In this document: positions 1-64,000 of the stretch, piece by piece
How the letters are laid out: each line of letters begins with the position of its first letter
Position numbering within the stretch: the stretch's first letter is position 1
DNA from: Streptomyces fulvoviolaceus
GTDB taxonomy: Bacteria; Actinomycetota; Actinomycetes; Streptomycetales; Streptomycetaceae
NCBI RefSeq assembly: GCF_000718165.1
Contig: NZ_JOEY01000050.1
Span: 35,498 to 99,497, forward strand
Reading direction: 5' to 3'
Length of the DNA: 64,000 nt
The notes under the pieces: model-generated
Database searches by the model: none
Seen by the model: only the letters and a program-made list of their open reading frames with translations
Told to the model about the DNA's origin: nothing
Program-made: the position numbers and the translations under genes

Positions 1-55
1 TTCCCCTTCGCGCACCGCATGATGATCACTCAGCAACAGCACCCCTGGGGGGATC

Positions 56-466
56 ATGCGGACCCGCACCACCATCGCCGCCGTCGTCGCAGCACTCGCA
101 GTCACTCTCGTCGGCTGCAGCAGCGACGACGGCAAGGCCAAGACCGACGCCGCGACGAGCAGCACACCGGCAGCCACGAACACGGCGGATGCCGACGCCG
201 CCGAGCAAGCTGCCGGCATCCCGCCGGAGCCGGACGCCGCAACGCGCACGGTGCTGCTCGATGTCCTCAAGGCCATCAACCCCGCGCTCGTCGAGGACGG
301 GGACAAGGCCATCGACAACGCCCGCAACCAGTGCTCCACCATCAACGGCGGCGGCAACGCCGACGAGAGCGCCAAGGCCCGCTTCTCCACCAGCGCCCAC
401 GAGGTCACGGACGCCGAGGCCCAGGCCATCAACGCCGCGCTCAAGGCGAGCCTCTGCTCGTCCTGA
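56..466 (+). CDS. small secreted lipoprotein, function unknown
   Basis: This encodes a 136-residue protein. The N-terminus has two Arg, then a hydrophobic stretch, then a lipobox LVGC with the lipidated Cys at residue 21, so export and lipid anchoring on the outer face of the membrane are likely. After the Cys comes a Ser/Thr/Ala/Asp-rich linker, then a small domain of about 85 residues with two Cys (in QCSTI and at SLCSS near the C-terminus) that could form a disulfide. A G-rich ribosome site lies just before the ATG. I do not recognise the domain and assign no function. The next gene is on the other strand. Confidence 0.7.
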   Translation: MRTRTTIAAVVAALAVTLVGCSSDDGKAKTDAATSSTPAATNTADADAAEQAAGIPPEPDAATRTVLLDVLKAINPALVEDGDKAIDNARNQCSTINGGGNADESAKARFSTSAHEVTDAEAQAINAALKASLCSS

Positions 467-681
467 CGACGCGCACACCGGCCCGGCTGCGTCGACACGC
501 GGCCGGGCCTCGTCATGCCAGGCGGTGGATGCGACCACCGACCAGTCCGAACTCACCACTCGGACATCGACGCCGAGCGCGCCGCTGTCGCGTTCTCCGC
601 TCCGTCGCAGACGGTGCCGCACCGTCCGCTCATGCGTCGCTCACGCATCGCTCACGCAGATGGGCCGGTTGAACAGCTCGT
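467..681. other. intergenic with GCTCACGCATC-type repeats
   Basis: There is no convincing gene here. From about 625 to 690 the sequence carries short iterated words (CGCTCACGCATCGCTCACGCA) followed by GGGCCGGTTGAACAG. A closely similar block recurs at about 6390-6440, and shorter forms occur at 6131-6150 and 13149-13160. The block recurs next to tRNA-Lys remnants, so it may be scar sequence from integrated elements. Confidence 0.4.
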
Positions 682-1005
682 TCAACGCCGCCAAGTGAGG
701 AGCACCCGATCGGAGCCGGTGTCCGCGAGGAGCCGTGCGGTCTGCGGGGACGGGTGGTGCAGCCGCAGGGACGCACGGGCCTCGGCGGCGTGCCTCGACG
801 TGTCGAGGAAGACGCGCAGGCCGCTGCTGTCGCAGCGGCCGACGGTGGTCAGGTCGACGTCGATGGTGGTGATGCCGTCATCCAGGCACCGCTCCAGGAC
901 GGTCCGCACCTGGGGCGCGGTGACCGGGTCGATCTCGCCGGCCAGGGTGATCAGTGCTCGCGTGCCCCGGTCGTGCCGGTAGATGTTCAGCTGCGGAAGA
1001 GTCAT
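682..1005 (-). CDS. STAS-domain anti-sigma factor antagonist
   Basis: The 107-residue protein is a single STAS domain of the SpoIIAA/RsbV/BldG type. It has the ITLAGEIDPVTAPQ beta-turn and the VDLTTVGRCDSSGLRVF segment, in which the Ser of the DSSGL motif is the usual phosphorylation site. Such proteins bind anti-sigma kinases and release sigma factors in stress partner-switching. I chose the ATG at 1005 because GAGG lies 5 nt upstream; an in-frame ATG at 1020 would add five residues. It is a single gene, with no kinase partner adjacent. The nearest kinase-like gene in the window is at 10382-10807. Confidence 0.8.
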   Translation of the reverse strand: MTLPQLNIYRHDRGTRALITLAGEIDPVTAPQVRTVLERCLDDGITTIDVDLTTVGRCDSSGLRVFLDTSRHAAEARASLRLHHPSPQTARLLADTGSDRVLLTWRR

Positions 1006-1074
1006 GACGCCTCGGTTCATGGGCCCCAGGCCGCTCCCCGAACAGTCGATGGCCCGGTGATGGAAACCCGCTGG

Positions 1075-1350
1075 TCACCTGTGGTGAGTGGGACGGCTGC
1101 TGCGGCGGCGCGGCGGGAAGCGGCCGCGGCCCCCGTCGCGGTGGTCCCGTCGTTCGCCGGCGGTCGGCGGCTCGGATCGGTCCGGTCCCACCGGGGGCTG
1201 CGGCGTGCCGCGTCCGCGGCGGCCGGGCAGGGCGGCGCTGTACCGGTGCGCGGCGATTCTGTCGGCGTGCTGGATGTTGAGCCGGTGGATCACGTAGGCC
1301 GCCGCGGCGATGAGGACGATGAAGGCGGCGGCTGTCAGGAAGGCGTTCAT
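1075..1350 (-). CDS. small membrane protein
   Basis: The 91-residue protein begins with a single strong hydrophobic helix (residues 2-20). A basic, Pro- and Arg-rich tail follows and is probably cytoplasmic. It starts 10 nt after the stop of the DUF5994 gene upstream on the same strand, behind a GAGGCGG ribosome site, so the two genes are probably co-transcribed. No family is recognised and the tail is low in complexity. Confidence 0.5.
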   Translation of the reverse strand: MNAFLTAAAFIVLIAAAAYVIHRLNIQHADRIAAHRYSAALPGRRGRGTPQPPVGPDRSEPPTAGERRDHRDGGRGRFPPRRRSSRPTHHR

Positions 1351-1360
1351 GGTGGCCGCC

Positions 1361-1963
1361 TCACTTACCGACCGTCAGCCGACTGAGCCGACTGGGCGGA
1401 CCGGGCTGTTCCGGGACGGCCGCGGACACCGCGGAGGCGCCGGCCTCGTACTCCCATGCCTCGTCCGGGTCCAGCGACTCCTCGCTCACGGAGACGCCGT
1501 GCCGGGCCTCGTCCACGGCGATGAGCGCGCTCGCGGTCAGCGGCGGGCCGTCGGGGTCGGACGCGGCAGCCATCAGCCGGGCCGCCGACTCCGCCCCGGT
1601 CCCCGGCGGGATGACCAGCAGGTCCGAGCGTCCGGTGCCGTAGGAGAGCAGCAGCAGCTTGTGCGGGTCCAGCTCCGTGGTGAACCAACCGACCTTCACC
1701 ACATGGCCGTTGACGTAGATCCTGTGCGGGATGACCGGCCAGTAGCGGGGGTTGACGGCGATCCGGGTGATCCGTCCCCACAGCGGGTCCAGTACGGCGG
1801 CCAGCGCGGGGAGTTCGTGGGTCAGGTCACGTGAGCGGGGCCACCAGGCGCCGTCCGGTTCGACACGGCCCGGAGAAGGGTTCACGGGTTTGAGGGCGAG
1901 GCGCGCGGTCGGGGCGCCGAGGGGTACAGCCCGTAGCCGGAGATGGTCGGTGGTCGCGGACAT
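1361..1963 (-). CDS. DUF5994 family protein
   Basis: The 200-residue protein has the family hallmark GAWWPRSRDL near residue 38, followed by LPALAAVLDPLWGRITRIAVNPRYWP and a region ending in LLVIPPGTGAESAARLM. A second member of the same family is encoded divergently at 2413-2898, with GAWWPRSRDISAELPAL and LLVVPPQTAPDAARAAM in the same order, so the two are paralogues. The family is of unknown function and occurs in actinomycetes near stress genes. The C-terminal 45 residues are not shared with the paralogue. Confidence 0.75.
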   Translation of the reverse strand: MSATTDHLRLRAVPLGAPTARLALKPVNPSPGRVEPDGAWWPRSRDLTHELPALAAVLDPLWGRITRIAVNPRYWPVIPHRIYVNGHVVKVGWFTTELDPHKLLLLSYGTGRSDLLVIPPGTGAESAARLMAAASDPDGPPLTASALIAVDEARHGVSVSEESLDPDEAWEYEAGASAVSAAVPEQPGPPSRLSRLTVGK

Positions 1964-2182
1964 CGCGCGAACCCGTCTCCGGACCTCTGCGCGTGGGCAG
2001 TTGTCCGGCGTCGTTGCTCACCAGGAACGTCACCGGCAACGGGGCCGGTGCGCGAAGTGCTCCCGATGCCTTCACGCTACTCCCCGAAGCGGCCGAGCGG
2101 ACCGCTCCGGGAGGTCGCCTCACCTCCGGCGGCCGTCCTGACCCGAGGGGCCTCCGTCGGCGCCCGCGGGACAGCCGCGCTG

Positions 2183-2229
2183 CTCGGAGGGGCACGCCGA
2201 CGATACGTGCGTCGGCGTGCCCCTCCGAG
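2183..2229. other. 20-bp perfect hairpin in a 450-bp intergenic region
   Basis: Positions 2183-2202 and 2210-2229 are perfect inverted repeats of 20 bp around a 7-nt loop (ATACGTG), followed by TGTTT. It looks like a strong intrinsic terminator, yet the flanking genes (1361-1963 minus and 2413-2898 plus) diverge from it, so no annotated gene ends here. The rest of 1964-2412 holds no convincing gene. The hairpin may be a leftover of a lost gene, an insulator, or part of a small RNA. Confidence 0.7.
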
Positions 2230-2412
2230 GGTGTTTCCCTGGGCTTGCGTGACGACCTCGTTCGTTCCGCTCGGGCACGGATCCGCGGACCGGATCTTTC
2301 ACCCCGCTCCGGCGTGACCCGCGGTCCCCGCCTGTGACCAGCGAGCTTTCCGGCCGCGGAGTACCGTGAAACGAGGAAGTCACTCCATATCTCTCGCAGA
2401 CAGGCGAGTGCC

Positions 2413-2898
2413 ATGTCCGACTCCGGCTCCCCGCGGGTGACCCGGCTCCTGCCGGACTCCGTCCACCGGGCCGTGAAACCCGGGACGGCCGTCGTACGGC
2501 TGGAGACGACGCACGACCGCCGGGGCGTTCTCGACGGGGCGTGGTGGCCGCGCTCCCGTGACATCTCCGCCGAGCTTCCCGCCCTGATCACCGCGCTCAC
2601 CGAGCACCTGGGGCCGATCACGCGGGTCGGCCTGGACGCCGAAGCCTGGGACGCGCTGCCGACGCGGCTGGTCGTCGAGGACCGGGTCGTCCGCATCGAC
2701 TCCTTTCCGGTCGGCGACGACACCGTCCTGATCACCCGGGGCGACCAGGACCATTTCTCCCTCCTCGTGGTCCCGCCGCAGACGGCGCCGGACGCGGCAC
2801 GCGCCGCGATGGCCGAAGCGGTACGTGCCGACAACCTCACGCAGGCCGAACAGATCCTCATCGACACCGGCACCGGCTGGGCGGCGCCGGAGACGTGA
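2413..2898 (+). CDS. DUF5994 family protein
   Basis: The 161-residue paralogue of the protein at 1361-1963 shares the GAWWPRSRDI motif (residues 43-52), a RVGLDAEAWDALP region and a C-terminal LLVVPPQTAPDAARAAMAEA segment. No signal peptide or membrane helix is visible. The function is unknown. Its 3' end nearly abuts the 3' end of the convergent GAF gene. As that gene reads today it overlaps this one by 41 nt, but its ancestral stop probably lay just outside. Confidence 0.75.
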   Translation: MSDSGSPRVTRLLPDSVHRAVKPGTAVVRLETTHDRRGVLDGAWWPRSRDISAELPALITALTEHLGPITRVGLDAEAWDALPTRLVVEDRVVRIDSFPVGDDTVLITRGDQDHFSLLVVPPQTAPDAARAAMAEAVRADNLTQAEQILIDTGTGWAAPET

Positions 2899-3493
2899 CG
2901 GCGGTCAGCCGCGCGGGTCCTCGCTCCGAGCCGGTGCCGGTGCCGGGATGGCCGCGGTGTCGAAGCCGCCCTCGGCCCCGACGCCAGCTCCAGGGACATG
3001 CCGAACCCGGGAACCCGCGCGTGCCCCCGTCCAGGAAACCGCTGGTCGGCACGGACGTCAGGGCGGTGGCGTCCGTGTACTGCTGCGCGCTCAGCCGCCG
3101 GTCGCTCTCACTCAGCATGGTCAGTGTCCCGACCCGGATGGCTCCGATGACCAGCGGGAAGCAGCACACACCGTGCACGCCCAGCTCCCGCGCGGCCGGC
3201 AGCAGCGCGGGCCACCGCCCGGCACGCACCCGACCCAGGTCCGGCTCCACGACGGGCGAACCGCTGCGGACCGCGTCCGGCCCCGGGCCCTCGCCCAGCG
3301 TGAACTGAAGCTCCTCGAACCGTGCGCTCAGCTCGGAATGGCACCAGACCGGCTCAGCCGTCGGGTCCGGGCCGGCCGGCAGCGACAGCACGACGCCCTC
3401 GGCGCGCAGCGCCTGTGCACACGCCCGAGCCGGGTCGCCCACCTCCCCCGGGCGCAGCGACCGCAGGACCTCGGCCATGCCGTCGCTGATCAC
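2858..3493 (-). pseudogene. GAF-domain sensor protein, 3' end frameshifted
   Basis: Residues 1-155 form a GAF sensor domain (SELSARFEELQFTLGEGPGPDAVRSGSPV, then GVHGVCCFPLVIGAIRVGTLTM), as in small Streptomyces GAF and GAF-ANTAR regulators. After TSGFLDGG the frame turns into Arg/Gly-rich nonsense. Two neighbouring frames carry what looks like the true end: VPGFGMSLELASG, then GGFDTAAIPAPAPARSEDPRG with a stop at 2905-2907. Joining them needs one extra G at each of two G runs. The gene is either frameshifted in the organism or miscalled at homopolymers. No ANTAR domain is visible. The GTG at 3493 is the most likely start. Confidence 0.55.
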
Positions 3494-3551
3494 CGGTCCC
3501 CGTCCCGCGCCGACCGCGGCACTTCAGGGGCCGCAAGGCTTCCGCCGTACG

Positions 3552-3920
3552 TTAAGCGGGCCGGTCCGCCACCGCGCGGTCTGCGGGTACGTCCTGCCAG
3601 GCGTCCTGGACATTGGCGTACCGCGGGAAACGCTCCAGCAGACCCACGGCCCGGAACACCAGATCCAGTCCCCGCCGGGTGCGGACGACGCGCACCCATC
3701 CGCCCCGCCCGCGGCAGTCGCACCACGCCGCGCACAAGGGGTCCAGGACGCTGCCGTCCATGAACGTGACACCGCGCAGATCCACTATGAGGAGCAGCCG
3801 CCCGCTGCCGTGCCGGGCGTCCTCCAGATCACGGGCGAAGGCCGGTACGGTCGTCAGGTCCAACTCGCCGCCGGCCGTGACCACACGCAACTCGTCGAAC
3901 AGGTCGGAATATGGGCCCAT
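3552..3920 (-). CDS. STAS-domain anti-sigma factor antagonist
   Basis: A 122-residue STAS protein when started at the ATG at 3920, behind GAGGAGACGGGG; the frame stays open further upstream, but that extension is Arg-rich and unlike the family. Visible features are VTAGGELDLTTVPAFARDLEDA, then LLLIVDLRGVTFMDGSVLDPL, where the usual phospho-Ser region DSSGL is replaced by MDGSVL. It may therefore be regulated differently or not phosphorylated at that position. It lies just upstream of the GAF gene on the same strand (58 nt apart), and the pair may form a small sensing module. Confidence 0.7.
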   Translation of the reverse strand: MGPYSDLFDELRVVTAGGELDLTTVPAFARDLEDARHGSGRLLLIVDLRGVTFMDGSVLDPLCAAWCDCRGRGGWVRVVRTRRGLDLVFRAVGLLERFPRYANVQDAWQDVPADRAVADRPA

Positions 3921-4173
3921 GCGCCCCGTCTCCTCTGTCACTGGGATGGCTTTCGCCTTGCGCAGGGCCTCTGTTGCGCGGAACTGGACAGTACGGAGAG
4001 GGCCGGGGTCCTGGGCGGGCCGTATGACGACCCTACTGTCGCGGGGGACCGGCCGGTCGCCCTTTCTCCAGGTGTCCACGAGGGTGGTCGAAAGTGTCGT
4101 CCCTGGTCGGTTCCTGACGGGATCGAGGACGAAGGTGCAGGAGTCGTCGCCCGGGAGCGGGATCTCAGGACTG

Positions 4174-4344
4174 TTATCGGATGGGGCGACGACGGGCGCG
4201 ATGGGACCAGCGCGCGGCGGTGAGGGCCAGCGCGGCCACGAGGACCACGATGCCGATGATCAGCAGGTAGCTCAGCCCATCCGCTGCGACCCCGATGATT
4301 CCCAGCACGACAGCGACCAGAACGAGAAACAGCAAGAGAGCCAT
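4174..4344 (-). CDS. 56-residue hydrophobic membrane protein
   Basis: This short gene encodes MALLLFLVLVAVV..., with two transmembrane helices (about residues 2-20 and 26-43), and ends in a basic tail with repeated Arg. It resembles the very small two-helix proteins of the DUF6131 kind found near stress genes in actinomycetes; that family call is tentative. It is followed upstream, on the same strand, by the PRC-barrel gene 46 nt away, so the two may be co-expressed. Confidence 0.6.
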   Translation of the reverse strand: MALLLFLVLVAVVLGIIGVAADGLSYLLIIGIVVLVAALALTAARWSHRARRRPIR

Positions 4345-4390
4345 GACGCGAACATCTCCCTCGGGCCCTGGGTGGCTGAGCGCCGGACGG

Positions 4391-4747
4391 TCAGCGGCGC
4401 GCGAGTTGCCGCTCGCCGTCGGCGCCCGTCCGGTAGGGCATGTCGTAGTGCTGGAAGATCGCTTCCTCCGACTCGGCGGGCAGAACGTCGTCCACGCCGA
4501 CCGAGGGCGCCTTCTTCACCAGTGCCTTGGCGTAGGAGACCTTGACGTAGCCGGGCCCGAGGGTCACCTCGTCGAGGGGCACGAAGGCCAGGTGGTGCCG
4601 GGTGGGGAGCCCGGTGCGGACCGTGGCCATGGCCGGTTCGTCGGTGGTGGTGTCGACGTAGACCGCTTCGAGTACGCCGATCTTGTGACCCTTCGGGTCG
4701 ACGACGCTGCAGTTGCGCCACTCGCGGATATCGGCTGCATGGATCAT
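4391..4747 (-). CDS. PRC-barrel domain protein
   Basis: The 118-residue protein has an N-terminal PRC-barrel fold: a start like IREWRNCSVVDPKGHKIGVLEAVYVDTTTDEPAMATV, then HHLAFVPLDEVTLGPGYVKVSY. PRC-barrels occur in RimM and in stress or photosynthetic proteins and usually bind proteins or RNA. I set the start at the ATG at 4747 because GGGAGGC lies just before it; the upstream extension is not family-like. It sits in a run of small stress-associated genes. Confidence 0.8.
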   Translation of the reverse strand: MIHAADIREWRNCSVVDPKGHKIGVLEAVYVDTTTDEPAMATVRTGLPTRHHLAFVPLDEVTLGPGYVKVSYAKALVKKAPSVGVDDVLPAESEEAIFQHYDMPYRTGADGERQLARR

Positions 4748-5012
4748 GGCCTGCCTCCCGAGCCGTTGATCCGGGCCGCTACGAGCCGCCCCCAGCGGGC
4801 AGTCGCCGCCCACTGAGCCCGGTAGCCCCTTGTTCTTCCAGGTTAATCCGGGAATCTCCGCGTCGCGCCCTCGCGTGGCGTCGGGTTGGTGCCCGGCCGG
4901 GCAGGACGCGCTGACGTCGCACGGTATCCGCGCCCCTTGGGCAGGACTACGTTGTGGAGCGAGGCCCCAGTCCCCGGTATCGATGCTGTGTCCAGCTCCC
5001 GGGAGGCCCGCT

Positions 5013-5291
5013 GTGCTCGTCCTGCTCCTCATCCTCATCGTGGTCCTGTTCGGCTTCGGTTTCCTCGATCCCCTCTGGTGGGTGGCCGCGGCGTTGCTGG
5101 TCTACGGCGTCACCCGCCACGGCCGCGATCGTGGCGGAGGCCGGAGCCGTAGGGGCGGTTCCGATCTCGGGGACTACCGGGCCTACCAGGAGCGCCGGAG
5201 TCGTCGGGAACGCTGGGACCGCCGCTACAACCGTCAGCACCGGGCACGCCGGCGGCGCGAGGACCGTCGGGACCACGAACACCACAGGTGA
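5013..5291 (+). CDS. small membrane protein with basic tail
   Basis: The 92-residue protein starts at a GTG 6 nt after GGGAGG. It has two hydrophobic segments (LVLLLILIVVLFGFGFL and WWVAAALLVYGV), then about 55 residues very rich in Arg, Asp and His with a repeating Arg/Glu pattern, probably an extended or coiled cytoplasmic tail. The protein resembles small hydrophobic proteins of unknown function common in Streptomyces. There is no clear operon partner; the next gene (Asp23) begins 282 nt downstream. Confidence 0.55.
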   Translation: MLVLLLILIVVLFGFGFLDPLWWVAAALLVYGVTRHGRDRGGGRSRRGGSDLGDYRAYQERRSRRERWDRRYNRQHRARRRREDRRDHEHHR

Positions 5292-5573
5292 CCCGTGCGG
5301 TGGCCCGGCAGACACGGGCCCCGGGACGGCTCCGGCCAGGCCGGACCTGAGAGGGCATGCCGCTTGCGAAGCGGATGCAGCGGCATGGAGCCCGGCCGGG
5401 TGACAGACGAAGAGTCCGTACCCCGCAGCCATCTGCGTTCGGCAGCAGCATGCCGCCGGACCCCAGGGTGCGGACGGTGCAAAAGCGCGGTGGGCACGCA
5501 TGTCCGAGGCGTTGCGCGGTACTCAGAGGGGTGAAGCACGGCACTCCGCGCACCGCCCGAGGAGGTGGCTCGC
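5292..5573. other. intergenic, no gene seen
   Basis: Open frames cross this stretch on both strands, but none has a ribosome site or a recognisable protein. It ends in the GGAGGT ribosome site (5561-5566) of the Asp23 gene. Confidence 0.4.
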
Positions 5574-6047
5574 ATGACGGAGCCGAACAGTTCAACTCTG
5601 CAGAAGCCCGGTCCGGATGAGCCCCGCACTCGCCTGGGCACGATGCTGCCGACGGCGTCGGAGCCCCGCGGCAAAACGACCGTCGCGGACGGGGTGGTGG
5701 AGAAGATCGCCGGGATCGCCGCACGGGAGGTCCCCGGCATCAACGCGCTGGGCGGTGGATTCACCCGCACCGTGGGAGCCATGCGCGACCGGGTACCAGG
5801 TGGCCACCCGAGCGTCGGGCGCGGCGTCAAGGTCGAGGTCGGCGAGAAGCAGACCGCCATCGACCTCCAGGTCGTCGTGGAATACGGGATGAGCATCAGC
5901 GACGTCGCCGTGGACGTCCGCGAGAACGTGATCGCGGCGGTGGAACGGATGACGGGCCTGGAGGTCGTCGAGGTGAACATCGCGGTCAACGACGTCCACT
6001 TGCCGGACGAGGACACACCGGAGACCGGCGAGGGGCGCGTGCAGTAG
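5574..6047 (+). CDS. Asp23/Gls24 family envelope stress protein
   Basis: The 157-residue protein has an Asp23 domain at about residues 35-145: KTTVADGVVEKIAGIAAREVPGI, a VEVGEKQTAIDLQVVVEYG strand pair, and the ending TGLEVVEVNIAVNDVHLP. The family is linked to alkaline and cell-envelope stress and, in Gram-positive bacteria, to membrane-anchored assemblies. The ATG at 5574 follows GGAGGT by 7 nt; the earlier in-frame GTG overlaps the ribosome site and is unlikely. It fits the stress character of this island. Confidence 0.88.
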   Translation: MTEPNSSTLQKPGPDEPRTRLGTMLPTASEPRGKTTVADGVVEKIAGIAAREVPGINALGGGFTRTVGAMRDRVPGGHPSVGRGVKVEVGEKQTAIDLQVVVEYGMSISDVAVDVRENVIAAVERMTGLEVVEVNIAVNDVHLPDEDTPETGEGRVQ

Positions 6048-6138
6048 GGCGATGTCTCGGAACCTCGGGAAGGCGCCCGACAGGCTCAACGGCGACTGGT
6101 TGTTGAGCTTCCGGCTGCAGATGCTTCGGCTCACGCAT

Positions 6139-6282
6139 CTCACGCACGGCTCCCAAAACGAAGCAGCGCCCGAGCCGGCCGAAGCCGATCCGGACGCTGC
6201 GTAGCAGGTCAAAGGGGTATCCCCCGCCCGCGAACCGTAGGCCCTGTGGGACTCGAACCCACAACCAATGGATTAAAAGTCC
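6139..6282. repeat. direct repeat copy 1, left end of putative tRNA-Lys island
   Basis: This copy matches 13149-13293 with scattered differences. It starts at CTCACGCACGGC, shares CAGCGCCCGAGCC, CCGAAGCCGA and CGGACGCTGC, and ends in a perfect 48-nt match (6235-6282 versus 13246-13293) that contains the 3' part of tRNA-Lys. The pattern is that of att sites plus flank left by site-specific integration. Confidence 0.7.
6238..6282 (-). pseudogene. truncated tRNA-Lys 3' fragment (att remnant)
   Basis: These 45 nt are identical to the 3' part of the intact tRNA-Lys at 13249-13321: anticodon region (TTTTAATCC), variable loop, T-arm and 3' acceptor strand. The 5' half (acceptor strand, D-arm) is missing, so it cannot make a tRNA. 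This is the usual signature of an attachment site. Confidence 0.85.
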
Positions 6283-6298
6283 TGGCTGGATCTTGCTG

Positions 6299-6335
6299 GG
6301 TGGTTCCGGATGCTTCTTCGGTGTCCGGAACCACC
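6299..6335. other. 12-bp inverted repeat next to the att remnant
   Basis: Positions 6299-6310 (GGTGGTTCCGGA) and 6324-6335 form a perfect 12-bp hairpin with a 13-nt loop, 17 nt beyond the truncated tRNA. It could be a terminator of the lost element or an arm-type recombinase site. The rest of 6336-6614 has no gene, but repeats the GCTCACGCATC block also seen near 625-690. Confidence 0.45.
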
Positions 6336-6614
6336 TGGTCAGGGCAGGTGCTGCTCCGCGCTCGGTCCACGCCGTGACGGTCTCTGCCACACCATCCGCT
6401 CACGCATCGCTCACGCACGGCGGGCCGCTGAACAGCCCTTTCACCGACCACGAGCACGTCCAAGGGGGCCGTCATGGATCCACGGTAGTGCTCGGCCGTC
6501 TCCATGCTTCCCGGCCGCCGTACGGGCGATCATCGAGATGGAGGGCAACCTCGCCTGCTGGGCAGATACGGATTCCACCGCCGGCGCGGGCGGTGAGTGA
6601 GAAGGGGCGTCGGC

Positions 6615-7280
6615 ATGTCGGAGCACGAACAGGAGCTGGCCGCAGCCCAGCGAGAGCAATGGCAGCAGACCTACGGCGAGCACCCCGGCATGTACGGCGA
6701 AGAGCCGTCCGAACCGGCCGTCCACGCCGCCGAGGTGTTCCGAGCCGGCAGCGCCCGTGAAGTTCTGGAGCTGGGTGCCGGGCACGGCCGCGATGCCCTG
6801 TTCTTCGCCCGCGAGGGCTTCACCGTGCTGGCCACTGACTTCAGCCCGGTCGGCCTGGAACAGCTGCGCGAGACCGCCCACGCTCAAGGCGTCGCCGAAC
6901 GGGTCACCACTCAGGTGCAGGACGTCCGTCGGCCGCTCCCGCTCCCGGATGCCTCGGCGGACGCCGTCTTCGCTCACATGCTGCTGTGCATGGCGCTCTC
7001 CACCCCGGAGATCCACGCCCTGGTCGCCGAGGTCCGCCGGGTGCTGCGACCGGGCGGCGCTTTCGTCTACACGGTCCGGCACACCGGCGATGCGCACTAT
7101 CGGGCCGGTTCTGGGCACGGCGACGACATCTGGGAGCACGGCGGCTTCGCCGTCCATTTCTTCCCCCGCGACCTGGTCGACCACCTCGCAGAGGGCTGGA
7201 TCCTTCAGGAGGTCCACACCTTCGAGGAGGGCGGTCTGCCGCGGCGGCTGTGGCGGGTCACCCAGACCGTGCCGCGATGA
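6615..7280 (+). CDS. SAM-dependent methyltransferase (class I)
   Basis: The 221-residue protein has a Rossmann-type SAM site: [19 protein letters not shown] (motif I, about residues 53-71), [14 protein letters not shown] (motif II acidic end), [20 protein letters not shown] (motif IV region) and [17 protein letters not shown] (post-motif). It resembles small-molecule methyltransferases of the Methyltransf_11 / thiopurine- or tellurite-resistance type. The substrate is unknown. The ATG at 6615 follows GAAGGGG. It is the first gene inside the putative tRNA-Lys island. Confidence 0.85.
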
Positions 7281-7386
7281 CCAGGCACGGTGGGAAACCG
7301 GATCACTGTTCACGGAGGTCCGAGGCCCCCATCGACGGTCCTTCTCGCCCCGTCGGGAGCAGACTGAGGCCGGATACCCTGACGGC

Positions 7387-7743
7387 GTGATCGAGAATCT
7401 TCCTCCCTGTCCGAAGTGCTCCTGCGAGTACACCTACGAGATGAACGCCCTGGTGGTGTGCCCGGAGTGCGGCCACGAGTGGGTGCCGGCCGAGGGTGGC
7501 ACGGATTCCGGCGCCCCTGCGGAGCAGGTCGTCAGGGACTCCGTCGGCAATGTGCTGCGGGACGGCGACTCCGTGGTCGTGGTGAAGGCGCTCAAGGTCA
7601 AGGGGAGCCCTTCGGGGATCAAGGCCGGGACCAAGGTGCGCAACATCCGGCTGGTCGACGGCGTCGACGGCCATGACATCGACTGCAAGATCGACGGTTT
7701 CGGGGCGATGCAGCTCAAGTCGAGCGTGGTCAAGAAGGGCTGA
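7387..7743 (+). CDS. PhnA/YjdM-like zinc-ribbon protein
   Basis: The 118-residue protein is full length for the family. It has an N-terminal zinc ribbon with [25 protein letters not shown] (CxxC...CxxC), then the PhnA beta domain [42 protein letters not shown], ending in [11 protein letters not shown]. The GTG at 7387 gives the standard N-terminus ([11 protein letters not shown]). Despite the old name phosphonoacetate hydrolase, the biological role of this family is not established. Confidence 0.92.
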
Positions 7744-7789
7744 CCCGCCCGCCCCTCCGCCGGGGCGGCCCGGCAGTAGCAGGATGCTG

Positions 7790-7809
7790 AATTGCAAAAT
7801 TTCGCAATT
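7790..7809. promoter_or_regulatory. putative ArsR-type operator
   Basis: AATTGC and GCAATT form a perfect inverted repeat around an 8-nt A/T-rich centre in otherwise GC-rich DNA, about 100 bp before the ArsR gene. A/T-rich palindromes like this are typical operators for ArsR/SmtB repressors. A comparable site precedes the second ArsR gene at 11758-11773. Inference, not footprinted. Confidence 0.55.
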
Positions 7810-7909
7810 GGTTAGATGCTGTGTTGGCTGTGCTCGCAGGTAGCAGCGGGCACAGCCTTCGCCTGCCCCTGTGGGGCGCTGCCGGGGAAGCCGAGGAGCC
7901 GTGTCCGCC

Positions 7910-8251
7910 GTGTCCGTTCCGCTGTACCAGGCCAAGGCCGAGTTCTTCCGGATGCTCGGGCATCCCGTGCGGATACGGGTGCTGGAGCTGCTGCAGGACG
8001 GGCCGATGCCGGTACGGGATCTGCTGGCCGCGATCGAGGTGGAACCGTCCGCCTTGTCCCAGCAGCTGGCGGTGTTGCGCCGCTCCGGGATCGTCACCGC
8101 CACCCGCGAGGGCCCGACGGTCGTCTACGAGCTGGCCGGCGGGGACGTCGCGGACCTGATGAAGGCCGCGCGCCGGATCCTGACCGAGATGCTGGCAGGG
8201 CGGAACGAGCTGCTGGCCGAGCTGCGGGAAGCCGAGGTCGCGGCGCGATGA
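7910..8251 (+). CDS. ArsR-family transcriptional repressor
   Basis: The 113-residue winged-helix protein has the hallmarks AEFFRMLGHPVRIRVLELLQDG and LSQQLAVLRRSGIVTATREG (recognition helix and wing). I see none of the usual ELCVCD-type metal Cys ligands, so the inducer may not be arsenic or a soft metal. The GTG at 7910 aligns with the start of its paralogue at 11945; a GTG at 7901 is also possible. It overlaps the SulP transporter start by 4 nt (ATGA), so the two are translationally coupled and it probably controls this operon. Confidence 0.88.
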   Translation: MSVPLYQAKAEFFRMLGHPVRIRVLELLQDGPMPVRDLLAAIEVEPSALSQQLAVLRRSGIVTATREGPTVVYELAGGDVADLMKAARRILTEMLAGRNELLAELREAEVAAR

Positions 8252-9978
8252 CGATTTCGGTCGGCCAGGTCATGGCCCGGCTCACCGCGCTGCTACCCGG
8301 CCGTACCGATCTGGCGGAGCTACGCCGCGACCCGCGCCGGGATCTGCTGGCCGGCCTCACGGTGGCGATCGTCGCGCTGCCGCTCGCGCTCGGCTTCGGC
8401 GTCTCCTCCGGGCTGGGTGCGGAGGCGGGGCTGGCGACGGCGGTCATCGCCGGTGCGCTCGCCGCGGTGTTCGGCGGTTCGAATCTGCAGGTGTCGGGGC
8501 CGACGGGTGCGATGACGGTGGTGCTGGTGCCGATCGTCGCCCAGTACGGGGCATCCGGGGTACTCACGGTCGGGCTGATGGCGGGCGTGATGCTCGTCGC
8601 CCTCGCCCTGCTCAGGGCCGGCAAGTACATGCAGTACGTGCCCGCACCCGTCGTGGAGGGCTTCACCCTCGGCATCGCCTGCGTGATCGGCCTCCAGCAG
8701 ATCCCGAACGCCCTCGGGGTGCCCAAACCCGAGGGGGACCGCGTCCTCGTGGTGACCTGGCGCGCGTTGGAGGAGTTCGCGCGGAACCCGAACCGGACCG
8801 CCCTCGCCTTTGCCCTGGCGGTCGCCGCCGTCATGCTGATCGGCGCCCGCCTGCGGCCCACGATCCCCTTCTCCATCCTCGCGGTGATCGCGGCCACCCT
8901 TGTGGCACAGGTCGCCGGCCTGGACGCGGCGAAGCCGATCGGTGACCTGCCCTCCGGGCTGCCGGCGCCTTCGCTCTCCTTCCTCGACCTCGGCGCGCTC
9001 GGCACCCTGCTCGCCCCGGCCCTGGCGGTCGCCGCCCTCGCCGCGCTGGAGTCCCTCCTGTCCGCATCGGTCGCCGACGGCATGACGGTGGGCCAGAAGC
9101 ACGATCCGGACCGGGAGTTGTTCGGGCAGGGGCTGGCCAACATCGCGGTCCCACTGTTCGGCGGGGTCCCGGCGACCGGCGCGATCGCGCGGACCGCGGT
9201 CAACGTCCGTAGCGGCGCGAGTTCCCGGCTGGCCGCGCTCACCCACGCCGCGATCCTCGCGGTGATCGTCTTCGCGGCCGCACCCCTCGTCTCGAAGATC
9301 CCCCTCGCCGCGCTGGCGGGTGTTCTGCTGGCCACCGCGATCCGCATGGTCGAGGTCGGCTCGCTGCGGGCCATGGCCAGGGCCACCCGCTCCGACGCCC
9401 TGATCCTGGTACTGACCGCCGTCGCGACGCTTGCGCTCGACCTCGTGTACGCCGTGATCATCGGCCTGGTCGCCGCAGGCGCGCTCGCGCTGCGCGCGGT
9501 GGCCAGGCAGGCCCGCCTGGACCAGGTCCCGCTCGACCGCGGCGACCACAGCGCCGAGGAGCACGCGCTGCTGGCCGAGCACATCATGGCGTACCGCATC
9601 GACGGCCCGCTGTTCTTCGCCGCCGCGCACCGCTTCCTGCTGGAGCTGGCCGAGGTCGCCGACGTACGCGTGGTCATCCTGCGCATGTCCCGGGTGACGA
9701 CCATCGACGCCACCGGCGCCCTCGTCCTCAAGGACGTGGTGGAGAAGCTCGACCGGCGCGGCATCGCCGTCATGACCTCGGGGATACGGCCCGGTCAGCG
9801 CCAGGTCCTGGACTCCGTGGGCGCGCTGGAGCTGCTGCGCCTGGAGGGGCGCGAGTACGCCACCACGCCCGAGGCGATCCAGGGCGCGCGTGGCCACCTG
9901 GAGCGCGCCGGTGTCATGCCGCCGCCCGCCCGGACGCGGCGGTGCATCAGCGAGGAAACAGAGGAAACCGTCGGATGA
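8248..9978 (+). CDS. SulP/SLC26-family anion transporter with STAS domain
   Basis: The 576-residue membrane protein has an N-terminal transporter core (RDLLAGLTVAIVALPLALGFGVSSG and NLQVSGPTGAMTVV, the family signature) and a C-terminal STAS domain (about residues 450-555: AYRIDGPLFFAAAHRF, VVILRMSRVTTIDATGALVL). SulP proteins move sulfate, bicarbonate or other anions across the cytoplasmic membrane; the substrate here is not predictable. It starts inside the ArsR gene (ATGA overlap), and its stop overlaps the next start, so all are one operon. Confidence 0.93.
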   Translation: MTISVGQVMARLTALLPGRTDLAELRRDPRRDLLAGLTVAIVALPLALGFGVSSGLGAEAGLATAVIAGALAAVFGGSNLQVSGPTGAMTVVLVPIVAQYGASGVLTVGLMAGVMLVALALLRAGKYMQYVPAPVVEGFTLGIACVIGLQQIPNALGVPKPEGDRVLVVTWRALEEFARNPNRTALAFALAVAAVMLIGARLRPTIPFSILAVIAATLVAQVAGLDAAKPIGDLPSGLPAPSLSFLDLGALGTLLAPALAVAALAALESLLSASVADGMTVGQKHDPDRELFGQGLANIAVPLFGGVPATGAIARTAVNVRSGASSRLAALTHAAILAVIVFAAAPLVSKIPLAALAGVLLATAIRMVEVGSLRAMARATRSDALILVLTAVATLALDLVYAVIIGLVAAGALALRAVARQARLDQVPLDRGDHSAEEHALLAEHIMAYRIDGPLFFAAAHRFLLELAEVADVRVVILRMSRVTTIDATGALVLKDVVEKLDRRGIAVMTSGIRPGQRQVLDSVGALELLRLEGREYATTPEAIQGARGHLERAGVMPPPARTRRCISEETEETVG

Positions 9979-10382
9979 GCACTCCACCCGTAGTCCTGCG
10001 CATGGTCGAGGTCTCCGGTGCCGAGGCCCTGTGGCTGTTGGAGGGCAGCGCGCTGGGGCGGCTGGTGTACACGCGACGGGACCTGACCGTCGTCCGGCCC
10101 GGCCGGCACACCTGGGAGTACGGCCGTCTGGTGGTGCGCACTCCGGCCCCGGCGGCCGCTGTTCCGGTCACCGCCACGTATCACGTGGACGAGGTCCGAG
10201 CGGCGACCGGCACCGGCTGGAGCGTCACCGTCGCCGGGCCGGTCGATGTGATCACCGAACCCGACGAGGCCGCGCACTACCATCGCACCCTCGCCGGCTG
10301 GACCCACGGCCCGCACGACACCCTGCTGCGCCTGCACCCCAAGACGGTGAGCGGATTCCGCCTCGTCCGCGCGGAGGCGTGA
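9975..10382 (+). CDS. pyridoxamine 5'-phosphate oxidase-like split-barrel protein
   Basis: The 135-residue protein resembles short FMN/F420-type split-barrels: EALWLLEGSALGRLVYTRRDLTVVRPGRHTWEYGRLVVRT, then GTGWSVTVAGPVDVITEPDEAAHY and the ending KTVSGFRLV. These proteins may bind FMN or another flavin; the actual reaction is unknown. It begins with ATGA overlapping the SulP stop, and its own stop overlaps the anti-sigma gene (TGATG). It is therefore tightly co-translated in the SulP stress operon. Confidence 0.75.
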   Translation: MSTPPVVLRMVEVSGAEALWLLEGSALGRLVYTRRDLTVVRPGRHTWEYGRLVVRTPAPAAAVPVTATYHVDEVRAATGTGWSVTVAGPVDVITEPDEAAHYHRTLAGWTHGPHDTLLRLHPKTVSGFRLVRAEA

Positions 10383-10807
10383 TGAGCACCCATCTCGAAG
10401 CCCTGCCCTACCGCCATGTGCTCACGCTGCCCACCGAGCCGTCCGCCGTCCGGACAGCCCGTCAGACCGCCGAGCAGGCCATCGCCGAGTGGGGCATAAA
10501 CCGGCGCCATCCCGCCGTCGATCCGGCCCTGTTGATCCTCAGCGAGCTGGTCACCAACAGCGTCCGGCATGCCGCGGTGCTCTCCCCGCAGGTGACCGTC
10601 ATCTACGCGGCGGGCGCGGACTGTCTGGCCTTCGCCGTGCACGACCGCCACCCCTACCAGCCCCCGCTGTACGCGTCGGTCACCGACACCGGTGCGGGCG
10701 GCCTGGCCACCGTCATGGAACTCACCCTCGGCCTGGGCGGCACCGCGGTCGTCCGGGGCGACGCCGACGGCAGGGGCAAGAGCATCTGGATCACCCTCCC
10801 TCTCTGA
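10382..10807 (+). CDS. anti-sigma factor-type ATP-binding protein (HATPase_c_2)
   Basis: The 141-residue GHKL-type kinase has the N-box ELVTNSVRHA, then DCLAFAVHDRHPYQPP (G1-like region), GAGGLATVMELTLGLG and the ending GRGKSIWITLPL. It belongs to the RsbW/SpoIIAB-like single-domain proteins common in Streptomyces, which phosphorylate STAS antagonists and bind sigma factors. It overlaps the split-barrel gene by 1 nt, and a STAS protein follows 44 nt downstream, its most obvious partner. Confidence 0.85.
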   Translation: MSTHLEALPYRHVLTLPTEPSAVRTARQTAEQAIAEWGINRRHPAVDPALLILSELVTNSVRHAAVLSPQVTVIYAAGADCLAFAVHDRHPYQPPLYASVTDTGAGGLATVMELTLGLGGTAVVRGDADGRGKSIWITLPL

Positions 10808-10851
10808 CTGAACAGACTGAACAGACTCACTGCGCAAGGAAGTTGACGACG

Positions 10852-11265
10852 ATGACCATTGAGTGGCGCTACACCGTCGAGCAGGATCTCGGCATCCTGT
10901 CCGTCTCCGGGTTCCTGGGCCCGGACGCCGTCCGCCGCTTCGAGGGTGCCGTCGGCTGGGTCGTGGGTCGCGGGACCGGTCCGGTCGTCGTCGACCTGAG
11001 CGGACTGGGCAGCTGGTCGGCGGAGGGGCAGTTGGCGATCGTCGAGGCCGCGCGGCGTCTCGCCGATGCGGGTCGCGGCCTGGAGCTGGCCGCGATCCCC
11101 GCCGACGGGTCCCTCGTTCCCTGCGGGGACGGCCCGCCCATCCCTGTGCACGCGGACCTGGCCGGCGCTCTCGCGGCACACCGCACACGGCACGGCGAGA
11201 CCCCGGAGGGGCGTAACGAGTGGCGGACGACAGGTTGGTCGAGCGGAGACGACGCGGGCGGGTAA
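10852..11265 (+). CDS. STAS-domain protein
   Basis: The 137-residue protein has a STAS-like core: ISVSGFLGPDAVRRFEGAVGWVVGRGTGPVVVDLSGLGSWSAEGQLAIVEAARRL. The phospho-site motif is SAEGQ instead of DSSG, so it may not be phosphorylated in the usual way. The ATG lies after AAGGAAG. It closes the operon of ArsR, SulP, split-barrel and anti-sigma genes. Likely role: binding partner of the upstream GHKL protein. Confidence 0.75.
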   Translation: MTIEWRYTVEQDLGILSVSGFLGPDAVRRFEGAVGWVVGRGTGPVVVDLSGLGSWSAEGQLAIVEAARRLADAGRGLELAAIPADGSLVPCGDGPPIPVHADLAGALAAHRTRHGETPEGRNEWRTTGWSSGDDAGG

Positions 11266-11284
11266 CTCGCCGGGTTCACCTGGT

Positions 11285-11557
11285 TCAGCCGGGGGCGAAG
11301 GCACCGCCGGGGTCCCGTACGGGTACGACGGTGCACCTGTCCTCCTCCGTGGCGATGGCCACGTCCTCGACGAAGCCCGTCGCGGCGGGCTCCCGCCCGG
11401 AGGCGCAGGCGGCGATCGCACGGAGGAGGTCGGCGGTGCCCTCGTAGACCGCCTTCGCGGCGGACGCCTCGGTGGACAGCGGGCCCGCGCCCTGGGCGTG
11501 CGGGTCGCCGGCGCCGAGCAGGTCCTCCAGCGCGGGGCGAGGGTCAGCTCGGGTCGC
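11285..11557 (-). pseudogene. conserved-looking reading frame without a start codon
   Basis: On the minus strand a frame reads ALEDLLGAGDPHAQGAGPLS, then EASAAKAVYEGTADLLRA, then FVEDVAIATEEDRCTVVPVR, and stops at 11285-11287. The composition and codon use look protein-coding, but no ATG or GTG lies before it in frame. In a neighbouring frame RRPELTLAP precedes the same point, so a single missing base near GCCCCGCG could have cut off its start. I do not recognise the family. Boundaries are approximate. Confidence 0.35.
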
Positions 11558-11729
11558 CGTCCGGCGCGGACGGGGCGGTCCGGCCGCCGAAGGACAGCTT
11601 CAGCATGCGGGCCTCGCCGCACCGCGGGCACTGTCCGTCCGGGCCGACGGCGGTGGGTCTGCACTTGAGGCGGCAGGCCGGGCACTTCAGCCAGGCGACG
11701 CCCGCGCCACGCAGCGGAATGATTCTCAC
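11544..11729 (-). CDS. 61-residue zinc-ribbon protein
   Basis: The small protein has two Cys pairs: WLKCPACRLKC (residues 15-23) and GQCPRCGEA (residues 32-40), the pattern of a zinc ribbon. It starts at a GTG 5 nt after GGGAGG. It is transcribed divergently from the ArsR gene at 11945, and the palindrome at 11758-11773 lies just upstream, so the same repressor may control it. The function is unknown. Confidence 0.6.
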   Translation of the reverse strand: MRIIPLRGAGVAWLKCPACRLKCRPTAVGPDGQCPRCGEARMLKLSFGGRTAPSAPDGDPS

Positions 11730-11757
11730 GCAAGCCTCCCTCACACGACGTATGGAG

Positions 11758-11773
11758 TTGCTAATCTTAGCAA
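11758..11773. promoter_or_regulatory. putative ArsR operator (TTGCTAA-TC-TTAGCAA)
   Basis: This is a perfect 7-bp inverted repeat with a 2-nt centre, A/T-rich in GC-rich DNA. It lies between the divergent zinc-ribbon gene (starts 11729, minus) and ArsR gene (starts 11945, plus). Size, symmetry and place fit an ArsR/SmtB operator that controls both directions. The remaining leader to 11944 shows no gene. Confidence 0.65.
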
Positions 11774-11944
11774 TTGCCGAGGTTGTAACCGATGGTTTCA
11801 TGCGGTTCGTTTCTCGCGCGCGGATTCGGTGTGTCCGCTGTCGCACGCGAGGATGGGCCGCATGTGTGTGACGAGTGGGTGGATGCGATGCACCGAGGAC
11901 CGGCCGCTACGGCCGTGCTGCTCCGCCGGGGAGGGGACAGCACG

Positions 11945-12295
11945 ATGAGTACGCCGCTGTACCAACTGAAGGCCGAGTTCTTCAAGACGCTGGGGCATCC
12001 CGCGCGCATCCGGGTCCTTGAACTGCTGAGCGAGCGCGAGCACGCGGTGGCGGAGATGCTGCCCGAGGTGGGGATCGAGGCGGCGCACCTGTCGCAGCAG
12101 CTGGCGGTGCTGCGCCGGGCGAACCTGGTGGTGACCCGCAAGGAGGGCTCGACCGTGTACTACTCGCTGACCAGCCCGCATATCGCCGAGTTGCTCAGGG
12201 TCGCCCGCACCATCCTGTCCGGCGTCCTCGCCGGGCAGGCCGAACTCCTCGCCGACCTGCGGGCCGCCCAGACGCAGGCGAAACCGCCGTCGTGA
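11945..12295 (+). CDS. ArsR-family transcriptional repressor
   Basis: The 116-residue protein is closely related to the one at 7910 (MSTPLYQLKAEFFKTLGHPARIRVLELL versus MSVPLYQAKAEFFRMLGHPVRIRVLELL). The recognition helix region is AAHLSQQLAVLRRANLVVTRKEGSTVYYSL. No Cys metal site is visible. The ATG follows GGAGGGG. The two paralogues within 4 kb, each with its own A/T-rich palindrome, may cross-regulate. Confidence 0.9.
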   Translation: MSTPLYQLKAEFFKTLGHPARIRVLELLSEREHAVAEMLPEVGIEAAHLSQQLAVLRRANLVVTRKEGSTVYYSLTSPHIAELLRVARTILSGVLAGQAELLADLRAAQTQAKPPS

Positions 12296-12395
12296 CGACG
12301 GCCCTCAATCGGCGGCCGCCTTCCGGGAGTTGACAGCGCTCCCTTGGTATCGGGAGGCGGCCGCCTCACCCCGAGCGCCGTAACTCCGGCCGCGG

Positions 12396-12842
12396 GTGGC
12401 CGAGCCCGCTCCGCCGCGCCCGGAGGGCGAACAGCTTCCCGCCGCCGAGGAGTTCGGCGGTTCGGTGCAGGTGCGGTGCGTGGACGCCGGCTCCTGCAAC
12501 GGCTGCGAGATCGAGATCGCGTGCGCCTTCAACCCGGTGTACGACGCCGAGCGGTACGGCGCCCGGCTGCTGGCCTCGCCCCGGCACGCGGACGTGGCCC
12601 TGGTGACCGGGCCGGTGACGAGGAACATGGCCGAGCCGCTGCGCCGCACAGTGGCCGCGATGCCCGAGCCGAGGCTGGTGGTCGCGGTCGGGGACTGCGC
12701 GATCAACTGCGGTGAGTTCGCGGGCGGTTACGACGTCGAGGACGCCGTCTCCGATGTCGTACCGGTGGATCTGGCGGTGCCCGGGTGCCCGCCGCGGCCG
12801 GACGAGATCATCTCGGCACTGCGGAGGGTGACCGGACGGTGA
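12396..12842 (+). CDS. NuoB/hydrogenase small-subunit-like Fe-S protein
   Basis: The 148-residue protein belongs to the NADH dehydrogenase 20 kDa (NuoB) / hydrogenase-4 HyfI type. Cluster ligands are visible: CVDAGSCNGCEIEI (residues about 29-40), then VAVGDCAINCGEF and VPGCPPRPDEI. In respiratory complexes this subunit carries a [4Fe-4S] cluster beside the large subunit. Here no partner (NuoD/HyfG-like, NuoC or membrane subunits) is nearby, so it is an orphan, perhaps a leftover or a subunit acting in trans. The GTG start lacks a strong ribosome site. Confidence 0.75.
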   Translation: MAEPAPPRPEGEQLPAAEEFGGSVQVRCVDAGSCNGCEIEIACAFNPVYDAERYGARLLASPRHADVALVTGPVTRNMAEPLRRTVAAMPEPRLVVAVGDCAINCGEFAGGYDVEDAVSDVVPVDLAVPGCPPRPDEIISALRRVTGR

Positions 12843-13248
12843 GCGTGGTTCCGGCCGCCCTCGCGACGGCCACGGTGTTGGGTGAGGGCCGTCACCACCG
12901 TTACTCGTGCACGACACCAACCTGAACCTGGTCGGCGGAGCCGCTTAACGGCGCGGGGCCGTGGATCGCGCAAAGGCCGACGCACGCCTACGGCCCTTCT
13001 CCGCCATCCTCCGCTGAAGCCGACGACCGCCATACGGCAGGCCCGTCGGATGGACTGGAAGCATCGGCGGCAGTCGGCGCGAGATCGCTGAGAAGACAGC
13101 GAAGCTGATCCCCAGCCGCAGCCGATCCGCAGGCCAAGGACACATCCGCTCACGCACGGCCCCGGAAACGAGTCAGCGCCCGAGCCAGCCGAAGCCGACC
13201 CGGACGCTGCACAGCAGGTCAGAGGGGGTACCCCCGTCACCCGCACCG
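12843..13248. other. intergenic with direct repeat copy 2 (13149-13293)
   Basis: No convincing gene is visible. Positions 13149-13293 repeat 6139-6282 and run into the intact tRNA-Lys. This is the right-hand copy of the putative att region. Confidence 0.5.
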
Positions 13249-13321
13249 TAGGCCCTGTGGGACTCGAACCCACAACCAATGGATTAAAAGTCCACTGCTC
13301 TGCCAATTGAGCTAAGGGCCC
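13249..13321 (-). tRNA. tRNA-Lys (anticodon TTT)
   Basis: The 73-nt gene folds into a full cloverleaf on the minus strand: 7-bp acceptor stem (GGGCCCT with AGGGCCT, one G-T), D-arm TAGCTCAATTGGCAGAGC, anticodon loop CTTTTAA with TTT at 34-36, and T-arm with GGTTCGAGTCC. The 3' CCA is not encoded. Its 3' part is duplicated at 6238-6282, which marks it as an integration target. Confidence 0.97.
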
Positions 13322-13420
13322 AGGCGATGTTGCCTCCACGAGCATAGCCGGAGGTGGCCGTGTCTCCGATCGGGTATCGGGGACACGGCCGTGCCGGGTC
13401 GGCGGAGGGCGCCGGGAGTG

Positions 13421-14977
13421 TTACGGATCAACCGGTTCGGGGGCGTTCGCGCGGGCCGCCTCGCGGGCCCGGGTGCGGTCGTGCTCCGGATTCAGGAACC
13501 AGTGCCGGGCCGAGGCCTGCCACCAGGTCGCCGCGAAGCCGAGGACGGCCAGGACGGCCACCGGCGCGTAGTTGAAGGTCTCCCACGTCACCGGCGAGAC
13601 CTGCGGCAGCATGAACAGCACCGTGATCACGCCGACCCACACCACCGCCACCACGCCGATCACGCCCGACCAGCGGCCCAGGTGCCACGGCCCCCGCTCG
13701 AAGGCCTCGCCCTTGCGCAGCCGCAGCAGCGTCGGGACGACGTAGGCGATGTACAGACCGATCACCGCGATCGAGGTCACCGCCGCGTACGCCGTGACGT
13801 TGATCAGGTACGGCAGGCCCAGCACCAGCGCTCCCACCACGGCCAGCCACACCGCCGCCACGGGCGTCCGTGTGCGCGGGCTCACCGTGTGCCAGAAGTG
13901 GGAGAAGGGGAGCGCTCCGTCCCGCGAAAAGGCGTAGATCATGCGGCTGTTGGCCGTCACCGACGCCATCCCGCAGAACAGCTGCGCCCCGATCACGACC
14001 AGGAGGAGCAGCTTGCCGGCCGTCGCGCCGAGTGCGTCGAGGAGGATCTGGGCGGGCGGCGCGCCCGTGGCGGACCCCAACGCCCCGTCGTACGACTGGA
14101 TCGCGAACGTGAAGCCCAGGATGAGGACGAATCCCGCTATCCACGACGTCCAGATCGACTGCACGATCCCCTTCGGGCCCGCCGTCGACGCGTCGTGCGT
14201 CTCCTCGGTCATGTGGGCCGAGGCGTCGTACCCGGTGAAGGTGTACTGCGCCATCAGGAGGCCCAGCAGGACGACGTACACCCCGCTGCCCCAGCCCGTG
14301 TTGTTCACGAACTCCGTGAACACGAAGGACGCCGACTGGTGTTTGTCCGGTACGAAGGTCAGCGCGCCCACGATCACCGCCACGCCCACCACGTGCCACC
14401 ACACGCTCACGCTGTTGAGGAGGGCGACGATACGGACGCCGAAGGTGTTCAGCAGGCCGTGCAGCACCAGGATTCCCGCGAACAGCAGGATGGTCCGGCC
14501 CGGTGTCACCTCGAAGTCGAACTGCAGGTTCAGGTACGCGCCGAGGAAGGACGCGGCGCCGAAGTCGATGCCGGCGGTCACCGCCACCTGGCCCAGCACG
14601 TTGAACCAGCCCGTGAACCAGGCCCACGCGGCGGCGGTCCGCCCGGGCGGCGCCAGTTTGTACGCCCAGAAGTACAGGCCCGCCGACGTCGGGTAGGCCG
14701 AACAGATCTCGGCCATCGACAACCCGACGAAGAGTGTCATCAGACCGACCGCTACCCAGCCCCACACCATCACCGCCGGGCCGCCCGTGTTCATGCCGAA
14801 CAGGTACAGCGTCAGGCAGCCCGACAGGACCGAGATGATCGTGAAGGAGACCGCGTAGTTGGAGAACGCCGACATGCGGCGGGCGAGAACCTGCGTGTAG
14901 CCGAGTTGGGCAAGCCGTTCTTCGTCGGAGAGTCCGGAAGGCTCCGCGTGCCCACTCGCTATGCCGTCATCTGTCAT
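13421..14977 (-). CDS. APC-family amino acid permease
   Basis: The 518-residue inner-membrane transporter has about 12 hydrophobic helices. The start of the core, SAFSNYAVSFTIISVLSGCLTLYLFGMNTGGP, and the AEICSAYPTSAGLYFWAYKLA segment match the amino-acid/choline/GABA permeases (BAT/GABA-permease branch). The substrate is not predictable, with amino acids, GABA or polyamines possible. I chose the ATG at 14977; a longer frame to 15013 has no better site. It is a single gene. Confidence 0.92.
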   Translation of the reverse strand: MTDDGIASGHAEPSGLSDEERLAQLGYTQVLARRMSAFSNYAVSFTIISVLSGCLTLYLFGMNTGGPAVMVWGWVAVGLMTLFVGLSMAEICSAYPTSAGLYFWAYKLAPPGRTAAAWAWFTGWFNVLGQVAVTAGIDFGAASFLGAYLNLQFDFEVTPGRTILLFAGILVLHGLLNTFGVRIVALLNSVSVWWHVVGVAVIVGALTFVPDKHQSASFVFTEFVNNTGWGSGVYVVLLGLLMAQYTFTGYDASAHMTEETHDASTAGPKGIVQSIWTSWIAGFVLILGFTFAIQSYDGALGSATGAPPAQILLDALGATAGKLLLLVVIGAQLFCGMASVTANSRMIYAFSRDGALPFSHFWHTVSPRTRTPVAAVWLAVVGALVLGLPYLINVTAYAAVTSIAVIGLYIAYVVPTLLRLRKGEAFERGPWHLGRWSGVIGVVAVVWVGVITVLFMLPQVSPVTWETFNYAPVAVLAVLGFAATWWQASARHWFLNPEHDRTRAREAARANAPEPVDP

Positions 14978-15025
14978 GCCCCCAGCAATTCCCACACCGG
15001 GGGCGTGACACACGTCACAACTTGG

Positions 15026-17140
15026 CTAGAAAAGGCCCTTGTAACCCTTCCAGCCCGTCTCGATCTTCACCCGCGCCGCGAACGACCCCTTGCCGGTACC
15101 GGTGTTGCGGTACAGGTTGCCCGCGGTGTCCCGCGCGACCAGGTCGTTCCTGCCGTCGCCGGTGATGTCCCCGACTCCGACGATCGCGTTGTACGAGGCC
15201 CCCCAGTCGGAGAAGACCTTCACCCGCTCCTTCACCTGGCCGGTCCCGGTGCCGTCGTAGCGCCACAGCGTCCCGGCCTTGTCGAGCGCCAGCACATCGC
15301 CGAAGCCGTCGCCGTTCAGGTCGCCGGCACCGACGATCTTCTTGTACGTCGACCAAGTGCGGATCTTGACGCCCGCCTTCAGCTTCCCGGCACCGTCGTT
15401 GGCGAACAGGTAGATGTCACCGGTCGAGGCCTTGCGGGCCAGCAGATCGGTACGGCCGTCGCCGGTGAGGTCGCCGGGGGCGGTGAGCACGTTGTACGCG
15501 TTCCAGCCGGTGCCGAGCGAGGTGTGGCTGCTCGACGGGGCGTACGGCGTCCCGCACTTGCCGGCGTAGCGGCGCAGCTCGCCGTTCGGCATCCGGATCA
15601 GCATCTCGGCGCACCGGTCCGAGCCCATGTCGCCGAACGGCACGGCGACCGTCCCGGAGGGCCAGCCGGACGCGCTCTGCTTGAAGTCGAACGCGCCCTT
15701 GCCCTTGGTGTACTGCAGGGTCAGGCCGCCGGCGGAGTTGAGGGTGACGAGCTCGCCGTAGCTGTAGTAGCCCTGGTCGTGGTGGCCCTGGCGGCCGCCG
15801 TCGAGCGAGAGGGCACCGCTCGTCGTGTACGTGCCCGAGCCCTCTGCCGCGGTGGCGGTCAGCGTCCAGGTCTTCGGGCCGTTGTACGCGTACGTGCCCG
15901 AGTCCGTCTTCCCGTCCCAGGACAGGTCGATCGCCGTGCCGCTGCCCGTGATGGTGCGGTCGGTGCGGCCCTGGGCGTCCTTCACGGTGAAGGTCCAGTC
16001 GGCGGGCTTGTTCAGCTGCCAGTAGCTGTTCCAGGTGGTGCCGGCGCCGGTGCGGCCCTTGGCGTCGAGGGTGTCGTCGTCCAGGTCCGACTCGATCTTC
16101 GCCAGCGACTGCGTCGGCACCCCGCTCTGCACGACCTGGATCGCGTTGTCCGTACCGACGTACGCGATGTCGCCGCCGAACTTGTCCACCGTCCAGGTCA
16201 GCCGCCGCTGGTCGGCGGTGTTCCCGGCGGGCAGGTCGGCGATCTCGCGCGCGGCGGCGGCCGTACCGCTGTGGAAGTCCGTCAGCATCAGCTTCCCGGC
16301 GGTGCGGTCGTGCTGGACGAGGTAGCCGTCGCCGACGAGTGCGGGGCCGGAGGGAACGGTGACGTTCTTCTTCGCCGTACGGTCGTACACGCCCGCGGCG
16401 CCCGTCGGCCCGCAGTTCCAGTAGAGCCAACGGCCCACGGTCTGAAGCTCCTTGACCGTGCAGGGAGCGCCGGTGGAGACGGTCGTGACCGTCTTCTTCG
16501 CCTCCAGGTCGTACGCGCTGACGACCCCGTTGCCCGTGCCCGGCTTCCACAGCAACGAACCCCACACGGAGGCGGCGGTGATGGAGCGGGTCAGCCGCAC
16601 GTCCTGGGAGCGGTACTCCTGGACGGAGTCGACGTACTGCTTGCCGGTCGAGTCCGCGTCGTAGACGAAGTACCGGCCGGTGACGTCCACGAACCGGCCG
16701 CCGGTGACGGCGGGTTCGTCCGCCGAGTGGTAGTTGTTGGGGCCCACCCAGACCTGCGCGTACTCCTTGTCGTCGTCGACGAAGAAGTAGCCGACGTTGC
16801 CGTTTCCGGCGCCCCGCAGCGGCACGCAGGAGCCTGCGTCGCACGCCACGCGCTGCACGTGGTCGCCGTCCGCGAAGGTGTCCGCGTAGCCGCGTGAAGT
16901 CGCCTCGCCCACTGTGGTGCCGTCCGGGGCGACCGAGCGGTTGCGGACGAACTGGGCACCGCTCGGGGCGGTCTCCACCGCGGTGAGCACACCGCCCGCG
17001 TAGTCCAGGCCGTACACGCCGCTGGTCTGCAGGGGCATGGGTGCGGTGTCCGCGGCCGCCGGGCCCGCGGTGGTCAGCGAGCCGGCGCCCAGGGCGGCCA
17101 GGCTGACGAGAGTGAGAGCGATCCGGGCATGCCGGGTCAA
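15026..17140 (-). CDS. secreted FG-GAP/VCBS repeat protein
   Basis: The 704-residue exported protein starts at a TTG behind GGGGAGGG (17140). Its signal peptide runs TRHARIALTLVSLAALGAG and ends at AAA before DTAP. The middle holds a FlgD-like Ig domain (WDGKTDSGTYAYNGPKTWTL). The C-terminus has three FG-GAP/VCBS repeats, each with a calcium-type loop: GDLTGDGRTDLL, GDLNGDGFGDVL and GDITGDGRNDLV. Such beta-propeller proteins are extracellular; the ligand or enzyme role is unknown. A single gene, ending 48 nt from the permease start. Confidence 0.85.
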   Translation of the reverse strand: MTRHARIALTLVSLAALGAGSLTTAGPAAADTAPMPLQTSGVYGLDYAGGVLTAVETAPSGAQFVRNRSVAPDGTTVGEATSRGYADTFADGDHVQRVACDAGSCVPLRGAGNGNVGYFFVDDDKEYAQVWVGPNNYHSADEPAVTGGRFVDVTGRYFVYDADSTGKQYVDSVQEYRSQDVRLTRSITAASVWGSLLWKPGTGNGVVSAYDLEAKKTVTTVSTGAPCTVKELQTVGRWLYWNCGPTGAAGVYDRTAKKNVTVPSGPALVGDGYLVQHDRTAGKLMLTDFHSGTAAAAREIADLPAGNTADQRRLTWTVDKFGGDIAYVGTDNAIQVVQSGVPTQSLAKIESDLDDDTLDAKGRTGAGTTWNSYWQLNKPADWTFTVKDAQGRTDRTITGSGTAIDLSWDGKTDSGTYAYNGPKTWTLTATAAEGSGTYTTSGALSLDGGRQGHHDQGYYSYGELVTLNSAGGLTLQYTKGKGAFDFKQSASGWPSGTVAVPFGDMGSDRCAEMLIRMPNGELRRYAGKCGTPYAPSSSHTSLGTGWNAYNVLTAPGDLTGDGRTDLLARKASTGDIYLFANDGAGKLKAGVKIRTWSTYKKIVGAGDLNGDGFGDVLALDKAGTLWRYDGTGTGQVKERVKVFSDWGASYNAIVGVGDITGDGRNDLVARDTAGNLYRNTGTGKGSFAARVKIETGWKGYKGLF

Positions 17141-17302
17141 GGGTCCCTCCCCAGGGAAAGTCAGAAGAGGCGCGGCGACAGGCCCAGTCGAAGTCGATCC
17201 CCCTCGGCCACACTTCGCCACGCAAGCGAAGCGATGTTAACAACCGTCACACCGGTTCCGGTAGCGAGTTGGCGGCACTTGGCGGCACTCGGTGGCACAG
17301 AG

Positions 17303-17336
17303 AAGGGCCCGTACGACCGAAGTCGTACGGGCCCTT
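17303..17336. terminator. intrinsic terminator, 15-bp stem
   Basis: AAGGGCCCGTACGAC (17303-17317) pairs perfectly with 17322-17336 around a CGAA tetraloop. It lies 20 nt beyond the stop of the DEAD-box helicase gene (minus strand), which it most likely terminates. It also shields the FG-GAP gene promoter. Confidence 0.85.
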
Positions 17337-17356
17337 CAAAAGCAGGTCAGTCAGTG

Positions 17357-19534
17357 TCAGCCGTTGCGCTTCCAGCGCGGCTTGTCGTCGCGGCGGCCGA
17401 AGGAACCGGTGCCGGTGCCCGTGCTACCACCGCGGTGGTCGTCACGACGGCCCTGCGGGCGGTCGTGGCCGCCGGCGCGGAAGCCCGGGCGGTCGCTCTG
17501 GCGGTCGCGGTTGAACGGACGGTCGCTGCCACGGTGGCCGGACGGACGGTCGTCGCGGCGGAAGCCGCCACGGTCGTTGTCACGGTTGAAGCCACCCGAC
17601 GGACGGTCGTCGCGACGGTCGAACGAACGGCCACCACGGTCACCACCATCGCGGCGGTCATCGCGGTTGAAGCCACCCGACGGACGGTCGTCACGGCGGT
17701 CGAACGAACGGCCACCACGGTCACCACCATCGCGGCGGTCGTCCCGGCGGAAACCACCCGACGGACGGTCGTCGCGACGGAAGCCGCCACGGTCGTTGTC
17801 ACGGTTGAAGCCACCCGACGGACGGTCGTCACGACGGTCGAACGAACGGCCACCACGGTCACCACCATCGCGGCGGTCGTCCCGGCGGAAACCACCCGAC
17901 GGACGGTCGTCACGGCGGAAGCCGCCACGGTCGCCATCACGACGGTCATCGCGACGGAAACCACCCGACGGACGGTCGTCGCGACGGTCCCGGCGCTCGT
18001 AGTTGCCCCGCTCGTCGCGCTGCTGACGCGGACGCTCGTACGAAGAGGACTCCTCGCGCACCGGCGCCTCGGCGACGGACTGCTCCGCCATCGCGGCCTC
18101 CACGACGGCGGCGGCCTCGGCCACCGCGGTCTCCGGGTCGTCGCCCCGCTCGCGCGCGGCACGCGCGACCAGACGGTCGGCCTCCTCGCGGAGCTCGGTC
18201 GCGCGCCGGGTGGCCCGCTCCAGGTCCTTCGTGAGCTGAGCGACATCACGCTCGGCCTGCTGCGCGGCGTCGCCCGCAGACTGGGCCTGGACCTCGGTCA
18301 TCGAACGGGCGCCGGTGATCTCGGCGACCTCGGGCTCGAAGGCCGTACCGGAGTTGATGATGTGACGCCCGGCGTCGACGCCCGCGTCCTCCATCAGCCG
18401 GAAGATCTGGCGGCGCTGGTGCGGCAGCGAGAGGGAGACGACCGTGCCGGTGCGACCGGCGCGAGCCGTACGGCCGGCGCGGTGCAGGTAGTCCTTGTGG
18501 TCGCCGGCCGGGTCCACGTTCAGGACCAGGTCGATGCCGTCGACGTGGATACCGCGGGCGGCCACGTCGGTCGCGACGAGCGCGTTGACGTAGCCCTTCT
18601 TGAAGTCCTCCAGCACGCGGGTACGCGCGCCCTGCGTCATACCGCCGTGCAGCGCGTCGGCCTTCACACCGGCGTCACAGAGCTGCTCGGCGATACGGTC
18701 GGCGCCCAGCTGGGTGCGGACGAAGATGATCGTGCGGCCCTTGCGGGAGGCGATCGCGGCGGTGACCGGCGCCTTGTCCTTGGGCTTCACGATCAGGATG
18801 TGGTGCGACATGGTCGTGACGTTGCCCTGGGCGCTGTCGACCTCGTGCGTGACCGGGTTGCTCAGGTAGCGCTTGACCAGCGTGGAGATCTCGTTCTCCA
18901 TGGTGGCCGAGAACAGCATGCGCTGGCCGCCACCGGGGATCTGGTCGAGCAGCTCGGTGACCTCGGGCAGGAAGCCCAGGTCGGACATCTGGTCGGCCTC
19001 GTCGAGTACGGCGACCTGGACGTTCTCGAGCGAGCAGGCGCCGCGGTTGATGAGGTCGCGCAGGCGGCCCGGGGTGGCGACGAGGACGTCGACGCCGCGC
19101 TCCAGGGCGTACATCTGGTTGCTCATGGACGTACCGCCGCAGACGACCTTCATCTTCAGGCCGAGTACGTCGCCGTACGGCTGAAGCGCGTCCGCGACCT
19201 GCATCGCGAGCTCACGCGTCGGCGTGAGGATGATGCCGCGGGGCTTCTTCTTGTCGGTGTGGCCGCCGGACAGCGATGCCAGCAGCGGCAGACCGAAGGA
19301 GAGGGTCTTGCCGGAGCCGGTGCGGCCACGGCCGAGGATGTCCTTGCCGGCCAGGGCGTCCGGGATGGTCGCGGCTTGGATCGGGAAGGGGGCGGTCACA
19401 CCGTTCTGCGCGAGCTTGCGCACGACGCCCTCGGGGAGACCGAGGTCCGCGAAGGTGACCGTGGGGGTCTCCTCGACGGGCTCGTTCTCGCCGTTCTCGG
19501 GCACGACGATGTGATCAGTACTGGAAATGGACAT
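17357..19534 (-). CDS. DEAD-box ATP-dependent RNA helicase
   Basis: The 725-residue helicase has the full motif set: FPIQAATIPDAL (Q motif), GRTGSGKT (motif I), PTRELA (Ia), LDEAD (II), FSAT (III), ARGIHVDGIDLV (V) and HRAGRTARAG (VI). After residue 430 a coiled, Ala/Glu-rich linker follows. The last 170 or so residues are Arg/Asp/Gly/Phe-rich repeats that should be disordered and bind RNA. The family acts in ribosome assembly, RNA turnover and cold adaptation. The ATG at 19534 is chosen since the upstream extension is unlike the family. Confidence 0.95.
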   Translation of the reverse strand: MSISSTDHIVVPENGENEPVEETPTVTFADLGLPEGVVRKLAQNGVTAPFPIQAATIPDALAGKDILGRGRTGSGKTLSFGLPLLASLSGGHTDKKKPRGIILTPTRELAMQVADALQPYGDVLGLKMKVVCGGTSMSNQMYALERGVDVLVATPGRLRDLINRGACSLENVQVAVLDEADQMSDLGFLPEVTELLDQIPGGGQRMLFSATMENEISTLVKRYLSNPVTHEVDSAQGNVTTMSHHILIVKPKDKAPVTAAIASRKGRTIIFVRTQLGADRIAEQLCDAGVKADALHGGMTQGARTRVLEDFKKGYVNALVATDVAARGIHVDGIDLVLNVDPAGDHKDYLHRAGRTARAGRTGTVVSLSLPHQRRQIFRLMEDAGVDAGRHIINSGTAFEPEVAEITGARSMTEVQAQSAGDAAQQAERDVAQLTKDLERATRRATELREEADRLVARAARERGDDPETAVAEAAAVVEAAMAEQSVAEAPVREESSSYERPRQQRDERGNYERRDRRDDRPSGGFRRDDRRDGDRGGFRRDDRPSGGFRRDDRRDGGDRGGRSFDRRDDRPSGGFNRDNDRGGFRRDDRPSGGFRRDDRRDGGDRGGRSFDRRDDRPSGGFNRDDRRDGGDRGGRSFDRRDDRPSGGFNRDNDRGGFRRDDRPSGHRGSDRPFNRDRQSDRPGFRAGGHDRPQGRRDDHRGGSTGTGTGSFGRRDDKPRWKRNG
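17560..17995 (-). repeat. in-frame tandem repeats of the helicase C-terminus
   Basis: This DNA is built from recurring units encoding DDRPSGGF-(R/N)RD... and GGDRGGRSFDRRDDRPSGG. Several blocks of 60-100 bp are almost identical, so unit number should vary between strains by recombination or slippage. The reading frame is kept throughout. Confidence 0.8.
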
Positions 19535-19792
19535 GCGTATGCGAAACCTTCCGGAGTCTCGTCGGCACGCGCCCGTCAACTCCGTGATTCGCAATACGAC
19601 CGCCTCTATGCGGTCAGCCACGGTAAGGGGAGAGAACGCGCCACACGGCGCGCTTCTGCTTTGGCGCCGGGCAAATGATCAAACGATCTATAACCATACG
19701 CACCCACCACCCATGAAGGCAAACCAAACCCCATGGACGTAGGGCACATCACACTCCTACGGCGACGACGGCACCGATGGCCACGTCGGCAC

Positions 19793-20305
19793 CTACACCG
19801 GTGACCCCGCCGTCGGCGCCGGCTCCCGCCCGTCCAGCTGGGCTCCCGTGTCCTCCGAGGACGACGGCTGGGGCACCGAGGGCTCGGGCGTGGGCGAGGC
19901 GGGCGGCTCGCTCGGGGTCGGCTCCGGGTCGGGCGTCCGCGTGGGGGTGGGCTGCGCCTTGGTCGGCGTCGGCGCCCCCGGCTTCTCGGTCTTCCCGGGC
20001 CTGCCCCCGGCCGAGGCCGACGCGCTCGCCGCCGCGGACGCGGACGCCGAGGGCGACGCCGACTCGTCCTCGCCCTTCTTGTGCTTGCCCTTCCCGTGCT
20101 TCCCGTCCTCCCCCGCCGCCCCGAAGCCGCCACCGCCCGGGAGCGCCGACCCGCCGTCCGGTGCCTCGCCACCGCGCTGCCCGGCGGAGTGCGAGGGCTT
20201 GGCACCCCCTCCTCCGTCGTCCTCGCCCACGCTCATACAGCCGGCGGCAGCGGCGACGGCCATGACGGTGGCGGCCAGACGAACGGGTACGTACAAGGGG
20301 CGCAC
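19793..20305 (-). CDS. lipoprotein with Ser/Ala/Pro-rich linker
   Basis: The 170-residue protein starts at GTG (20305), 6 nt after GGAGGT. The signal VRPLYVPVRLAATVMAVAAAAGC ends in a lipobox AAGC, so it is lipid-anchored outside the membrane. The rest is low-complexity: a Gly-rich part, a Lys/His patch (GKHGKGKHKKGEDE), Ser-Ala repeats and a Pro/Thr/Glu tail. No folded domain is visible; it may be a cell-wall spacer protein. It lies 77 nt downstream of the zincin gene on the same strand. Confidence 0.65.
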   Translation of the reverse strand: MRPLYVPVRLAATVMAVAAAAGCMSVGEDDGGGGAKPSHSAGQRGGEAPDGGSALPGGGGFGAAGEDGKHGKGKHKKGEDESASPSASASAAASASASAGGRPGKTEKPGAPTPTKAQPTPTRTPDPEPTPSEPPASPTPEPSVPQPSSSEDTGAQLDGREPAPTAGSPV

Positions 20306-20382
20306 GGGGCCACCTCCGATGGGCGGGGTGAAGGAGTCAACCTCCCCAACTCCCGCCGCCCACAAGAGGACACGCGAAGTGC

Positions 20383-20733
20383 TCAGCCGTACCCGAGGGC
20401 ATGCAGCCGCGCGTCGTCGATCCCGAAGTGATGGGCGATCTCGTGCACCACGGTGACCTCGGTCTCCGCGACCACGTCCTCCCGGTTGTCGCACATCCGC
20501 AGCGTCGGATTCCGGTAGATGGTGATCCGGTCGGGGAGCACACCCGCGTACCACTCGCCCCGGTCGGTCAGCGGCGTCCCCTCGTACAACCCGAGCAGCT
20601 CGGGATCGTCCGTCGGGGGATCGTCCTCGACGAACACCGCGACGTTGTCCATCAGCCGCGTCAACTCCGGCGGAATCCGGTCCAGCGCCTCGGCGACCAG
20701 TTCCTCGAACTCCTCGCGCGTCATCTCCAGCAC
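20383..20733 (-). CDS. zincin-like metallopeptidase family protein
   Basis: The 116-residue protein has the zinc motif HEIAHHFGID (HExxH plus distal Asp/His) near residue 96, after an FEELVAEALDRIPPELTRLMDNVAVFVED N-terminus typical of the small Zincin_1 family. Its substrates are unknown. The GTG at 20733 and an in-frame ATG at 20724 (MTREEF) are both possible starts. It may be co-transcribed with the lipoprotein gene downstream. Confidence 0.88.
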   Translation of the reverse strand: MLEMTREEFEELVAEALDRIPPELTRLMDNVAVFVEDDPPTDDPELLGLYEGTPLTDRGEWYAGVLPDRITIYRNPTLRMCDNREDVVAETEVTVVHEIAHHFGIDDARLHALGYG

Positions 20734-20753
20734 ACGCCCATTGTCCGTTACCC

Positions 20754-20847
20754 AGGGCCTGCCCGGCGGATCATGTCGGCGTCGCGGGGTCGGCTCGGCC
20801 AGGAAGCACCCTCTCTCGCAGCCGACCTGATCCGCCGGACAGGCCCT
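20754..20847. mobile_element. MITE-like palindromic element (94 bp)
   Basis: The 20-nt ends (20754-20773 and 20828-20847) are inverted repeats with one mismatch, ending in AGGGCCTG..GGATCA. The same terminal sequence bounds the 187-bp element at 39213-39399. With matching TIRs, small size and no coding capacity, it resembles a miniature inverted-repeat element. No target duplication is certain. Confidence 0.6.
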
Positions 20848-20911
20848 ACGCCCGTACGAGAGTCATCAGCGCGCTCGCATATCCACGCGCGGACTTGGGC
20901 ATACGGGACCA

Positions 20912-22471
20912 ATGGCCCGCGTCCCCGTCGTAGCCCGGAACATCCTGAACGTGATCCGGAGGCCCCCGCGCGCCCTGGCCCGCCACTACCGCACCCGCCA
21001 CCCGCTCCCGTCCCTCGAACTGGTCCACCCCCCGCACCCCTGGTCCCGCGCCCTCGGCCTGGTCGCCGTCGTGATCCTGGGCGCCTGGCTCGGCCTGCTG
21101 ATCGTCGGCAACGTACGGGTCCCGGTCGGCCCCATGAACACCACGATGACCCTGCGCCCGTCCGTCTCCGGCGGCACGAAGATCAACGTCTCGCCGCTCG
21201 GCGCGCTCCAGCTGGACAGCCACCACGCGCCCGTCCGCCTCGACGTCAACGTCGACCAGCTCGACCCGGAGCGCTCCCAGGCCCTGGTCGACCACCCCGA
21301 GCGTCTCTCCGGCCTCCAGGACGAGGTCGCGAAGGACGTCGAACACGGCACGATGGACCTGGCCGTCCGCTCCTGCGTCGCCGTGGTCTCCGGAGCCACC
21401 GCGCTCGGCCTCGCGGTCTACCGCCGCCCCCGCCGCGCCCTCGCGGCCGGTGGTCTGGCCCTGACCCTCCTCGCCGCCTCGGGCGGCACGGCGTACGCCA
21501 CCTGGAACCCCGAGTCGGTCCTCGAGCCGAAGTTCTCCGGCCTGCTCTCCTCCGCCCCGTCCCTGGTCGGCAACGCCCGCAGCATCGTCACCGAATTCGA
21601 CGTCTACCAGAAGGAGTTGGCGCGCCTGGTGACGAACGTGACGAAGCTGTACGACGTCACCTCCACGCTCCCCGCCTACCAGCCGGACCCGACCACCATC
21701 CGGGTCCTGCACGTCTCGGACATCCACCTCAACCCGGCGAGCTGGAAGATCATCGCGTCGCTGGTGGAGCAGTACAAGGTGAACGTGATCGTCGACTCCG
21801 GCGACACCATGGACCACGGCTCGGCCGCGGAGAACAGCTTCCTGGACCCGATCCCGAACCTCGGCGCGCCCTACGTCTGGGTCCGCGGCAACCATGACTC
21901 CCTCACCACCCAGCGGTACCTGGCAGGCCTCAAGAACGTCCACGTCCTGGACGAGGGCGACGCCCAGACGGTCGCCGGCCTGCGCTTCGCCGGCATCGGC
22001 GACCCCCAGTTCACCCCCGACCGCACGAACCAGCCGGGAGCCGAGGAGTCCCAGGAGGTGGCCGGCCTCCGCCTGGCCCGCGCCCTGCGCGCCCAGACGA
22101 CCGCGGGCACCTCCGTCGACATCGCCGTCGCCCACGAACCGTCGGCGGCCCGCCAGGTCGACGGCGACGTCCCCCTGGTCCTGGCCGGCCACCTCCACCA
22201 CCAGGAGATGGAGATCCTGAAGCGGGGCACCCGTCTGCGCATCGAGGGCTCGACCGGCGGCAGCGGTCTGCGCGCGGTGGAGGGCAAGTACCCCGACCCC
22301 ATCGAGGCCTCGATCCTCTACATGGACCGCGACACCCGCCGCCTCCAGGCCTGGGACGAGATCAAACTCGGCGGCCTGGGCCTGACGACGGCGGAGGTCA
22401 GCCGGCACCTCCCGGAGGAGAACCAGCCGGGGGCCACTCAGACCCCGAGCCCGAGCGGGTCCGCCCCCTAG
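20912..22471 (+). CDS. membrane-anchored metallophosphoesterase
   Basis: The 519-residue protein has an N-terminal membrane part (helices near residues 46-66, 155-175 and 180-200). Then comes a calcineurin-like phosphoesterase domain with all metal motifs: HVSDIHLNP, DSGDTMDH, GNHDS, AHEP and GHLHHQ (about residues 270-440). Hydrolysis of a phosphoester, perhaps lipid-linked, on the outer side of the membrane is likely; the substrate is unknown. The tail is Pro/Ser-rich. A single gene between a MITE-like element and tRNA-Glu. Confidence 0.88.
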   Translation: MARVPVVARNILNVIRRPPRALARHYRTRHPLPSLELVHPPHPWSRALGLVAVVILGAWLGLLIVGNVRVPVGPMNTTMTLRPSVSGGTKINVSPLGALQLDSHHAPVRLDVNVDQLDPERSQALVDHPERLSGLQDEVAKDVEHGTMDLAVRSCVAVVSGATALGLAVYRRPRRALAAGGLALTLLAASGGTAYATWNPESVLEPKFSGLLSSAPSLVGNARSIVTEFDVYQKELARLVTNVTKLYDVTSTLPAYQPDPTTIRVLHVSDIHLNPASWKIIASLVEQYKVNVIVDSGDTMDHGSAAENSFLDPIPNLGAPYVWVRGNHDSLTTQRYLAGLKNVHVLDEGDAQTVAGLRFAGIGDPQFTPDRTNQPGAEESQEVAGLRLARALRAQTTAGTSVDIAVAHEPSAARQVDGDVPLVLAGHLHHQEMEILKRGTRLRIEGSTGGSGLRAVEGKYPDPIEASILYMDRDTRRLQAWDEIKLGGLGLTTAEVSRHLPEENQPGATQTPSPSGSAP

Positions 22472-22539
22472 GGCGGCGTGGACTGCGACTATTCGGTTTG
22501 GTCCCGGCCCGAACGCCGTAGTACAGTCGCGCCGTACCG

Positions 22540-22612
22540 GCCCTCATCGTCTAGCGGCCTAGGACGCCGCCCTTTCAAGGCGGTAGCACGGGTTCGAATC
22601 CCGTTGGGGGTA
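22540..22612 (+). tRNA. tRNA-Glu (anticodon TTC)
   Basis: The 73-nt cloverleaf has acceptor GCCCTCA/TGGGGGT, D-arm TCGTCTAGCGGCCTAGGAC, anticodon loop CTTTCAA with TTC, and T-arm GGGTTCGAATCCC. CCA is not encoded. The stop codon of the convergent POT transporter gene lies only 2 nt beyond its 3' end. Confidence 0.97.
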
Positions 22613-22614
22613 CT

Positions 22615-24522
22615 TCATCTCATCGCGCCGAGCATTCGGCGCAGCCGCGGGGTACCGAGCGCGACCGCCGTACCGACCGCGAGGACACATCCCCCCAGCA
22701 GCAGGAAGTACGCCGCCAGGGGCAACACCGCGGTCAGCCGGAACAACTGGCCTCCCACCACCACACCCACCGCGCCGAACAGGCCGTTCACCGCGAGCAG
22801 TCGGCTGGTGCTGCCGGGCGGTGCGACCGCGGCGGCCAGCGCCAGGCCGGCCGGTGCGAGCGCGATCTCGCCGCAGGAGTAGAGCAGGTAGACCAGCAGC
22901 AGCCAGTACGGGCCGACCGGGCCGTGCTCGGCGAGCCGGGTCGCGACCGCCATCAGCACAAAGCTCAGCCCGGCCGCGATCAGCGCCCCCGCGAACTTGA
23001 CGGGCACGTCGACCCGCGGTCCCGCACGCCGCCAGAGGCGGGCCACGAACGGGGCGGCCAGCAGGACGAAGAGCGGGTGCACGGACTGGAACCAGCTGGC
23101 GGGGACCTCGAAGCCGAGCACGTCCCGGTCGGTGTGGCGCTCCGCGAACAGACTGAGCACCGAGCCGCTCTGCGCGAAGATCATCCAGAACGCGGCCGAG
23201 GCCGCCATCAGCGCGGTGAACCCGGCCAGTTGGCGCCGGTTCCCCTCCCCGGGCGGGGCGGCCCGGCGCAGTGAGCGCAGGTACCAGAACGGGAGGGTGA
23301 CCGTGGTCAGGCCGAGGACGGCGAGCACCGCGGGCAGCGGCAGCAGTCCGAGGGACGCCGGTACGACCAGCAGCGCGGCCACCGCCCCCGTGGCCCCCGC
23401 GGCACGCCTGAGCATCGCGGCGGCCTCGGCGTGCGGCACCGGGCGGGCGGGACGCGCGCCCACGTCTCCGTACCGGCGCCGGCCGAGGGCGAACTGGACC
23501 AGGCCCGCCGTCATGCCGACCGCGGCCGCGGCGAAGCCCAGGTGCCAGGCGACGCGCTCCGCCAACAGGCCCGTGACGACGGGGGCGACGAGCGCGCTGA
23601 CCTGGATGCACAGGTAGAAGAGCGAGAAGGCGGCCTCACGGCGGCCCGCCCCGTCCCCGCTGACCCCCGCGACCATCGCCGCCATGGCCGGCTTGACCAG
23701 GCCGGTGCCCGCGACGACCAGCAGCAGCCCGGCGTAGAGCGTGCCCGGCACCGGGACCGCGAGGACCGCGTGGCCGCAGGTGATGAGGACCCCGCCGAGC
23801 AGGACCGCCCGGCGGGCGCCCAGCACCCGGTCGGCGAGCCAGCCGCCGGGCAGGCCGGCCATGAAGCTCAGCGACATGTACGCCGCGAAGACCGCGGTGG
23901 CCGTCTGCGGGGCCATGCCCATGCCGCCGCGGGCCTCGAAGGCGGTCAGGTACAGCACCAGGATCGCCGCCATGCCGAAGAAGCTGAACCGCTCCCACAG
24001 GTCGACCGCGAGCAGGGTGCCGAAGCCGGGTCCGCGACCGCGTCCCGACCGCACCGCCACGGCGGGGGTGGCGGACACGCTGGGGAGGGCGGAGGCCTCG
24101 GAGGGCCTCGGTGCGCCGGGCGCCGTGGGGGTCCGAGGAGCTCCGGAGGCCACGGAGCCCGTGACGGCCCGAGGAGCTCCGGAAGCCCCCGAGGCCGCGA
24201 AGACCCCAGAAGCTCCCGGGACGCCGGAGGCCGTGGGCGTGGTGTCCGGTGAGGCCGCGAAGACCCCAGAAGCTCCCGAGACACCGGACGCCGTGGGCGT
24301 GACGTCCGGCGAGGCCGCGAAGACCCCAGAAGCACCCGAGACACCGGACGCCGGAGGCGTGACGTCCGGAGAGGCCGCGAAGACCCCAGAAGCACCCGAG
24401 ACACCGGACGCCGGAGGCGTGACGTCCGGAGAGGCCGCGAAGACCCCAGAAGCACCCGGGACACCGGAGGCCGTAGGCGTGGTGTCCGGTGTTGGATCCG
24501 GCGGGGTGCGGGAGGCATCCAC
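22615..24522 (-). CDS. POT/PTR-family transporter with repetitive N-terminus
   Basis: The 635-residue protein has a membrane core from about residue 170 on with 12-14 helices and the proton-oligopeptide transporter look (VDLWERFSFFGMAAILVLYLTA, then AAYMSLSFMAGLPGGWLADRVLG). The first 150 residues contain five nearly perfect 20-residue repeats (ASGVFAASPDVTPPASGVSG), which the family lacks. The GTG at 24522 is only 6 nt after the methyltransferase stop, so it may be the last gene of the polyketide operon, perhaps for export. A later start near residue 165 cannot be excluded. Confidence 0.8.
   Translation of the reverse strand: MDASRTPPDPTPDTTPTASGVPGASGVFAASPDVTPPASGVSGASGVFAASPDVTPPASGVSGASGVFAASPDVTPTASGVSGASGVFAASPDTTPTASGVPGASGVFAASGASGAPRAVTGSVASGAPRTPTAPGAPRPSEASALPSVSATPAVAVRSGRGRGPGFGTLLAVDLWERFSFFGMAAILVLYLTAFEARGGMGMAPQTATAVFAAYMSLSFMAGLPGGWLADRVLGARRAVLLGGVLITCGHAVLAVPVPGTLYAGLLLVVAGTGLVKPAMAAMVAGVSGDGAGRREAAFSLFYLCIQVSALVAPVVTGLLAERVAWHLGFAAAAVGMTAGLVQFALGRRRYGDVGARPARPVPHAEAAAMLRRAAGATGAVAALLVVPASLGLLPLPAVLAVLGLTTVTLPFWYLRSLRRAAPPGEGNRRQLAGFTALMAASAAFWMIFAQSGSVLSLFAERHTDRDVLGFEVPASWFQSVHPLFVLLAAPFVARLWRRAGPRVDVPVKFAGALIAAGLSFVLMAVATRLAEHGPVGPYWLLLVYLLYSCGEIALAPAGLALAAAVAPPGSTSRLLAVNGLFGAVGVVVGGQLFRLTAVLPLAAYFLLLGGCVLAVGTAVALGTPRLRRMLGAMR
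24191..24490 (-). repeat. five tandem 60-bp repeats in the POT gene
   Basis: Units begin at 24191, 24251, 24311, 24371 and 24431 with GAGGCCGCGAAGACCCCAGA and are almost identical. They encode 20-residue repeats in the N-terminal extension of the transporter. Because 60 is a multiple of 3, unit gain or loss keeps the frame. Confidence 0.9.
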
Positions 24523-24528
24523 CGCCGG

Positions 24529-25347
24529 TCACCGGGCCGGTTTGAGTGCCGCTCCGGCCAGCATCGCGAGGCTCGGGTCGGGGGTGTCCGCCGGTTCGGG
24601 GCGCCACAGCGGGGCGCGGACCACGCCGGGCTCCAGGAGCTCGAAGTCCCCGAAGAGTGCGGCGAGTTCACGGTTGTCGCGCCAGATGACCTGGCTCACC
24701 GCGCCCCGGTACTGCTCGGCGGCCTCCGGTGCGGCCCGCGGGACCTCCTCCGCGCCGGCGTGCGAGATCACCAGGGCGCTGCCGGGCGCGAGCCCCTCGG
24801 TGTACTGCCCGACCAGGGCGAGCGGGTCGTCCGAGTCCGGGACGAAGTGCAGTACGGCGGCGAGGATCAGCGCGACCGGCTGCCCGAAGTCGATCAGCCG
24901 GCGGGTGTCGGGCGCGTCCAGGATCTCCCGGGACTTGTAGAGGTCGCCCTGGAAGACGGCTGCCCGGGGTTCGTCGGCCAGCAGGGCCCGGCCGTGCGCG
25001 ACGGCCACCGGGTCGATGTCGACGTAGACGACCTTGCTGTCCGGGTGAGCGGCGAGGGCCACGTCGTGCACGTTGCCCTCGGCCGGGATGCCGGAGCCGA
25101 TGTCCAGGAACTGGCGTATGCCGAGCGCCGACAGCTCCCGTACCGCGCGGCGCAGGAAGGCGCGGTTGGCGCGGAGCGTGGCGGGGAGGTCCGGGTTGCC
25201 GGCGGCGACCTTGCGGGCGAGCTCCCGGTCCGCCGGGAAGTTGTGGGTGCCGCCGATCCAGAAGTCGTAGACCCGGGCGATGCTCGGGGTGTCGATGTCG
25301 ACCTCCGGGGGCGCCCAGGCCGGGCGCTCGGTGTCCTGCTGTTCCAC
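24529..25347 (-). CDS. SAM-dependent methyltransferase (Methyltransf_19/DUF574)
   Basis: The 272-residue protein matches the actinobacterial DUF574 family in length and motifs: PSIARVYDFWIGGTHNFPADRELA, QFLDIGSGIPAEGNVHDVA (SAM motif I), VVYVDIDPVAVAHGRALL and LILAAVLHFVPDSDDP. Substrates of this family are unknown. It is on the same strand 49 nt after the P450 stop, so it could act in the polyketide pathway, but members are also common elsewhere in Streptomyces genomes. Confidence 0.85.
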   Translation of the reverse strand: MEQQDTERPAWAPPEVDIDTPSIARVYDFWIGGTHNFPADRELARKVAAGNPDLPATLRANRAFLRRAVRELSALGIRQFLDIGSGIPAEGNVHDVALAAHPDSKVVYVDIDPVAVAHGRALLADEPRAAVFQGDLYKSREILDAPDTRRLIDFGQPVALILAAVLHFVPDSDDPLALVGQYTEGLAPGSALVISHAGAEEVPRAAPEAAEQYRGAVSQVIWRDNRELAALFGDFELLEPGVVRAPLWRPEPADTPDPSLAMLAGAALKPAR

Positions 25348-25396
25348 GGGTGTCTCCTCCAGTAGCCGGTAGCCAATAGGTGGGGCGGGTGGGCTG

Positions 25397-26644
25397 TTAC
25401 GCCGTGAACACCGGGAGTTCCTCGAGGCCGCGCATCATCAGGCTGCTGCGCCAGCGCAGTTCGGCCACGTCCACGGCGGGCCGCAGGGCGGGGAAGCGCG
25501 CGAAGAGGCGGCTGATGACGATCTGCCCTTCGAGCCGGGCCAGCGGGGCGCCCAGGCAGTGGTGGATGCCGTGGCCGAAGGCGACCGAGGCGCTGTGGGA
25601 CCGGGTGACGTCCAGGCGGTCCGGGTCGGAGTAGCGGGCCGGGTCGCGGCCCGCGGCGCCGAGCGAGATGGTCACGAACTCGCCCTCGGGGATGACCACG
25701 TCACCGACCTCGACGGGTTCGGTGGTGAACCGCCAGGTGGCGTTGGTGACCGGGCCGTCGTAGCGGAGGAACTCCTCCACGGCCGCGGGCCACAGGGAGG
25801 CGTCCGCGGCGAGCTGCTCGCGCACCCCGGGATGGGTGAGCAGGGCGAGGGTGCCGTTGCCGATGAGGTTGACCGTGGTCTCGTGGCCGGCCACCAGCAG
25901 CAGGAACGCCATGGAGATCAGCTCGTCGGACGACAGCTGGTCGCCGGCGTCCTGGGCGTGCACGAGGTCGGTGAGCATGTCGTCGGCCGGTTCGGCCCGC
26001 TTGGTCTCGATCAGCGCCTTCAGGTAGGCGATCATCGACGCGCTGGCCTCGCGGACCTCTTCGGTGCCCGCGCCGGAGACGAGCAGGTTGGACCAGCGGC
26101 GGAAGGCGGCCCGGTCGTCCGGAGGCACTCCGAGCAGCCAGCAGATGACCGTGAACGGCACCGGGAAGGCGAGGGCCTCCATCAGGTCCACCTCGGCGTG
26201 CCGGGCGACGGCTTCCAGCAGTTCGTCGGTGAGTTCGGTGATGCGGGGCCGCAGGGACTCGACCCGGCGTGCGGTGAAGGCCCGGCCGACGAGTCGGCGC
26301 AGCCGGGTGTGGTCCGGCGGGTCGCTGTCGAGCATGTGCACGCTGAGGACGTGCGGGAACTGGCTGCGCTCGCCCGACTCCGCCAGGAACTCCCGCTGTT
26401 TGTCGGGGTCGGCGAAGTTGCGCGGGATGAGGTCCTTGCCGACCCGCATGTCCTTGCTCAGCCGGGGGTCGGCGAGCAGCTCCCGGGCGTGCTCGTAGCC
26501 GGTGACCAGCCAGGTGCGCAGTCCGTTCGGCGTCATCACGGGCACGGCGGGGGCGGTCTGCCGCAGCTCGGCCAGCGCCTCGTGCGGGTTCTGGTGGAAG
26601 GCGGGTGTGAACAGGTCGGCCGGCGGGGTGTCCGTGCGGGCCAT
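25397..26644 (-). CDS. cytochrome P450
   Basis: The 415-residue soluble P450 has I-helix AGHETT (252-257), K-helix EFLR (291-294) and heme motif FGHGIHHCLG with the axial Cys at residue 363. The length and N-terminus are those of bacterial class I P450s (CYP105/107-like). It starts 2 nt after the stop of the ABM gene upstream, inside the polyketide operon, so oxidation of the aromatic polyketide is the likely role. The redox partners are not encoded nearby. Confidence 0.95.
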   Translation of the reverse strand: MARTDTPPADLFTPAFHQNPHEALAELRQTAPAVPVMTPNGLRTWLVTGYEHARELLADPRLSKDMRVGKDLIPRNFADPDKQREFLAESGERSQFPHVLSVHMLDSDPPDHTRLRRLVGRAFTARRVESLRPRITELTDELLEAVARHAEVDLMEALAFPVPFTVICWLLGVPPDDRAAFRRWSNLLVSGAGTEEVREASASMIAYLKALIETKRAEPADDMLTDLVHAQDAGDQLSSDELISMAFLLLVAGHETTVNLIGNGTLALLTHPGVREQLAADASLWPAAVEEFLRYDGPVTNATWRFTTEPVEVGDVVIPEGEFVTISLGAAGRDPARYSDPDRLDVTRSHSASVAFGHGIHHCLGAPLARLEGQIVISRLFARFPALRPAVDVAELRWRSSLMMRGLEELPVFTA

Positions 26645-26646
26645 TC

Positions 26647-27087
26647 TCAGGCTCCTTCCGTGGCGAGTTCGGTGGCGGGTTCCGTGACGAGATCGGTGGC
26701 GGGTTCCGTGACCAGTTCGGTGGCGGGTTCCGTGGCGTGGGCGAGGTCGGCCGCGCCGGTCCGGTCTCCCGGGTAGTGGGCGAGCTCCCGGTAGATCTCG
26801 AAGGGGCGGTCCCGGCCGGTGTCGCGGAACTGCCGTAGCGGGGCGGTCTGTTCCTTGTGGGCGGCGCCCTTCTCCCAGGCGGTGAACGCCTCCCAGTCGG
26901 ACCAGCGGCTGACCACGACGTAGCCGCGCGGGTCGCCGAGGGCGTGCAGCAGCTTGTTGCCGAGCAGCCCGGCGGTGCCCGCCATCCGACGGCTGGCCTC
27001 GTGGTACGCGTCCAGCACCGGGTCCGGGTCGTCGCTCAGGTGGTAGAGCACCACCTCCACGGCACCGGAGGCCACTTCGGAGGTCAC
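26647..27087 (-). CDS. antibiotic biosynthesis monooxygenase (ABM) family protein
   Basis: The 146-residue protein has an ABM ferredoxin-like fold: VEVVLYHLSDDPDPVLDAYHEASRRMAGTAGLLGNKLLHALGDPRGYVVVSRWSDWEAFTAWEKGAAH. Cofactor-free ABM enzymes oxidise anthrones and phenols in aromatic polyketide pathways. The tail repeats TEPATELV/TEPATDLV three times and is probably flexible. The GTG start overlaps the stop of the upstream ABM gene (GTGA), so the two are co-translated and may form a hetero-oligomer. Confidence 0.85.
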   Translation of the reverse strand: MTSEVASGAVEVVLYHLSDDPDPVLDAYHEASRRMAGTAGLLGNKLLHALGDPRGYVVVSRWSDWEAFTAWEKGAAHKEQTAPLRQFRDTGRDRPFEIYRELAHYPGDRTGAADLAHATEPATELVTEPATDLVTEPATELATEGA

Positions 27088-27410
27088 GACGCGGCGCCGG
27101 GGAGGGCGGCGACGACGTGCATGGTCGTCATGGAGCCGCCGCTGCGGTACGGGTGCAGTTTCTGCCGGTGTTCCAGATGCCGGTCGCTGGTCTCGAACTC
27201 GCGGAAGCGCGGCTCGTCCACCCAGTCGCTGACGATGTAGTAGATGCCGTTCTCCTCGGCGCTGCGGGACAGCCACTGGCCGAGGTTGGCGGGGTGCGCG
27301 GTGACCGAGTCGCCGACCTCCAGCCAGACCTTCTCGAACTCGTTCTCGAGGTCCGGCTTGATCTGCATCCGCAGCATGACCCGGAACACCTGCTCGGACG
27401 GCTCGGACAT
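27084..27410 (-). CDS. antibiotic biosynthesis monooxygenase (ABM) family protein
   Basis: The 108-residue single-domain ABM protein reads FRVMLRMQIKPDLENEFEKVWLEVGDSV, then NGIYYIVSDWVDEPRFREFETSDRHLEHRQKL. It resembles small quinone-forming monooxygenases of pentangular polyphenol clusters (pairs as in pradimicin-type pathways). It starts 1 nt after the stop of the ketoreductase gene and overlaps the second ABM gene by 4 nt. Likely step: oxygenation of a hydroquinone or anthrone ring to the quinone. Confidence 0.87.
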   Translation of the reverse strand: MSEPSEQVFRVMLRMQIKPDLENEFEKVWLEVGDSVTAHPANLGQWLSRSAEENGIYYIVSDWVDEPRFREFETSDRHLEHRQKLHPYRSGGSMTTMHVVAALPGAAS

Positions 27411-27411
27411 G

Positions 27412-28161
27412 TCAGATCCCCCCGTCGACGTTGAGGGTCTCGCCGGTGATGTACGCGGCGGCGTCGCTCAGCAGGAACAGCACCGGGCCGGCCAGTTCGT
27501 CCACGGTGCCGAGGCGGGCGAGCGCGGTCTTGCGGGAGTAGGTGGCCCGCAGTCCGTCGGCGCGGTCGGCGGGCATGGTGGCGAAGGCCTCGGTCTCGAT
27601 GACGCCGGGGGCGACCACGTTGACGCGGATGCCCTGCGGGCCGAGTTCCTTGGCGAGCGAGCGGGTCAGCCCGATCATGGCGGCCTTGGCGGCGGTGTAG
27701 TGGGCGCGCAGCGGGATGCCCGCCGCGGCGCCGCGCGAGCCGATGTTGACGACCGAGGAGCCGGCGCCGAGCAGCGGCAGCGCCTGCTGGATGATCCGGT
27801 AGGCGGCCGTGAGGTTGGTGTCGAGGATCCGCGACCACTCCTCGGCGGGCAGCTCCGCGAACGGGATGTGGCTGATCACGCCCGCGTTGTTGACGATGCC
27901 GTCGAGCCGCCCGAAGCGGTCCTTGGCCTCGCCGACGAGCCGGTCGACCTCGGCGGTGTCACCGACGTCCGCGCGCAGCACGTGGTGGTCGCCGGCGGTC
28001 TCCTTGAGGGCGGCGGTCAGGCTGTCGACGGCCTCGCTCTCCTGCCGGTAGCAGGTGAGGACGTCGGCGCCGGCGCGGGCCGCGGCGAGGACGATGCCCC
28101 GGCCGATGCCGCGGGTGCCGCCGGTGACGATCAGTTTCTTGCCGTGCAGTGCGAGTTCCAC
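27412..28161 (-). CDS. SDR-family ketoreductase
   Basis: The 249-residue short-chain dehydrogenase has the NADPH motif TGGTRGIG (13-20), NNAG (91-94), Ser in GSSVVNIGS and the catalytic pair YTAAK (Tyr155, Lys159). The GTG start lies 7 nt after GGAGGT. It closely resembles the SDR half of the fused protein upstream (shared [15 protein letters not shown] and TCYR), so the two arose by duplication. It probably reduces a keto group of the nascent or cyclised polyketide. Confidence 0.92.
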   Translation of the reverse strand: MELALHGKKLIVTGGTRGIGRGIVLAAARAGADVLTCYRQESEAVDSLTAALKETAGDHHVLRADVGDTAEVDRLVGEAKDRFGRLDGIVNNAGVISHIPFAELPAEEWSRILDTNLTAAYRIIQQALPLLGAGSSVVNIGSRGAAAGIPLRAHYTAAKAAMIGLTRSLAKELGPQGIRVNVVAPGVIETEAFATMPADRADGLRATYSRKTALARLGTVDELAGPVLFLLSDAAAYITGETLNVDGGI

Positions 28162-28190
28162 TGGGGGTACCTCCAGGGCTGGGCCGCGGC

Positions 28191-29837
<1,647 letters not shown>

Positions 29838-31112
29838 CTAGGCGGGCTGCGCCCGCAAGGGTCGGTCGCCTGCGCCCACCAACAGCGCTGACGTGAAGCC
29901 GCCGTGGCCGCGGGCCAGTACCAGGGCCGTGCGTGGGTCTGTCTGGCGGGGGCGGTCCAGGACCAGGTCGATTTCGCAGCCTGGGGCCGGGCGGCCGAGG
30001 CCCGCGGTGTGGGGGACCACGCCCGCGCTCAGGGCGAGCAGCGCGGTCGCCACGTCCAGTGCGGCGCCGCCGGCGTAGAGGCGTCCCGTGAGGGTCTTCG
30101 GTGCGGTCACCGGCACTCCGCCGGGGCCGAAGACCTCGGTGATCGCGCGGGCCTCGGCGAGGTCCTCGGCGGGTACGCCGGAGGCGTCGGCGAAGACCAT
30201 GTCGACGGCGTCCGGGGTGAGGCCGGCGTCGGTGAGGGCGCGGTGGATGACGGAGACCAGTACCGAGTGGCGGGCGGCCGTACCGTCCGCCGTGGGGTCG
30301 AAGCCCGCCGCGTAGCCGAGGAGTTCGCCGTACGACGGGACCCCGCGGGCCCGTGCCGCCTCGGCGTTCTCGACCACGAGGATGGCGCCGCCCTCGCCCG
30401 GGACGAAGCCGGAGGCGGCCGCGTCGAAGGGCAGATAGGCGCGGGCGGGATCGTCCTCGGTGGACAGGTGGCCGGTGGACAGCTGCGCCACCAGGCCGTA
30501 CGGGCACAGCGAGGCGTCGGTGCCGCCGCTGAGGACGAGCCGGGAGCCGGTGTCCAGCAGCCGGCGGGACTGGCCGAGGGCGTCCAGTCCGCCGGCCTGC
30601 TCGCCGCAGATGACCCCGCAGGGGCCGCGCATGCCGTGCCGGATGGAGACCTGGCCGGTGGTGGCCGCGTAGAACCAGGCGATCGACTGATAGGCGCCGA
30701 CCCAGGAGGAGCCCTGCTGGTAGAGGTTCTCCATCTCGTGCTGGCCGAACTCGGTGCCGCCCGAGGAACTGGCCGTCACCACCGCCATCTCGTACTCCGG
30801 CAGGGTCGCCGGATCGGCGGCGGCGTCCGCGAGGGCGTCCTCGGCGGCGGCCAGCGCGAAGTGCGTGAACCGGTCGGTCTGCGGCACGAGCCGTCCCGGG
30901 ACCTGTTCACCGGCCCGGAAGCCGGGGACCTCACCGGCGACCCGGACGGGGTAGCCGGTCGGGTCGAACCGGGTGATCCGGCCGATGCCGCTCTTGCCCG
31001 CGAGCACCGACTCCCAGTGCCGGGCGGCACCGATCCCGGTGGGCGCGACCACGCCGATCCCGGTGACCACGGACCGGCCGCGGCGACCGGGGCGTATGCC
31101 GGAGGCGCTCAT
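29838..31112 (-). CDS. type II PKS chain length factor (KS-beta)
   Basis: The 424-residue KS-fold protein has Gln172 ([13 protein letters not shown]) where ketosynthases carry the catalytic Cys, the mark of chain length factors. It also lacks the second active-site His pattern of KS-alpha. It pairs with KS-alpha to form the heterodimer that decarboxylates malonyl-ACP and sets chain length; the number of units cannot be read directly. Its ATG overlaps the KS-alpha stop (ATGA), so the subunits are made in step. Confidence 0.96.
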
Positions 31113-32395
31113 GCCGCCTCCCCGTGCCGTGCCGAGGGCCGGCCCAGCACCATCGCCGTCTGGAAGCCGCCGAAGCCGCTGCCCACGCTGAGCACCCGGT
31201 CCATACGGTGCTCCCGTGCCGTCACCGGTACGTAGTCGAGGTCGCACTCGGGGTCGGGGGTGGAGAGGTTGGCGGTCGGCGGGACGACCTGGTGGCGCAG
31301 GGCGAGGGCGCAGGCGGCGATCTCCAAGGAGCCGATGGCGCCGAGCGAGTGCCCGATCATCGACTTGATGGAACTGATCGGAACCTCGCGGGCCCGCTGT
31401 CCGAGGCTGCGCTTGAACGCGGCGGTCTCGTGCCGGTCGTTCTGCTTGGTGCCCGAGCCGTGCGCGTTGATGTAGTCGATGTCGCCGGGGTCGAGCCGCG
31501 CCCGGTCCAGGGCGACGCGGATGGCCTCGGCCATCTCCCGGCCGTCGGGCTTGAGTCCCGTCATGTGGAAGGCGTTGCTGCGGCCGGCGAAGCCGAGGAT
31601 CTCGGCGTACACGGTGGCGCCGCGGCGCCTGGCGGACTCCAGCTCCTCGATCACCATGACGGCGGAGCCCTCGCCGAGGACGAAGCCGTCGCGCCGCCCG
31701 TCGAAGGGCCGGGAGGCGTGTTCGGGGTCGTCGTTGTTGGCGGTGGTGGCCTTGATGGCGTCGAAGCAGGCGGAGGTGATCGGCGACAGCGGGGCGTCGG
31801 TCGCGCCGGCGAGTACGACGTCGGCGGTGCCCTCCTCGATGAGCTGGACGGCGTGCCCGATGGCGTCCAGGCCCGAGGTGCAGCCGGTGGAGATCAGCGC
31901 CACCGGCCCCTCGGCCCCGGCCTGCCGGGCCACCTCGACGGCGAGGGTGCTGGGCACCATGTGGCCGTAGAGGTGGGGGACGCCGTAGCTGTGGTCGACC
32001 AGCCAGTGGCGGCCGCCGTCGGAGAGGACCGCGTACTCCTCCTCCAGGCCCGTGGTGCAGCCGACCGCGCTGCCGATGCTCACGGCGACCCGTTCCGGGT
32101 CGGCGCCCGGCAGTTCGATGCCGCTGTCCGCGACGGCCTCGCGGGCGGCGACGACCGCGAACTGGCCGGCCCGGTCCATCCGGCGGACCTCCTGCGGGGT
32201 GAGCCCGGCGGCGAGCGGGTCGAAGTCGCACTCGGCGGCGACCCGGGAGCGGAACCCGGCCGGGTCGAACAGGCTGATGCGGCGGGTGGCGGTGCGGCCG
32301 GCGGTGAGCAGGTCCCAGTAGGCCTCCCGGCCGTGCCCGCCGGGAGCCACGGCCCCCACTCCGGTGATCACCGCGCGCCGGTCGGCCGGCGTCAT
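31109..32395 (-). CDS. type II PKS ketosynthase alpha
   Basis: The 428-residue beta-ketoacyl synthase has active-site Cys172 ([12 protein letters not shown]), His312 ([11 protein letters not shown]) and His349 ([12 protein letters not shown]). The [12 protein letters not shown] segment is typical of aromatic PKS KS-alpha. It condenses malonyl units on the ACP with CLF to give an aromatic precursor chain. The ATG overlaps the cupin stop (ATGA). The gene order cyclase, cupin, KS-alpha, CLF, ACP, cyclase parallels spore-pigment and pentangular polyphenol clusters. Confidence 0.97.
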
Positions 32396-32823
32396 CGGGC
32401 CGCTCCGACATCGGGGTTGCCCGCGCTCGCGTCGAGCGGCTGCTCGGTGTCGACGTGGCCGAGCTCGGGGCGCGGCGCGAGCGGGGAGAGGTGGAAGACC
32501 GCCTCGGCCGGCACGGACCCGGTGTTCACCAGGCGGTGGCGTACCCCGATGGGCACCAGCAGCGAGTCGCCGGGGCCGAGTTCGACCGGGGCGCCGCGGT
32601 CCAGCGTCATCTCGAGGCGGCCCTGGACGACGTGCAGGAACTCCTCGGAGTACGGGTGGTAGTGCTCGGTGACGTGGTGGCCGGGGGCCAGCCGCAGCAC
32701 CCCGCCGAAGCCCGAGGTGCAGCCCACGGTCTTCGGGCTGAGGGTGACGCGGATGTCGCCGCCGCGCTTGGTGTTGGCGGCGACCTCGTTCGCGGCGACC
32801 CTGGTGGTGGCGGGGGCGCTCAT
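32392..32823 (-). CDS. cupin-domain protein of aromatic polyketide cluster
   Basis: The 143-residue cupin has the metal motif [30 protein letters not shown], then [20 protein letters not shown]. Cupins of this kind lie just before KS-alpha in whiE spore pigment and pentangular clusters and are thought to assist late cyclisation or oxidation. The start at 32823 overlaps the TcmI-type cyclase stop by 4 nt; the longer frame to 32886 lies inside that gene. Confidence 0.88.
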
Positions 32824-33191
32824 CGGGCACCGCCGAGGTTCGCGGACCGGGGGGTGCTCGTCTGCGGGCCCTGCTCGGGCGTCCACGAGTAGAACGGCAC
32901 GGCCATCGCGTCCTTGGGCTCGCGCCAGTCGGGGTCGAAGGGCGAGATGAACTGCCCGAGCCGGGTGTTGATCTCGTTGTAGAGCGGGTGGCTGCGCGCC
33001 TTGTACAGATTCGGCGCGATGTCCTGCTCAGCCTCGACCAGATGGAAGTACAGGTTGTGGAACGCGAAGAGCGTCCGCCTCGACACCCCCACCAGATGCG
33101 GCAGTTCGGTGCTGTCCGAATCGGCGAAGACCTGCGCGACGCCCTCGGCGTCGGCGAGGTCCATCCTCGCCACGATCAGCGTGCGGTGCAC
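32820..33191 (-). CDS. TcmI-type polyketide cyclase
   Basis: The 123-residue protein shows the TcmI family pattern: [54 protein letters not shown], with NPRLGQF-like [11 protein letters not shown] and [18 protein letters not shown]. These cyclases close the last rings of tetracenomycin and pentangular polyphenols. The GTG at 33191 follows GGGAGG. It is the first gene of the long PKS operon; the upstream 800 bp are non-coding hairpin repeats. Confidence 0.93.
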
Positions 33192-33337
33192 GATGTCCTC
33201 CCGGCTTGTCGGTTCTGTGTTCACCCTGGTCGGCAAGGGTCGAGGCGCTCTCGAAGCCGCCTGGAAATCCGCTGACGGCCCGGGAAGTCCGCTGACGGCG
33301 GGGGCGCCGGCCCACCGAAGGCCGGACACAACACGAG

Positions 33338-33972
33338 GGCCCACCGCACCAGGGGTGCCGCGGGCCACCGGGGCGGGGCGCGAGACCGACGGCAGCGATG
33401 CGGGCCCCAGTCGCGTCACAGCGCGGGCCACCGGGGGCGAGCACAGCGCACCGACTCACCGGAGAGCGGGCACAACGCGGCGGCCCACCGCACGGGAGAT
33501 GCGGCGGGCCACAGGGGGCAGGGCGCGGTGGCCGACGGTGGCGATGCGAGCCCCAGCCGCGTCACGGCACGGGCCACCGAAACCGGCACGCCCCGCCACA
33601 GAAGACACGGCCCGCCGCAGGGGAAGGCAGTACACAGCCGACAGGACCAGTGCAGGGCAAGGCGGACGGGCACCTCCCGACCGGCCCGCCGCGCGGGAGG
33701 TGCAGCGGGCCACAGGGGGCGCGGCGCGGGGCCGACGGCGGCGATGCGGTGCGCAGGCACGCTACGACGCCGCCGCCGGACGCAGCACTGCCCGACGACC
33801 GACCCCCGCGGGCGCAGCCCGCATTCAGGGGCGCGGGGAACTGCGCGACCAGCCCCCACCGGCCCGCAGCCGCCCAACCGCCCCGGACACCCCCTCCCCC
33901 GGCGCACAGGACACGGCCCCGTCCGACCGGACACAGCACAACGGCCCGCCGCACCCAGAGGTGCCGCGGGCC
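33338..33972. repeat. four spaced hairpin repeats between SARP and PKS operon
   Basis: Hairpins at 33338-33366, 33482-33510, 33683-33711 and 33943-33972 share the arms GGCCC(A/G)CCGCRC and GGTGCCGCGGGCC or close variants. The DNA between them also repeats (GCGGGCCAC..GGGGC, CCGACGG..GCGATGCG, CCCAG(T/C)CGCGTCAC), so the unit was amplified. The last copy lies just after the SARP stop and can act as its terminator. At about 33790-33880 a unit of the intergenic repeat family is inserted. No gene is seen in 33192-33987. Confidence 0.75.
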
Positions 33973-33987
33973 GCAGGAGCGGGCCTG

Positions 33988-35919
33988 TTACCGGTGGACC
34001 CCGGCCTTCATCAGGGTGACGCGGGAGCCGGCGCGGCCGACGGTGGCCGTCCGGCCGTTCGGTACGTCGGCAGCGGGTGTGCCCCGTAGCAGGAGGATCA
34101 GGGCCTGGCGGGTGAGTCGGGGCACGGAGTACAGGGGCTGGGCGCCCGGTGCCAGGTGTTCCCGTACGAGATGGACGTCGACGAGGTACTCGAGGAGCGT
34201 CTCGGCGTCACCGGCGCCCGGGCGCAGCCGTGCGATCACCTCGTCGACGCTCCAGCGGGGGCGCTCGCGCTGCAGCAGCAGGTGCAGCAACTCCTGGGAG
34301 GGGCCGGGGAGATGCCGGTGGCTGGCGGCCACCGTGGTCATCAACGACTGGGTCCCGGCGGGGAGTTCGAGCAGCATCCGGTGGTTGCCGCGCAGCCGCA
34401 CCGCCAGCCTCCCCGCCGACCAGCCCGGCCGGGCGGTGAGCCGGCCGGACACCGCCCGGATCGCCAGGGGCAGTCCCTCGCACAGGCCCATCAGCTCGTG
34501 CACGGCGGCGGGCTCCTCCTGCCGGGACCGCTCCCCGGCGACCCGGTCGTACAGCTGGAGGGACTCCTCCCCCGACAGGGCGTTGAGCACGATCTTGCGT
34601 CCGGTGGACAGGCTGTGCGCCCGGTAGCGGTTGGTGGCGATCACCGCGCAGCCGGAGCCGCCCGGCAGTACGGCACGGATCTGCGAGGCGGTGAGCACGT
34701 CGTCGACCACGACCAGCACCCTGCGGTCGGCGGTCCAGGTGCGGAAGAGCCGGCTGAGCTCGTCGAGCCCGGTCGGCTGTTTCTCACGTTGGACACCACA
34801 CGCGCCGAGACAGGCCGACAGCACGTCGGCGAGCTGCTGGGAGCCCTCGCCCACGGCGGACAGGTCGATGAAGAGCTGTCCGTCGGGGAAGCGCGGGCGC
34901 AGCCGGTGCGCGGCACGGACGGCGAACGCGCTCTTGCCGACGCCGGGCGGGCCGTGCACCTCCACCACCCGCATGCCGGTGCTGGCCCGGTCCGAACCGA
35001 GGAAGGTCTCGAGCTGGTCCAGTTCCCGGTCCCGGCCGACGAAGTCACCGATGTCGGCGGGCAGTTGGGCCGGTCCGGGCACGAGCCTGCGGGTGACGGG
35101 GGCGGCCTCGGTCTTGGCCGGCCCCCTGAGATGACCGCGGTCCGCGAGCACCTCCTGGTGGAGGCGCTGGAGCTGGGCCGAGGGTTCCAGGCCCAGTTCC
35201 TCGACGAGATGGCTGCGCAGGGTGCGGAAGGTGTTGAGGGCGTCCGGCCGGCGGCCGCAGCGGTGCAGGGCCCGCATGAGCTGTCCGGCGAACGCCTCAT
35301 GGGTCGGATGGGCACGGAAGGCCTCGGCCAGCTCGTCCAGCACGGCGTGGTGACGGCCGAGGTCCAGTTCCAAGGAGAAACGTTGCTCTTGAACGCTCTT
35401 GCGGCGCTCCTCGAGCTGGGTCGACCAGGCCGACAGCCGGCGTCCGGCAATGACGTCGACCAGGGCGCCGCCCTGCCACAGAGAAAGGGCTTCCTTCAGC
35501 GTGCGGGCGGCCTCGTCCCCGGCACCGGTGCGGTGCTGGGCCATGCCCTGCTCGGTGAGCTGCTCGAAACGGTAGGCGTCCACCGACTGTTTGTCGTCCA
35601 GGCGCAGTTCGTACCCACCCACCCTGGTCAGGAGTGCGGGGCAGCCGTGCGGCGGACGGGTTCCAAATGGCGCGCCGTGCTGTCCGGTGGCCAGCAGCAG
35701 TCTGCGGCGCAGTTGATAAATGTAGGTTTGCAAGGTGGTCAGCGCGCTGAGCGGCGGGTGGTCCTCCCACAGCTCCTCGCACAGCTGGTCCACGCTGACC
35801 AGCGAGTTGGCATTGAGCACCAGCAGGGCCAGTACCTGACGCAGTTTGGGGGCCGACGGTGTGACGTCCTCCCCGTTCCTGCGTACTCGCATGGAGCCCA
35901 GCAGACCGATCTCTATCAC
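33988..35919 (-). CDS. AfsR-like SARP regulator with NB-ARC domain
   Basis: The 643-residue protein has an N-terminal OmpR-like DNA-binding domain (IEIGLLGSMRVRRNGEDVTPSAPKLRQVLALLVLNAN, residues 1-100), a bacterial transcriptional activator domain (SVDAYRFEQL to about 255), then an NB-ARC ATPase with P-loop VHGPPGVGKSAFA and VLVVVDDV. It lacks the C-terminal TPR set of AfsR. Such SARPs activate antibiotic clusters by binding direct heptamer repeats. The GTG at 35919 has GGGGGA ahead; the longer frame to 36000 is less likely. It is the probable pathway-specific activator. Confidence 0.92.
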   Translation of the reverse strand: MIEIGLLGSMRVRRNGEDVTPSAPKLRQVLALLVLNANSLVSVDQLCEELWEDHPPLSALTTLQTYIYQLRRRLLLATGQHGAPFGTRPPHGCPALLTRVGGYELRLDDKQSVDAYRFEQLTEQGMAQHRTGAGDEAARTLKEALSLWQGGALVDVIAGRRLSAWSTQLEERRKSVQEQRFSLELDLGRHHAVLDELAEAFRAHPTHEAFAGQLMRALHRCGRRPDALNTFRTLRSHLVEELGLEPSAQLQRLHQEVLADRGHLRGPAKTEAAPVTRRLVPGPAQLPADIGDFVGRDRELDQLETFLGSDRASTGMRVVEVHGPPGVGKSAFAVRAAHRLRPRFPDGQLFIDLSAVGEGSQQLADVLSACLGACGVQREKQPTGLDELSRLFRTWTADRRVLVVVDDVLTASQIRAVLPGGSGCAVIATNRYRAHSLSTGRKIVLNALSGEESLQLYDRVAGERSRQEEPAAVHELMGLCEGLPLAIRAVSGRLTARPGWSAGRLAVRLRGNHRMLLELPAGTQSLMTTVAASHRHLPGPSQELLHLLLQRERPRWSVDEVIARLRPGAGDAETLLEYLVDVHLVREHLAPGAQPLYSVPRLTRQALILLLRGTPAADVPNGRTATVGRAGSRVTLMKAGVHR

Positions 35920-36223
35920 TGCATTCCCCCTGAGTGCGCCGCCTTTGTGGGGTGGCGGCCATCGATGGGCCTGATATTCAACAAGCCTGTCGGTATTCAC
36001 CTTCCTGCGTCAGTTATTTTTTGGCGAAACATCCACCGCGCCTCCAGGCGGGAAATATTGCCTTTCCTTTACCGGAAATCGCTTTCGCCGAAAATAGGCC
36101 TGAATTCAACGAACCTCGCGCGTGGTAAGCACGGAATAAAGAATTCCGTTCCGAATACCACGCTCCCTTTGTCCACCTTGTGTCATCATATTACTTCACA
36201 CACAAGGATGACAAGGTGCACAT
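35920..36223. promoter_or_regulatory. A/T-rich regulatory gap upstream of SARP
   Basis: This 304-nt gap is the most A/T-rich stretch I see in the window (TTATTTTTTGGCG, GGAATAAAGAATTCC, CATCATATTACTTCAC). It should hold the SARP promoter, but I cannot fix -35/-10 boxes. GGAATaaaGAATTCC and similar words are short palindromes that could bind a regulator. Confidence 0.45.
36174..36218. terminator. terminator-like hairpin after the amide synthetase gene
   Basis: CACCTTGTGTCATC (36174-36187) pairs with GATGACAAGGTG (36207-36218) with a bulge, 6 nt beyond the stop of the synthetase gene on the minus strand. It likely ends the anthrone-oxygenase/Ddn/synthetase operon. Confidence 0.6.
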
Positions 36224-38101
36224 TTATTGCAGGCGCAGTTCGACCCGGTAGTCCGCCAGCCACGTGTTCAACTGCAGCACCATCTCCATGCTGGCCCGCT
36301 CCACCCACGCGAAGGCGCCGCTGGGTGCCGCCGCCGCGCCCAGCGCCGCACGGGTCGCCTCGGCATCGAGCAGCGGGGCGACCGGGGCCGACCGGTCCTC
36401 GGCCACGTCCCCGAAGCGGTAGCGCACGAACTCCCCGTACGCGGCCTCCTGGACGGTCGGGTAGGCGCTTTTGGGCCGGTTGAGCACCCGCTCCGGCAGC
36501 AGATCGGCGACGGCGGCGCGCAGCAGGCTCTTCTCCTGGCCGTTCACCCGCTTCAGCTCGGCCGGCACGTTGTAGACGTACTCGACCAGCGCCCGGTCGC
36601 AGAACGGCGGCCGCAGTTGCACCCCGTGCGCCATGCTCATCCGGTCCGCCCGGTCCAGATGGGTCGGGGCCCAGCGGGTCAGCGCCAGATACGTCACCTC
36701 GCGCGCCCGGCGCTCGGCGGGCCCCTCCCCCGCCAGCCGCGGCACCTCGGTGAGGGCGTCGCGGTAGTGCTGGTCGGCGTACTCCATGAAGTCCAGCTCC
36801 TTGCGGAGCGTACGGTCCACCAGCGAGCAGCCGAGACCGCCCGCGGCGGCGTCGTGCCCACGCTCGAAGGAGACCCACGGGAAGGTCGTGGAGTTGCTGT
36901 GGCCCGCGTCGTACGCCCAGAAGTAGCCGTTGAACACCTCGTCCGCGGTCTCCCCGGAGAGCACGGCCGGGATGCCGGCGCTGCGCAGGGCCTCGAAGAA
37001 CAGCAGCAGCGAGACGTCCATGTCGCCGAGCGGGGAGGGCGCGTCCTGGCTGCGCAGGGCGGCGGCGTGGGTCTGCGGGTCGGCGAGCGCCGCGGTGTCG
37101 AGCAGGATCTCGGTGTGCTCGGTGCCGATGTGCTCGGCCGCGAGGGCCGCGTAGGGGGCGTCCGGGGTGGCGCGCATGGTCGGATGCGGCTCGAAGTTCT
37201 CCGCGTAGCCGGCGAAGTTGACCGAGAACGACCGGAGTGCGCCGCCCCCCGCCGCCCGCCTCTCACGGGCCGCGAGCGCGGTCAGCGCGCTGGAGTCGAT
37301 CCCGCCGGAGAGCATCGCGCCGACCGGCACGTCCGCGCGCAGATGCGCGGCCACCGCCTCCGACAGCAGCCCGCGCACGGTGGCGACGGTGGTCTCCAGG
37401 CTGTCGGTGTGCGGCCGGGCGGGCAGCGACCAGTAGCGCCGGTGACCGGTGCCCGGCGCGCGCACGGTCATCGTGTGGCCGGGCAGCACCTCGCGTGTCC
37501 CCCGGAAGACCCCGGTGCCCGGCTTGCGGCTGTGCGCGAACAGCTCGCGCAGTCCGTCGGCGTCGACCACCGGCCGCACCGCCGGATGGGCCAGCAGCGC
37601 CTTGGGCTCGGAGCCGAAGACCACCCCGGACGGGGTCAGGAAGTAGCACAGCGGCTTGACTCCCAACCGGTCGCGGACCAACAGCAGTTCGTGCCGTCGT
37701 ACGTCCCACACGGCCAGGGCGAACAGCCCCTCCAGCCGCTCCGGGAACCTGGCGCCCCACTCCAGATAGGCGTGCAGCGCCACCTCCGCGTCACCGTGCC
37801 CGGTGAACCGGTGCCCCTTGGCGGCCAGTTCGCGGCGCAGCTCGGTGTGGTTGGTGATCGCCCCGTCCAGGGTCAGCACGGCCACCGGGCTCCCGCCCTC
37901 GGACTCCATGACGGCCGGCTGCGCCCCGTGCTCCGGGTCGAGCAGCGCGAGCCGCCGGTGGGCGAGCGCGGCATGCCCCTCGATCCACTCGCCCGAACCG
38001 TCGGGGCCGCGGTGCGCGAGCGCCGCCGCCATCGCCCGTACGGTGGGCGCCTCGGGCGTCAGGTCCCGCTCGAAGTCCACCCAGCCGGCGATTCCGCTCA
38101 T
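36224..38101 (-). CDS. asparagine-synthetase-like amide synthetase, altered glutaminase site
   Basis: The 625-residue protein has an N-terminal class II glutaminase-fold domain (1-210) and a C-terminal synthetase domain with the ATP P-loop LSGGIDSSALTALAA and SGETADEVFNGYF. Residue 2 is Ser (MSGIAGW), where active glutaminases have the catalytic Cys, and the NGE(I)YN motif reads DGAITN. It should therefore not hydrolyse glutamine normally, and could use free ammonia or join another amine to a polyketide carboxylate, as known for synthetase-like enzymes of pradimicin-type pathways. It overlaps the Ddn-like gene by 4 nt. Confidence 0.9.
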   Translation of the reverse strand: MSGIAGWVDFERDLTPEAPTVRAMAAALAHRGPDGSGEWIEGHAALAHRRLALLDPEHGAQPAVMESEGGSPVAVLTLDGAITNHTELRRELAAKGHRFTGHGDAEVALHAYLEWGARFPERLEGLFALAVWDVRRHELLLVRDRLGVKPLCYFLTPSGVVFGSEPKALLAHPAVRPVVDADGLRELFAHSRKPGTGVFRGTREVLPGHTMTVRAPGTGHRRYWSLPARPHTDSLETTVATVRGLLSEAVAAHLRADVPVGAMLSGGIDSSALTALAARERRAAGGGALRSFSVNFAGYAENFEPHPTMRATPDAPYAALAAEHIGTEHTEILLDTAALADPQTHAAALRSQDAPSPLGDMDVSLLLFFEALRSAGIPAVLSGETADEVFNGYFWAYDAGHSNSTTFPWVSFERGHDAAAGGLGCSLVDRTLRKELDFMEYADQHYRDALTEVPRLAGEGPAERRAREVTYLALTRWAPTHLDRADRMSMAHGVQLRPPFCDRALVEYVYNVPAELKRVNGQEKSLLRAAVADLLPERVLNRPKSAYPTVQEAAYGEFVRYRFGDVAEDRSAPVAPLLDAEATRAALGAAAAPSGAFAWVERASMEMVLQLNTWLADYRVELRLQ

Positions 38102-38631
38102 CGTGGTGTCCTCTCGTTCGCTGCGTGTGAAGTGCCTGAAGTGGAGGCGCTGTCGGAGGCCGGAAGGTGGACGACCTCCACCAGACAGAGCCCGTGGCGG
38201 ATGACGGCCTCCCGGAACTCGTCGAGTCCCGGCGCCCCTTCGCCGCGCACCGCGATGCCCAGCCGGCGCGGGGCCGCCTCCCCGTACCTGCGGTACAGCT
38301 CCAGATAGCCGCGCGCGGTGCGCTCCGCGTCGTCGACCAGCGCGAACCGCACGGTCCGCCGCTGCCCGCGCCAGGTCAGCCAACCCTCCATGCCGCCCGC
38401 GAAGTTGTGGCGCCAGCCGCTTCCGGTCGCGACCACCAGCGCGCCACCGAGGCTGTGCACCCCGGCGGGCACGGTGTACGGCCGTCCGCTGCGCCGTCCC
38501 GTGAAGTGCAGGAGCGCGAGCCGCTCGGCCACCGGGCCGGGTGCGGGACCGGACAGCAGCTCCCGCATCCGGGCGTCGCCCGCCGCGCGCTCTGGGCCGT
38601 CCGGCAGATCGCGTACGACGACGGGGCTCAC
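38098..38631 (-). CDS. Ddn-like nitroreductase/quinone reductase family protein
   Basis: The 177-residue split-barrel protein has ERLALLHFTGRRSGRPYTVPAGVHSLGGALVVATGSGWRHNFAGG, then VRFALVDDAERTARGYLELYRRYG, as in deazaflavin (F420)-dependent nitroreductases of the Ddn type. It may reduce a quinone or enone on the polyketide. The GTG overlaps the anthrone-oxygenase stop, and its stop overlaps the amide-synthetase start, so the three are one translation-coupled set. Confidence 0.8.
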   Translation of the reverse strand: MSPVVVRDLPDGPERAAGDARMRELLSGPAPGPVAERLALLHFTGRRSGRPYTVPAGVHSLGGALVVATGSGWRHNFAGGMEGWLTWRGQRRTVRFALVDDAERTARGYLELYRRYGEAAPRRLGIAVRGEGAPGLDEFREAVIRHGLCLVEVVHLPASDSASTSGTSHAANERTPR

Positions 38632-39077
38632 GTCAGCACCACCGCGGCGGCCGTCAGCGCACAGCCCGCGATCGCGAGGCAGGTGCGCACCAGGTGCCAG
38701 TCGCGCCAGGCCGGACGGGGATCCCGCCAGCCGGGGCCCAGGTCCTCGGGCCGGGTCCGTTTCACCGTCCGGTTGATCGGCACGTTCCTGGTCTGCGAGA
38801 CCACGGCCACCCCGGCCATGCAGAGGGCGGCGGCCGCGAACAGCACCCGGGGGCCGCCCGAGGCCCGGATCGCGAGCCCCACGTCGACGGCCGTGGAGCC
38901 GGTGACGATGAACGGCATGATCCGGTCGTAGCGTTTGCCGAGCAGGATGTGCGTGGACACGTACCGCTCCGGCGTCATCGCGATCAGCGCGGGCATCACG
39001 CTCACCGCCACCGCGAAGAGCACCCCCGCCACCAGGCCGGTGCCCGTCAGCACCAGCACACTGAAAGCCTCCACCAC
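38628..39077 (-). CDS. anthrone oxygenase-like membrane protein (DUF1772)
   Basis: The 149-residue protein has about four hydrophobic helices (FSVLVLTGTGLVAGVLFAVAVSVMPAL, VDVGLAIRASGGPRVLFAAAALCMAGVAVVS, LAIAGCALTAAAVVLT) and the family words RYDRIMP and RNVPINRTVK. DUF1772 members include cofactor-free anthrone oxidases, so formation of an anthraquinone-type ring is a fair inference. Starts GTG 39077 or 39074 differ by one residue. First gene of the operon with Ddn and amide synthetase. Confidence 0.85.
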   Translation of the reverse strand: MVEAFSVLVLTGTGLVAGVLFAVAVSVMPALIAMTPERYVSTHILLGKRYDRIMPFIVTGSTAVDVGLAIRASGGPRVLFAAAALCMAGVAVVSQTRNVPINRTVKRTRPEDLGPGWRDPRPAWRDWHLVRTCLAIAGCALTAAAVVLT

Positions 39078-39212
39078 CGCTTCCGCCCTCCTTCGAGCCT
39101 TGCCCCGCACCTCGGGCCTGGAACAGCTCGAACCTGTCAGCCGCACCTCGGACGGCACTCGAATCCCTCTGGGAGAGCGCCCCTTCGCAGAGGCCCCGTT
39201 CGCCCGCGCCGT

Positions 39213-39399
39213 GGGGCCTGTCCGGCGGATCAGGTCGCGGGAAAGCAACGGCGCCTCATCAATGCAGGTGAGCGGGGTCTGGTGCGTCGAGCTGCAAGGC
39301 GGAGGAGGGCGGCGACGCGGAGCGTCGGCAACCGACGACAACGCCGCAGATCGGCGTGCCAGACCCCGCGTCCGCGACATGATCCGCCGGACAGGCCCC
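39213..39399. mobile_element. MITE-like element (187 bp)
   Basis: It is bounded by perfect 20-bp inverted repeats (39213-39232 and 39380-39399, GGGGCCTG..GGATCA) that match those of the element at 20754-20847. Inside lies a second inverted pair (GCGGGGTCTGG/CCAGACCCCGC). There is no gene. It sits between the divergent anthrone-oxygenase and FAD monooxygenase genes and so within their promoter region. Confidence 0.7.
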
Positions 39400-39489
39400 A
39401 GCCCGGTTCGAGGGGGCGGGTGTTGCATCGGCGGCCGAACCCCGAGCGCGAACTCAAGGGCATGCGCCCTTCCGAATTCAGGAGCCGGT

Positions 39490-41073
39490 ATGGCGGACGA
39501 GACGACCGAAGTACTCATCGTGGGCGGCAGCATGGTGGGCCTCGCCCAGGCCCTGTTCCTCGCCCGGCAGGGCATCCGGCCGCTGCTGGTGGAACGGCAC
39601 GCGGAGATCTCGGCGCACCCCCGGGCACAGGCCGCGAGCCCGCGCACCATGGAGCTGCTGCGCGCGCTCGGTCTCGAGGACGCGGTACGGGCCCGGGAGA
39701 ACCCGCACGCCCAGTACGGCGACATCCTCCAGGCGGAGTCCCTCACCGGGCCCGAACTCGGGCGCTTCGACGGCCCGTTCCGTCACGACCCGACCGACGT
39801 GGGCACCACCGGCTGGACGCTGATCGGGCAGGACCGGCTCGAACCGGTGCTGCGGGAAGGGGCCGAGGAGCTCGGCGCGGACATCCGGTTCGGCACCGAG
39901 ATGACGGGGTTCACCCAGGACGAGGAGGGCGTCACGGCCGTACTGCGCGACGTGTCGGACGGCTCGGAACGGACAGTACGAGCTCGCTACCTGGTGGCGG
40001 CGGACGGCTCACGGGCCCCCATCCGCGAATCACTCGACATCGGCCATCACGGACAGGGTGTGTTCGGTCGCCAGATGAACATCATCTTCCACGCCGACCT
40101 CGACCCGTACGTGGCGGGCCGCACCTTCTTCCTCTGCTTCGTCAGCAACCCGAAGGTCAAGGGCGTACTCGGCAAGCTCGGCGGCGCGGACTCCGACCGC
40201 TGGGTGCTCGCGCCGAGCCTGCCGCCCGGGTCCGACCACCGCGTGTACGACACCGAGGACTGCGTGGAGCTGGTACGGGCCGCCGTAGGGGTCCCCGACC
40301 TGCCGGTCGAGGTGGAGTCCGCGACGAGCTGGGAGATCGCCGCGTGGGTGGCGGACCGGTTCCGCTCCGGGCGGGTGCTGCTCACCGGCGACTGCGCGCA
40401 CGTCATGCCGCCCACCGGGGGGTTCGGCGGCAACATGGGCATCCAGGACGCGCACAACCTGGCGTGGAAGCTGGCGCTGGTGCTGCGCGGGCAGGCGGGT
40501 CCCGACCTCCTGGACACCTACGAACAAGAGCGTGCTCCGGTAGCCGAGTTCACCGTCGACCAGGGCGTCATCCGCTACCTCCAGCGCAGCGGCCTCGACG
40601 AGGCGGCAGCGGCCCGGCACCGCCCCGAGACCACGGTGTTGTTCGGCCACGTGTACCGCTCGGACGCGGTCCTGCGGGACCCCGGCCAGGACGACGCCTC
40701 CGTGGTGGAGGACCCGACAACCCCCACGGGCCGCCCCGGCACCCGCGCCCCCCACCTCCCCCTGGTCCGCCAGGGCAAGGAAGTCCCCCTGCACGACCTC
40801 CTGGACGGCGACTTCTGGCTCCTGACCGGCCCCGAAGGCGCCCCGTGGCAGACGGCAGCCGAGTCACAGGGCATCTCCTTCCACCGCGTCGGCACGGAGG
40901 AGGACCCGGAGACCGTCGCCCGCTTCCTCACCCGCTACGGCATCGAAGCCGCCGGCGCGGTACTGCTCCGCCCCGACGGCTTCATCGCCTGGCGCACCCC
41001 GGGCCCGACGGCCAACCCCACCAAGTCACTGACAACGGCACTGAACACCCTGCTGCACCGCCCCACCACGTAA
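39490..41073 (+). CDS. class A FAD-dependent aromatic monooxygenase
   Basis: The 527-residue flavoprotein has the dinucleotide fold VLIVGGSMVGLAQALFLARQGI (GxGxxG-like, residues 8-29), VAADGSRAPIRE (DG motif) and LLTGDCAHVMPPTGGFGGNMGIQDAHNL (GD motif), plus a C-terminal thioredoxin-like domain with VLLRPDGFIAWR. It uses NAD(P)H and O2 to hydroxylate or cleave aromatic polyketide rings. It is the only plus-strand structural gene of the cluster. GGAG precedes the ATG. It is paralogous to the proteins at 41543 and 51589. Confidence 0.93.
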   Translation: MADETTEVLIVGGSMVGLAQALFLARQGIRPLLVERHAEISAHPRAQAASPRTMELLRALGLEDAVRARENPHAQYGDILQAESLTGPELGRFDGPFRHDPTDVGTTGWTLIGQDRLEPVLREGAEELGADIRFGTEMTGFTQDEEGVTAVLRDVSDGSERTVRARYLVAADGSRAPIRESLDIGHHGQGVFGRQMNIIFHADLDPYVAGRTFFLCFVSNPKVKGVLGKLGGADSDRWVLAPSLPPGSDHRVYDTEDCVELVRAAVGVPDLPVEVESATSWEIAAWVADRFRSGRVLLTGDCAHVMPPTGGFGGNMGIQDAHNLAWKLALVLRGQAGPDLLDTYEQERAPVAEFTVDQGVIRYLQRSGLDEAAAARHRPETTVLFGHVYRSDAVLRDPGQDDASVVEDPTTPTGRPGTRAPHLPLVRQGKEVPLHDLLDGDFWLLTGPEGAPWQTAAESQGISFHRVGTEEDPETVARFLTRYGIEAAGAVLLRPDGFIAWRTPGPTANPTKSLTTALNTLLHRPTT

Positions 41074-41542
41074 CCCACCCCGCACACACCACGGCCGCGG
41101 CGCTCCCCTCCGGAGCACCGCGGCCATTCCCGCCCTGCGGGGGCGCAGCCCCCCGCAAGGGGCGCGGGGAACGGCGCGACCAGCCCCCCACCGCCCGCAG
41201 CCGACCAACATCCGCGGGCGCAGCCCGCCCAGGGGCGCGAGGAACGGCGCGACCACCCACCCACCCGCAGCCGCCCGACACCCGCGGGGGCAGCCCGCCC
41301 AGGGGCGCGGGGAACTGCGCGACCAGCCCCCACCGGCCCCGCAGCCGACCACCCCCGCGGGCGCAGCCGAAAAAGAGGCGCGGGGCTGAGGCGTGGGCGG
41401 CTACCGCCGCGCGGGCGCGACACCCACCGACCGCCATCCGCGGGCGCGGCCCGCCCAGGGGCGCGGGGAACTGCGCGACCAGCCCCCACCGGCCCCGCAG
41501 CCGCCTAACCACCTTCAGACCGAGCCGCTTTCCCCAGCGGAG
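41074..41542. repeat. intergenic repeat array between convergent FAD genes
   Basis: The gap holds four full copies and one partial copy of a unit of about 73 bp: GGGGCGCGGGGAAC(T/G)GCGCGACCAGCCCCC followed by CCGCAGCCG and (CC)GCGGGCGCAGCC, near 41159, 41231, 41300, 41373 (partial) and 41457. The same family lies at 29669-29837 and about 33790-33880. The GCGGGCGCAGCCCGC parts can fold. No gene is present; it may stop convergent transcription. Confidence 0.8.
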
Positions 41543-43150
41543 CTACCCGCGGTCCAGGATCGTCCGCAGGGCGTCGACCGCCGCGCGGTCCACCGGCCCC
41601 GTACGCCCCGCAGTCGTGCGCCAGGCCACGAACCCGTCGGGCCGCACCAGAACCGCCCCTCCGGCAAGGAGCCCGTACCGGCGCCGGAAGGACCCGCCCT
41701 GGTCCCACAGCCGCGTGCCACGCCCGATGCGGACCACCTTCAGGGCGACGCCCAGCCGCGCGGCCTCCTGTTCCACCGCCCCGGGCCAGCGCCCGGCGAC
41801 CTCGTCGACGAGGAGAGTGAACCCGTCGCCGTACAGGTCGATGACGGACACCGGGCCCTCGGGACCGGAGAGTTCGAGATGCGGGGCCCGTGCCCCGGGC
41901 CGCGCGCCGGGGTGCTCGGGATCCTCGACGATCGCATCGGGGGCGCCGGCCTCCGCGGCGAACGCACCGGCGCGGTAGCAGTACCCGAACGTCATCGTCG
42001 TCTCGTCCAGCAGCTCGGCGGCGACCTCCTGGTACTGCTTGCCCTCCCGCACCGCGAACCGCAGCATCGCCTGCCGGACGGTCTCCTCGGCCACCGGGCG
42101 CCGCTCGGCGTCGTAGCTCTCCAGCAGCCCGGGACCGGCCGTGCCGGACAGCACCAGGGCCAGCTTCCAGGCCAGGTTGTACGCGTCCTGGATACCGGTG
42201 CTGGCGCCGAACGCCCCGGTGGGCGGCATGACATGGGCGGCGTCACCGGCCACGAACACCCGCCGGGTCGCGAAGGTGTCCGCCACGCGCGCGGAGATGT
42301 CCCACGCAGGCATGTCCACCGACTCGATCTTCAACGGCAGTTCGGGCACCCCCACGGCGGCCCGCACCAGGGCGGTGCAGCGCTCCTCGGTGAAGTCCTC
42401 GGCACGCTGGCCCTGTTCGGGGGAGAAGGAGACGTTGATGACCCAGCGGCGGTCGTTGTCGATGGGGATGATCGTGCCGCGCACCTCGGGGTTGTTGACG
42501 TACGCCGCGATGATCCGGCGGCTGCGCAGCACCTCGGTCAGGTCCGCCTCGAAGAAGAAACTGACGAGGTTGGTGATGGTGCCCCGCCCGTGCGCCCCGA
42601 TCCCCAGCATCTCGCGCAGCGGACTGCGGCTGCCGTCCGCCGCGATCACGTACTGGGCGCGGATCTCCGAACTCCCGCCGGTGGACAGGTCGGTGACGCG
42701 GACCGACACACCATCCGCGTCCTCCTCCAGACCATCGACGCGAGTCGAGAAGCGGACGTCCGCCCCCGCCTCGACCGCCCGCTCCCGCAGGATCGGCTCC
42801 AGCTGGTTCTGGTCGATCAGCGTCCACTGGGTGGGGCTGATCCGGCCGATGTCCTCGGGCGAGGCGTTGGGCATCCGCACGCGTTCCTTGCCCGCGAGGC
42901 TCTCCACGTGCACGAGGTCGGTGTTGCCGGAGATGGGGGAACGCCCGGCCCGTACCCGCTCCTCCATGCCGACCGCGCGGTACAGCTCCATCGTCCGCGG
43001 GTTGATGGCGCGGGCCTTGGGGTGGGTGGAGGTGTCCGGGTGGCGCTCCACCACCGTGGCGCGGACGCCGTGATGGGCGAGGAAGACGGCCGCGGACAGC
43101 CCGGTCAGCCCGCCACCGACGATGAGCACAGATGTCTGATCCCGCTTCAT
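41543..43150 (-). CDS. class A FAD-dependent aromatic monooxygenase
   Basis: The 535-residue enzyme has VLIVGGGLTGLSAAVFLAHHGV (FAD/ADP fold), KARAINPRTMELYRAVG, AADGSRSPLREMLGIGAHGRG and VFVAGDAAHVMPPTGAFGASTGIQDAYNLAWKLALVL, with a thioredoxin-like tail (VLVRPDGFVAWR). The family includes ring hydroxylases and Baeyer-Villiger-type enzymes of aromatic polyketide pathways. The ATG overlaps the stop of the O-methyltransferase gene (ATGA), so hydroxylation and methylation may be paired. Confidence 0.93.
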   Translation of the reverse strand: MKRDQTSVLIVGGGLTGLSAAVFLAHHGVRATVVERHPDTSTHPKARAINPRTMELYRAVGMEERVRAGRSPISGNTDLVHVESLAGKERVRMPNASPEDIGRISPTQWTLIDQNQLEPILRERAVEAGADVRFSTRVDGLEEDADGVSVRVTDLSTGGSSEIRAQYVIAADGSRSPLREMLGIGAHGRGTITNLVSFFFEADLTEVLRSRRIIAAYVNNPEVRGTIIPIDNDRRWVINVSFSPEQGQRAEDFTEERCTALVRAAVGVPELPLKIESVDMPAWDISARVADTFATRRVFVAGDAAHVMPPTGAFGASTGIQDAYNLAWKLALVLSGTAGPGLLESYDAERRPVAEETVRQAMLRFAVREGKQYQEVAAELLDETTMTFGYCYRAGAFAAEAGAPDAIVEDPEHPGARPGARAPHLELSGPEGPVSVIDLYGDGFTLLVDEVAGRWPGAVEQEAARLGVALKVVRIGRGTRLWDQGGSFRRRYGLLAGGAVLVRPDGFVAWRTTAGRTGPVDRAAVDALRTILDRG

Positions 43151-44211
43151 GCTGCCTCCTTGCTTCCTGCAGCCGGCTTGTGGGCGGTGACCAGGGTGTG
43201 CGTACCGAGAAGCGGCTCGGCCGTACCGTCGGTGAAGCCCGCCTCCCGCAGCCACCCCCGGCAGTCCCCCACCCGGTACTCGGACCCGTCGGGGCTGACC
43301 AGCCGCATGTGCAGACTGCTCAGCAGCCGCTCCGGGTCGCTGCGGTCGTCGTCGATCATGCGGTCGTAGACGAGGACCGTGCCGCCGGGCCGCACCGCCT
43401 CGAAGACCCGGCCCAGCAGCTCGCGCCGCCGCCCGGTGTCGAAGCCGTGCAGGATGTGGCCGAGGACGACGACGTCGGCCGGCGGGACCGGGTCGGCGAA
43501 GAAGTCGCCGCCGGCGAAGGCGATCCGGTCGGCCAGGCCCAGGCCGCCGATGTGCTCGGTGAACAGCGGCCGGGTCCGCTCCAGGTCGAAGCAGGTGGCC
43601 TCGAGATGGGGGTGCGCCTGCACCAGCACGGCCGCGAGATTGCCACGCGCACCGCCCAGGTCGACGAACGAGGAGTGGCGGCCCCAGTCGAGACGCCGGG
43701 CGAGTTCCGCGCCCATCCGGTCGCTGTAGGCGTCGAGTCCGGCGAGGAACCGCTTCATCTTGGCGGGGTCCTTGTGCCGGTCCCCGACGAAGCCGCCCTT
43801 GTCGGGGTCGAGGTGCTGGGGCTCGCCGGAGCGCAGCGCCTCGGTGAGCCGGCCCCAGGTCCCGTACAGGGTCTCGTTGGTGAGCTCGACGAAACCGCCG
43901 AGGTACGAGGAGGAGTCCGGCACCAGATAGGTCTGCGCCAGCGGGGAGTTGCGGTAGCGGCCGCCCTCCGTGCGCTCCAGCAGCCCGAGTCCGACCAGCG
44001 CGTCCAGGAAGTCCGGGACCATCCGGTGGTGCAGCCCGGTACGCCGGGCCAGTTCGGCCGAGTCCGCGGGGCGGCCCTCGGCGAGCGCGCCGAACACACC
44101 GAGGGTCACGGCGCTGTGCAGCACTTTGGCGGCGCAGTCGGCGATGGTCAGCCGGATCAGCGGTCCGGGATCGACCGCCGGTGCCGTCTGCGGGTCTTCG
44201 GTCGTTGTCAC
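43147..44211 (-). CDS. O-methyltransferase (Methyltransf_2 family)
   Basis: The 354-residue protein has an N-terminal dimerisation winged helix (PLIRLTIADCAAKVLHSAVTLGVFGALAEG) and a C-terminal SAM domain with FVDLGGARGNLAAVLVQAHPHLEATCFDL and VVVLGHILHGFDTGRRRELL. Such enzymes methylate phenolic hydroxyls of polyketides. The GTG at 44211 follows GGAGG by 5 nt. It forms an operon with the FAD monooxygenase downstream. Confidence 0.93.
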   Translation of the reverse strand: MTTTEDPQTAPAVDPGPLIRLTIADCAAKVLHSAVTLGVFGALAEGRPADSAELARRTGLHHRMVPDFLDALVGLGLLERTEGGRYRNSPLAQTYLVPDSSSYLGGFVELTNETLYGTWGRLTEALRSGEPQHLDPDKGGFVGDRHKDPAKMKRFLAGLDAYSDRMGAELARRLDWGRHSSFVDLGGARGNLAAVLVQAHPHLEATCFDLERTRPLFTEHIGGLGLADRIAFAGGDFFADPVPPADVVVLGHILHGFDTGRRRELLGRVFEAVRPGGTVLVYDRMIDDDRSDPERLLSSLHMRLVSPDGSEYRVGDCRGWLREAGFTDGTAEPLLGTHTLVTAHKPAAGSKEAA

Positions 44212-44341
44212 ACGAGCCTCCTGGTCTGCCTCTGCCTGCGTTGTGTCTCCTACGGCTGTGCAGTGCCGACGATGTCCGCGAGCCGTCGATTCGGGCTCGA
44301 AGGGCGCTGAAGGAGGCAGGGTGCGGAGGCGGACGTACAAA

Positions 44342-44375
44342 AGAGCCGCCCTCCCCGTGCGGGAAGAGCGGCTCT
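44342..44375. terminator. terminator-like hairpin after the exporter gene
   Basis: AGAGCCGC (44342-44349) pairs with GCGGCTCT (44368-44375); an inner CCCGTGCGGG can also pair. It lies 20 nt beyond the exporter stop on the minus strand, and upstream of the O-methyltransferase start. Confidence 0.65.
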
Positions 44376-44394
44376 CGACGGACAAGGAGCGTGG

Positions 44395-45960
44395 TCAGCT
44401 CTCCTCGGCCGCGGCTTCGTGCCCCTGGTGGTCCCCGCCGCGCAGCGGGAGGTTCTTCATCGCCAGGGCGGCCAGCAGCCCCAGGACGAGGACCGGTACG
44501 GCGGTGAGGAAGACGGGGGTGAGGGCGGCGGCGTACGACTGCTCCACTGCGTGCCGCACGGGCTCGGTGAGTTTGTCGAGCGTCTCGGTCGAGGACAGCG
44601 CGTCGTGGTCGATGCCGCGCAGCGCGTCCGCGGGTGTCCGGTCGGCGATCTCCTCGGTGAGCCGGTTGTAGAAGATCGAGGCGAACAGCGAGATGCCCAC
44701 GGTGGTGCCGAGCTGGCGGGCGAAGGCCACGGTGGCGTGGACGGCGCCGATGTCGTCGCGGGGTGCGGTGTTCTGTGCCGCCATCGTGAGGACCTGCATG
44801 TTCAGGCCCGCCGCGATGCCGAAGACCAGCATGTAGGCGATGACGACGGTCCGGGACGTCCCGGTGTCCATGGTGGCGAGCAGCAGCGCCCCGACGATGC
44901 CGATGGCCATGCTGAGCACGGGGTACCACTTGTAGCGCCCGGTCTTGGTGATCGCCGCACCGCTGACCACGGAGGAGGCGACCAGGCCGAACATCATGGG
45001 CAGCAGCACCACACCGGACATGGTCGGGCTGGCTCCGGTCACCACCTGGATGTAGATCGCCAGGAAGTTGACCGAGCCGAGGAAGACGATGCCCGCCGCG
45101 ACGCTCACCAGCACGCTGACGCTGAAGGTGGAGTCACGGAAGAGGTGCAGCGGGATGACGGGTTCGGTGGTCCGGCGCTCGGCGCCGACGAACAGCACAG
45201 CGAGCAGCACCGCGCCCACGCCGAGCGCGAGGATCCGCCAGTCCAGCCAGTCGTACTTCACCCCGCCCCAGCTGGCGGCCAGGGTGAGCGCGACGATCGA
45301 GGCGCTGAGCAGCACGAAGCCGGTGTAGTCGATGTGCGCGGGCCGGTCGGCCCGGGGCAGGTGCAGACAGGTGGCGACCAGTGCCAGGATCACGATGCCC
45401 ACGGGCAGGTTGATCAGGAAGACCCAGTGCCAGCTGAGCAGGTCGGTGAGCGCACCGCCGACGGCGGGACCGGAGAGCGCGGCGAGGGCGAAGACGATGC
45501 CGAAGAGGTTGAAGTACTTGGCGGCTTCGCGCGGGTTGAACAGCTCCCCGATGATGGCGAGCACGGAGACGAACAGGCCGCCGGCCCCGATGCCCTGCAC
45601 GGTGCGGAACAGGATGAGCTGGTCCATCGACTGGGCCGCGCCGCTCAGCGCGGAGCCGACGAGGAACACCGTCACGGCGATCAGGAAGATCTTCTTGCGG
45701 CCGAAGAGGTCACCGAGCTTGCCGTAGACGGGCGTGGTGACGCTGGCGGCGATGATGTACGCGGTCGTCACCCAGGCGAACACGTCGAGACCGCCGAGGT
45801 CCCCGACGATGCGGGGCAGCGCGGTGGCGACGACCTGCGAGTCCAGCATGGCCAGGAAGACGGCCAGCAGACAGGCGGCGATGACGGGTTTGATCCGGGT
45901 CTGGGGTGCGGGACCGGCGGCGGTGAGCGGGCCGCCTGTCCCTGTGGTCCGGGAGGGCAC
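44395..45960 (-). CDS. MFS drug exporter, DHA2 (14-TM) family
   Basis: The 521-residue protein has 14 predicted helices and the marks of DHA2 exporters: LAVFLAMLDSQVVATALPRIVGDLGG in TM1, VTTPVYGKLGDLFGRKKIFL (motif A) and GPAVGGALTDLLSWHWVFLINLPVGI (motif C). It probably exports the polyketide and gives self-resistance. The GTG at 45960 has AAAGGCG ahead. Double hairpins separate it from the quinone oxidoreductase gene upstream, so it has its own promoter. Confidence 0.93.
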   Translation of the reverse strand: MPSRTTGTGGPLTAAGPAPQTRIKPVIAACLLAVFLAMLDSQVVATALPRIVGDLGGLDVFAWVTTAYIIAASVTTPVYGKLGDLFGRKKIFLIAVTVFLVGSALSGAAQSMDQLILFRTVQGIGAGGLFVSVLAIIGELFNPREAAKYFNLFGIVFALAALSGPAVGGALTDLLSWHWVFLINLPVGIVILALVATCLHLPRADRPAHIDYTGFVLLSASIVALTLAASWGGVKYDWLDWRILALGVGAVLLAVLFVGAERRTTEPVIPLHLFRDSTFSVSVLVSVAAGIVFLGSVNFLAIYIQVVTGASPTMSGVVLLPMMFGLVASSVVSGAAITKTGRYKWYPVLSMAIGIVGALLLATMDTGTSRTVVIAYMLVFGIAAGLNMQVLTMAAQNTAPRDDIGAVHATVAFARQLGTTVGISLFASIFYNRLTEEIADRTPADALRGIDHDALSSTETLDKLTEPVRHAVEQSYAAALTPVFLTAVPVLVLGLLAALAMKNLPLRGGDHQGHEAAAEES

Positions 45961-46066
45961 GGTGATTCGCCTTTCGGGCTGGATTGGGTGCCATCCCCGT
46001 CCCACCGGCCACGAGGGCCGGCGTCGTCTGCGGACGTGGGTCCGTCAGGGGATTGCTGTGGAGTTG

Positions 46067-46154
46067 CGCCGTACGGCACGAGTGCTTCTCGTGCGCCTCT
46101 CGTGCCGTACGGCGGGTGGCCGGTCACGTACGGGGGATGGCCGTGACCGGCCAC
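46067..46154. terminator. two adjacent perfect hairpins
   Basis: Hairpin 1 pairs 46067-46082 with 46099-46114 (16 bp). Hairpin 2 pairs 46116-46128 with 46142-46154 (13 bp). They lie between the stop of the quinone oxidoreductase (46189) and the exporter start (45960), both minus strand, so they most likely form a double terminator of the upstream gene. An attenuator role in the exporter leader is possible. Confidence 0.7.
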
Positions 46155-46188
46155 GTCGGTCGGGAGGCGGCCGGCCGCCGATCCCGTG

Positions 46189-47166
46189 TCAGGGGACGAG
46201 CACGACCTTGCCGAGCTGGGCGCGCGCCTCCATCAGTTCGTGCGCCTTGACCGCGTCCTCGATGCCGAGCCGCTCGTGCACGACCGGGCGCACCTTGCCG
46301 GTGGCGATCATGTCGAGCAGGTCGCGCTGACCGGCCGCGATGGCCTCGGGCTTGTTGTAGAGCATGGCGTACAGGGCGAATCCGGCCACGGTCTTCATCC
46401 GGCTGAGCATCAGCGGGTGGATGGGCTGGATGTCGCCGCTGGCCGAGCCGTAGAAGACCAGTCGGCCGAACTGGGCGGTGAGGGCGACGCTCTTGGTGAG
46501 GATGTCCCCGCCGACGGTCTCCAGGACGACGTCCACGCCCCGGCCGCCGGTCGCGGCCTTGACCTGGTCGTCCCAGTCCTCGTCGGTGTAGTTGACGGTG
46601 ACATCGGCACCGAGCTCGCGCACGAAGTCCAGCTTGGCCTGCGTGCTCGCGGTGGCGATCACCTTGCCGGCGCCCATCGCCTTGGCGATCTGCACGGCGA
46701 GGTGGCCGACGCCCCCGGAGGCGGCGTCGATCAGGATCGACTCGCCTGGCTGGAGCTGGCCGGCCTCCTTGATGGCGTGGTACGCGGTCTGGGCCGGGCT
46801 GGGCAGCAGGGTCGCCTCGGCGGCGTCCATGGTGTCCGGGATGGCGATGGCCCAGGCGGCGTCGGCGGTGACGTAGTCGGCGTAGGCGCTGTGGTCGACG
46901 TCGACGACGATGCGGTCCCCGACGCGGAGGGTGGTGACGCCCTCGCCGAGGGCCTCGACGACGCCGGCGACATCGCCGCCGGGGGCGCCGGGCAGGGTGG
47001 CGTGGCCGCCGATGGGGATGCCCTGGCGGCGCTGGACCTCGGCGAACGTGACGCCGACGGCTTCGGAGCGGATCAGCACTTCGCCCGGTCCGGGCTGCGG
47101 CTTCTCCGCCTCTTCGACACGCAGCACCGAGGGGGCCCCGTGCTCGTAGTGACGGACGATGCGCAT
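46189..47166 (-). CDS. NADPH:quinone oxidoreductase (MDR family)
   Basis: The 325-residue medium-chain reductase has GEVLIRSEAVGVTFAEVQRRQG, GGDVAGVVEALGEGV, the cofactor segment DAASGGVGHLAVQIAKAMGAGKVIATAST and a closing ARAQLGKVVLVP. There is no zinc-site Cys/His set, so it is of the QOR type, reducing quinones or enoyl groups. It is closely paralogous to 47306-48283. A clear promoter with a palindrome lies upstream (47255-47284). It may detoxify or tailor the quinone product. Confidence 0.92.
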   Translation of the reverse strand: MRIVRHYEHGAPSVLRVEEAEKPQPGPGEVLIRSEAVGVTFAEVQRRQGIPIGGHATLPGAPGGDVAGVVEALGEGVTTLRVGDRIVVDVDHSAYADYVTADAAWAIAIPDTMDAAEATLLPSPAQTAYHAIKEAGQLQPGESILIDAASGGVGHLAVQIAKAMGAGKVIATASTQAKLDFVRELGADVTVNYTDEDWDDQVKAATGGRGVDVVLETVGGDILTKSVALTAQFGRLVFYGSASGDIQPIHPLMLSRMKTVAGFALYAMLYNKPEAIAAGQRDLLDMIATGKVRPVVHERLGIEDAVKAHELMEARAQLGKVVLVP

Positions 47167-47254
47167 GGTGTTCTCCCAACTAGGAGGTGTTTTCGAGCCG
47201 CGGATGGTCGTCGCGGCTCCGCCCAGGGATCCGGGTTACGGGGTTACTGAGACA

Positions 47255-47284
47255 ATTACATGCTTAAATGCATGTGCTTGTCAA
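47255..47284 (-). promoter_or_regulatory. sigma70-like promoter with palindromic operator
   Basis: On the minus strand TTGACA (47279-47284) and TGTAAT (47255-47260) are 18 bp apart, near consensus for a housekeeping promoter. The spacer and -10 contain the palindrome ACATGC-TTAAAT-GCATGT (47258-47275), an obvious place for a repressor. The same words (TACATG, TGCAT) recur at 50972-50991 beside the MarR gene. It drives the quinone oxidoreductase at 46189-47166. Confidence 0.7.
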
Positions 47285-47305
47285 TGCGCATATCGATGAG
47301 GGGCG

Positions 47306-48283
47306 TCAGGGAACCAGTACCACACGTCCGAGCTGGGAGCGCGACTCCATCAGCTCGTGCGCGGCCGCCGCGTCCTTCAGCGGCAGCTCGGCGTGCACGA
47401 CGGGCCGGACCTTGCCGGACGACACCATGTCCAGCAGCTCGCGCGCGCCCGCGGCCATGACGTCCGGCCGGTTGCCCATCACGCCCCACATGCTGAAGCC
47501 CATGACGATGCGGTTGTCGAAGATGTCGCCGACCTCGATGGCCGGCAGCTCGCCGCCCGCCGCGCCGTACACCACCGTCCGCCCGAACTGGGCGGTGAGG
47601 TTCACGGACTTGGTGAGGACGTCCCCGCCGACGGTCTCCAGGGCTACGTCCACGCCCCGGCCGCCGGTCGCGGCCCGGACCTTCTCCTCCCAGCCGTCCT
47701 CGCTGTAGTCGACGGTGACGTCCGCGCCGAGCGAGGCGGCGAACGCCAGCTTCTGCGCGCCGCGGGCCGCCGCGATGATCTGGCCCGCGCCGAGCGCCTT
47801 GGCCATCTGGACCAGCAGATGGCCGATGCCGCCCGCCGCGGCGGTGATCAGCACGGACTCCCCGGGCTGCAGCTTCGCCGCCGTGGTGATCACGTGGTAG
47901 GCGGTCTGGCCGGGGATGGGCAGCGAGGTGGCCTGCCCGGCGTCGATCCCCTCGGGGACGGCGAACAGCCAGTCGGCGTTCGTGACGACGTACTCGGCGT
48001 ACCCGTCGACGGCGACACCGGTGACCACCCGGTCCCCGACGCGGACCTGGTCGACGCCCTCGCCGACCTGCTCGACCACGCCCGCCACGTCACCGCCCGG
48101 CGAGCCGGGAAGGGTGGCGGGACCGCCGACCGGGATGCCCTGCCGGCGCTGGCACTCGGCGAAGTTGACGCCGACCGCCTCGGTGCGGATCAGCACCTCG
48201 CCGGGGCCGAGGGCGGGCTTGTCGGCCTCTTCGACGTTCAGCACCGAAGGCGCGCCGAACTCGTGGTGCCGGACGATACGCAT
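47306..48283 (-). CDS. NADPH:quinone oxidoreductase (MDR family)
   Basis: The 325-residue paralogue of 46189-47166 has the same length and near-identical N- and C-termini (MRIVRHHEFGAPSVLNVEEADKP and SRSQLGRVVLVP). The NADPH site is TAAAGGIGHLLVQMAKALGAGQIIAAARG. It is probably a second quinone/enone reductase with altered specificity. It lies in line with the O-methyltransferase and FAD monooxygenase upstream (gaps 48 and 34 nt) and is likely read from their promoter near 50.95 kb. Confidence 0.92.
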   Translation of the reverse strand: MRIVRHHEFGAPSVLNVEEADKPALGPGEVLIRTEAVGVNFAECQRRQGIPVGGPATLPGSPGGDVAGVVEQVGEGVDQVRVGDRVVTGVAVDGYAEYVVTNADWLFAVPEGIDAGQATSLPIPGQTAYHVITTAAKLQPGESVLITAAAGGIGHLLVQMAKALGAGQIIAAARGAQKLAFAASLGADVTVDYSEDGWEEKVRAATGGRGVDVALETVGGDVLTKSVNLTAQFGRTVVYGAAGGELPAIEVGDIFDNRIVMGFSMWGVMGNRPDVMAAGARELLDMVSSGKVRPVVHAELPLKDAAAAHELMESRSQLGRVVLVP

Positions 48284-48331
48284 GGTTGTGCTCCTCTGTG
48301 TATTACAAGACTTGGTGTACGTGGGGGGGGA

Positions 48332-49345
48332 TCAGGCCGGTTCGAACTCGGCCAGCGAGCGCACCGGGCCCAGGGCGGTCACCCGGCGCAGGGCGAGCCC
48401 GGCCTCGGCCGCCAGCTCGCGCAGCTGCTCGGTGGTGCGCATCCGCCCGCCCAGATAGACGAGCATCCGCAGGTCCAGATCGGTCTGGTCGGTCTGCACG
48501 TCGAGCAGCCCTTCGAGGACCATGACCCGGCCGCCGGGTCGGACGGCCTCGGCGCAGCGCCGCAGGATCTCGGCCGCCCGCTCGTCGGGCCAGTTCAGCA
48601 GGACGTTGGAGAGCAGATACGCGTCGCCGCCGGCGGGCAGCGGATCGAAGAAGCTGCCGACCACCGCACGGCAGCGCTCCTGAAGTCCGGCGGCCGCGAA
48701 GTCCCGCTCGGCCGCCGCCGCGGGCCCGGCCAGATCGAGGAGCGTTCCCCTCGCCTCCGGGGCGGCGCCGACGACGGCCGCGAGCAGCTCGCCGCTGCCG
48801 CCGCCCACGTCGACGACATGCCGTACGGCCTTCCAGCCGCCCTGTGCGAGCAGCTCGGGGATCACCCACCGCATGCTCGCCGCCATCCGCCGGGCGAAGG
48901 ACTCCGCGAGCGCGCCGTCCGACTCGACGTCCGTCCAGAACTCCCGGCCGTACAGCGCGGAGTAGACGGGAGTGCCGGAGCGTACGGCGTCCAGCAGCCG
49001 GAACACCGCGACCTCGCCCCGGCCGGTCGGACCGTCCAGCCGGAGCCAGTCACGGCCCGAGCCGGGGACGTCGTCACGCAGCAGGCCGCCGAGCTCGGTC
49101 GGCTCGTAACCTCCGTCGGGGAGTGGGCGGTAGATGCCGGCGTTCACCAGGTGGCCGAGGAGCCGGCCCAGCGCGACGGGGTTCACGTCCGCCTCGCGGG
49201 CCAGCGACTCGACGCTGACCGCTCCGGCCGCCATGTGGTCCGAGAGTCCGAGCGTGGCGGCCACTCTGATCGCCATGGGGGTGATCAGATCGCTCTTCTT
49301 CAGTAGGTCCTGCGACCAGGGTGGGGTGGTGGGGGGACTGGTCAC
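48332..49345 (-). CDS. O-methyltransferase (Methyltransf_2 family)
   Basis: The 337-residue protein has the dimerisation domain (DLITPMAIRVAATLGLSDHMAAGAVSVESLAREADVNPVALGRLLGHLVNAGIY) and the SAM site HVVDVGGGSGELLAAVVGAAPEARGTLLDL, then LLSNVLLNWPDERAAEILRRCAEAVRPGGRVMVLE. It resembles antibiotic O-methyltransferases acting on phenols or hydroxy acids. It follows the FAD monooxygenase by 34 nt, so the two probably act in sequence. Confidence 0.93.
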   Translation of the reverse strand: MTSPPTTPPWSQDLLKKSDLITPMAIRVAATLGLSDHMAAGAVSVESLAREADVNPVALGRLLGHLVNAGIYRPLPDGGYEPTELGGLLRDDVPGSGRDWLRLDGPTGRGEVAVFRLLDAVRSGTPVYSALYGREFWTDVESDGALAESFARRMAASMRWVIPELLAQGGWKAVRHVVDVGGGSGELLAAVVGAAPEARGTLLDLAGPAAAAERDFAAAGLQERCRAVVGSFFDPLPAGGDAYLLSNVLLNWPDERAAEILRRCAEAVRPGGRVMVLEGLLDVQTDQTDLDLRMLVYLGGRMRTTEQLRELAAEAGLALRRVTALGPVRSLAEFEPA

Positions 49346-49379
49346 TTCGTCCTTTCGACAAGGGAGTTGGGGCCCGTCG

Positions 49380-50924
49380 TCAGACCGTGCCGAACCAGGT
49401 GGTGAGGGCGGTGGCCAGCGACTCCCGCTGCTCCGCCTCCGGCATGTCCCGGTCCGCGGCCCAGGCGACGTAGCCGTCGGGGCGGACCAGCAGACCGGCC
49501 AGCTCCGGCTCCTGGGCGCACTGCGCCCGGACGTGCTGGAGTCGTCCGGCCCAGCCGACGCCCGCGGCCCACTTCTCGTACACCTGGCCGATCTGCGAAC
49601 CGTCGGTCAGGTCGAGCAGCAGACCGGTGCCGCGCTTCAGGTACTTGGGGAGGGACTTGGCGCCCTCCTCGGTGGTCAGTTCCAGGTCGCGGGCGAAGTC
49701 GCCGAGCAGCCGGTGCTCGGGACCGTCGATCGCGTAGCGGACGGTGACGCCGCTGAGCATCTCGGCGAGGTGGCGGTTCACCTGTTCCTTGCGCATGAGG
49801 TCGGTGAAGAGCTCGCGCAGCGGGGTGACGTACGGGTCGGGGTTCATCAGCGCGATCTGCGCACGGGTGTTGGCCAGCACCTTGCGGGCCGGGGCCTGGC
49901 GCTCACGGTCGTAGCTGTCGAGCAGATCCTCGGGAGCCCAGCCGTGGACGCTCGCGGCGAGCTTCCAGCCGAGGTTGAAGGCGTCCTGGAGACCGAGGTT
50001 GACGCCCTGACCGCCCACCGGGAAGTGGGTGTGGGCGGCGTCGCCCGCGATCAGCAGCCGGCCCTCGCGGTAACGGTCGGCCTGGCAGGCGGAGTCGGTG
50101 AAGACGGAGAGCCAGCGCGGCGAGTGCGCTCCGAGGTCGCTGCCCCAGACCTCGCGCAGGCTCGCGGTCAGTTCGTCCAGGGTGAGCTCAGCGCCCGGCT
50201 CCCGGTCGGCCTGGAAGTCGAACGTGGACACCCGGTGGTAGGTGTCGTCCAGCGGCACGCAGAACAGCAGGCCGCGTTCGGTGCGCTCCATGCCCATGGG
50301 GGCGTTCTCGCGGTCGGCGAGGATCACGTCGCCGAGCCGGGCGGTGACCCGGCCGCCGGTGCCGGGGAAGTCGATGCCGGCCTCCCGGCGGACCAGGCTG
50401 CGCCCGCCGTCGCAGCCCACGGCGTACCGGGCGCGCAGGGTGTAGACGCCGTCGGGGCCGGTCACCTCGGCCTCGACGCCGTCGGCGTCCTGGCGTATGG
50501 CGGTGACTTCGTGGCCGCGTCGGATGTCGGCGCCGAACTCGGCGGCGCGCTCCTCGAGGAGCCGCTCGGTCCTGGTCTGCTCGGAGAGCAGGGCGTAGCC
50601 GTGGGCACTGTCGAGGGTGGAGAAGTCGACCCACTCGTCGAGCCCGGCGAAGTGGCCGTTGTTCCAGGAGCGGGCGCCCTCGCGGAACCGTTTGAGCAGG
50701 CCGCGCCGGTCGAGCGACTCGAGGGAGCGGGCGTGCAGGCCGAAGGCCTTGGAGTGCGGGGTGCGTTCGGGCAGCCGCTCCAGCACCACGGCCCGGACCC
50801 GGGAGATACGGAGCTCGGCGGCGAGCAGCATGCCGACGGGGCCGCCGCCGACGACGAGCACGTCGAAGTCGTAGGCGGGGTCGTAGTCGATCTGGAAGTC
50901 GCGGTCGGTCGTCTCGGTGGCCAT
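49380..50924 (-). CDS. class A FAD-dependent aromatic hydroxylase (PgaE/OxyS-like)
   Basis: The 514-residue enzyme has VLVVGGGPVGMLLAAELRISRVRAVVLERL, GCDGGRSLVRREAGIDFPGT and RLLIAGDAAHTHFPVGGQGVNLGLQDAFNLGWKLA (GD motif), with a C-terminal thioredoxin-like part (LLVRPDGYVAWA). It belongs to the subgroup of angucycline/tetracycline ring hydroxylases and differs from the other three FAD enzymes. It is divergent from the MarR gene across a 125-bp regulatory gap and heads the operon with O-methyltransferase and quinone reductase. Confidence 0.93.
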   Translation of the reverse strand: MATETTDRDFQIDYDPAYDFDVLVVGGGPVGMLLAAELRISRVRAVVLERLPERTPHSKAFGLHARSLESLDRRGLLKRFREGARSWNNGHFAGLDEWVDFSTLDSAHGYALLSEQTRTERLLEERAAEFGADIRRGHEVTAIRQDADGVEAEVTGPDGVYTLRARYAVGCDGGRSLVRREAGIDFPGTGGRVTARLGDVILADRENAPMGMERTERGLLFCVPLDDTYHRVSTFDFQADREPGAELTLDELTASLREVWGSDLGAHSPRWLSVFTDSACQADRYREGRLLIAGDAAHTHFPVGGQGVNLGLQDAFNLGWKLAASVHGWAPEDLLDSYDRERQAPARKVLANTRAQIALMNPDPYVTPLRELFTDLMRKEQVNRHLAEMLSGVTVRYAIDGPEHRLLGDFARDLELTTEEGAKSLPKYLKRGTGLLLDLTDGSQIGQVYEKWAAGVGWAGRLQHVRAQCAQEPELAGLLVRPDGYVAWAADRDMPEAEQRESLATALTTWFGTV

Positions 50925-51049
50925 GTGGGGCCCCTTCCTGAAGGAGTTCGAGGTATATGTTGGTGAGCAGGTACATGTTTTACGTCATGCATTGGATTGA
51001 GAGCATACAGATGCTCGTCTGCCGTAATCAACTCGCTTAGAATGCGGAC
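50925..51049. promoter_or_regulatory. divergent promoter/operator region of MarR and FAD hydroxylase
   Basis: The gap holds a near-palindrome TACATGTTTTACGTCATGCA (50972-50991) and a perfect GAGCAT-ACAG-ATGCTC (51001-51016). For MarR, TAGAAT (51038-51043) ends 7 nt before the ATG, so the transcript may be leaderless. For the hydroxylase, TTGATT and TATGCT lie 18 bp apart on the minus strand around the second palindrome. Both sites suit autorepression by the MarR protein. Confidence 0.6.
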
Positions 51050-51538
51050 ATGGAGACTTCGACTCAGCCCTCGCCGCAGGCAGTGGATCTGCTCGACGCG
51101 GTCGGCCCCGCCTTCTCCCGACTGCGGCGCGCCCAGGCGCTGAACGTCGAGAAGCAGGTGTCCCGCAAGGACATCACCAGGACCCTGGTGCTCAACATCG
51201 TCCAGGACGGTCCGGACGCGGAGGGCCAGGAGATCACCGTCGGGGTGGTGGGCGAGCGGCTGGCCGTCGACCCCTCCGTGGCGAGCCGGATGGTCTCCGA
51301 CTGCATCACCGCCGGCTATCTGATCCGCGCGGCCTCCCAGCGCGACGGCCGCCGCACGATCCTCCAGCTCACCCCGGAGGGCCACGAGACGCTCGCCCGC
51401 TTCCGCCGCCACCAGCGCGCGGCCTTCGAGCGCATCACCCAGGACTGGCCGGAGCAGGAGCGGCTCGAGTTCGCCCGCCTGCTCATCAAGTACGTCGACT
51501 CCGTGGGCGAGTTGCAGCAGGACCCGGGTTCCGCCTGA
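51050..51538 (+). CDS. MarR-family transcriptional regulator
   Basis: The 162-residue winged-helix regulator reads VEKQVSRKDITRTLVLNIVQDGP, then VGVVGERLAVDPSVASRMVSDCITAGYLIRAASQRDGRRTILQLTPEGHETL (recognition helix and wing), then a C-terminal dimer helix. MarR proteins repress divergent genes and release DNA on binding phenols or quinones, so a cluster intermediate is a likely ligand. It is divergent from the FAD hydroxylase operon and terminates at 51552-51580. Confidence 0.93.
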   Translation: METSTQPSPQAVDLLDAVGPAFSRLRRAQALNVEKQVSRKDITRTLVLNIVQDGPDAEGQEITVGVVGERLAVDPSVASRMVSDCITAGYLIRAASQRDGRRTILQLTPEGHETLARFRRHQRAAFERITQDWPEQERLEFARLLIKYVDSVGELQQDPGSA

Positions 51539-51551
51539 CCGGACGCGAAGC

Positions 51552-51580
51552 GGGCCCCGGCACACAGCCGGGGCCCTTTT
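51552..51580. terminator. bidirectional intrinsic terminator
   Basis: GGGCCCCGGC (51552-51561) pairs perfectly with 51567-51576 around ACACA and is followed by TTTT. It sits between the convergent MarR and FAD monooxygenase genes, ending both. Confidence 0.9.
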
Positions 51581-51588
51581 CCGCGTCC

Positions 51589-53220
51589 TCACCCTCGCGC
51601 GAGGACCCTCCGCAGTACCGCCGTCAGCACCGCGCTCTCCGCACCCCCGGGATCCGCCCCCACCGACCGCCAGGCGACGACACCGTCCGGCCGTACCAGC
51701 ACGGCACCTTCGGGACGCAGACCGCCGTAGCGCTCGGACCAGTGGTCGTCCGGGTCGGCCAGTGAGCCCGCCCCGCCACCCGCGCCCGGCACCACCCGGC
51801 GCGCGGTGATCTTCAGCCCCAGCCCGGCGGAGGCCGCGACCGCGGCGGACATCCACTCCCCGCCGCGCGCCCCGACCAGCAGCACGAAGTCACGCCCGAA
51901 CAGGTCGAGCGTGGAGACGGGTTCGCCACCGCGCGACAGCATCACGTACGGCGCCCGGGTCCCCGGCGCGCCGCGCAGCGCCCGTGGATCGGAGGCGACC
52001 GGCAGGGCCGCGCTCCCCGCCTCCTCGACGACCGCGGCGGAACGGTAGGCCTGCCCCGACGTCACCGTCACCGCGTCCGCCGCGGCAGCCTGTTGCTCGG
52101 GGGTGGCACTGCCGGACCGCACCGCGAGCTGCAGGGATCCCTGCTCGGCCGTGTAGACCGCCACCGGCCGCCGCTCGGCGTCGTACGTCTCCACCAGACC
52201 GGCCCCCGCGACCCCGTCGACCACCAGAGCGAGCTTCCAGGCGAGGTTGTGGGCGTCGGCGATCCCGGTGTTGGCGCCGTAGCCCCCGGTCGGCGGTACG
52301 ACGTGCGCCGCGTCCCCGGCGAGCAGCACCCTCCCGTGCACGAACCCCTCGGCGACCTGCTCCGCCATGTCCCAGGGGAAGCGGGAACGGATCGTCACCT
52401 CGACCCCGGGCGCCCCGATCGCGGCACCCACCAGCTCGGCGCAGCGGGCGTCGGTGAAGTCCTCCAGGCTCTCGCCGTCCTCGGGCCGGTACCCGACGAT
52501 CAGCGTGCCCCCGGTCAGCCGGTCGTCATGCACGAGGATGCCCGTGACCTGGGGGTTCTTCACATGGACCACGCTGTAGCGGCGCTCCCCCAGCACCGGC
52601 CGCAGATCCGCGCCGAACGCGATGCTCACATGCCGGGACAGCACCCCGCGCCCCTGCCGGGGCACCTTCAGCGCCTCCCGCACGGTGCTGCGCGGCCCGT
52701 CGCAGGCGACCAGGTAGGAGCTGCGGAAGGTGCTGGTCCCGCCGGCCCCGTCACCGAGGACGGCGGTGACCCCGTCCGGGTCCTCCGCGAAGGACAGCAG
52801 CTCGGTACCGAACCTGAGGTCGGCGCCGAGCTCCACGGCACGGTCCCGCAGCAACGGCTCCAGCCGGTCCTGGGGAAGGAGGAGCAGCCGGGACGGCGTG
52901 AGGTCGCCCAGCTCGTCGTCGCCCTCCAACTCCTCCTTGCTGAACAGCACTTCACCCGCCAGGGAAGTCACCCCGGCCCGGGTGCGGTGCGTCGCGAACC
53001 CCGAGGCGTCCTGTACAGCGGCGTCCTCGACCCCGGCCTGGCGCAGCAGCTCCCCGGTCCGGGGGTAGTAGCCGACGGCCCGCGGATGGATGGAGGTGCC
53101 CGGATGCCGCTCCACCAGGGTGCAGCGGACCCCGTGACGGGCGAGGAACAGAGCGGTGGACAGCCCGACGAGGCTGCCGCCGACGATCAGGACGGGTGCG
53201 CTGTCGGAATGGGAAGTCAT
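51589..53220 (-). CDS. class A FAD-dependent aromatic monooxygenase
   Basis: The 543-residue enzyme has VLIVGGSLVGLSTALFLARHGV, PRAVGYYPRTGELLRQAG, VACDGPRSTVREALKVPRQGRG and VLLAGDAAHVVPPTGGYGANTGIADAHNLAWKLALVV, with tail VLVRPDGVVAWRSVG. It is of the same subgroup as 39490-41073 and 41543-43150. The ATG at 53220 follows GAGAGGGG. The gene follows the SnoaL-like gene by 35 nt on the same strand. Likely another ring hydroxylation or oxidative cleavage step. Confidence 0.93.
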   Translation of the reverse strand: MTSHSDSAPVLIVGGSLVGLSTALFLARHGVRCTLVERHPGTSIHPRAVGYYPRTGELLRQAGVEDAAVQDASGFATHRTRAGVTSLAGEVLFSKEELEGDDELGDLTPSRLLLLPQDRLEPLLRDRAVELGADLRFGTELLSFAEDPDGVTAVLGDGAGGTSTFRSSYLVACDGPRSTVREALKVPRQGRGVLSRHVSIAFGADLRPVLGERRYSVVHVKNPQVTGILVHDDRLTGGTLIVGYRPEDGESLEDFTDARCAELVGAAIGAPGVEVTIRSRFPWDMAEQVAEGFVHGRVLLAGDAAHVVPPTGGYGANTGIADAHNLAWKLALVVDGVAGAGLVETYDAERRPVAVYTAEQGSLQLAVRSGSATPEQQAAAADAVTVTSGQAYRSAAVVEEAGSAALPVASDPRALRGAPGTRAPYVMLSRGGEPVSTLDLFGRDFVLLVGARGGEWMSAAVAASAGLGLKITARRVVPGAGGGAGSLADPDDHWSERYGGLRPEGAVLVRPDGVVAWRSVGADPGGAESAVLTAVLRRVLARG

Positions 53221-53255
53221 CGCGGAACCCCTCTCGGAACGGTTGTGGATGCTGC

Positions 53256-54089
53256 TCACGGCGTCGGCAGCCCCGCCTTGCCGAGCGCCAGGTAGTCGAC
53301 GACCTCCCAGTGCTCGGCGACCTTCCCGCGCTCGATCCGGAACTGGTCGCAGGTGCGCATCTCGAGCGGCAGCCCGGAGGGACCGCCCCCGCTCCAGGCC
53401 CCGGTGAGCGTGCCGGTCCAGGTCACGAACACCATCACCCGGTCGTCGGCGGCGACGAGGTGGTCCACGGTGGTGACCAGGTCGGGGAAGGCGGCGATGT
53501 TGTCCGCGAAGAACGCCTTGAAGGCGTCGAGCCCGTCCGGCACCGCGTCCGTACGCATGTTGTGGTGCCGGTAGTCCTGGTGGTAGTAGCGCTCGGCCAG
53601 CTCCAGCCGGTGCTCGCTGAAGACGTCGCGGTACGCGCCGAGCACCAGCTCCGCGTTGGCCCGCTCGGTGTCGCTGTGCGGGCCGTGCAGCCCGGGAGCG
53701 GCCGGCTGACCGCTCCGCTCCGGCCCGCCGTCCACACCGTGCGCGGCGAGCACGTCCCGGTCCACCACGTTCCAGTGCTCGGCGACCCTGCCGTCCCGCA
53801 GCCGGTACAACTCGGCGGTGTGCAGCCTGAGTTCGGCCCCGGCAGGGGTGCGCCCGGTCCAGGTCGCGAAGAGCATCACCCGGTCGTTGTCGGCCACCAG
53901 ATGATCGATGTCCGCCGACAGCCCACGCCGGTCCGGCGTCTTCCAGTCGATCGGGTCGTGCTCGACGTGGTCGGCGTGGAAGAAGCGACCGGCCTCCTCG
54001 AAGCGGTGCTCGCGGTACAGCGTCCCGTACAGGTCGCGGACCAGCTCGGCGTTGCGCGTGCGCTGCCCGGCGGGCATCACAGTGGTCAT
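53256..54089 (-). CDS. tandem SnoaL-like (NTF2-fold) protein
   Basis: The 277-residue protein consists of two copies of a SnoaL-like domain: residues 8-118 (NAELVRDLYGTLYREHRFEEAGRFFHADHVEHDP...LRDGRVAEHWNVVD) and 145-272 (NAELVLGAYRDVFSEHRLELAERYYHQDYRHHN...IERGKVAEHWEVVD). SnoaL-fold proteins act as polyketide cyclases, hydroxylases or epoxide hydrolases without metal. The fused duplication suggests a built-in dimer. It is downstream of the GNAT gene (32 nt) and upstream of the FAD enzyme. Confidence 0.88.
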   Translation of the reverse strand: MTTVMPAGQRTRNAELVRDLYGTLYREHRFEEAGRFFHADHVEHDPIDWKTPDRRGLSADIDHLVADNDRVMLFATWTGRTPAGAELRLHTAELYRLRDGRVAEHWNVVDRDVLAAHGVDGGPERSGQPAAPGLHGPHSDTERANAELVLGAYRDVFSEHRLELAERYYHQDYRHHNMRTDAVPDGLDAFKAFFADNIAAFPDLVTTVDHLVAADDRVMVFVTWTGTLTGAWSGGGPSGLPLEMRTCDQFRIERGKVAEHWEVVDYLALGKAGLPTP

Positions 54090-54121
54090 GGGTTCCTCTC
54101 GGATCAGTGGAGTACGACCGC

Positions 54122-55087
54122 TCAGGCGGCCTTGAGCGCGTACGTCGACCAGTGGGAGTCGGCCTCGAAGCCGAGCCGCCTGTTGAGCTCGACCACGGCC
54201 GTGTTGGCGGTGTCGTTGAAGACCTGGACCAGCGCGAGACGCTCGTTCTCCCGGGCCGCCCCGAGCAGCAGTTCGGCCTTCAGCCAGGTGGCGAGTCCGC
54301 GCCGCCGGTGCCGCGGCAGCACCAGCGTCTCGCCGGCGTCCGCCATCGGGCTGTCCCGCACGAACAAGGTGCTGTACGCGACGATTTCGCTGCCCTGTCC
54401 GGGCAACGCCGCCACCACGTGGGGCAGATGACCGGCCCGCTCGGCCTCGGCCTCCCGCGCCCGTACGTCGTCGACGCTCGGACGCCGTACCCGGGCCTGG
54501 CCGTTGACCCGCTCCTCCAGAGCGCTCCAGGCCCGCGCGTAGGACTCCACCAGGTCGTCGGGGCAGGGCCCGTGCCACGACACCAGCCGGTAGCCGGGCA
54601 CCGGCCGGGCCACCGCGGCCTCCAGCACCGCACGGGCGGGTCCGGCCGGCCGCAGCCGGTTGCGTACGGTCTCGCCGACGAGGTCCGCGCCGAGGTCAGC
54701 GGCGAAGCGCTCACCGGCCGTCGCCCTCGGAGCGTCGGCCAGCAGCAGCTCCCGTCCCCGCTCCCGCAGGGCCGCCAGCCCCGCGGCCGCCAGGGCCCGC
54801 CCGGCACCGCGCCGCCGGAAGCCGGGGAACACCCACAGCGAACCGTGCCCCGGCCCGGCCGGATCCCCCAGGTCGAGCCCGAGCTTCAGCACACCGGCCG
54901 GGGTGTCGTCGTCGTACGCGACGAGCACGATCCGCTCCGTCCCGTGCCGCCGCTGGAACAGCCGCGCGAGGAGCGCCTCCGTCACCGGCGGATCGCCGGG
55001 CAGTTCCAGCGTCATGGTCTCCCGGAACCCGGGAAGCAGAGCGGCGATGGTCGCCGGCTCATCACCGTCGAGGCTTCGAATCTCCAT
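54122..55087 (-). CDS. double-GNAT acetyltransferase
   Basis: The 321-residue protein has two GNAT domains: LFQRRHGTERIVLVAYDDDTPAGVLKLGLD...VFPGFRRRGAGRALAAAGLAALRERG, and a C-terminal one with YSTLFVRDSPMADAGETLVLPRHRRRGLATWLKAELLLGA and VQVFNDTANTAVVELNRRLGFEA. The layout is that of mycothiol-synthase-like or resistance acetyltransferases; the substrate is unknown. It could acetylate a cluster product or an unrelated amine. The ATG at 55087 is chosen, and a start at 55132 is possible. It heads the operon with SnoaL-like and FAD genes. Confidence 0.85.
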   Translation of the reverse strand: MEIRSLDGDEPATIAALLPGFRETMTLELPGDPPVTEALLARLFQRRHGTERIVLVAYDDDTPAGVLKLGLDLGDPAGPGHGSLWVFPGFRRRGAGRALAAAGLAALRERGRELLLADAPRATAGERFAADLGADLVGETVRNRLRPAGPARAVLEAAVARPVPGYRLVSWHGPCPDDLVESYARAWSALEERVNGQARVRRPSVDDVRAREAEAERAGHLPHVVAALPGQGSEIVAYSTLFVRDSPMADAGETLVLPRHRRRGLATWLKAELLLGAARENERLALVQVFNDTANTAVVELNRRLGFEADSHWSTYALKAA

Positions 55088-55162
55088 GCCCCACACGGTG
55101 TCGGGCACCTCTCGAAGCACCGTCGAGGACAACTCGACACCAGGAAGGTGGGCACAGCTGAG

Positions 55163-55206
55163 CCCCGTGGCCCTCCAGGACGTCGAGGTCCCGGAGGGCC
55201 ACGGGG
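55163..55206. terminator. 14-bp stem terminator after the SDR gene
   Basis: CCCCGTGGCCCTCC (55163-55176) pairs perfectly with 55193-55206, loop 16 nt. It lies 32 nt beyond the SDR stop on the minus strand and separates that operon from the GNAT operon. Confidence 0.8.
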
Positions 55207-55237
55207 CCCGGTACGGCGGCGCGCGCGGGCGGACCCG

Positions 55238-56011
55238 TCAGGCCCCGCCCGTCACCCGGAGGGTCTCGCCGTTGGTGTTGCCGTTGGCGGCGGAGCCGAG
55301 GAAGACGACGGCGTTCGCGACGTCCTCGGGCGCGGACATCCGCCCCGACGGCAGGCTCTTGCCCTTCTCCTCCAGGAACCCGGGCGGCACATGGGCCCGC
55401 ACGGTCTCGGTACCGGTCTGCCCCGGCACCACCATGTTGACCAGGATCCCGTCGGGCCCCAGCTCCCAGGCCAGACTCCGCATCAGCCCGAAGAGCCCGG
55501 ACTTGCCCGCGCCGTACGCTCCCGCGCCCGCCTTGCCGGTGTCCGCGAGGCCCGCGCCGAGCAGCACGACCCGGCCCCACGGACGCCCGCGCATCCAGGG
55601 CAGCGCCGCCTGCAGGGTGTGGAACACGGCCTCGACGGAGTTGCGCAGCACCTCCTGCCACTGCTTCGCCGGTACGTCCTCGAAGCGCGGCACCGGCTGC
55701 CCGGGACGCGGTATCGCCTCGCTCCAGACCACCGCGTTGGCCACCAGTACGTCGATGCCACCCCACTCCTCGGCGACCCGGCCCACCGCGTCCCGTATGG
55801 CCTGCTCGTCCGCGAGGTCGTACCGCACCACCAGCGGCGTACCGCCGGCCTCGGTCACCAGCCGGGCCGTCTCCCGGGCACCGTCCTCGTTGGTGTGGAA
55901 GGTGATCGCGACCCTGGCCCCCTCCTCCCCATACGCCATGGCCGTCGCCCGGCCGATGCCCGAGGAGGCACCGGTGACCAGCACCACCTTGTCCCGCAGA
56001 TCCGTCCTCAT
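55238..56011 (-). CDS. SDR-family oxidoreductase
   Basis: The 257-residue short-chain dehydrogenase has VTGASSGIGRATA (NAD(P) motif) and catalytic YGAGK within GAYGAGKSGLFGL. The usual NNAG is replaced by ANAVVW, and no catalytic-type Ser is obvious at VVLLGAG, so activity may be altered. It starts by ATGA overlap with the BBE-like oxidase, so the two probably act on one substrate. Cluster-typical role: reduction of a ketone or quinone during tailoring. Confidence 0.88.
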   Translation of the reverse strand: MRTDLRDKVVLVTGASSGIGRATAMAYGEEGARVAITFHTNEDGARETARLVTEAGGTPLVVRYDLADEQAIRDAVGRVAEEWGGIDVLVANAVVWSEAIPRPGQPVPRFEDVPAKQWQEVLRNSVEAVFHTLQAALPWMRGRPWGRVVLLGAGLADTGKAGAGAYGAGKSGLFGLMRSLAWELGPDGILVNMVVPGQTGTETVRAHVPPGFLEEKGKSLPSGRMSAPEDVANAVVFLGSAANGNTNGETLRVTGGA

Positions 56012-57453
56012 GACTGTGACTCCCCCTTGCCGATGCCGATGCTCTGCGCGTGCCGGAAGAAGTCCTCCGGGTCGTAGGCCCGCTTCACCTCGCGCAGCCG
56101 GTCGCGGTTCTCGCCGAAGTACTCCGTCTCCCAGTCCGCGCTCACCCGGGAACTGGGGAAGTTGATGTACGAGCCGCTGGCGAGCGGCGCGAGTGCCGTC
56201 GCCGCGCGGTCGGCCAGGGCGGTCAGCCGCGCCGGGGCCGCCGCGTCCTCCGCCACGTCACGGCAGGCGAACTGATAGCCGATCAGGAACCGCGCGTCCC
56301 GGTGGGCGTAGGCCGTCGCGGTCCTCGGCACCCGGTTCGCCGCACCGCCCAGCGCGATGCACAGCAGGTAGCGCTCCTGGCCCACCGCGTCCAGCGCGGG
56401 GTCCCAGGCGTCGAGCAGCGCCGCCGACTCCGCCCGGGTCGCGGCCCGGCCGGTCAGCCGGTAGCTCTGCCGGGTGTACGGATGCCGGTGGCCCTCGGCC
56501 TCGGGGCCGGTGCCGGTGCGATGGCACTGGGCCACCGTCTTCGAGCCGCACAGCGCCTCGTGCATCACCTCGGCATATCCGCCCGGCGGACCGACGGTCC
56601 TGCTCAGCGGCTTGCTCCCGGTCCGTTCCACCAGTTCGTCGAGCCCGGTGCGCACCTCCTCCTCCGTGCCCAGGTGCACCCCCCAGACGCGGACCACGGG
56701 ACGCCCGCCGGGCCCGAACATGCCCGGCAGCACCACCAGCGAGGTGCCGAGCTCGTCCGGCCCCTCGACGGCCCACTCCTGCCAGGCCGTCAGCACCTCC
56801 ACGGCGTCGTCGTACGCCCAGAGCGTCTCGAAGGCGATCAACGTGGGCGCCTCGACCGGCCGCACCTCGAACTCCGTGACGACCCCGAAGGTGCCTCCGC
56901 CACCGCCGCGCAGCGCCCAGTACAGATCGGGCTCCTCGGTGGCCGAGCAGCGGACGGTCCTGCCGTCCGCGAGCACCACGCGCGCCCCGGTGACCAGGTC
57001 ACTGCCCAGCCCGAACCGCCTGGTCTGCCAGCCGATCCCGCCGCCGGTCAGGAACCCGCCCGCGCCGACCGTGGGGAAGGTGCCGGTGACGAGCTGGCGG
57101 CCCTGGGTCCGCAGGGCGTCCAGCGCGTCCAGCGACCGGACGCCCGCCCCGAGACGCACCAGGGGCCCCTCGGCCACGGCGTGGTTCATCCGGGACAGGT
57201 CGACGACCAACCCCTCACCGGTCGACCAGCCGTTGAAGCTGTGGCCGCCGCCCCGGACGTGCAGCCGCACCCCCCGGTCCCGGGCATGGCGCACACAGAG
57301 GGCGATGTCCTCCTCGGAGGCGCAGTACGCGACGGCGTACGGCTCGATCGTGTCGTACTCGGTGTTCTGCAGCTGTCCGGCCAGGGCGTAGCCCGCATCG
57401 TCCGGCAGGACCAGCTCCCCGCCGATCCGGTCCCGCAGCGCTGCCGCCCGCAT
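56008..57453 (-). CDS. BBE-like FAD-linked oxidase
   Basis: The 481-residue protein has the FAD_binding_4 domain with VRGGGHSFNGWSTGEGLVVDLSRM, whose His may bind FAD covalently, and a BBE C-terminus (YINFPSSRVSADWETEYFGENRDRLREVKRAYDPEDFFRHAQSI). The second covalent site Cys of berberine-bridge enzymes is replaced (VGAGGFLTGGGIGW). Such oxidases form C-C or C-O bonds or oxidise alcohols in polyketide pathways. The start overlaps the lipocalin-like stop (TGATG). No signal peptide is visible. Confidence 0.92.
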   Translation of the reverse strand: MRAAALRDRIGGELVLPDDAGYALAGQLQNTEYDTIEPYAVAYCASEEDIALCVRHARDRGVRLHVRGGGHSFNGWSTGEGLVVDLSRMNHAVAEGPLVRLGAGVRSLDALDALRTQGRQLVTGTFPTVGAGGFLTGGGIGWQTRRFGLGSDLVTGARVVLADGRTVRCSATEEPDLYWALRGGGGGTFGVVTEFEVRPVEAPTLIAFETLWAYDDAVEVLTAWQEWAVEGPDELGTSLVVLPGMFGPGGRPVVRVWGVHLGTEEEVRTGLDELVERTGSKPLSRTVGPPGGYAEVMHEALCGSKTVAQCHRTGTGPEAEGHRHPYTRQSYRLTGRAATRAESAALLDAWDPALDAVGQERYLLCIALGGAANRVPRTATAYAHRDARFLIGYQFACRDVAEDAAAPARLTALADRAATALAPLASGSYINFPSSRVSADWETEYFGENRDRLREVKRAYDPEDFFRHAQSIGIGKGESQS

Positions 57454-57821
57454 CAGTCGTCGATGCCGAACTTGCCGGCGGTCACCTTGGAGCCCGCGTG
57501 CCCGCGCAGCTTGGTGCCCTGCGGGTCGAAGAACTCGGCGCCGCCCGTGCCCTGCCACTCGGTGTCCGAGACGAACTCGCCCGACACCCGGACATGCGCC
57601 TCTCCGACATGCTTGCCCTCGGGGTCGGCGGCCAGGACGTGGAAGCCGTACTCGAAGGTGCCGGGGCCCGTGGCACGCCAGGTGCCGAGGCCGATGTTCT
57701 TGGTGTTGAGCTGGGTGGAGACGACCGAGCCGTCCGCCGAGAAGGAGACCAGTCCGGGTACGGCCTTTCCGTCGTCGTCCAGCTGCGTGGTCCAGGTGCC
57801 GACCAGACGTGCGTCGCTCAT
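57453..57821 (-). CDS. lipocalin-like small protein
   Basis: The 122-residue protein begins MSDARLVGTWTTQLDDDGKAVPGLVSFSADGSVVSTQ and continues in strands (GLGTWRATGPGTFEYGFHVL, GEAHVRVSGEFVSDTEWQGTGGAEFFDP), the pattern of a beta-barrel. Such barrels bind hydrophobic ligands or serve as cyclases. The ATG at 57821 follows GAGGAG by 7 nt. The same frame stays open upstream to 58178 with no stop, so a fused 241-residue form is also possible. It overlaps the FAD oxidase start. Confidence 0.72.
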   Translation of the reverse strand: MSDARLVGTWTTQLDDDGKAVPGLVSFSADGSVVSTQLNTKNIGLGTWRATGPGTFEYGFHVLAADPEGKHVGEAHVRVSGEFVSDTEWQGTGGAEFFDPQGTKLRGHAGSKVTAGKFGIDD

Positions 57822-58178
57822 CACGGTTCTCCTCGGGATCGGGAAGTGGGATGGTGCGGCCAGCCTTCCGGCGCGCTCTGGAGACGCGCTCGAGACGTCC
57901 TGTAGGTGGGCGTCCTGTAGGTGGGCGTCCTGCGGGCGGGAGTCCTGTGGACGGGACTCCTGTAAGTGGGGGCCGAACTCCGGATGCCAGAGCGCGGCCA
58001 CGTGCATGGACCCGAGCGCGACCAGACCCCGGTACGACGGCCGCAGGCAGTACCGCACCAGCCCCCGCCACAGACCGTCCAGGACGGTGCCCCGCGCCGG
58101 GACGGCGATCTTGTCGGGATGTCCCTCGGGCAGTAGCCGGGGGTCGAACGGACGAACAGCCACAGCGCTCCTCGGCAT
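57822..58178 (-). other. in-frame upstream reading frame with 15-bp repeats and a TTA codon
   Basis: This frame starts at ATG 58178 (GAGGACTC ahead), 15 nt after the stop of the methyltransferase-like gene. It encodes about 90 coding-like residues (PFDPRLLPEGHPDKIAVPAR, RGLVALGSMHVAALWHPEFG) and runs into 15-bp repeats (57896-57967) encoding QDAHL and QDSRP units. It has no stop before the lipocalin-like gene. A TTA codon (57963-57965, residue 72) would make translation depend on the bldA tRNA. I do not recognise the protein. A stop may have been lost through the repeats. Confidence 0.45.
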
Positions 58179-58193
58179 GAGTCCTCGGCGCGG

Positions 58194-58688
58194 TCAGGCG
58201 GCGCAGACCGCCATCTCCACGCCACCGTCGAAGGGAAGGGGCAGCGAGACATAACCGCTGCCGGGAACCCGGATGTGGGTCAGGAACTCCGCGCACCGCC
58301 CCGGCACGTCCCGGACGCCGTACGCCACGATCACCGCACCGGGCAGCATCCTGGGCTCCATCAGCTTCAGCAGTGTCAGGAAGGACTCCGGCGGCCCCCC
58401 GAGCAGCAGCAGATCGACCGGCCCGGGCACGGCCGGCAGCAGCCGCTCCGGACTGCCCACCCGCACCTGTGCGTACCGCCCGAGCCCGGCCTTCTCCACC
58501 GCCGCCGCGGCCAGCCCGGCACGTACGGCGTCCGGCTCGCAGCACAGAACCCGGCCCCGTCCGTTCTCCCGCAGCGCCGCCGCGATCCACGCGGTGGACG
58601 ACTCGTCCGGGCAGCCGGCCTGGAGCACATTGAGCGGTCCGGCCGCCAGCACCAGTTGTCGCAGGAGGGTCGAGGTGGAATCAGGCAT
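58194..58688 (-). CDS. methyltransferase-fold protein with degenerate SAM motif
   Basis: The 164-residue protein resembles YrrM/caffeoyl-CoA O-methyltransferases in layout: VLQAGCPDESSTAWIAAALRENGRGRVLCCEPDAVRAGLAAAAVEKAGL, then VDLLLLGGPPESFLTLLKLMEPRMLPGAVIVAYG. The usual GxGxG loop is AGCPDES, so SAM binding may be weak or lost. The ATG at 58688 follows GGGGAG. It is the first gene of the last minus-strand operon of the cluster, ahead of the lipocalin, FAD oxidase and SDR genes. Confidence 0.72.
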   Translation of the reverse strand: MPDSTSTLLRQLVLAAGPLNVLQAGCPDESSTAWIAAALRENGRGRVLCCEPDAVRAGLAAAAVEKAGLGRYAQVRVGSPERLLPAVPGPVDLLLLGGPPESFLTLLKLMEPRMLPGAVIVAYGVRDVPGRCAEFLTHIRVPGSGYVSLPLPFDGGVEMAVCAA

Positions 58689-58990
58689 GCGGAACTCCCC
58701 GTCACGAGTGTCGAGACATTCGAGATCTCCCGGCCGAGCGTTACAGACCCGCGGTCGGCGGGCGACGCCCCTGGACCGCTCCCCGAGCGAGCCTCCAGTC
58801 GCCCTCAAGACCGCGGCCGAGCCCGGGCGCTGCTCGTTTTCAGGGCACAGCTCATCCTCTGATACGCTGCTCCAGCGACGTCACCCCAGCTGACAAGCCC
58901 CTCCACACTCACCGGTGCGAGCGGCCGAAACCCGGTGGGGACACGCAAAACGGTGTGCGACACTGGGTTCACTGGTTCGCACAACAGCAA

Positions 58991-59065
58991 GGTCCTGTGG
59001 AGCAGTTTGGAGTGCTCGCCACCCTGTCAAGGTGGAGGCCGCGGGTTCAAATCCCGTCAGGACCG
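58991..59065 (+). tRNA. tRNA-Asp (anticodon GTC)
   Basis: The 75-nt cloverleaf has acceptor GGTCCTG/CAGGACC, anticodon loop CTGTCAA with GTC, and T-arm GGGTTCAAATCCC. No CCA is encoded. It is identical to 63747-63821. tRNA-Phe follows 24 nt later, so the two are likely one transcript. Confidence 0.97.
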
Positions 59066-59089
59066 CTGAGGTTTCCCCGGAAACCTCGT

Positions 59090-59163
59090 GGCTGGGTAGC
59101 TCAGTTGGTACGAGCGATCGCCTGAAAAGCGATAGGTCGCCGGTTCGACCCCGGCCCCAGCCA
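59090..59163 (+). tRNA. tRNA-Phe (anticodon GAA)
   Basis: The 74-nt cloverleaf has acceptor GGCTGGG/CCCAGCC, D-arm TAGCTCAGTTGGTACGAGC, anticodon loop CTGAAAA with GAA, and T-arm CCGGTTCGACCCCGG. No CCA is encoded. It is tandem with tRNA-Asp. Confidence 0.97.
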
Positions 59164-59224
59164 CCACCCGAAGACCTCGTCCAGCCGGACGGGGTCTTCG
59201 ACGTTGTGCCGAAGGGGCGGGGCA

Positions 59225-59620
59225 ATGGAACAGGACGAGACGAAGACCGTTCAGGACAACGCGCTCGACAAGAGCCGGTCGCTGTACGGGCTGCTCGCCG
59301 TGATCATCAGCAATGTCGCCATCGCCGGAGTCGCGATCTTCGGCGTCTGGCGGCTCGACGGGGACAAGGCCGTGATCGTCGGCGTCCTCACGGCCGCGTT
59401 CACGGCGGTGAGCAGCATGACCACCGCCTACCTGGGCATCAAGGCCGTATCGAATACGGCGAAGTCGATGGTCCAGCAGCAGTCGGCGACAACCCAGGCC
59501 CAGTCGGCGACATCCCAGGCGCAAGCGGCGACGTCTCAGGCGCAGGCGGCGGCAACGCAGGCGCAGGCCGAGCAGGCCCAGGCGCCGCAGCCGGCACCGC
59601 CGGCACCGCCGACGCCCTGA
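59225..59620 (+). CDS. small membrane protein with Gln/Ala repeat tail
   Basis: The 131-residue protein has two hydrophobic helices (SLYGLLAVIISNVAIAGVAIFGVW and AVIVGVLTAAFTAVSSMTTAYLGI), then a tail of repeated QSATTQAQ/QAAATQAQ units ending in Pro. The tail may be extended or coiled. The ATG at 59225 follows AAGGGGCGGGG. No family with known function is recognised; similar small proteins are common in phage-like and housekeeping regions. Confidence 0.65.
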   Translation: MEQDETKTVQDNALDKSRSLYGLLAVIISNVAIAGVAIFGVWRLDGDKAVIVGVLTAAFTAVSSMTTAYLGIKAVSNTAKSMVQQQSATTQAQSATSQAQAATSQAQAAATQAQAEQAQAPQPAPPAPPTP

Positions 59621-59691
59621 GCCGAGATCACAGCGCGCGGCGGCAAAAGCGTTCGCCACGGATTTCCCGGGGATGAGATCCTGGATCGCGT

Positions 59692-62600
59692 ATGTCTACG
59701 CACCCTGCCCCCGCCCCCGGCACTCCCGCACTCGGGGATCTCGCCGCCCGCCTGACCGAGCTGTCCCTGCGCGATGCGCACCGGCTCGGGCGCAGGCTCG
59801 AAGGCGCGCGCAAGATCCGCAAGCCGGAGGCCCGTGCCGCCGTCATGGCCGAGATCGAGGCCGAGGTCGGGAAGGGTGAGGAGCGGATGGGCGCGCGGCG
59901 TGCGCGTGTGCCCGCCGTCACCTATCCCGAGCAGCTGCCCGTCAGCCAGAAGAAGGACGACATCGCGGCCGCCATCCGTGATCACCAGGTCGTCATCGTC
60001 GCCGGTGAGACCGGGTCCGGCAAGACCACCCAGATCCCGAAGATCTGTATGGAGCTCGGTCGCGGGGTCAAGGGGATGATCGGGCACACCCAGCCCCGTC
60101 GTATCGCCGCCCGTACCGTCGCCGAGCGCGTCGCCGAGGAGCTGGACACCCCGCTCGGCGAGGCCGTCGGCTGGAAGGTGCGGTTCACCGACCAGGTGAA
60201 CCCGGACGCCACCTTCGTCAAGCTGATGACGGACGGCATCCTGCTCGCCGAGATCCAGACCGACCGCGAGCTGCGCGCCTACGACACGATCATCATCGAC
60301 GAGGCCCACGAGCGGTCCCTCAACATCGACTTCCTGCTGGGTTATCTGGCCCAGCTGCTGCCCAAGCGGCCCGATCTCAAGGTCGTCATCACCTCCGCGA
60401 CCATCGATCCCGAGCGGTTCTCGCGGCACTTCGGGGATGCGCCGATCGTCGAGGTCAGCGGGCGGACGTATCCGGTGGAGGTGCGGTACCGGCCGCTCCT
60501 CGAAGAGGACTCGGACGACTCCGACCGCGACCAGATCACCGCGATCTGCGATGCCGTGGAGGAGCTGCAGGGAGAGGGCAAGGGCGACATCCTCGTCTTC
60601 CTCTCCGGGGAGCGGGAGATCCGCGACACCGCGGACGCACTGACGAAGAAGAACTACCGGTTCACCGAGGTCCTCCCCCTCTACGCCCGGCTCTCCCACG
60701 CCGAGCAGCACCGCGTCTTCCAACAGCACACGGGCCGCAGGATCGTTCTGGCTACGAACGTCGCCGAGACGTCCCTCACCGTCCCGGGCATCAAGTACGT
60801 CATCGACCCCGGCTTCGCCCGCATCTCCCGGTACAGCCACCGGACCAAGGTCCAGCGGCTGCCCATCGAGGCGGTCTCGCAGGCGAGCGCAAACCAGCGC
60901 AAGGGCCGTTGCGGTCGTACGAGTGACGGCATCTGCATCCGGCTGTACGCCGAGGACGACTTCAACGCCCGTCCGGAGTTCACGGACGCCGAGATCCTGC
61001 GGACGAACCTCGCCTCCGTCATCCTGCAGATGACCGCGGCCGGCCTCGGCGAGATCGAGAAGTTCCCGTTCATCGACCCGCCGGACCACCGCAACATCCG
61101 TGACGGCGTCCAACTCCTCCAGGAACTGGGCGCGTTGGACCCGGCGCAGAAGGACGTACGCAAGCGGCTCACGGACACCGGCCGCAAGCTGGCGCAGCTG
61201 CCCGTCGACCCGCGCCTCGCCCGCATGGTCCTGGAGGCCGACAAGAACGGCTGTGTCCGCGAGGTCATGGTCATAGCCGCCGCGCTCTCCATCCAGGACC
61301 CGCGCGAGCGCCCTGCCGACAAGCAGACGCAGGCCGACCAGCAGCACGCCCGCTTCAAGGACGAGACCAGCGACTTCCTCGCCTACCTCAACCTGTGGCG
61401 ATACGTCCGTGAGCAGCAGAAGGAGCGGGGTTCCTCCTCCTTCCGGCGCATGTGCAAGCAGGAGTACCTGAACTTCCTGCGCATCCGCGAGTGGCAGGAC
61501 ATCTACACGCAGCTGCGGACGGTCGCCAAGCAGATGGGCATCCATCTGAACGAGGAGGACGCGGCCGACCAGAGCGTCCACGTCTCCCTCCTCGCCGGTC
61601 TGCTCTCGCACATCGGCATGAAGGACGTGAAGGACGGCAACAAGAACGAGTACCTGGGCGCCCGCAGCGCCAAGTTCGCGATCTTCCCGGGCTCGGCCCT
61701 GTTCAAGAAGCAGCCGCGCTTCGTGATGTCGGCGGAGCTGGTGGAGACCTCGCGTCTCTGGGCCCGCGTCAACGCCAAGATCGAGCCGGAGTGGGTCGAG
61801 CCCCTCGCCGAGCATCTCCTCAAGCGGACCTACAGCGAACCGCACTGGGAGAAGGACCAGGCTGCGGTGATGGCGTACGAGAAGGTCACGCTCTACGGCG
61901 TCCCGATCATCGCCCAGCGCAAGGTCAACTACGGCCGGATCGACGCGGAGACCTCCCGCGAGCTTTTCATCCGCAACGCCCTGGTCGAGGGCGACTGGCG
62001 CACGCACCACAAGTTCTTCGCCGACAACCGCAAACTCCTCAGCGAGGTCGAGGAGTTGGAGCACCGGGCGCGGCGCCGGGACATCGTGGTCGACGACGAG
62101 ACCCTCTTCGACTTCTACGACGAGCGGGTGCCCGAGCACGTCGTGTCCGGCGCCCACTTCGACTCGTGGTGGAAGCACAAGCGGCACGAGCAGCCGGACT
62201 TCCTGGACTTCGAGCGGGAGATGCTCATCCGGGAGTCGGCGGAGGCGGTCACCAAGGCCGACTATCCGGACTCCTGGCAGCAGGGTCCGCTGAAGTTCCG
62301 GGTGACGTACCAGTTCGAGCCGGGCGCGGACGCGGACGGCGTGACCGTCCATGTCCCGCTGCAGGTCCTGAACCAGGTGACGGACGAGGGCTTCGACTGG
62401 CAGATCCCGGGCCTGAGGGAGGAGCTGGTGACGGAGCTGATCCGTTCCCTCCCCAAGCCGATCCGCCGTAACTACGTGCCGGCGCCGAACTTCGCGAAGC
62501 GGTTCCTGGACACGGCAGTACCGCTCCAGGAGCCATTGACGGTGACCATGGCCCGCGAGCTGAAGCGCATGGTCGGAGTCCCCTTCACCGCCGACGACTT

Positions 62601-63651
62601 CGACCAGTCCCGGGTCCCCGAGCACCTCCGCATCACCTTCCGGATCGTCGACGAGCGGCGCCGCAAGCTGGCCGAGGACAAGGACCTGGAGGCCCTGAAG
62701 CTCCAACTGAAGCCGAAGGCGCGCCAGGCGATCTCGCAGGCGGCAGCGGCGACGGCCGAACGTCAGGGCGGCGAGTCCCTGGAACGCAAGGGCCTCACCG
62801 ACTGGACGATCGGCACGCTCACCCGCCTCTTCGAGACCCGCCGGGCCGGCCAGCCGGTGAAGGCGTACCCGGCGCTGGTCGACGACGGCGACACGGTGTC
62901 CGTACGGCTCTTCGACACGGAGGCCGAGCAGGCGGAGGCGATGTGGAAGGGCACGCGCAGGCTCATCCTCCGCAACATCCCCGTGAACCCTGCCAAGTTC
63001 GCGTCGGAGAAGCTGACGAACCCCCAGAAGCTCGCGCTCTCCGCCAACCCGCACGGCTCGATCCAGGCCCTCTTCGACGACTGCGCGATGGCGGCCGCGG
63101 ACAAGCTGATCGCCGACTTCGGGGGGCCGGCGTGGGACGAGGAGTCGTACCGGAAGCTCTACGACAAGGTGCGCGCCGAGATCGTCGACACGACCGTGCG
63201 GACGGTGGGCCAGGTGCAGCAGGTCCTTGCCGCCTGGCAGGCCTGTGAGCGCCGCCTGAAGGCCGTACGGAGCCCTGCGCTGCTGGCAAACCTCGCGGAC
63301 GTTCGGGCGCAGCTGGACGCCCTCGTGAAGCCGGGCTTCGTGACGGAGGCGGGGCTGCGGCGGCTGCCGGACCTGATGCGGTACCTGGTGGCGGCCGACC
63401 GGCGCCTCCAGCAGATGCCGACGGGCGTCCAGCGGGACACGACGCGCATGGAGAAGGTCCACGAGATGCAGGACGAGTACGCGTGGCTCCTGGAGCAGCT
63501 GCCCCAGGGACGCCCGGTCCCGTCCTCGGTCCTGGACATCCGCTGGATGATCGAGGAGCTCCGGGTCAGCTATTTCGCCCACGCGCTCGGCACGGCGTAC
63601 CCGGTCTCCGACAAACGGATCGTGAAGGCGATCGACGCGGCCGCTCCGTAA
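59692..63651 (+). CDS. hrpA: ATP-dependent RNA helicase HrpA
   Basis: The 1319-residue DEAH-box helicase has VIVAGETGSGKTTQ (motif I), IIDEAHERS (II), ITSATID (III), LATNVAETSLTVPG (V) and QRKGRCGRTSDG (VI), followed by the HA2/OB-fold region and the long C-terminal DUF3418 part typical of HrpA. The length matches the family. It is a cytoplasmic RNA helicase; in E. coli HrpA acts in mRNA processing and in freeing stalled ribosomes. It stands alone between tRNA genes, with no operon partner visible. Confidence 0.97.
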   Translation: MSTHPAPAPGTPALGDLAARLTELSLRDAHRLGRRLEGARKIRKPEARAAVMAEIEAEVGKGEERMGARRARVPAVTYPEQLPVSQKKDDIAAAIRDHQVVIVAGETGSGKTTQIPKICMELGRGVKGMIGHTQPRRIAARTVAERVAEELDTPLGEAVGWKVRFTDQVNPDATFVKLMTDGILLAEIQTDRELRAYDTIIIDEAHERSLNIDFLLGYLAQLLPKRPDLKVVITSATIDPERFSRHFGDAPIVEVSGRTYPVEVRYRPLLEEDSDDSDRDQITAICDAVEELQGEGKGDILVFLSGEREIRDTADALTKKNYRFTEVLPLYARLSHAEQHRVFQQHTGRRIVLATNVAETSLTVPGIKYVIDPGFARISRYSHRTKVQRLPIEAVSQASANQRKGRCGRTSDGICIRLYAEDDFNARPEFTDAEILRTNLASVILQMTAAGLGEIEKFPFIDPPDHRNIRDGVQLLQELGALDPAQKDVRKRLTDTGRKLAQLPVDPRLARMVLEADKNGCVREVMVIAAALSIQDPRERPADKQTQADQQHARFKDETSDFLAYLNLWRYVREQQKERGSSSFRRMCKQEYLNFLRIREWQDIYTQLRTVAKQMGIHLNEEDAADQSVHVSLLAGLLSHIGMKDVKDGNKNEYLGARSAKFAIFPGSALFKKQPRFVMSAELVETSRLWARVNAKIEPEWVEPLAEHLLKRTYSEPHWEKDQAAVMAYEKVTLYGVPIIAQRKVNYGRIDAETSRELFIRNALVEGDWRTHHKFFADNRKLLSEVEELEHRARRRDIVVDDETLFDFYDERVPEHVVSGAHFDSWWKHKRHEQPDFLDFEREMLIRESAEAVTKADYPDSWQQGPLKFRVTYQFEPGADADGVTVHVPLQVLNQVTDEGFDWQIPGLREELVTELIRSLPKPIRRNYVPAPNFAKRFLDTAVPLQEPLTVTMARELKRMVGVPFTADDFDQSRVPEHLRITFRIVDERRRKLAEDKDLEALKLQLKPKARQAISQAAAATAERQGGESLERKGLTDWTIGTLTRLFETRRAGQPVKAYPALVDDGDTVSVRLFDTEAEQAEAMWKGTRRLILRNIPVNPAKFASEKLTNPQKLALSANPHGSIQALFDDCAMAAADKLIADFGGPAWDEESYRKLYDKVRAEIVDTTVRTVGQVQQVLAAWQACERRLKAVRSPALLANLADVRAQLDALVKPGFVTEAGLRRLPDLMRYLVAADRRLQQMPTGVQRDTTRMEKVHEMQDEYAWLLEQLPQGRPVPSSVLDIRWMIEELRVSYFAHALGTAYPVSDKRIVKAIDAAAP

Positions 63652-63746
63652 CAGGGCCTGCACGCTGGGTGAGTTCGCCCCCGGGCCCACCCCTCCTGTA
63701 CAGTCTCTTTTCGCAGCACAGCGCAACACCAAGTGCCGCGAAACCA

Positions 63747-63821
63747 GGTCCTGTGGAGCAGTTTGGAGTGCTCGCCACCCTGTCAAGGTGGAGGCCGCGG
63801 GTTCAAATCCCGTCAGGACCG
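63747..63821 (+). tRNA. tRNA-Asp (anticodon GTC), second copy
   Basis: The sequence is identical over all 75 nt to 58991-59065. It is followed by a hairpin terminator. The gene pair flanks the hrpA region. Confidence 0.97.
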
Positions 63822-63831
63822 CATAGATAGA

Positions 63832-63866
63832 GAAGGGCCCGCCCCCGTCAAGGGAAGCGGGCCTTC
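63832..63866. terminator. terminator after tRNA-Asp
   Basis: GAAGGGCCCGC (63832-63842) pairs with GCGGGCCTTC (63857-63866) with one bulged G and is followed by TTCG. It is 10 nt beyond the tRNA. Confidence 0.75.
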
Positions 63867-64000
63867 TTCGTGTGCGGAGCGCACTTCTCGACGCAGATTC
63901 CCGCCCCCGCCGCCCCTACCCGTCCCATCCTTCTGGGGCTCCGCCCCAGACCCCGCTCCTCAAACGCCGGAGGGGCTGGATTTTGCCGGCCGAGGCTGGA
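63867..64000. other. window end with GGGGCTCCGCCCCAGACC-type repeat
   Basis: No gene is visible. From about 63930 the words GGGGCTCCGCCCCAGACC and CTCCTCAAACGCCGGAGGGG appear. They are familiar from many intergenic regions in Streptomyces and can fold as hairpins. The element may continue past the window. Confidence 0.5.

What the first reader, a model, noticed from the sequence alone, without database searches (positions are those of the whole stretch)
22615..58688. Large type II polyketide cluster of pentangular-polyphenol character
One minus-strand operon carries TcmI-type cyclase, cupin, KS-alpha (Cys172), CLF (Gln172), ACP, fused cyclase/ketoreductase, ketoreductase, two ABM enzymes and a P450. 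Around it are a SARP, an anthrone-oxygenase-like protein, a Ddn-like protein, an amide synthetase, four FAD monooxygenases, two O-methyltransferases, a BBE-like oxidase, two quinone reductases, a MarR and an exporter. Seen: the families and order. Known: this set is typical of pentangular or xanthone/spiroketal-type aromatics. Inferred: a highly oxidised, O-methylated, possibly amidated product. No halogenase or sugar genes were found.
Basis: partly seen in the sequence, partly recalled or inferred. Interest (0 to 1): 0.75.

Follow-up and report, generated by a model that had tools for sequence, protein, structure and literature searches.

The report
Rubromycin-type antibiotic gene cluster
This stretch of a Streptomyces-type genome carries an apparently complete set of genes for a red antibiotic of the known rubromycin family, so the cluster itself is ordinary, but one of its enzymes lacks the amino acid through which its partner is thought to switch it on.

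Summary
Genes 22615-58688 form one type II polyketide cluster (KS-alpha Cys172, CLF Gln172; no sugar or halogenase genes found by Pfam). The enzyme at 51589-53220 is 91% identical (490 of 539) to RubL, the solved spiroketal synthase, and keeps all nine RubL residues checked. Orthologues of GrhO1, GrhO6, GrhO10 and the diagnostic acetyltransferase GrhJ are present, GrhO6 and GrhJ 3.2 kb apart. All 32 protein genes recur collinearly in four other Streptomyces (63-98% identity). The AsnB-like 'amide synthetase' is a shared gene (GrhP/RubR), so 'amidated' is not supported. A spore-pigment-type locus lies elsewhere in the genome. The likely product is a beta/gamma-rubromycin-like methyl ester (inferred). 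Two side results go further. (1) The lysine reported as GrhJ's target (GrhO6 K5) is missing here; 36 of 45 homologues have no lysine in that N-terminal stretch, while GrhJ's putative catalytic His is kept in 64 of 64. (2) The cluster is a 36.3 kb insertion at the 3' end of tRNA-Glu; seven other genomes show the empty site.

The parts
22615..24078 (-). POT-family (peptide/MFS) transporter, conserved left end of the cluster
   Evidence: PF00854; 75-94% in the four closest clusters
24529..25347 (-). SAM methyltransferase (Methyltransf_19)
   Evidence: PF04672; 85-94% in four clusters, no hit in the fetched A. soli and SID12501 stretches
25397..26644 (-). cytochrome P450, RubU-like (C-methyl oxidation, inferred)
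   Evidence: 85-92% in four clusters, 37% to the P450 of A. soli; RubU role proposed in PMC7232196 (passages)
26647..27060 (-). ABM protein, RubT/GrhV position; true start probably further in (homologues cover 70-79%)
27084..27410 (-). ABM monooxygenase, RubH/GrhU position
27412..28161 (-). ketoreductase, GrhO10/RubG type; S142, R152, Y155, K159, Y208 kept
   Evidence: 81% to A. soli
28191..29345 (-). fused cyclase/ketoreductase, RubF/GrhT
   Evidence: 69% to A. soli
29405..29668 (-). acyl carrier protein, RubC position
   Evidence: PF00550; DSL motif, Ser42
29838..31112 (-). chain-length factor (CLF), Gln172, RubB
31109..32395 (-). ketosynthase alpha, Cys172, RubA
32392..32823 (-). cupin cyclase, RubD/GrhS
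32820..33191 (-). TcmI-type cyclase, RubE/GrhQ
   Evidence: PF04673
33988..35919 (-). SARP regulator, RubS position
   Evidence: BTAD, NB-ARC; 79-93% in four clusters
36224..38101 (-). AsnB-like protein, RubR/GrhP
   Evidence: 79% to A. soli
38098..38631 (-). RubW/GrhN position, weak Ddn-like (TIGR00026 below cut-off)
38628..39077 (-). anthrone-oxygenase-like, RubQ/GrhM
   Evidence: PF08592; 77% to A. soli
39490..41073 (+). FAD monooxygenase, RubP/GrhO9 position and strand
41543..43150 (-). FAD monooxygenase, RubO/GrhO8 position
43147..44211 (-). O-methyltransferase, GrhL
   Evidence: 79% to A. soli
44395..45849 (-). MFS exporter (DHA2 family)
46189..47166 (-). quinone oxidoreductase, GrhO7
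   Evidence: 77% to A. soli
47306..48283 (-). second quinone oxidoreductase; in A. soli and SID12501 it hits only the GrhO7 locus
48332..49345 (-). second O-methyltransferase; only weak matches (27-28% over about half) in A. soli and SID12501
49380..50924 (-). FAD monooxygenase GrhO6/RubN (ring contraction); no Lys before the GGGPVG motif
51083..51538 (+). MarR regulator, RubM/GrhR3
51589..53220 (-). spiroketal synthase GrhO5/RubL
   Evidence: 490 of 539 identical to RubL 7ouj; nine RubL residues kept
53256..54089 (-). tandem SnoaL-like protein, RubK position
   Evidence: 78-93% in four clusters, no hit in A. soli or SID12501
54122..55096 (-). tandem GNAT acetyltransferase GrhJ; His81 (HyalJ numbering) kept
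55238..56011 (-). SDR, RubJ/GrhO2
56008..57453 (-). flavoprotein oxidase GrhO1/RubI (VAO/PCMH, BBE-like), RGGGH motif from residue 67
57453..58163 (-). unknown protein, GrhI position; true start probably further in; holds the only TTA codon among the called cluster genes
58194..58688 (-). Methyltransf_24 protein, right end of the cluster
   Evidence: PF13578; 63-89% in four clusters, no hit in A. soli or SID12501
22540..22613 (+). tRNA-Glu(UUC); the insertion starts at its 3' end
58925..58944 (+). degenerate copy (15 of 20) of the tRNA-Glu 3' end: attR-like right border

Best explanation
An apparently complete rubromycin-type biosynthetic cluster. The minimal PKS (31109-32395, 29838-31112, 29405-29668) builds a C26 tridecaketide, which the cyclases and ketoreductases fold into a pentangular scaffold. 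ABM, anthrone-oxygenase-like, GrhO8/O9-type and AsnB-like proteins and an O-methyltransferase convert it to a collinone-type intermediate. RubL (51589-53220) with the oxidase GrhO1/RubI (56008-57453) rearranges this to a [6,6]-spiroketal. GrhO6/RubN (49380-50924), helped by GrhJ (54122-55096), contracts it to the [5,6]-spiroketal, and GrhO10/RubG (27412-28161) reduces the labile ketone. The RubU-type P450 and extra methyltransferases finish a beta/gamma-rubromycin-like methyl ester. Shown here: the genes, their orthology, order and key residues. Inferred from published work on the orthologues: each chemical step. Inferred only: the exact product.
For: RubL identity 490 of 539. RubL residues H51, R87, E103, H225, F287, W289, D309, P316, R374 are all present (residues taken from passages of PMC9299503). 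The five ARX21 residues named in PMC9215129 are found in the ketoreductase at a constant offset of two. GrhJ relatives recovered from organisms reported as rubromycin-family producers: S. hyaluromycini 69%, S. piniterrae 68%, A. soli 67%, Lentzea tibetensis 55%; also Actinoplanes ianthinogenes 52% (producer status recalled). GrhO6 and GrhJ lie 3.2 kb apart, within the definition of PMC13200261. 32 of 32 protein genes found in the same order in SA15, S. poonensis, S. tropicalis and BV286. Gene order matches the rub/grh columns of Table 5 of PMC5765640. CLF clade of 13 rows with 98% SH-aLRT includes S. collinus, S. hawaiiensis and S. tuirus.
Against: No metabolite data. The JP95 GrhO6 and GrhJ sequences and the rub record AF293355 were not in hand, so identity to them is indirect except for RubL and GrhO5 (PDB). 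The S. collinus CLF was identified by its database name only; another S. collinus CLF is 76% identical. CLF similarity alone does not mark the class: S. niger and Streptomyces sp. CT34 have CLFs 82% and 78% identical but no GrhJ at E 1e-20.
Confidence: 0.94

Rival explanations
1. It makes a rubromycin-family congener other than beta/gamma-rubromycin, because of the extra methyltransferases (24529, 48332, 58194), the second quinone reductase or the tandem SnoaL protein.
For: These genes gave no hit, or only a weak or paralogous one, in the A. soli and SID12501 clusters. The three methyltransferases have no row with a rub counterpart in Table 5 of PMC5765640.
Against: All of them recur in each of the four closest clusters, so they look like part of the standard set of this clade rather than an addition in this strain. 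RubK, a cyclase, is in the rub column of Table 5. The published rub cluster was only partially sequenced (PMC9215129, passage), so absence from its column says little.
Confidence: 0.2
2. A non-spiroketal pentangular cluster (lysolipin, fredericamycin or xantholipin type).
For: Shares the pentangular PKS core, cupin and TcmI-type cyclase.
Against: GrhO5, GrhO6, GrhO1 and GrhJ orthologues are all present; PMC7933358 reports GrhO1/O5/O6 candidates absent from fredericamycin, lysolipin and arixanthomycin clusters (passage; xantholipin is not named in that passage).
Confidence: 0.02
3. A spore pigment (whiE-like) cluster.
For: Type II minimal PKS with cupin and TcmI-type cyclase.
Against: A SchA/CurD-containing locus with its own KS, CLF and ACP lies on contig C10 of the same genome. 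In the CLF tree that locus was the only spore-pigment row and served as outgroup, so the tree by itself is a weak test.
Confidence: 0.005

Closest known systems
rub cluster of Streptomyces collinus (beta-rubromycin; AF293355, partial)
   Same: RubL 91% identical; the order RubI, RubJ, RubK, RubL, RubM, RubN, RubO, RubP, RubQ, RubW, RubR, RubS, RubE, RubD, RubA, RubB, RubC, RubF, RubG, RubH, RubT, RubU, as far as it can be read from the hyaluromycin-ordered Table 5 (where RubK's counterpart stands apart), agrees with the window; a S. collinus CLF is 94% identical
   Different: The window also holds GrhJ, GrhL and GrhO7 orthologues, for which Table 5 of PMC5765640 shows no rub counterpart, and methyltransferases with no rub row there; PMC9215129 says the rub cluster was only partially sequenced
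ruskamycin cluster of Actinacidiphila soli (PMC13200261)
   Same: Shared genes at 55-86% identity (SARP 46% over 42% of its length), including GrhO5 71%, GrhO6 77%, GrhJ 67%, GrhO1 70%
   Different: A. soli has griseorhodin-type epoxidation genes and digitoxose genes (PMC13200261); the window has a RubU-type P450, a SnoaL tandem and extra methyltransferases, and no sugar genes in the Pfam scans
hyaluromycin cluster of S. hyaluromycini (PMC5765640)
   Same: Same core and order in Table 5; GrhO6 orthologue 78%, HyalJ 69%
   Different: No 5-aminolevulinate synthase over cut-off in the whole genome; no CoA ligase or amide synthetase of that kind among the scanned cluster genes

Membership tests
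rubromycin/griseorhodin biosynthetic cluster | grhO6 and grhJ homologues above 40% identity within 60 kb (definition in PMC13200261) | tested here: met
   3.2 kb apart; 77% and 67% to A. soli, 78% and 69% to S. hyaluromycini. Tested through these producers, not against JP95 itself
rubromycin/griseorhodin biosynthetic cluster | GrhO5/RubL spiroketal synthase with its mechanistic residues | tested here: met
   490 of 539 identical to RubL; 9 of 9 residues kept
rubromycin/griseorhodin biosynthetic cluster | GrhO1-type VAO/PCMH flavoprotein oxidase | tested here: met
   56008-57453: 70% to A. soli, best PDB relatives EncM, RGGGH motif
rubromycin/griseorhodin biosynthetic cluster | GrhO10-type C17 ketoreductase | tested here: met
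   ARX21 residues S, R, Y, K, Y found at a constant offset of two, 5 of 5 (list from PMC9215129); best PDB relative 5thq
rubromycin/griseorhodin biosynthetic cluster | makes a [5,6]-spiroketal polyketide | not testable with these tools
   no metabolite data
griseorhodin A (epoxy) subtype | GrhO3 P450 and GrhO4 ferredoxin | tested here: not met
   the only P450 is RubU-like (37% to the A. soli P450); no ferredoxin in the Pfam scans of the called cluster genes
hyaluromycin (C5N amide) subtype | 5-aminolevulinate synthase, CoA ligase and amide-bond synthetase | tested here: not met
   no ALAS over cut-off in the whole genome; best match 318 of 338.55 bits is a glycine C-acetyltransferase; ligase and synthetase sought only among the scanned genes
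GrhJ-GrhO6 K5 acetylation switch (PMC9215129) | target lysine K5 in the N-terminus of GrhO6 | tested here: not met
   no Lys before GGGPVG in the window protein and no upstream start codon in its frame; 9 of 45 homologues have one
GrhJ-GrhO6 K5 acetylation switch (PMC9215129) | GrhJ acetyltransferase with His81 | tested here: met
   His in 64 of 64 sequences kept, the window included
spore pigment (whiE-like) cluster | SchA/CurD-type protein beside the minimal PKS | tested here: not met
   none in the window cluster; found on contig C10 instead

The most novel reading that the evidence does not exclude
GrhJ does not work through lysine 5 of GrhO6 in this cluster, and probably not in most rubromycin clusters. 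The acetyltransferase keeps its putative catalytic His in 64 of 64 sequences, but the published target lysine is absent here, and 36 of 45 homologues have no lysine in that N-terminal stretch, among them the GrhO6 orthologue of S. hyaluromycini, the source of HyalJ. On a 45-row tree, over the 42 rows scored, the lysine needs 7 changes for 7 carriers, no fewer than shuffled labels (mean 6.7). The general switch must then be another residue, the N-terminal amine, or a non-acetylating role.
Probability: 0.5. Interest if true: 0.55.

Novelty: new member of a known kind. Interest (0 to 1): 0.3.

Why it matters
As a cluster it adds one apparently complete relative of the S. collinus rubromycin genes, whose published record is partial, to a family already found 154 times by others (PMC13200261). 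Two by-products matter more. First, the window offers a natural GrhO6 without the reported target lysine beside an intact GrhJ, so the published rule that acetylation of K5 switches on spiroketal ring contraction can be tested directly. Second, it shows a rubromycin cluster as a 36.3 kb insertion at a tRNA-Glu gene, with empty sites in other genomes and related clusters at other places in several relatives, which helps to explain its spread.

Tried and rejected
Considered and rejected: spore pigment; xanthone or fredericamycin type; griseorhodin A subtype (no ferredoxin in the scans, P450 only 37% to the A. soli one); C5N amide subtype. At first I took 41543-43150 as the GrhO5 orthologue because GrhO5 was its best PDB hit; one search showed that 51589-53220 is the RubL orthologue, and 41543-43150 sits in the RubO/GrhO8 position. 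S. hyaluromycini (11.5 Mb genome, similar in size) was considered as the window's source and dropped, because the C5N genes are missing here. A whole-genome search for 5-aminolevulinate synthase gave a match close to the cut-off on contig C11 (318 of 338.55 bits); its neighbours and its far better fit to glycine C-acetyltransferase (654 bits) removed that lead.

Led nowhere: the plasmid search with the CLF gave no near-identical record (best 79.1%). The tRNA-Pro call at 22401-22478 overlaps the coding sequence 20912-22471 and was not called in the fetched empty sites, so I treat it as probably spurious. The att-like right border is weak by similarity alone (15 of 20; 4 of 63,980 window positions score as high, one of them the tRNA itself); its weight comes from its register with the sequence that follows tRNA-Glu in the empty sites.

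Rows dropped before counts: P0165 and P0166 (fragments) from the GrhO6 set (47 to 45); P0167 (41% identity, 829 aa) in addition from the tree; P0131, P0150 and P0156 not scored on the tree because their N-termini exceed 30 residues; P0187 and P0232-P0235 (short) from the GrhJ set (68 to 63, with the window 64). Only the best 120 of 7441 CLF hits were listed; 38 of these 120, with 6 loci, the window and the spore-pigment-type CLF, went into the tree. The cut-offs 1e-150 and 1e-60 bound the GrhO6 and GrhJ sets, and each search scored only the roughly 8000 candidates sharing most words. One search covered 392 genus genomes and its match table was cut. The 17 GrhO6-GrhJ pairs are matched by equal listed contig length, which is a proxy. 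Among the 30 handles, G144 and G396 appear to be one genome (same coordinates).

Full report
What was checked. The window lies in an 11.58 Mb Streptomyces-type genome (G000:C50; its closest CLF relatives are named Streptomyces). Gene calls from codon-position GC and Pfam/NCBIfam scans confirm the cluster between 22615 and 58688. KS-alpha has Cys172 and CLF Gln172 in their motifs.

What it is. The FAD monooxygenase at 51589-53220 matches RubL (PDB 7ouj) at 1056 bits and GrhO5 (7oud) at 763 bits; 490 of 539 aligned residues equal RubL. [quoted passage not shown] PMC9299503, passages). The nine RubL residues that I took from those passages (H51, R87, E103, H225, F287, W289, D309, P316, R374) are all present. 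The other members of the spiroketal machinery are there too: GrhO1-like oxidase, GrhO6-like monooxygenase, GrhJ-like acetyltransferase and GrhO10-like ketoreductase, the last with the five ARX21 residues at a constant offset of two.

The published operational definition of this family is a pair of grhO6 and grhJ homologues above 40% identity within 60 kb (PMC13200261, parts 1 and 2 of 5 read). Here they are 3.2 kb apart, 77% and 67% identical to those of Actinacidiphila soli, the ruskamycin producer of that paper, whose contig was among the fetched loci, and 78% and 69% identical to those of S. hyaluromycini.

Conservation and order. Leaving out one 27-codon ORF, 32 of 32 protein genes of 22615-58688 were found by tblastn in the same order in each of Streptomyces sp. 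SA15 (84-98% identity), S. poonensis (80-97%), S. tropicalis (63-93%) and Streptomyces sp. BV286 (73-95%). In A. soli and SID12501, 29 of 32 gave a hit, some of them weak or paralogous and not all in order. The order agrees with the rub and grh columns of Table 5 in PMC5765640 (section 14 read whole), except that RubK's counterpart stands apart in the hyaluromycin cluster. Compared with A. soli, the window has Methyltransf_19, the RubU-type P450, a second O-methyltransferase, a second quinone reductase, the SnoaL tandem and Methyltransf_24. RubU has been linked to the methoxycarbonyl group (PMC7232196, passages), so a beta/gamma-rubromycin-like methyl ester is the most likely product. This last step is inference.

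Phylogeny. In a quick IQ-TREE tree of 46 CLFs the window joins SA15, S. prunicolor, S. collinus, S. hawaiiensis, S. tuirus and others in a 13-row clade with 98% SH-aLRT; A. soli and S. piniterrae (heliquinomycin) are in a nearby clade. The genome's own spore-pigment-type CLF was the outgroup and the only such row, on a long branch, and the tool warned of long branches meeting there, so the tree is not by itself a test against spore pigments. CLF alone does not define the class: S. niger and CT34 fall near by but gave no GrhJ hit. GrhJ was found in 12 of 19 genomes searched. In 392 genus genomes, CLFs of 88% or more were listed in the window's genome, in four others at full length and in two as partial matches.

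What is not supported. The AsnB-like 'amide synthetase' is GrhP/RubR, shared with the griseorhodin cluster (PMC5765640; that griseorhodin A bears no amide is recalled). No amide-bond synthetase, glycosyltransferase or halogenase over cut-off was found among the scanned genes. A 5-aminolevulinate synthase over the family's cut-off was not found in the whole genome; the nearest match is a glycine C-acetyltransferase. Other genes that might act from an unlinked place were not sought.

Side result 1: the GrhJ switch. PMC9215129 (first of four parts, section 8 and passages) reports that HyalJ activates GrhO6 by acetylating K5 in a peptide DTK(Ac)GTT, and suggests a universal role for these enzymes. 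P0142 (S. californicus) begins MPDTKGTT and so carries that site. The window's GrhO6 orthologue has no lysine before the GGGPVG motif, and its reading frame offers no start codon further upstream. Of 45 homologues kept, 9 have any lysine there; two of these 9 have over-long N-termini that may be mis-annotated. S. hyaluromycini's own orthologue (P0138) begins MTSDQDFDV. By equal listed contig length, 17 GrhO6-GrhJ pairs appear to share a contig; 3 of the 17 have such a lysine, one of them in an over-long N-terminus. Among the window and six fetched clusters with both genes on one contig, 2 of 7 have it (A. soli and S. tropicalis), taking the nearest plausible start; in SA15 and BV286 further start codons upstream in the same frame would add lysines, but would also add 33 to 46 residues. 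GrhJ's His81 is kept in 64 of 64. On a tree built without the N-terminus the lysine needs 7 changes for 7 carriers among 42 scored rows, like shuffled labels (mean 6.7). Lys57 (45 of 46) and Lys319 (46 of 46) are conserved, but K57M kept activity and activation in the paper. A search for papers holding at least two of GrhJ, GrhO6 and acetylation listed four; none of the passages I read discusses this variation, and supplementary files could not be read here. The paper's own caveat stands: K5M could not be produced. Start-site annotation remains the main weakness of this count.

Side result 2: a tRNA-borne block. The cluster starts at the 3' end of tRNA-Glu (22540-22613) and ends before tRNA-Asp and tRNA-Phe. 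The gap between the flanking phosphoesterase and HrpA is 36-38 kb in G000, SA15, AC555_RSS877 and BV286, and 0.7-1.2 kb in G007, G009, G013, G040, G092, G376 and G394, where tRNA-Glu, tRNA-Asp and tRNA-Phe are adjacent, 7 of 7. Of 30 handles searched, 30 had HrpA and 26 the phosphoesterase; of these 26, besides the 4 filled and 7 empty sites, 13 have other spacings (about 1.2-16 kb, not examined for tRNAs except S. poonensis, whose 1.8 kb stretch showed none) and 2 have the genes on different contigs. Related clusters lie elsewhere in G092, G244, G394 (S. tibetensis) and S. poonensis, and G376 has a partial CLF match of 90% elsewhere. At the right end, 58925-58944 repeats the tRNA-Glu 3' end in 15 of 20 positions, in the register expected of an attR. 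In S. tropicalis the same left end of the cluster lies beside a tRNA-Leu. No integrase family was found among the scanned genes of the block.

Verdict. A real, apparently complete, ordinary member of the rubromycin family, new as a locus but not as a kind. 154 such clusters had already been found by others (PMC13200261); whether this one is among them could not be checked. Other papers seen in part: PMC13200232 (part 1 of 4) and PMC12284476 (parts 1 and 2 of 4).

Noticed in passing
window 49380-50924 and 54122-55096: The published acetylation lysine of GrhO6 (K5) is missing although GrhJ is intact; lysines in that N-terminal stretch are scattered across the family (9 of 45 homologues).
   Followed up: yes
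window 22540-22613 and 58925-58944: The cluster is an insertion of about 36.3 kb at the 3' end of tRNA-Glu with a degenerate attR-like copy at the right; empty sites in seven other genomes.
   Followed up: yes
L113 2271-2358: In S. tropicalis the left end of the same cluster lies next to a tRNA-Leu, a second tRNA-linked position.
   Followed up: partly
L119 (G000:C10:178000-197999) 6751-12098: The genome's own SchA/CurD-containing spore-pigment-type cluster.
   Followed up: partly
window 22401-22478: ARAGORN tRNA-Pro call overlapping the C-terminal coding sequence of 20912-22471 and not called in the fetched empty sites; probably spurious.
   Followed up: partly
plasmid records NZ_CP108192, NZ_CP108816, NZ_CP108132, NZ_CP108267, NZ_CP109474, NZ_CP108204: CLFs 78-79% identical lie on Streptomyces plasmids, and GrhJ relatives named '(plasmid)' exist (P0195, P0211), so griseorhodin/rubromycin-like clusters may also travel on plasmids.
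   Followed up: no
window 57453-58163: The only TTA codon among the called cluster genes (codon 67) lies in an N-terminal stretch that homologues seem not to cover, so bldA control of the cluster through it is doubtful.
   Followed up: partly
window 50957-51040: A 27-codon ORF between the divergent MarR and GrhO6 genes is matched at 70-78% in all four close clusters; may be only a conserved promoter region.
   Followed up: no
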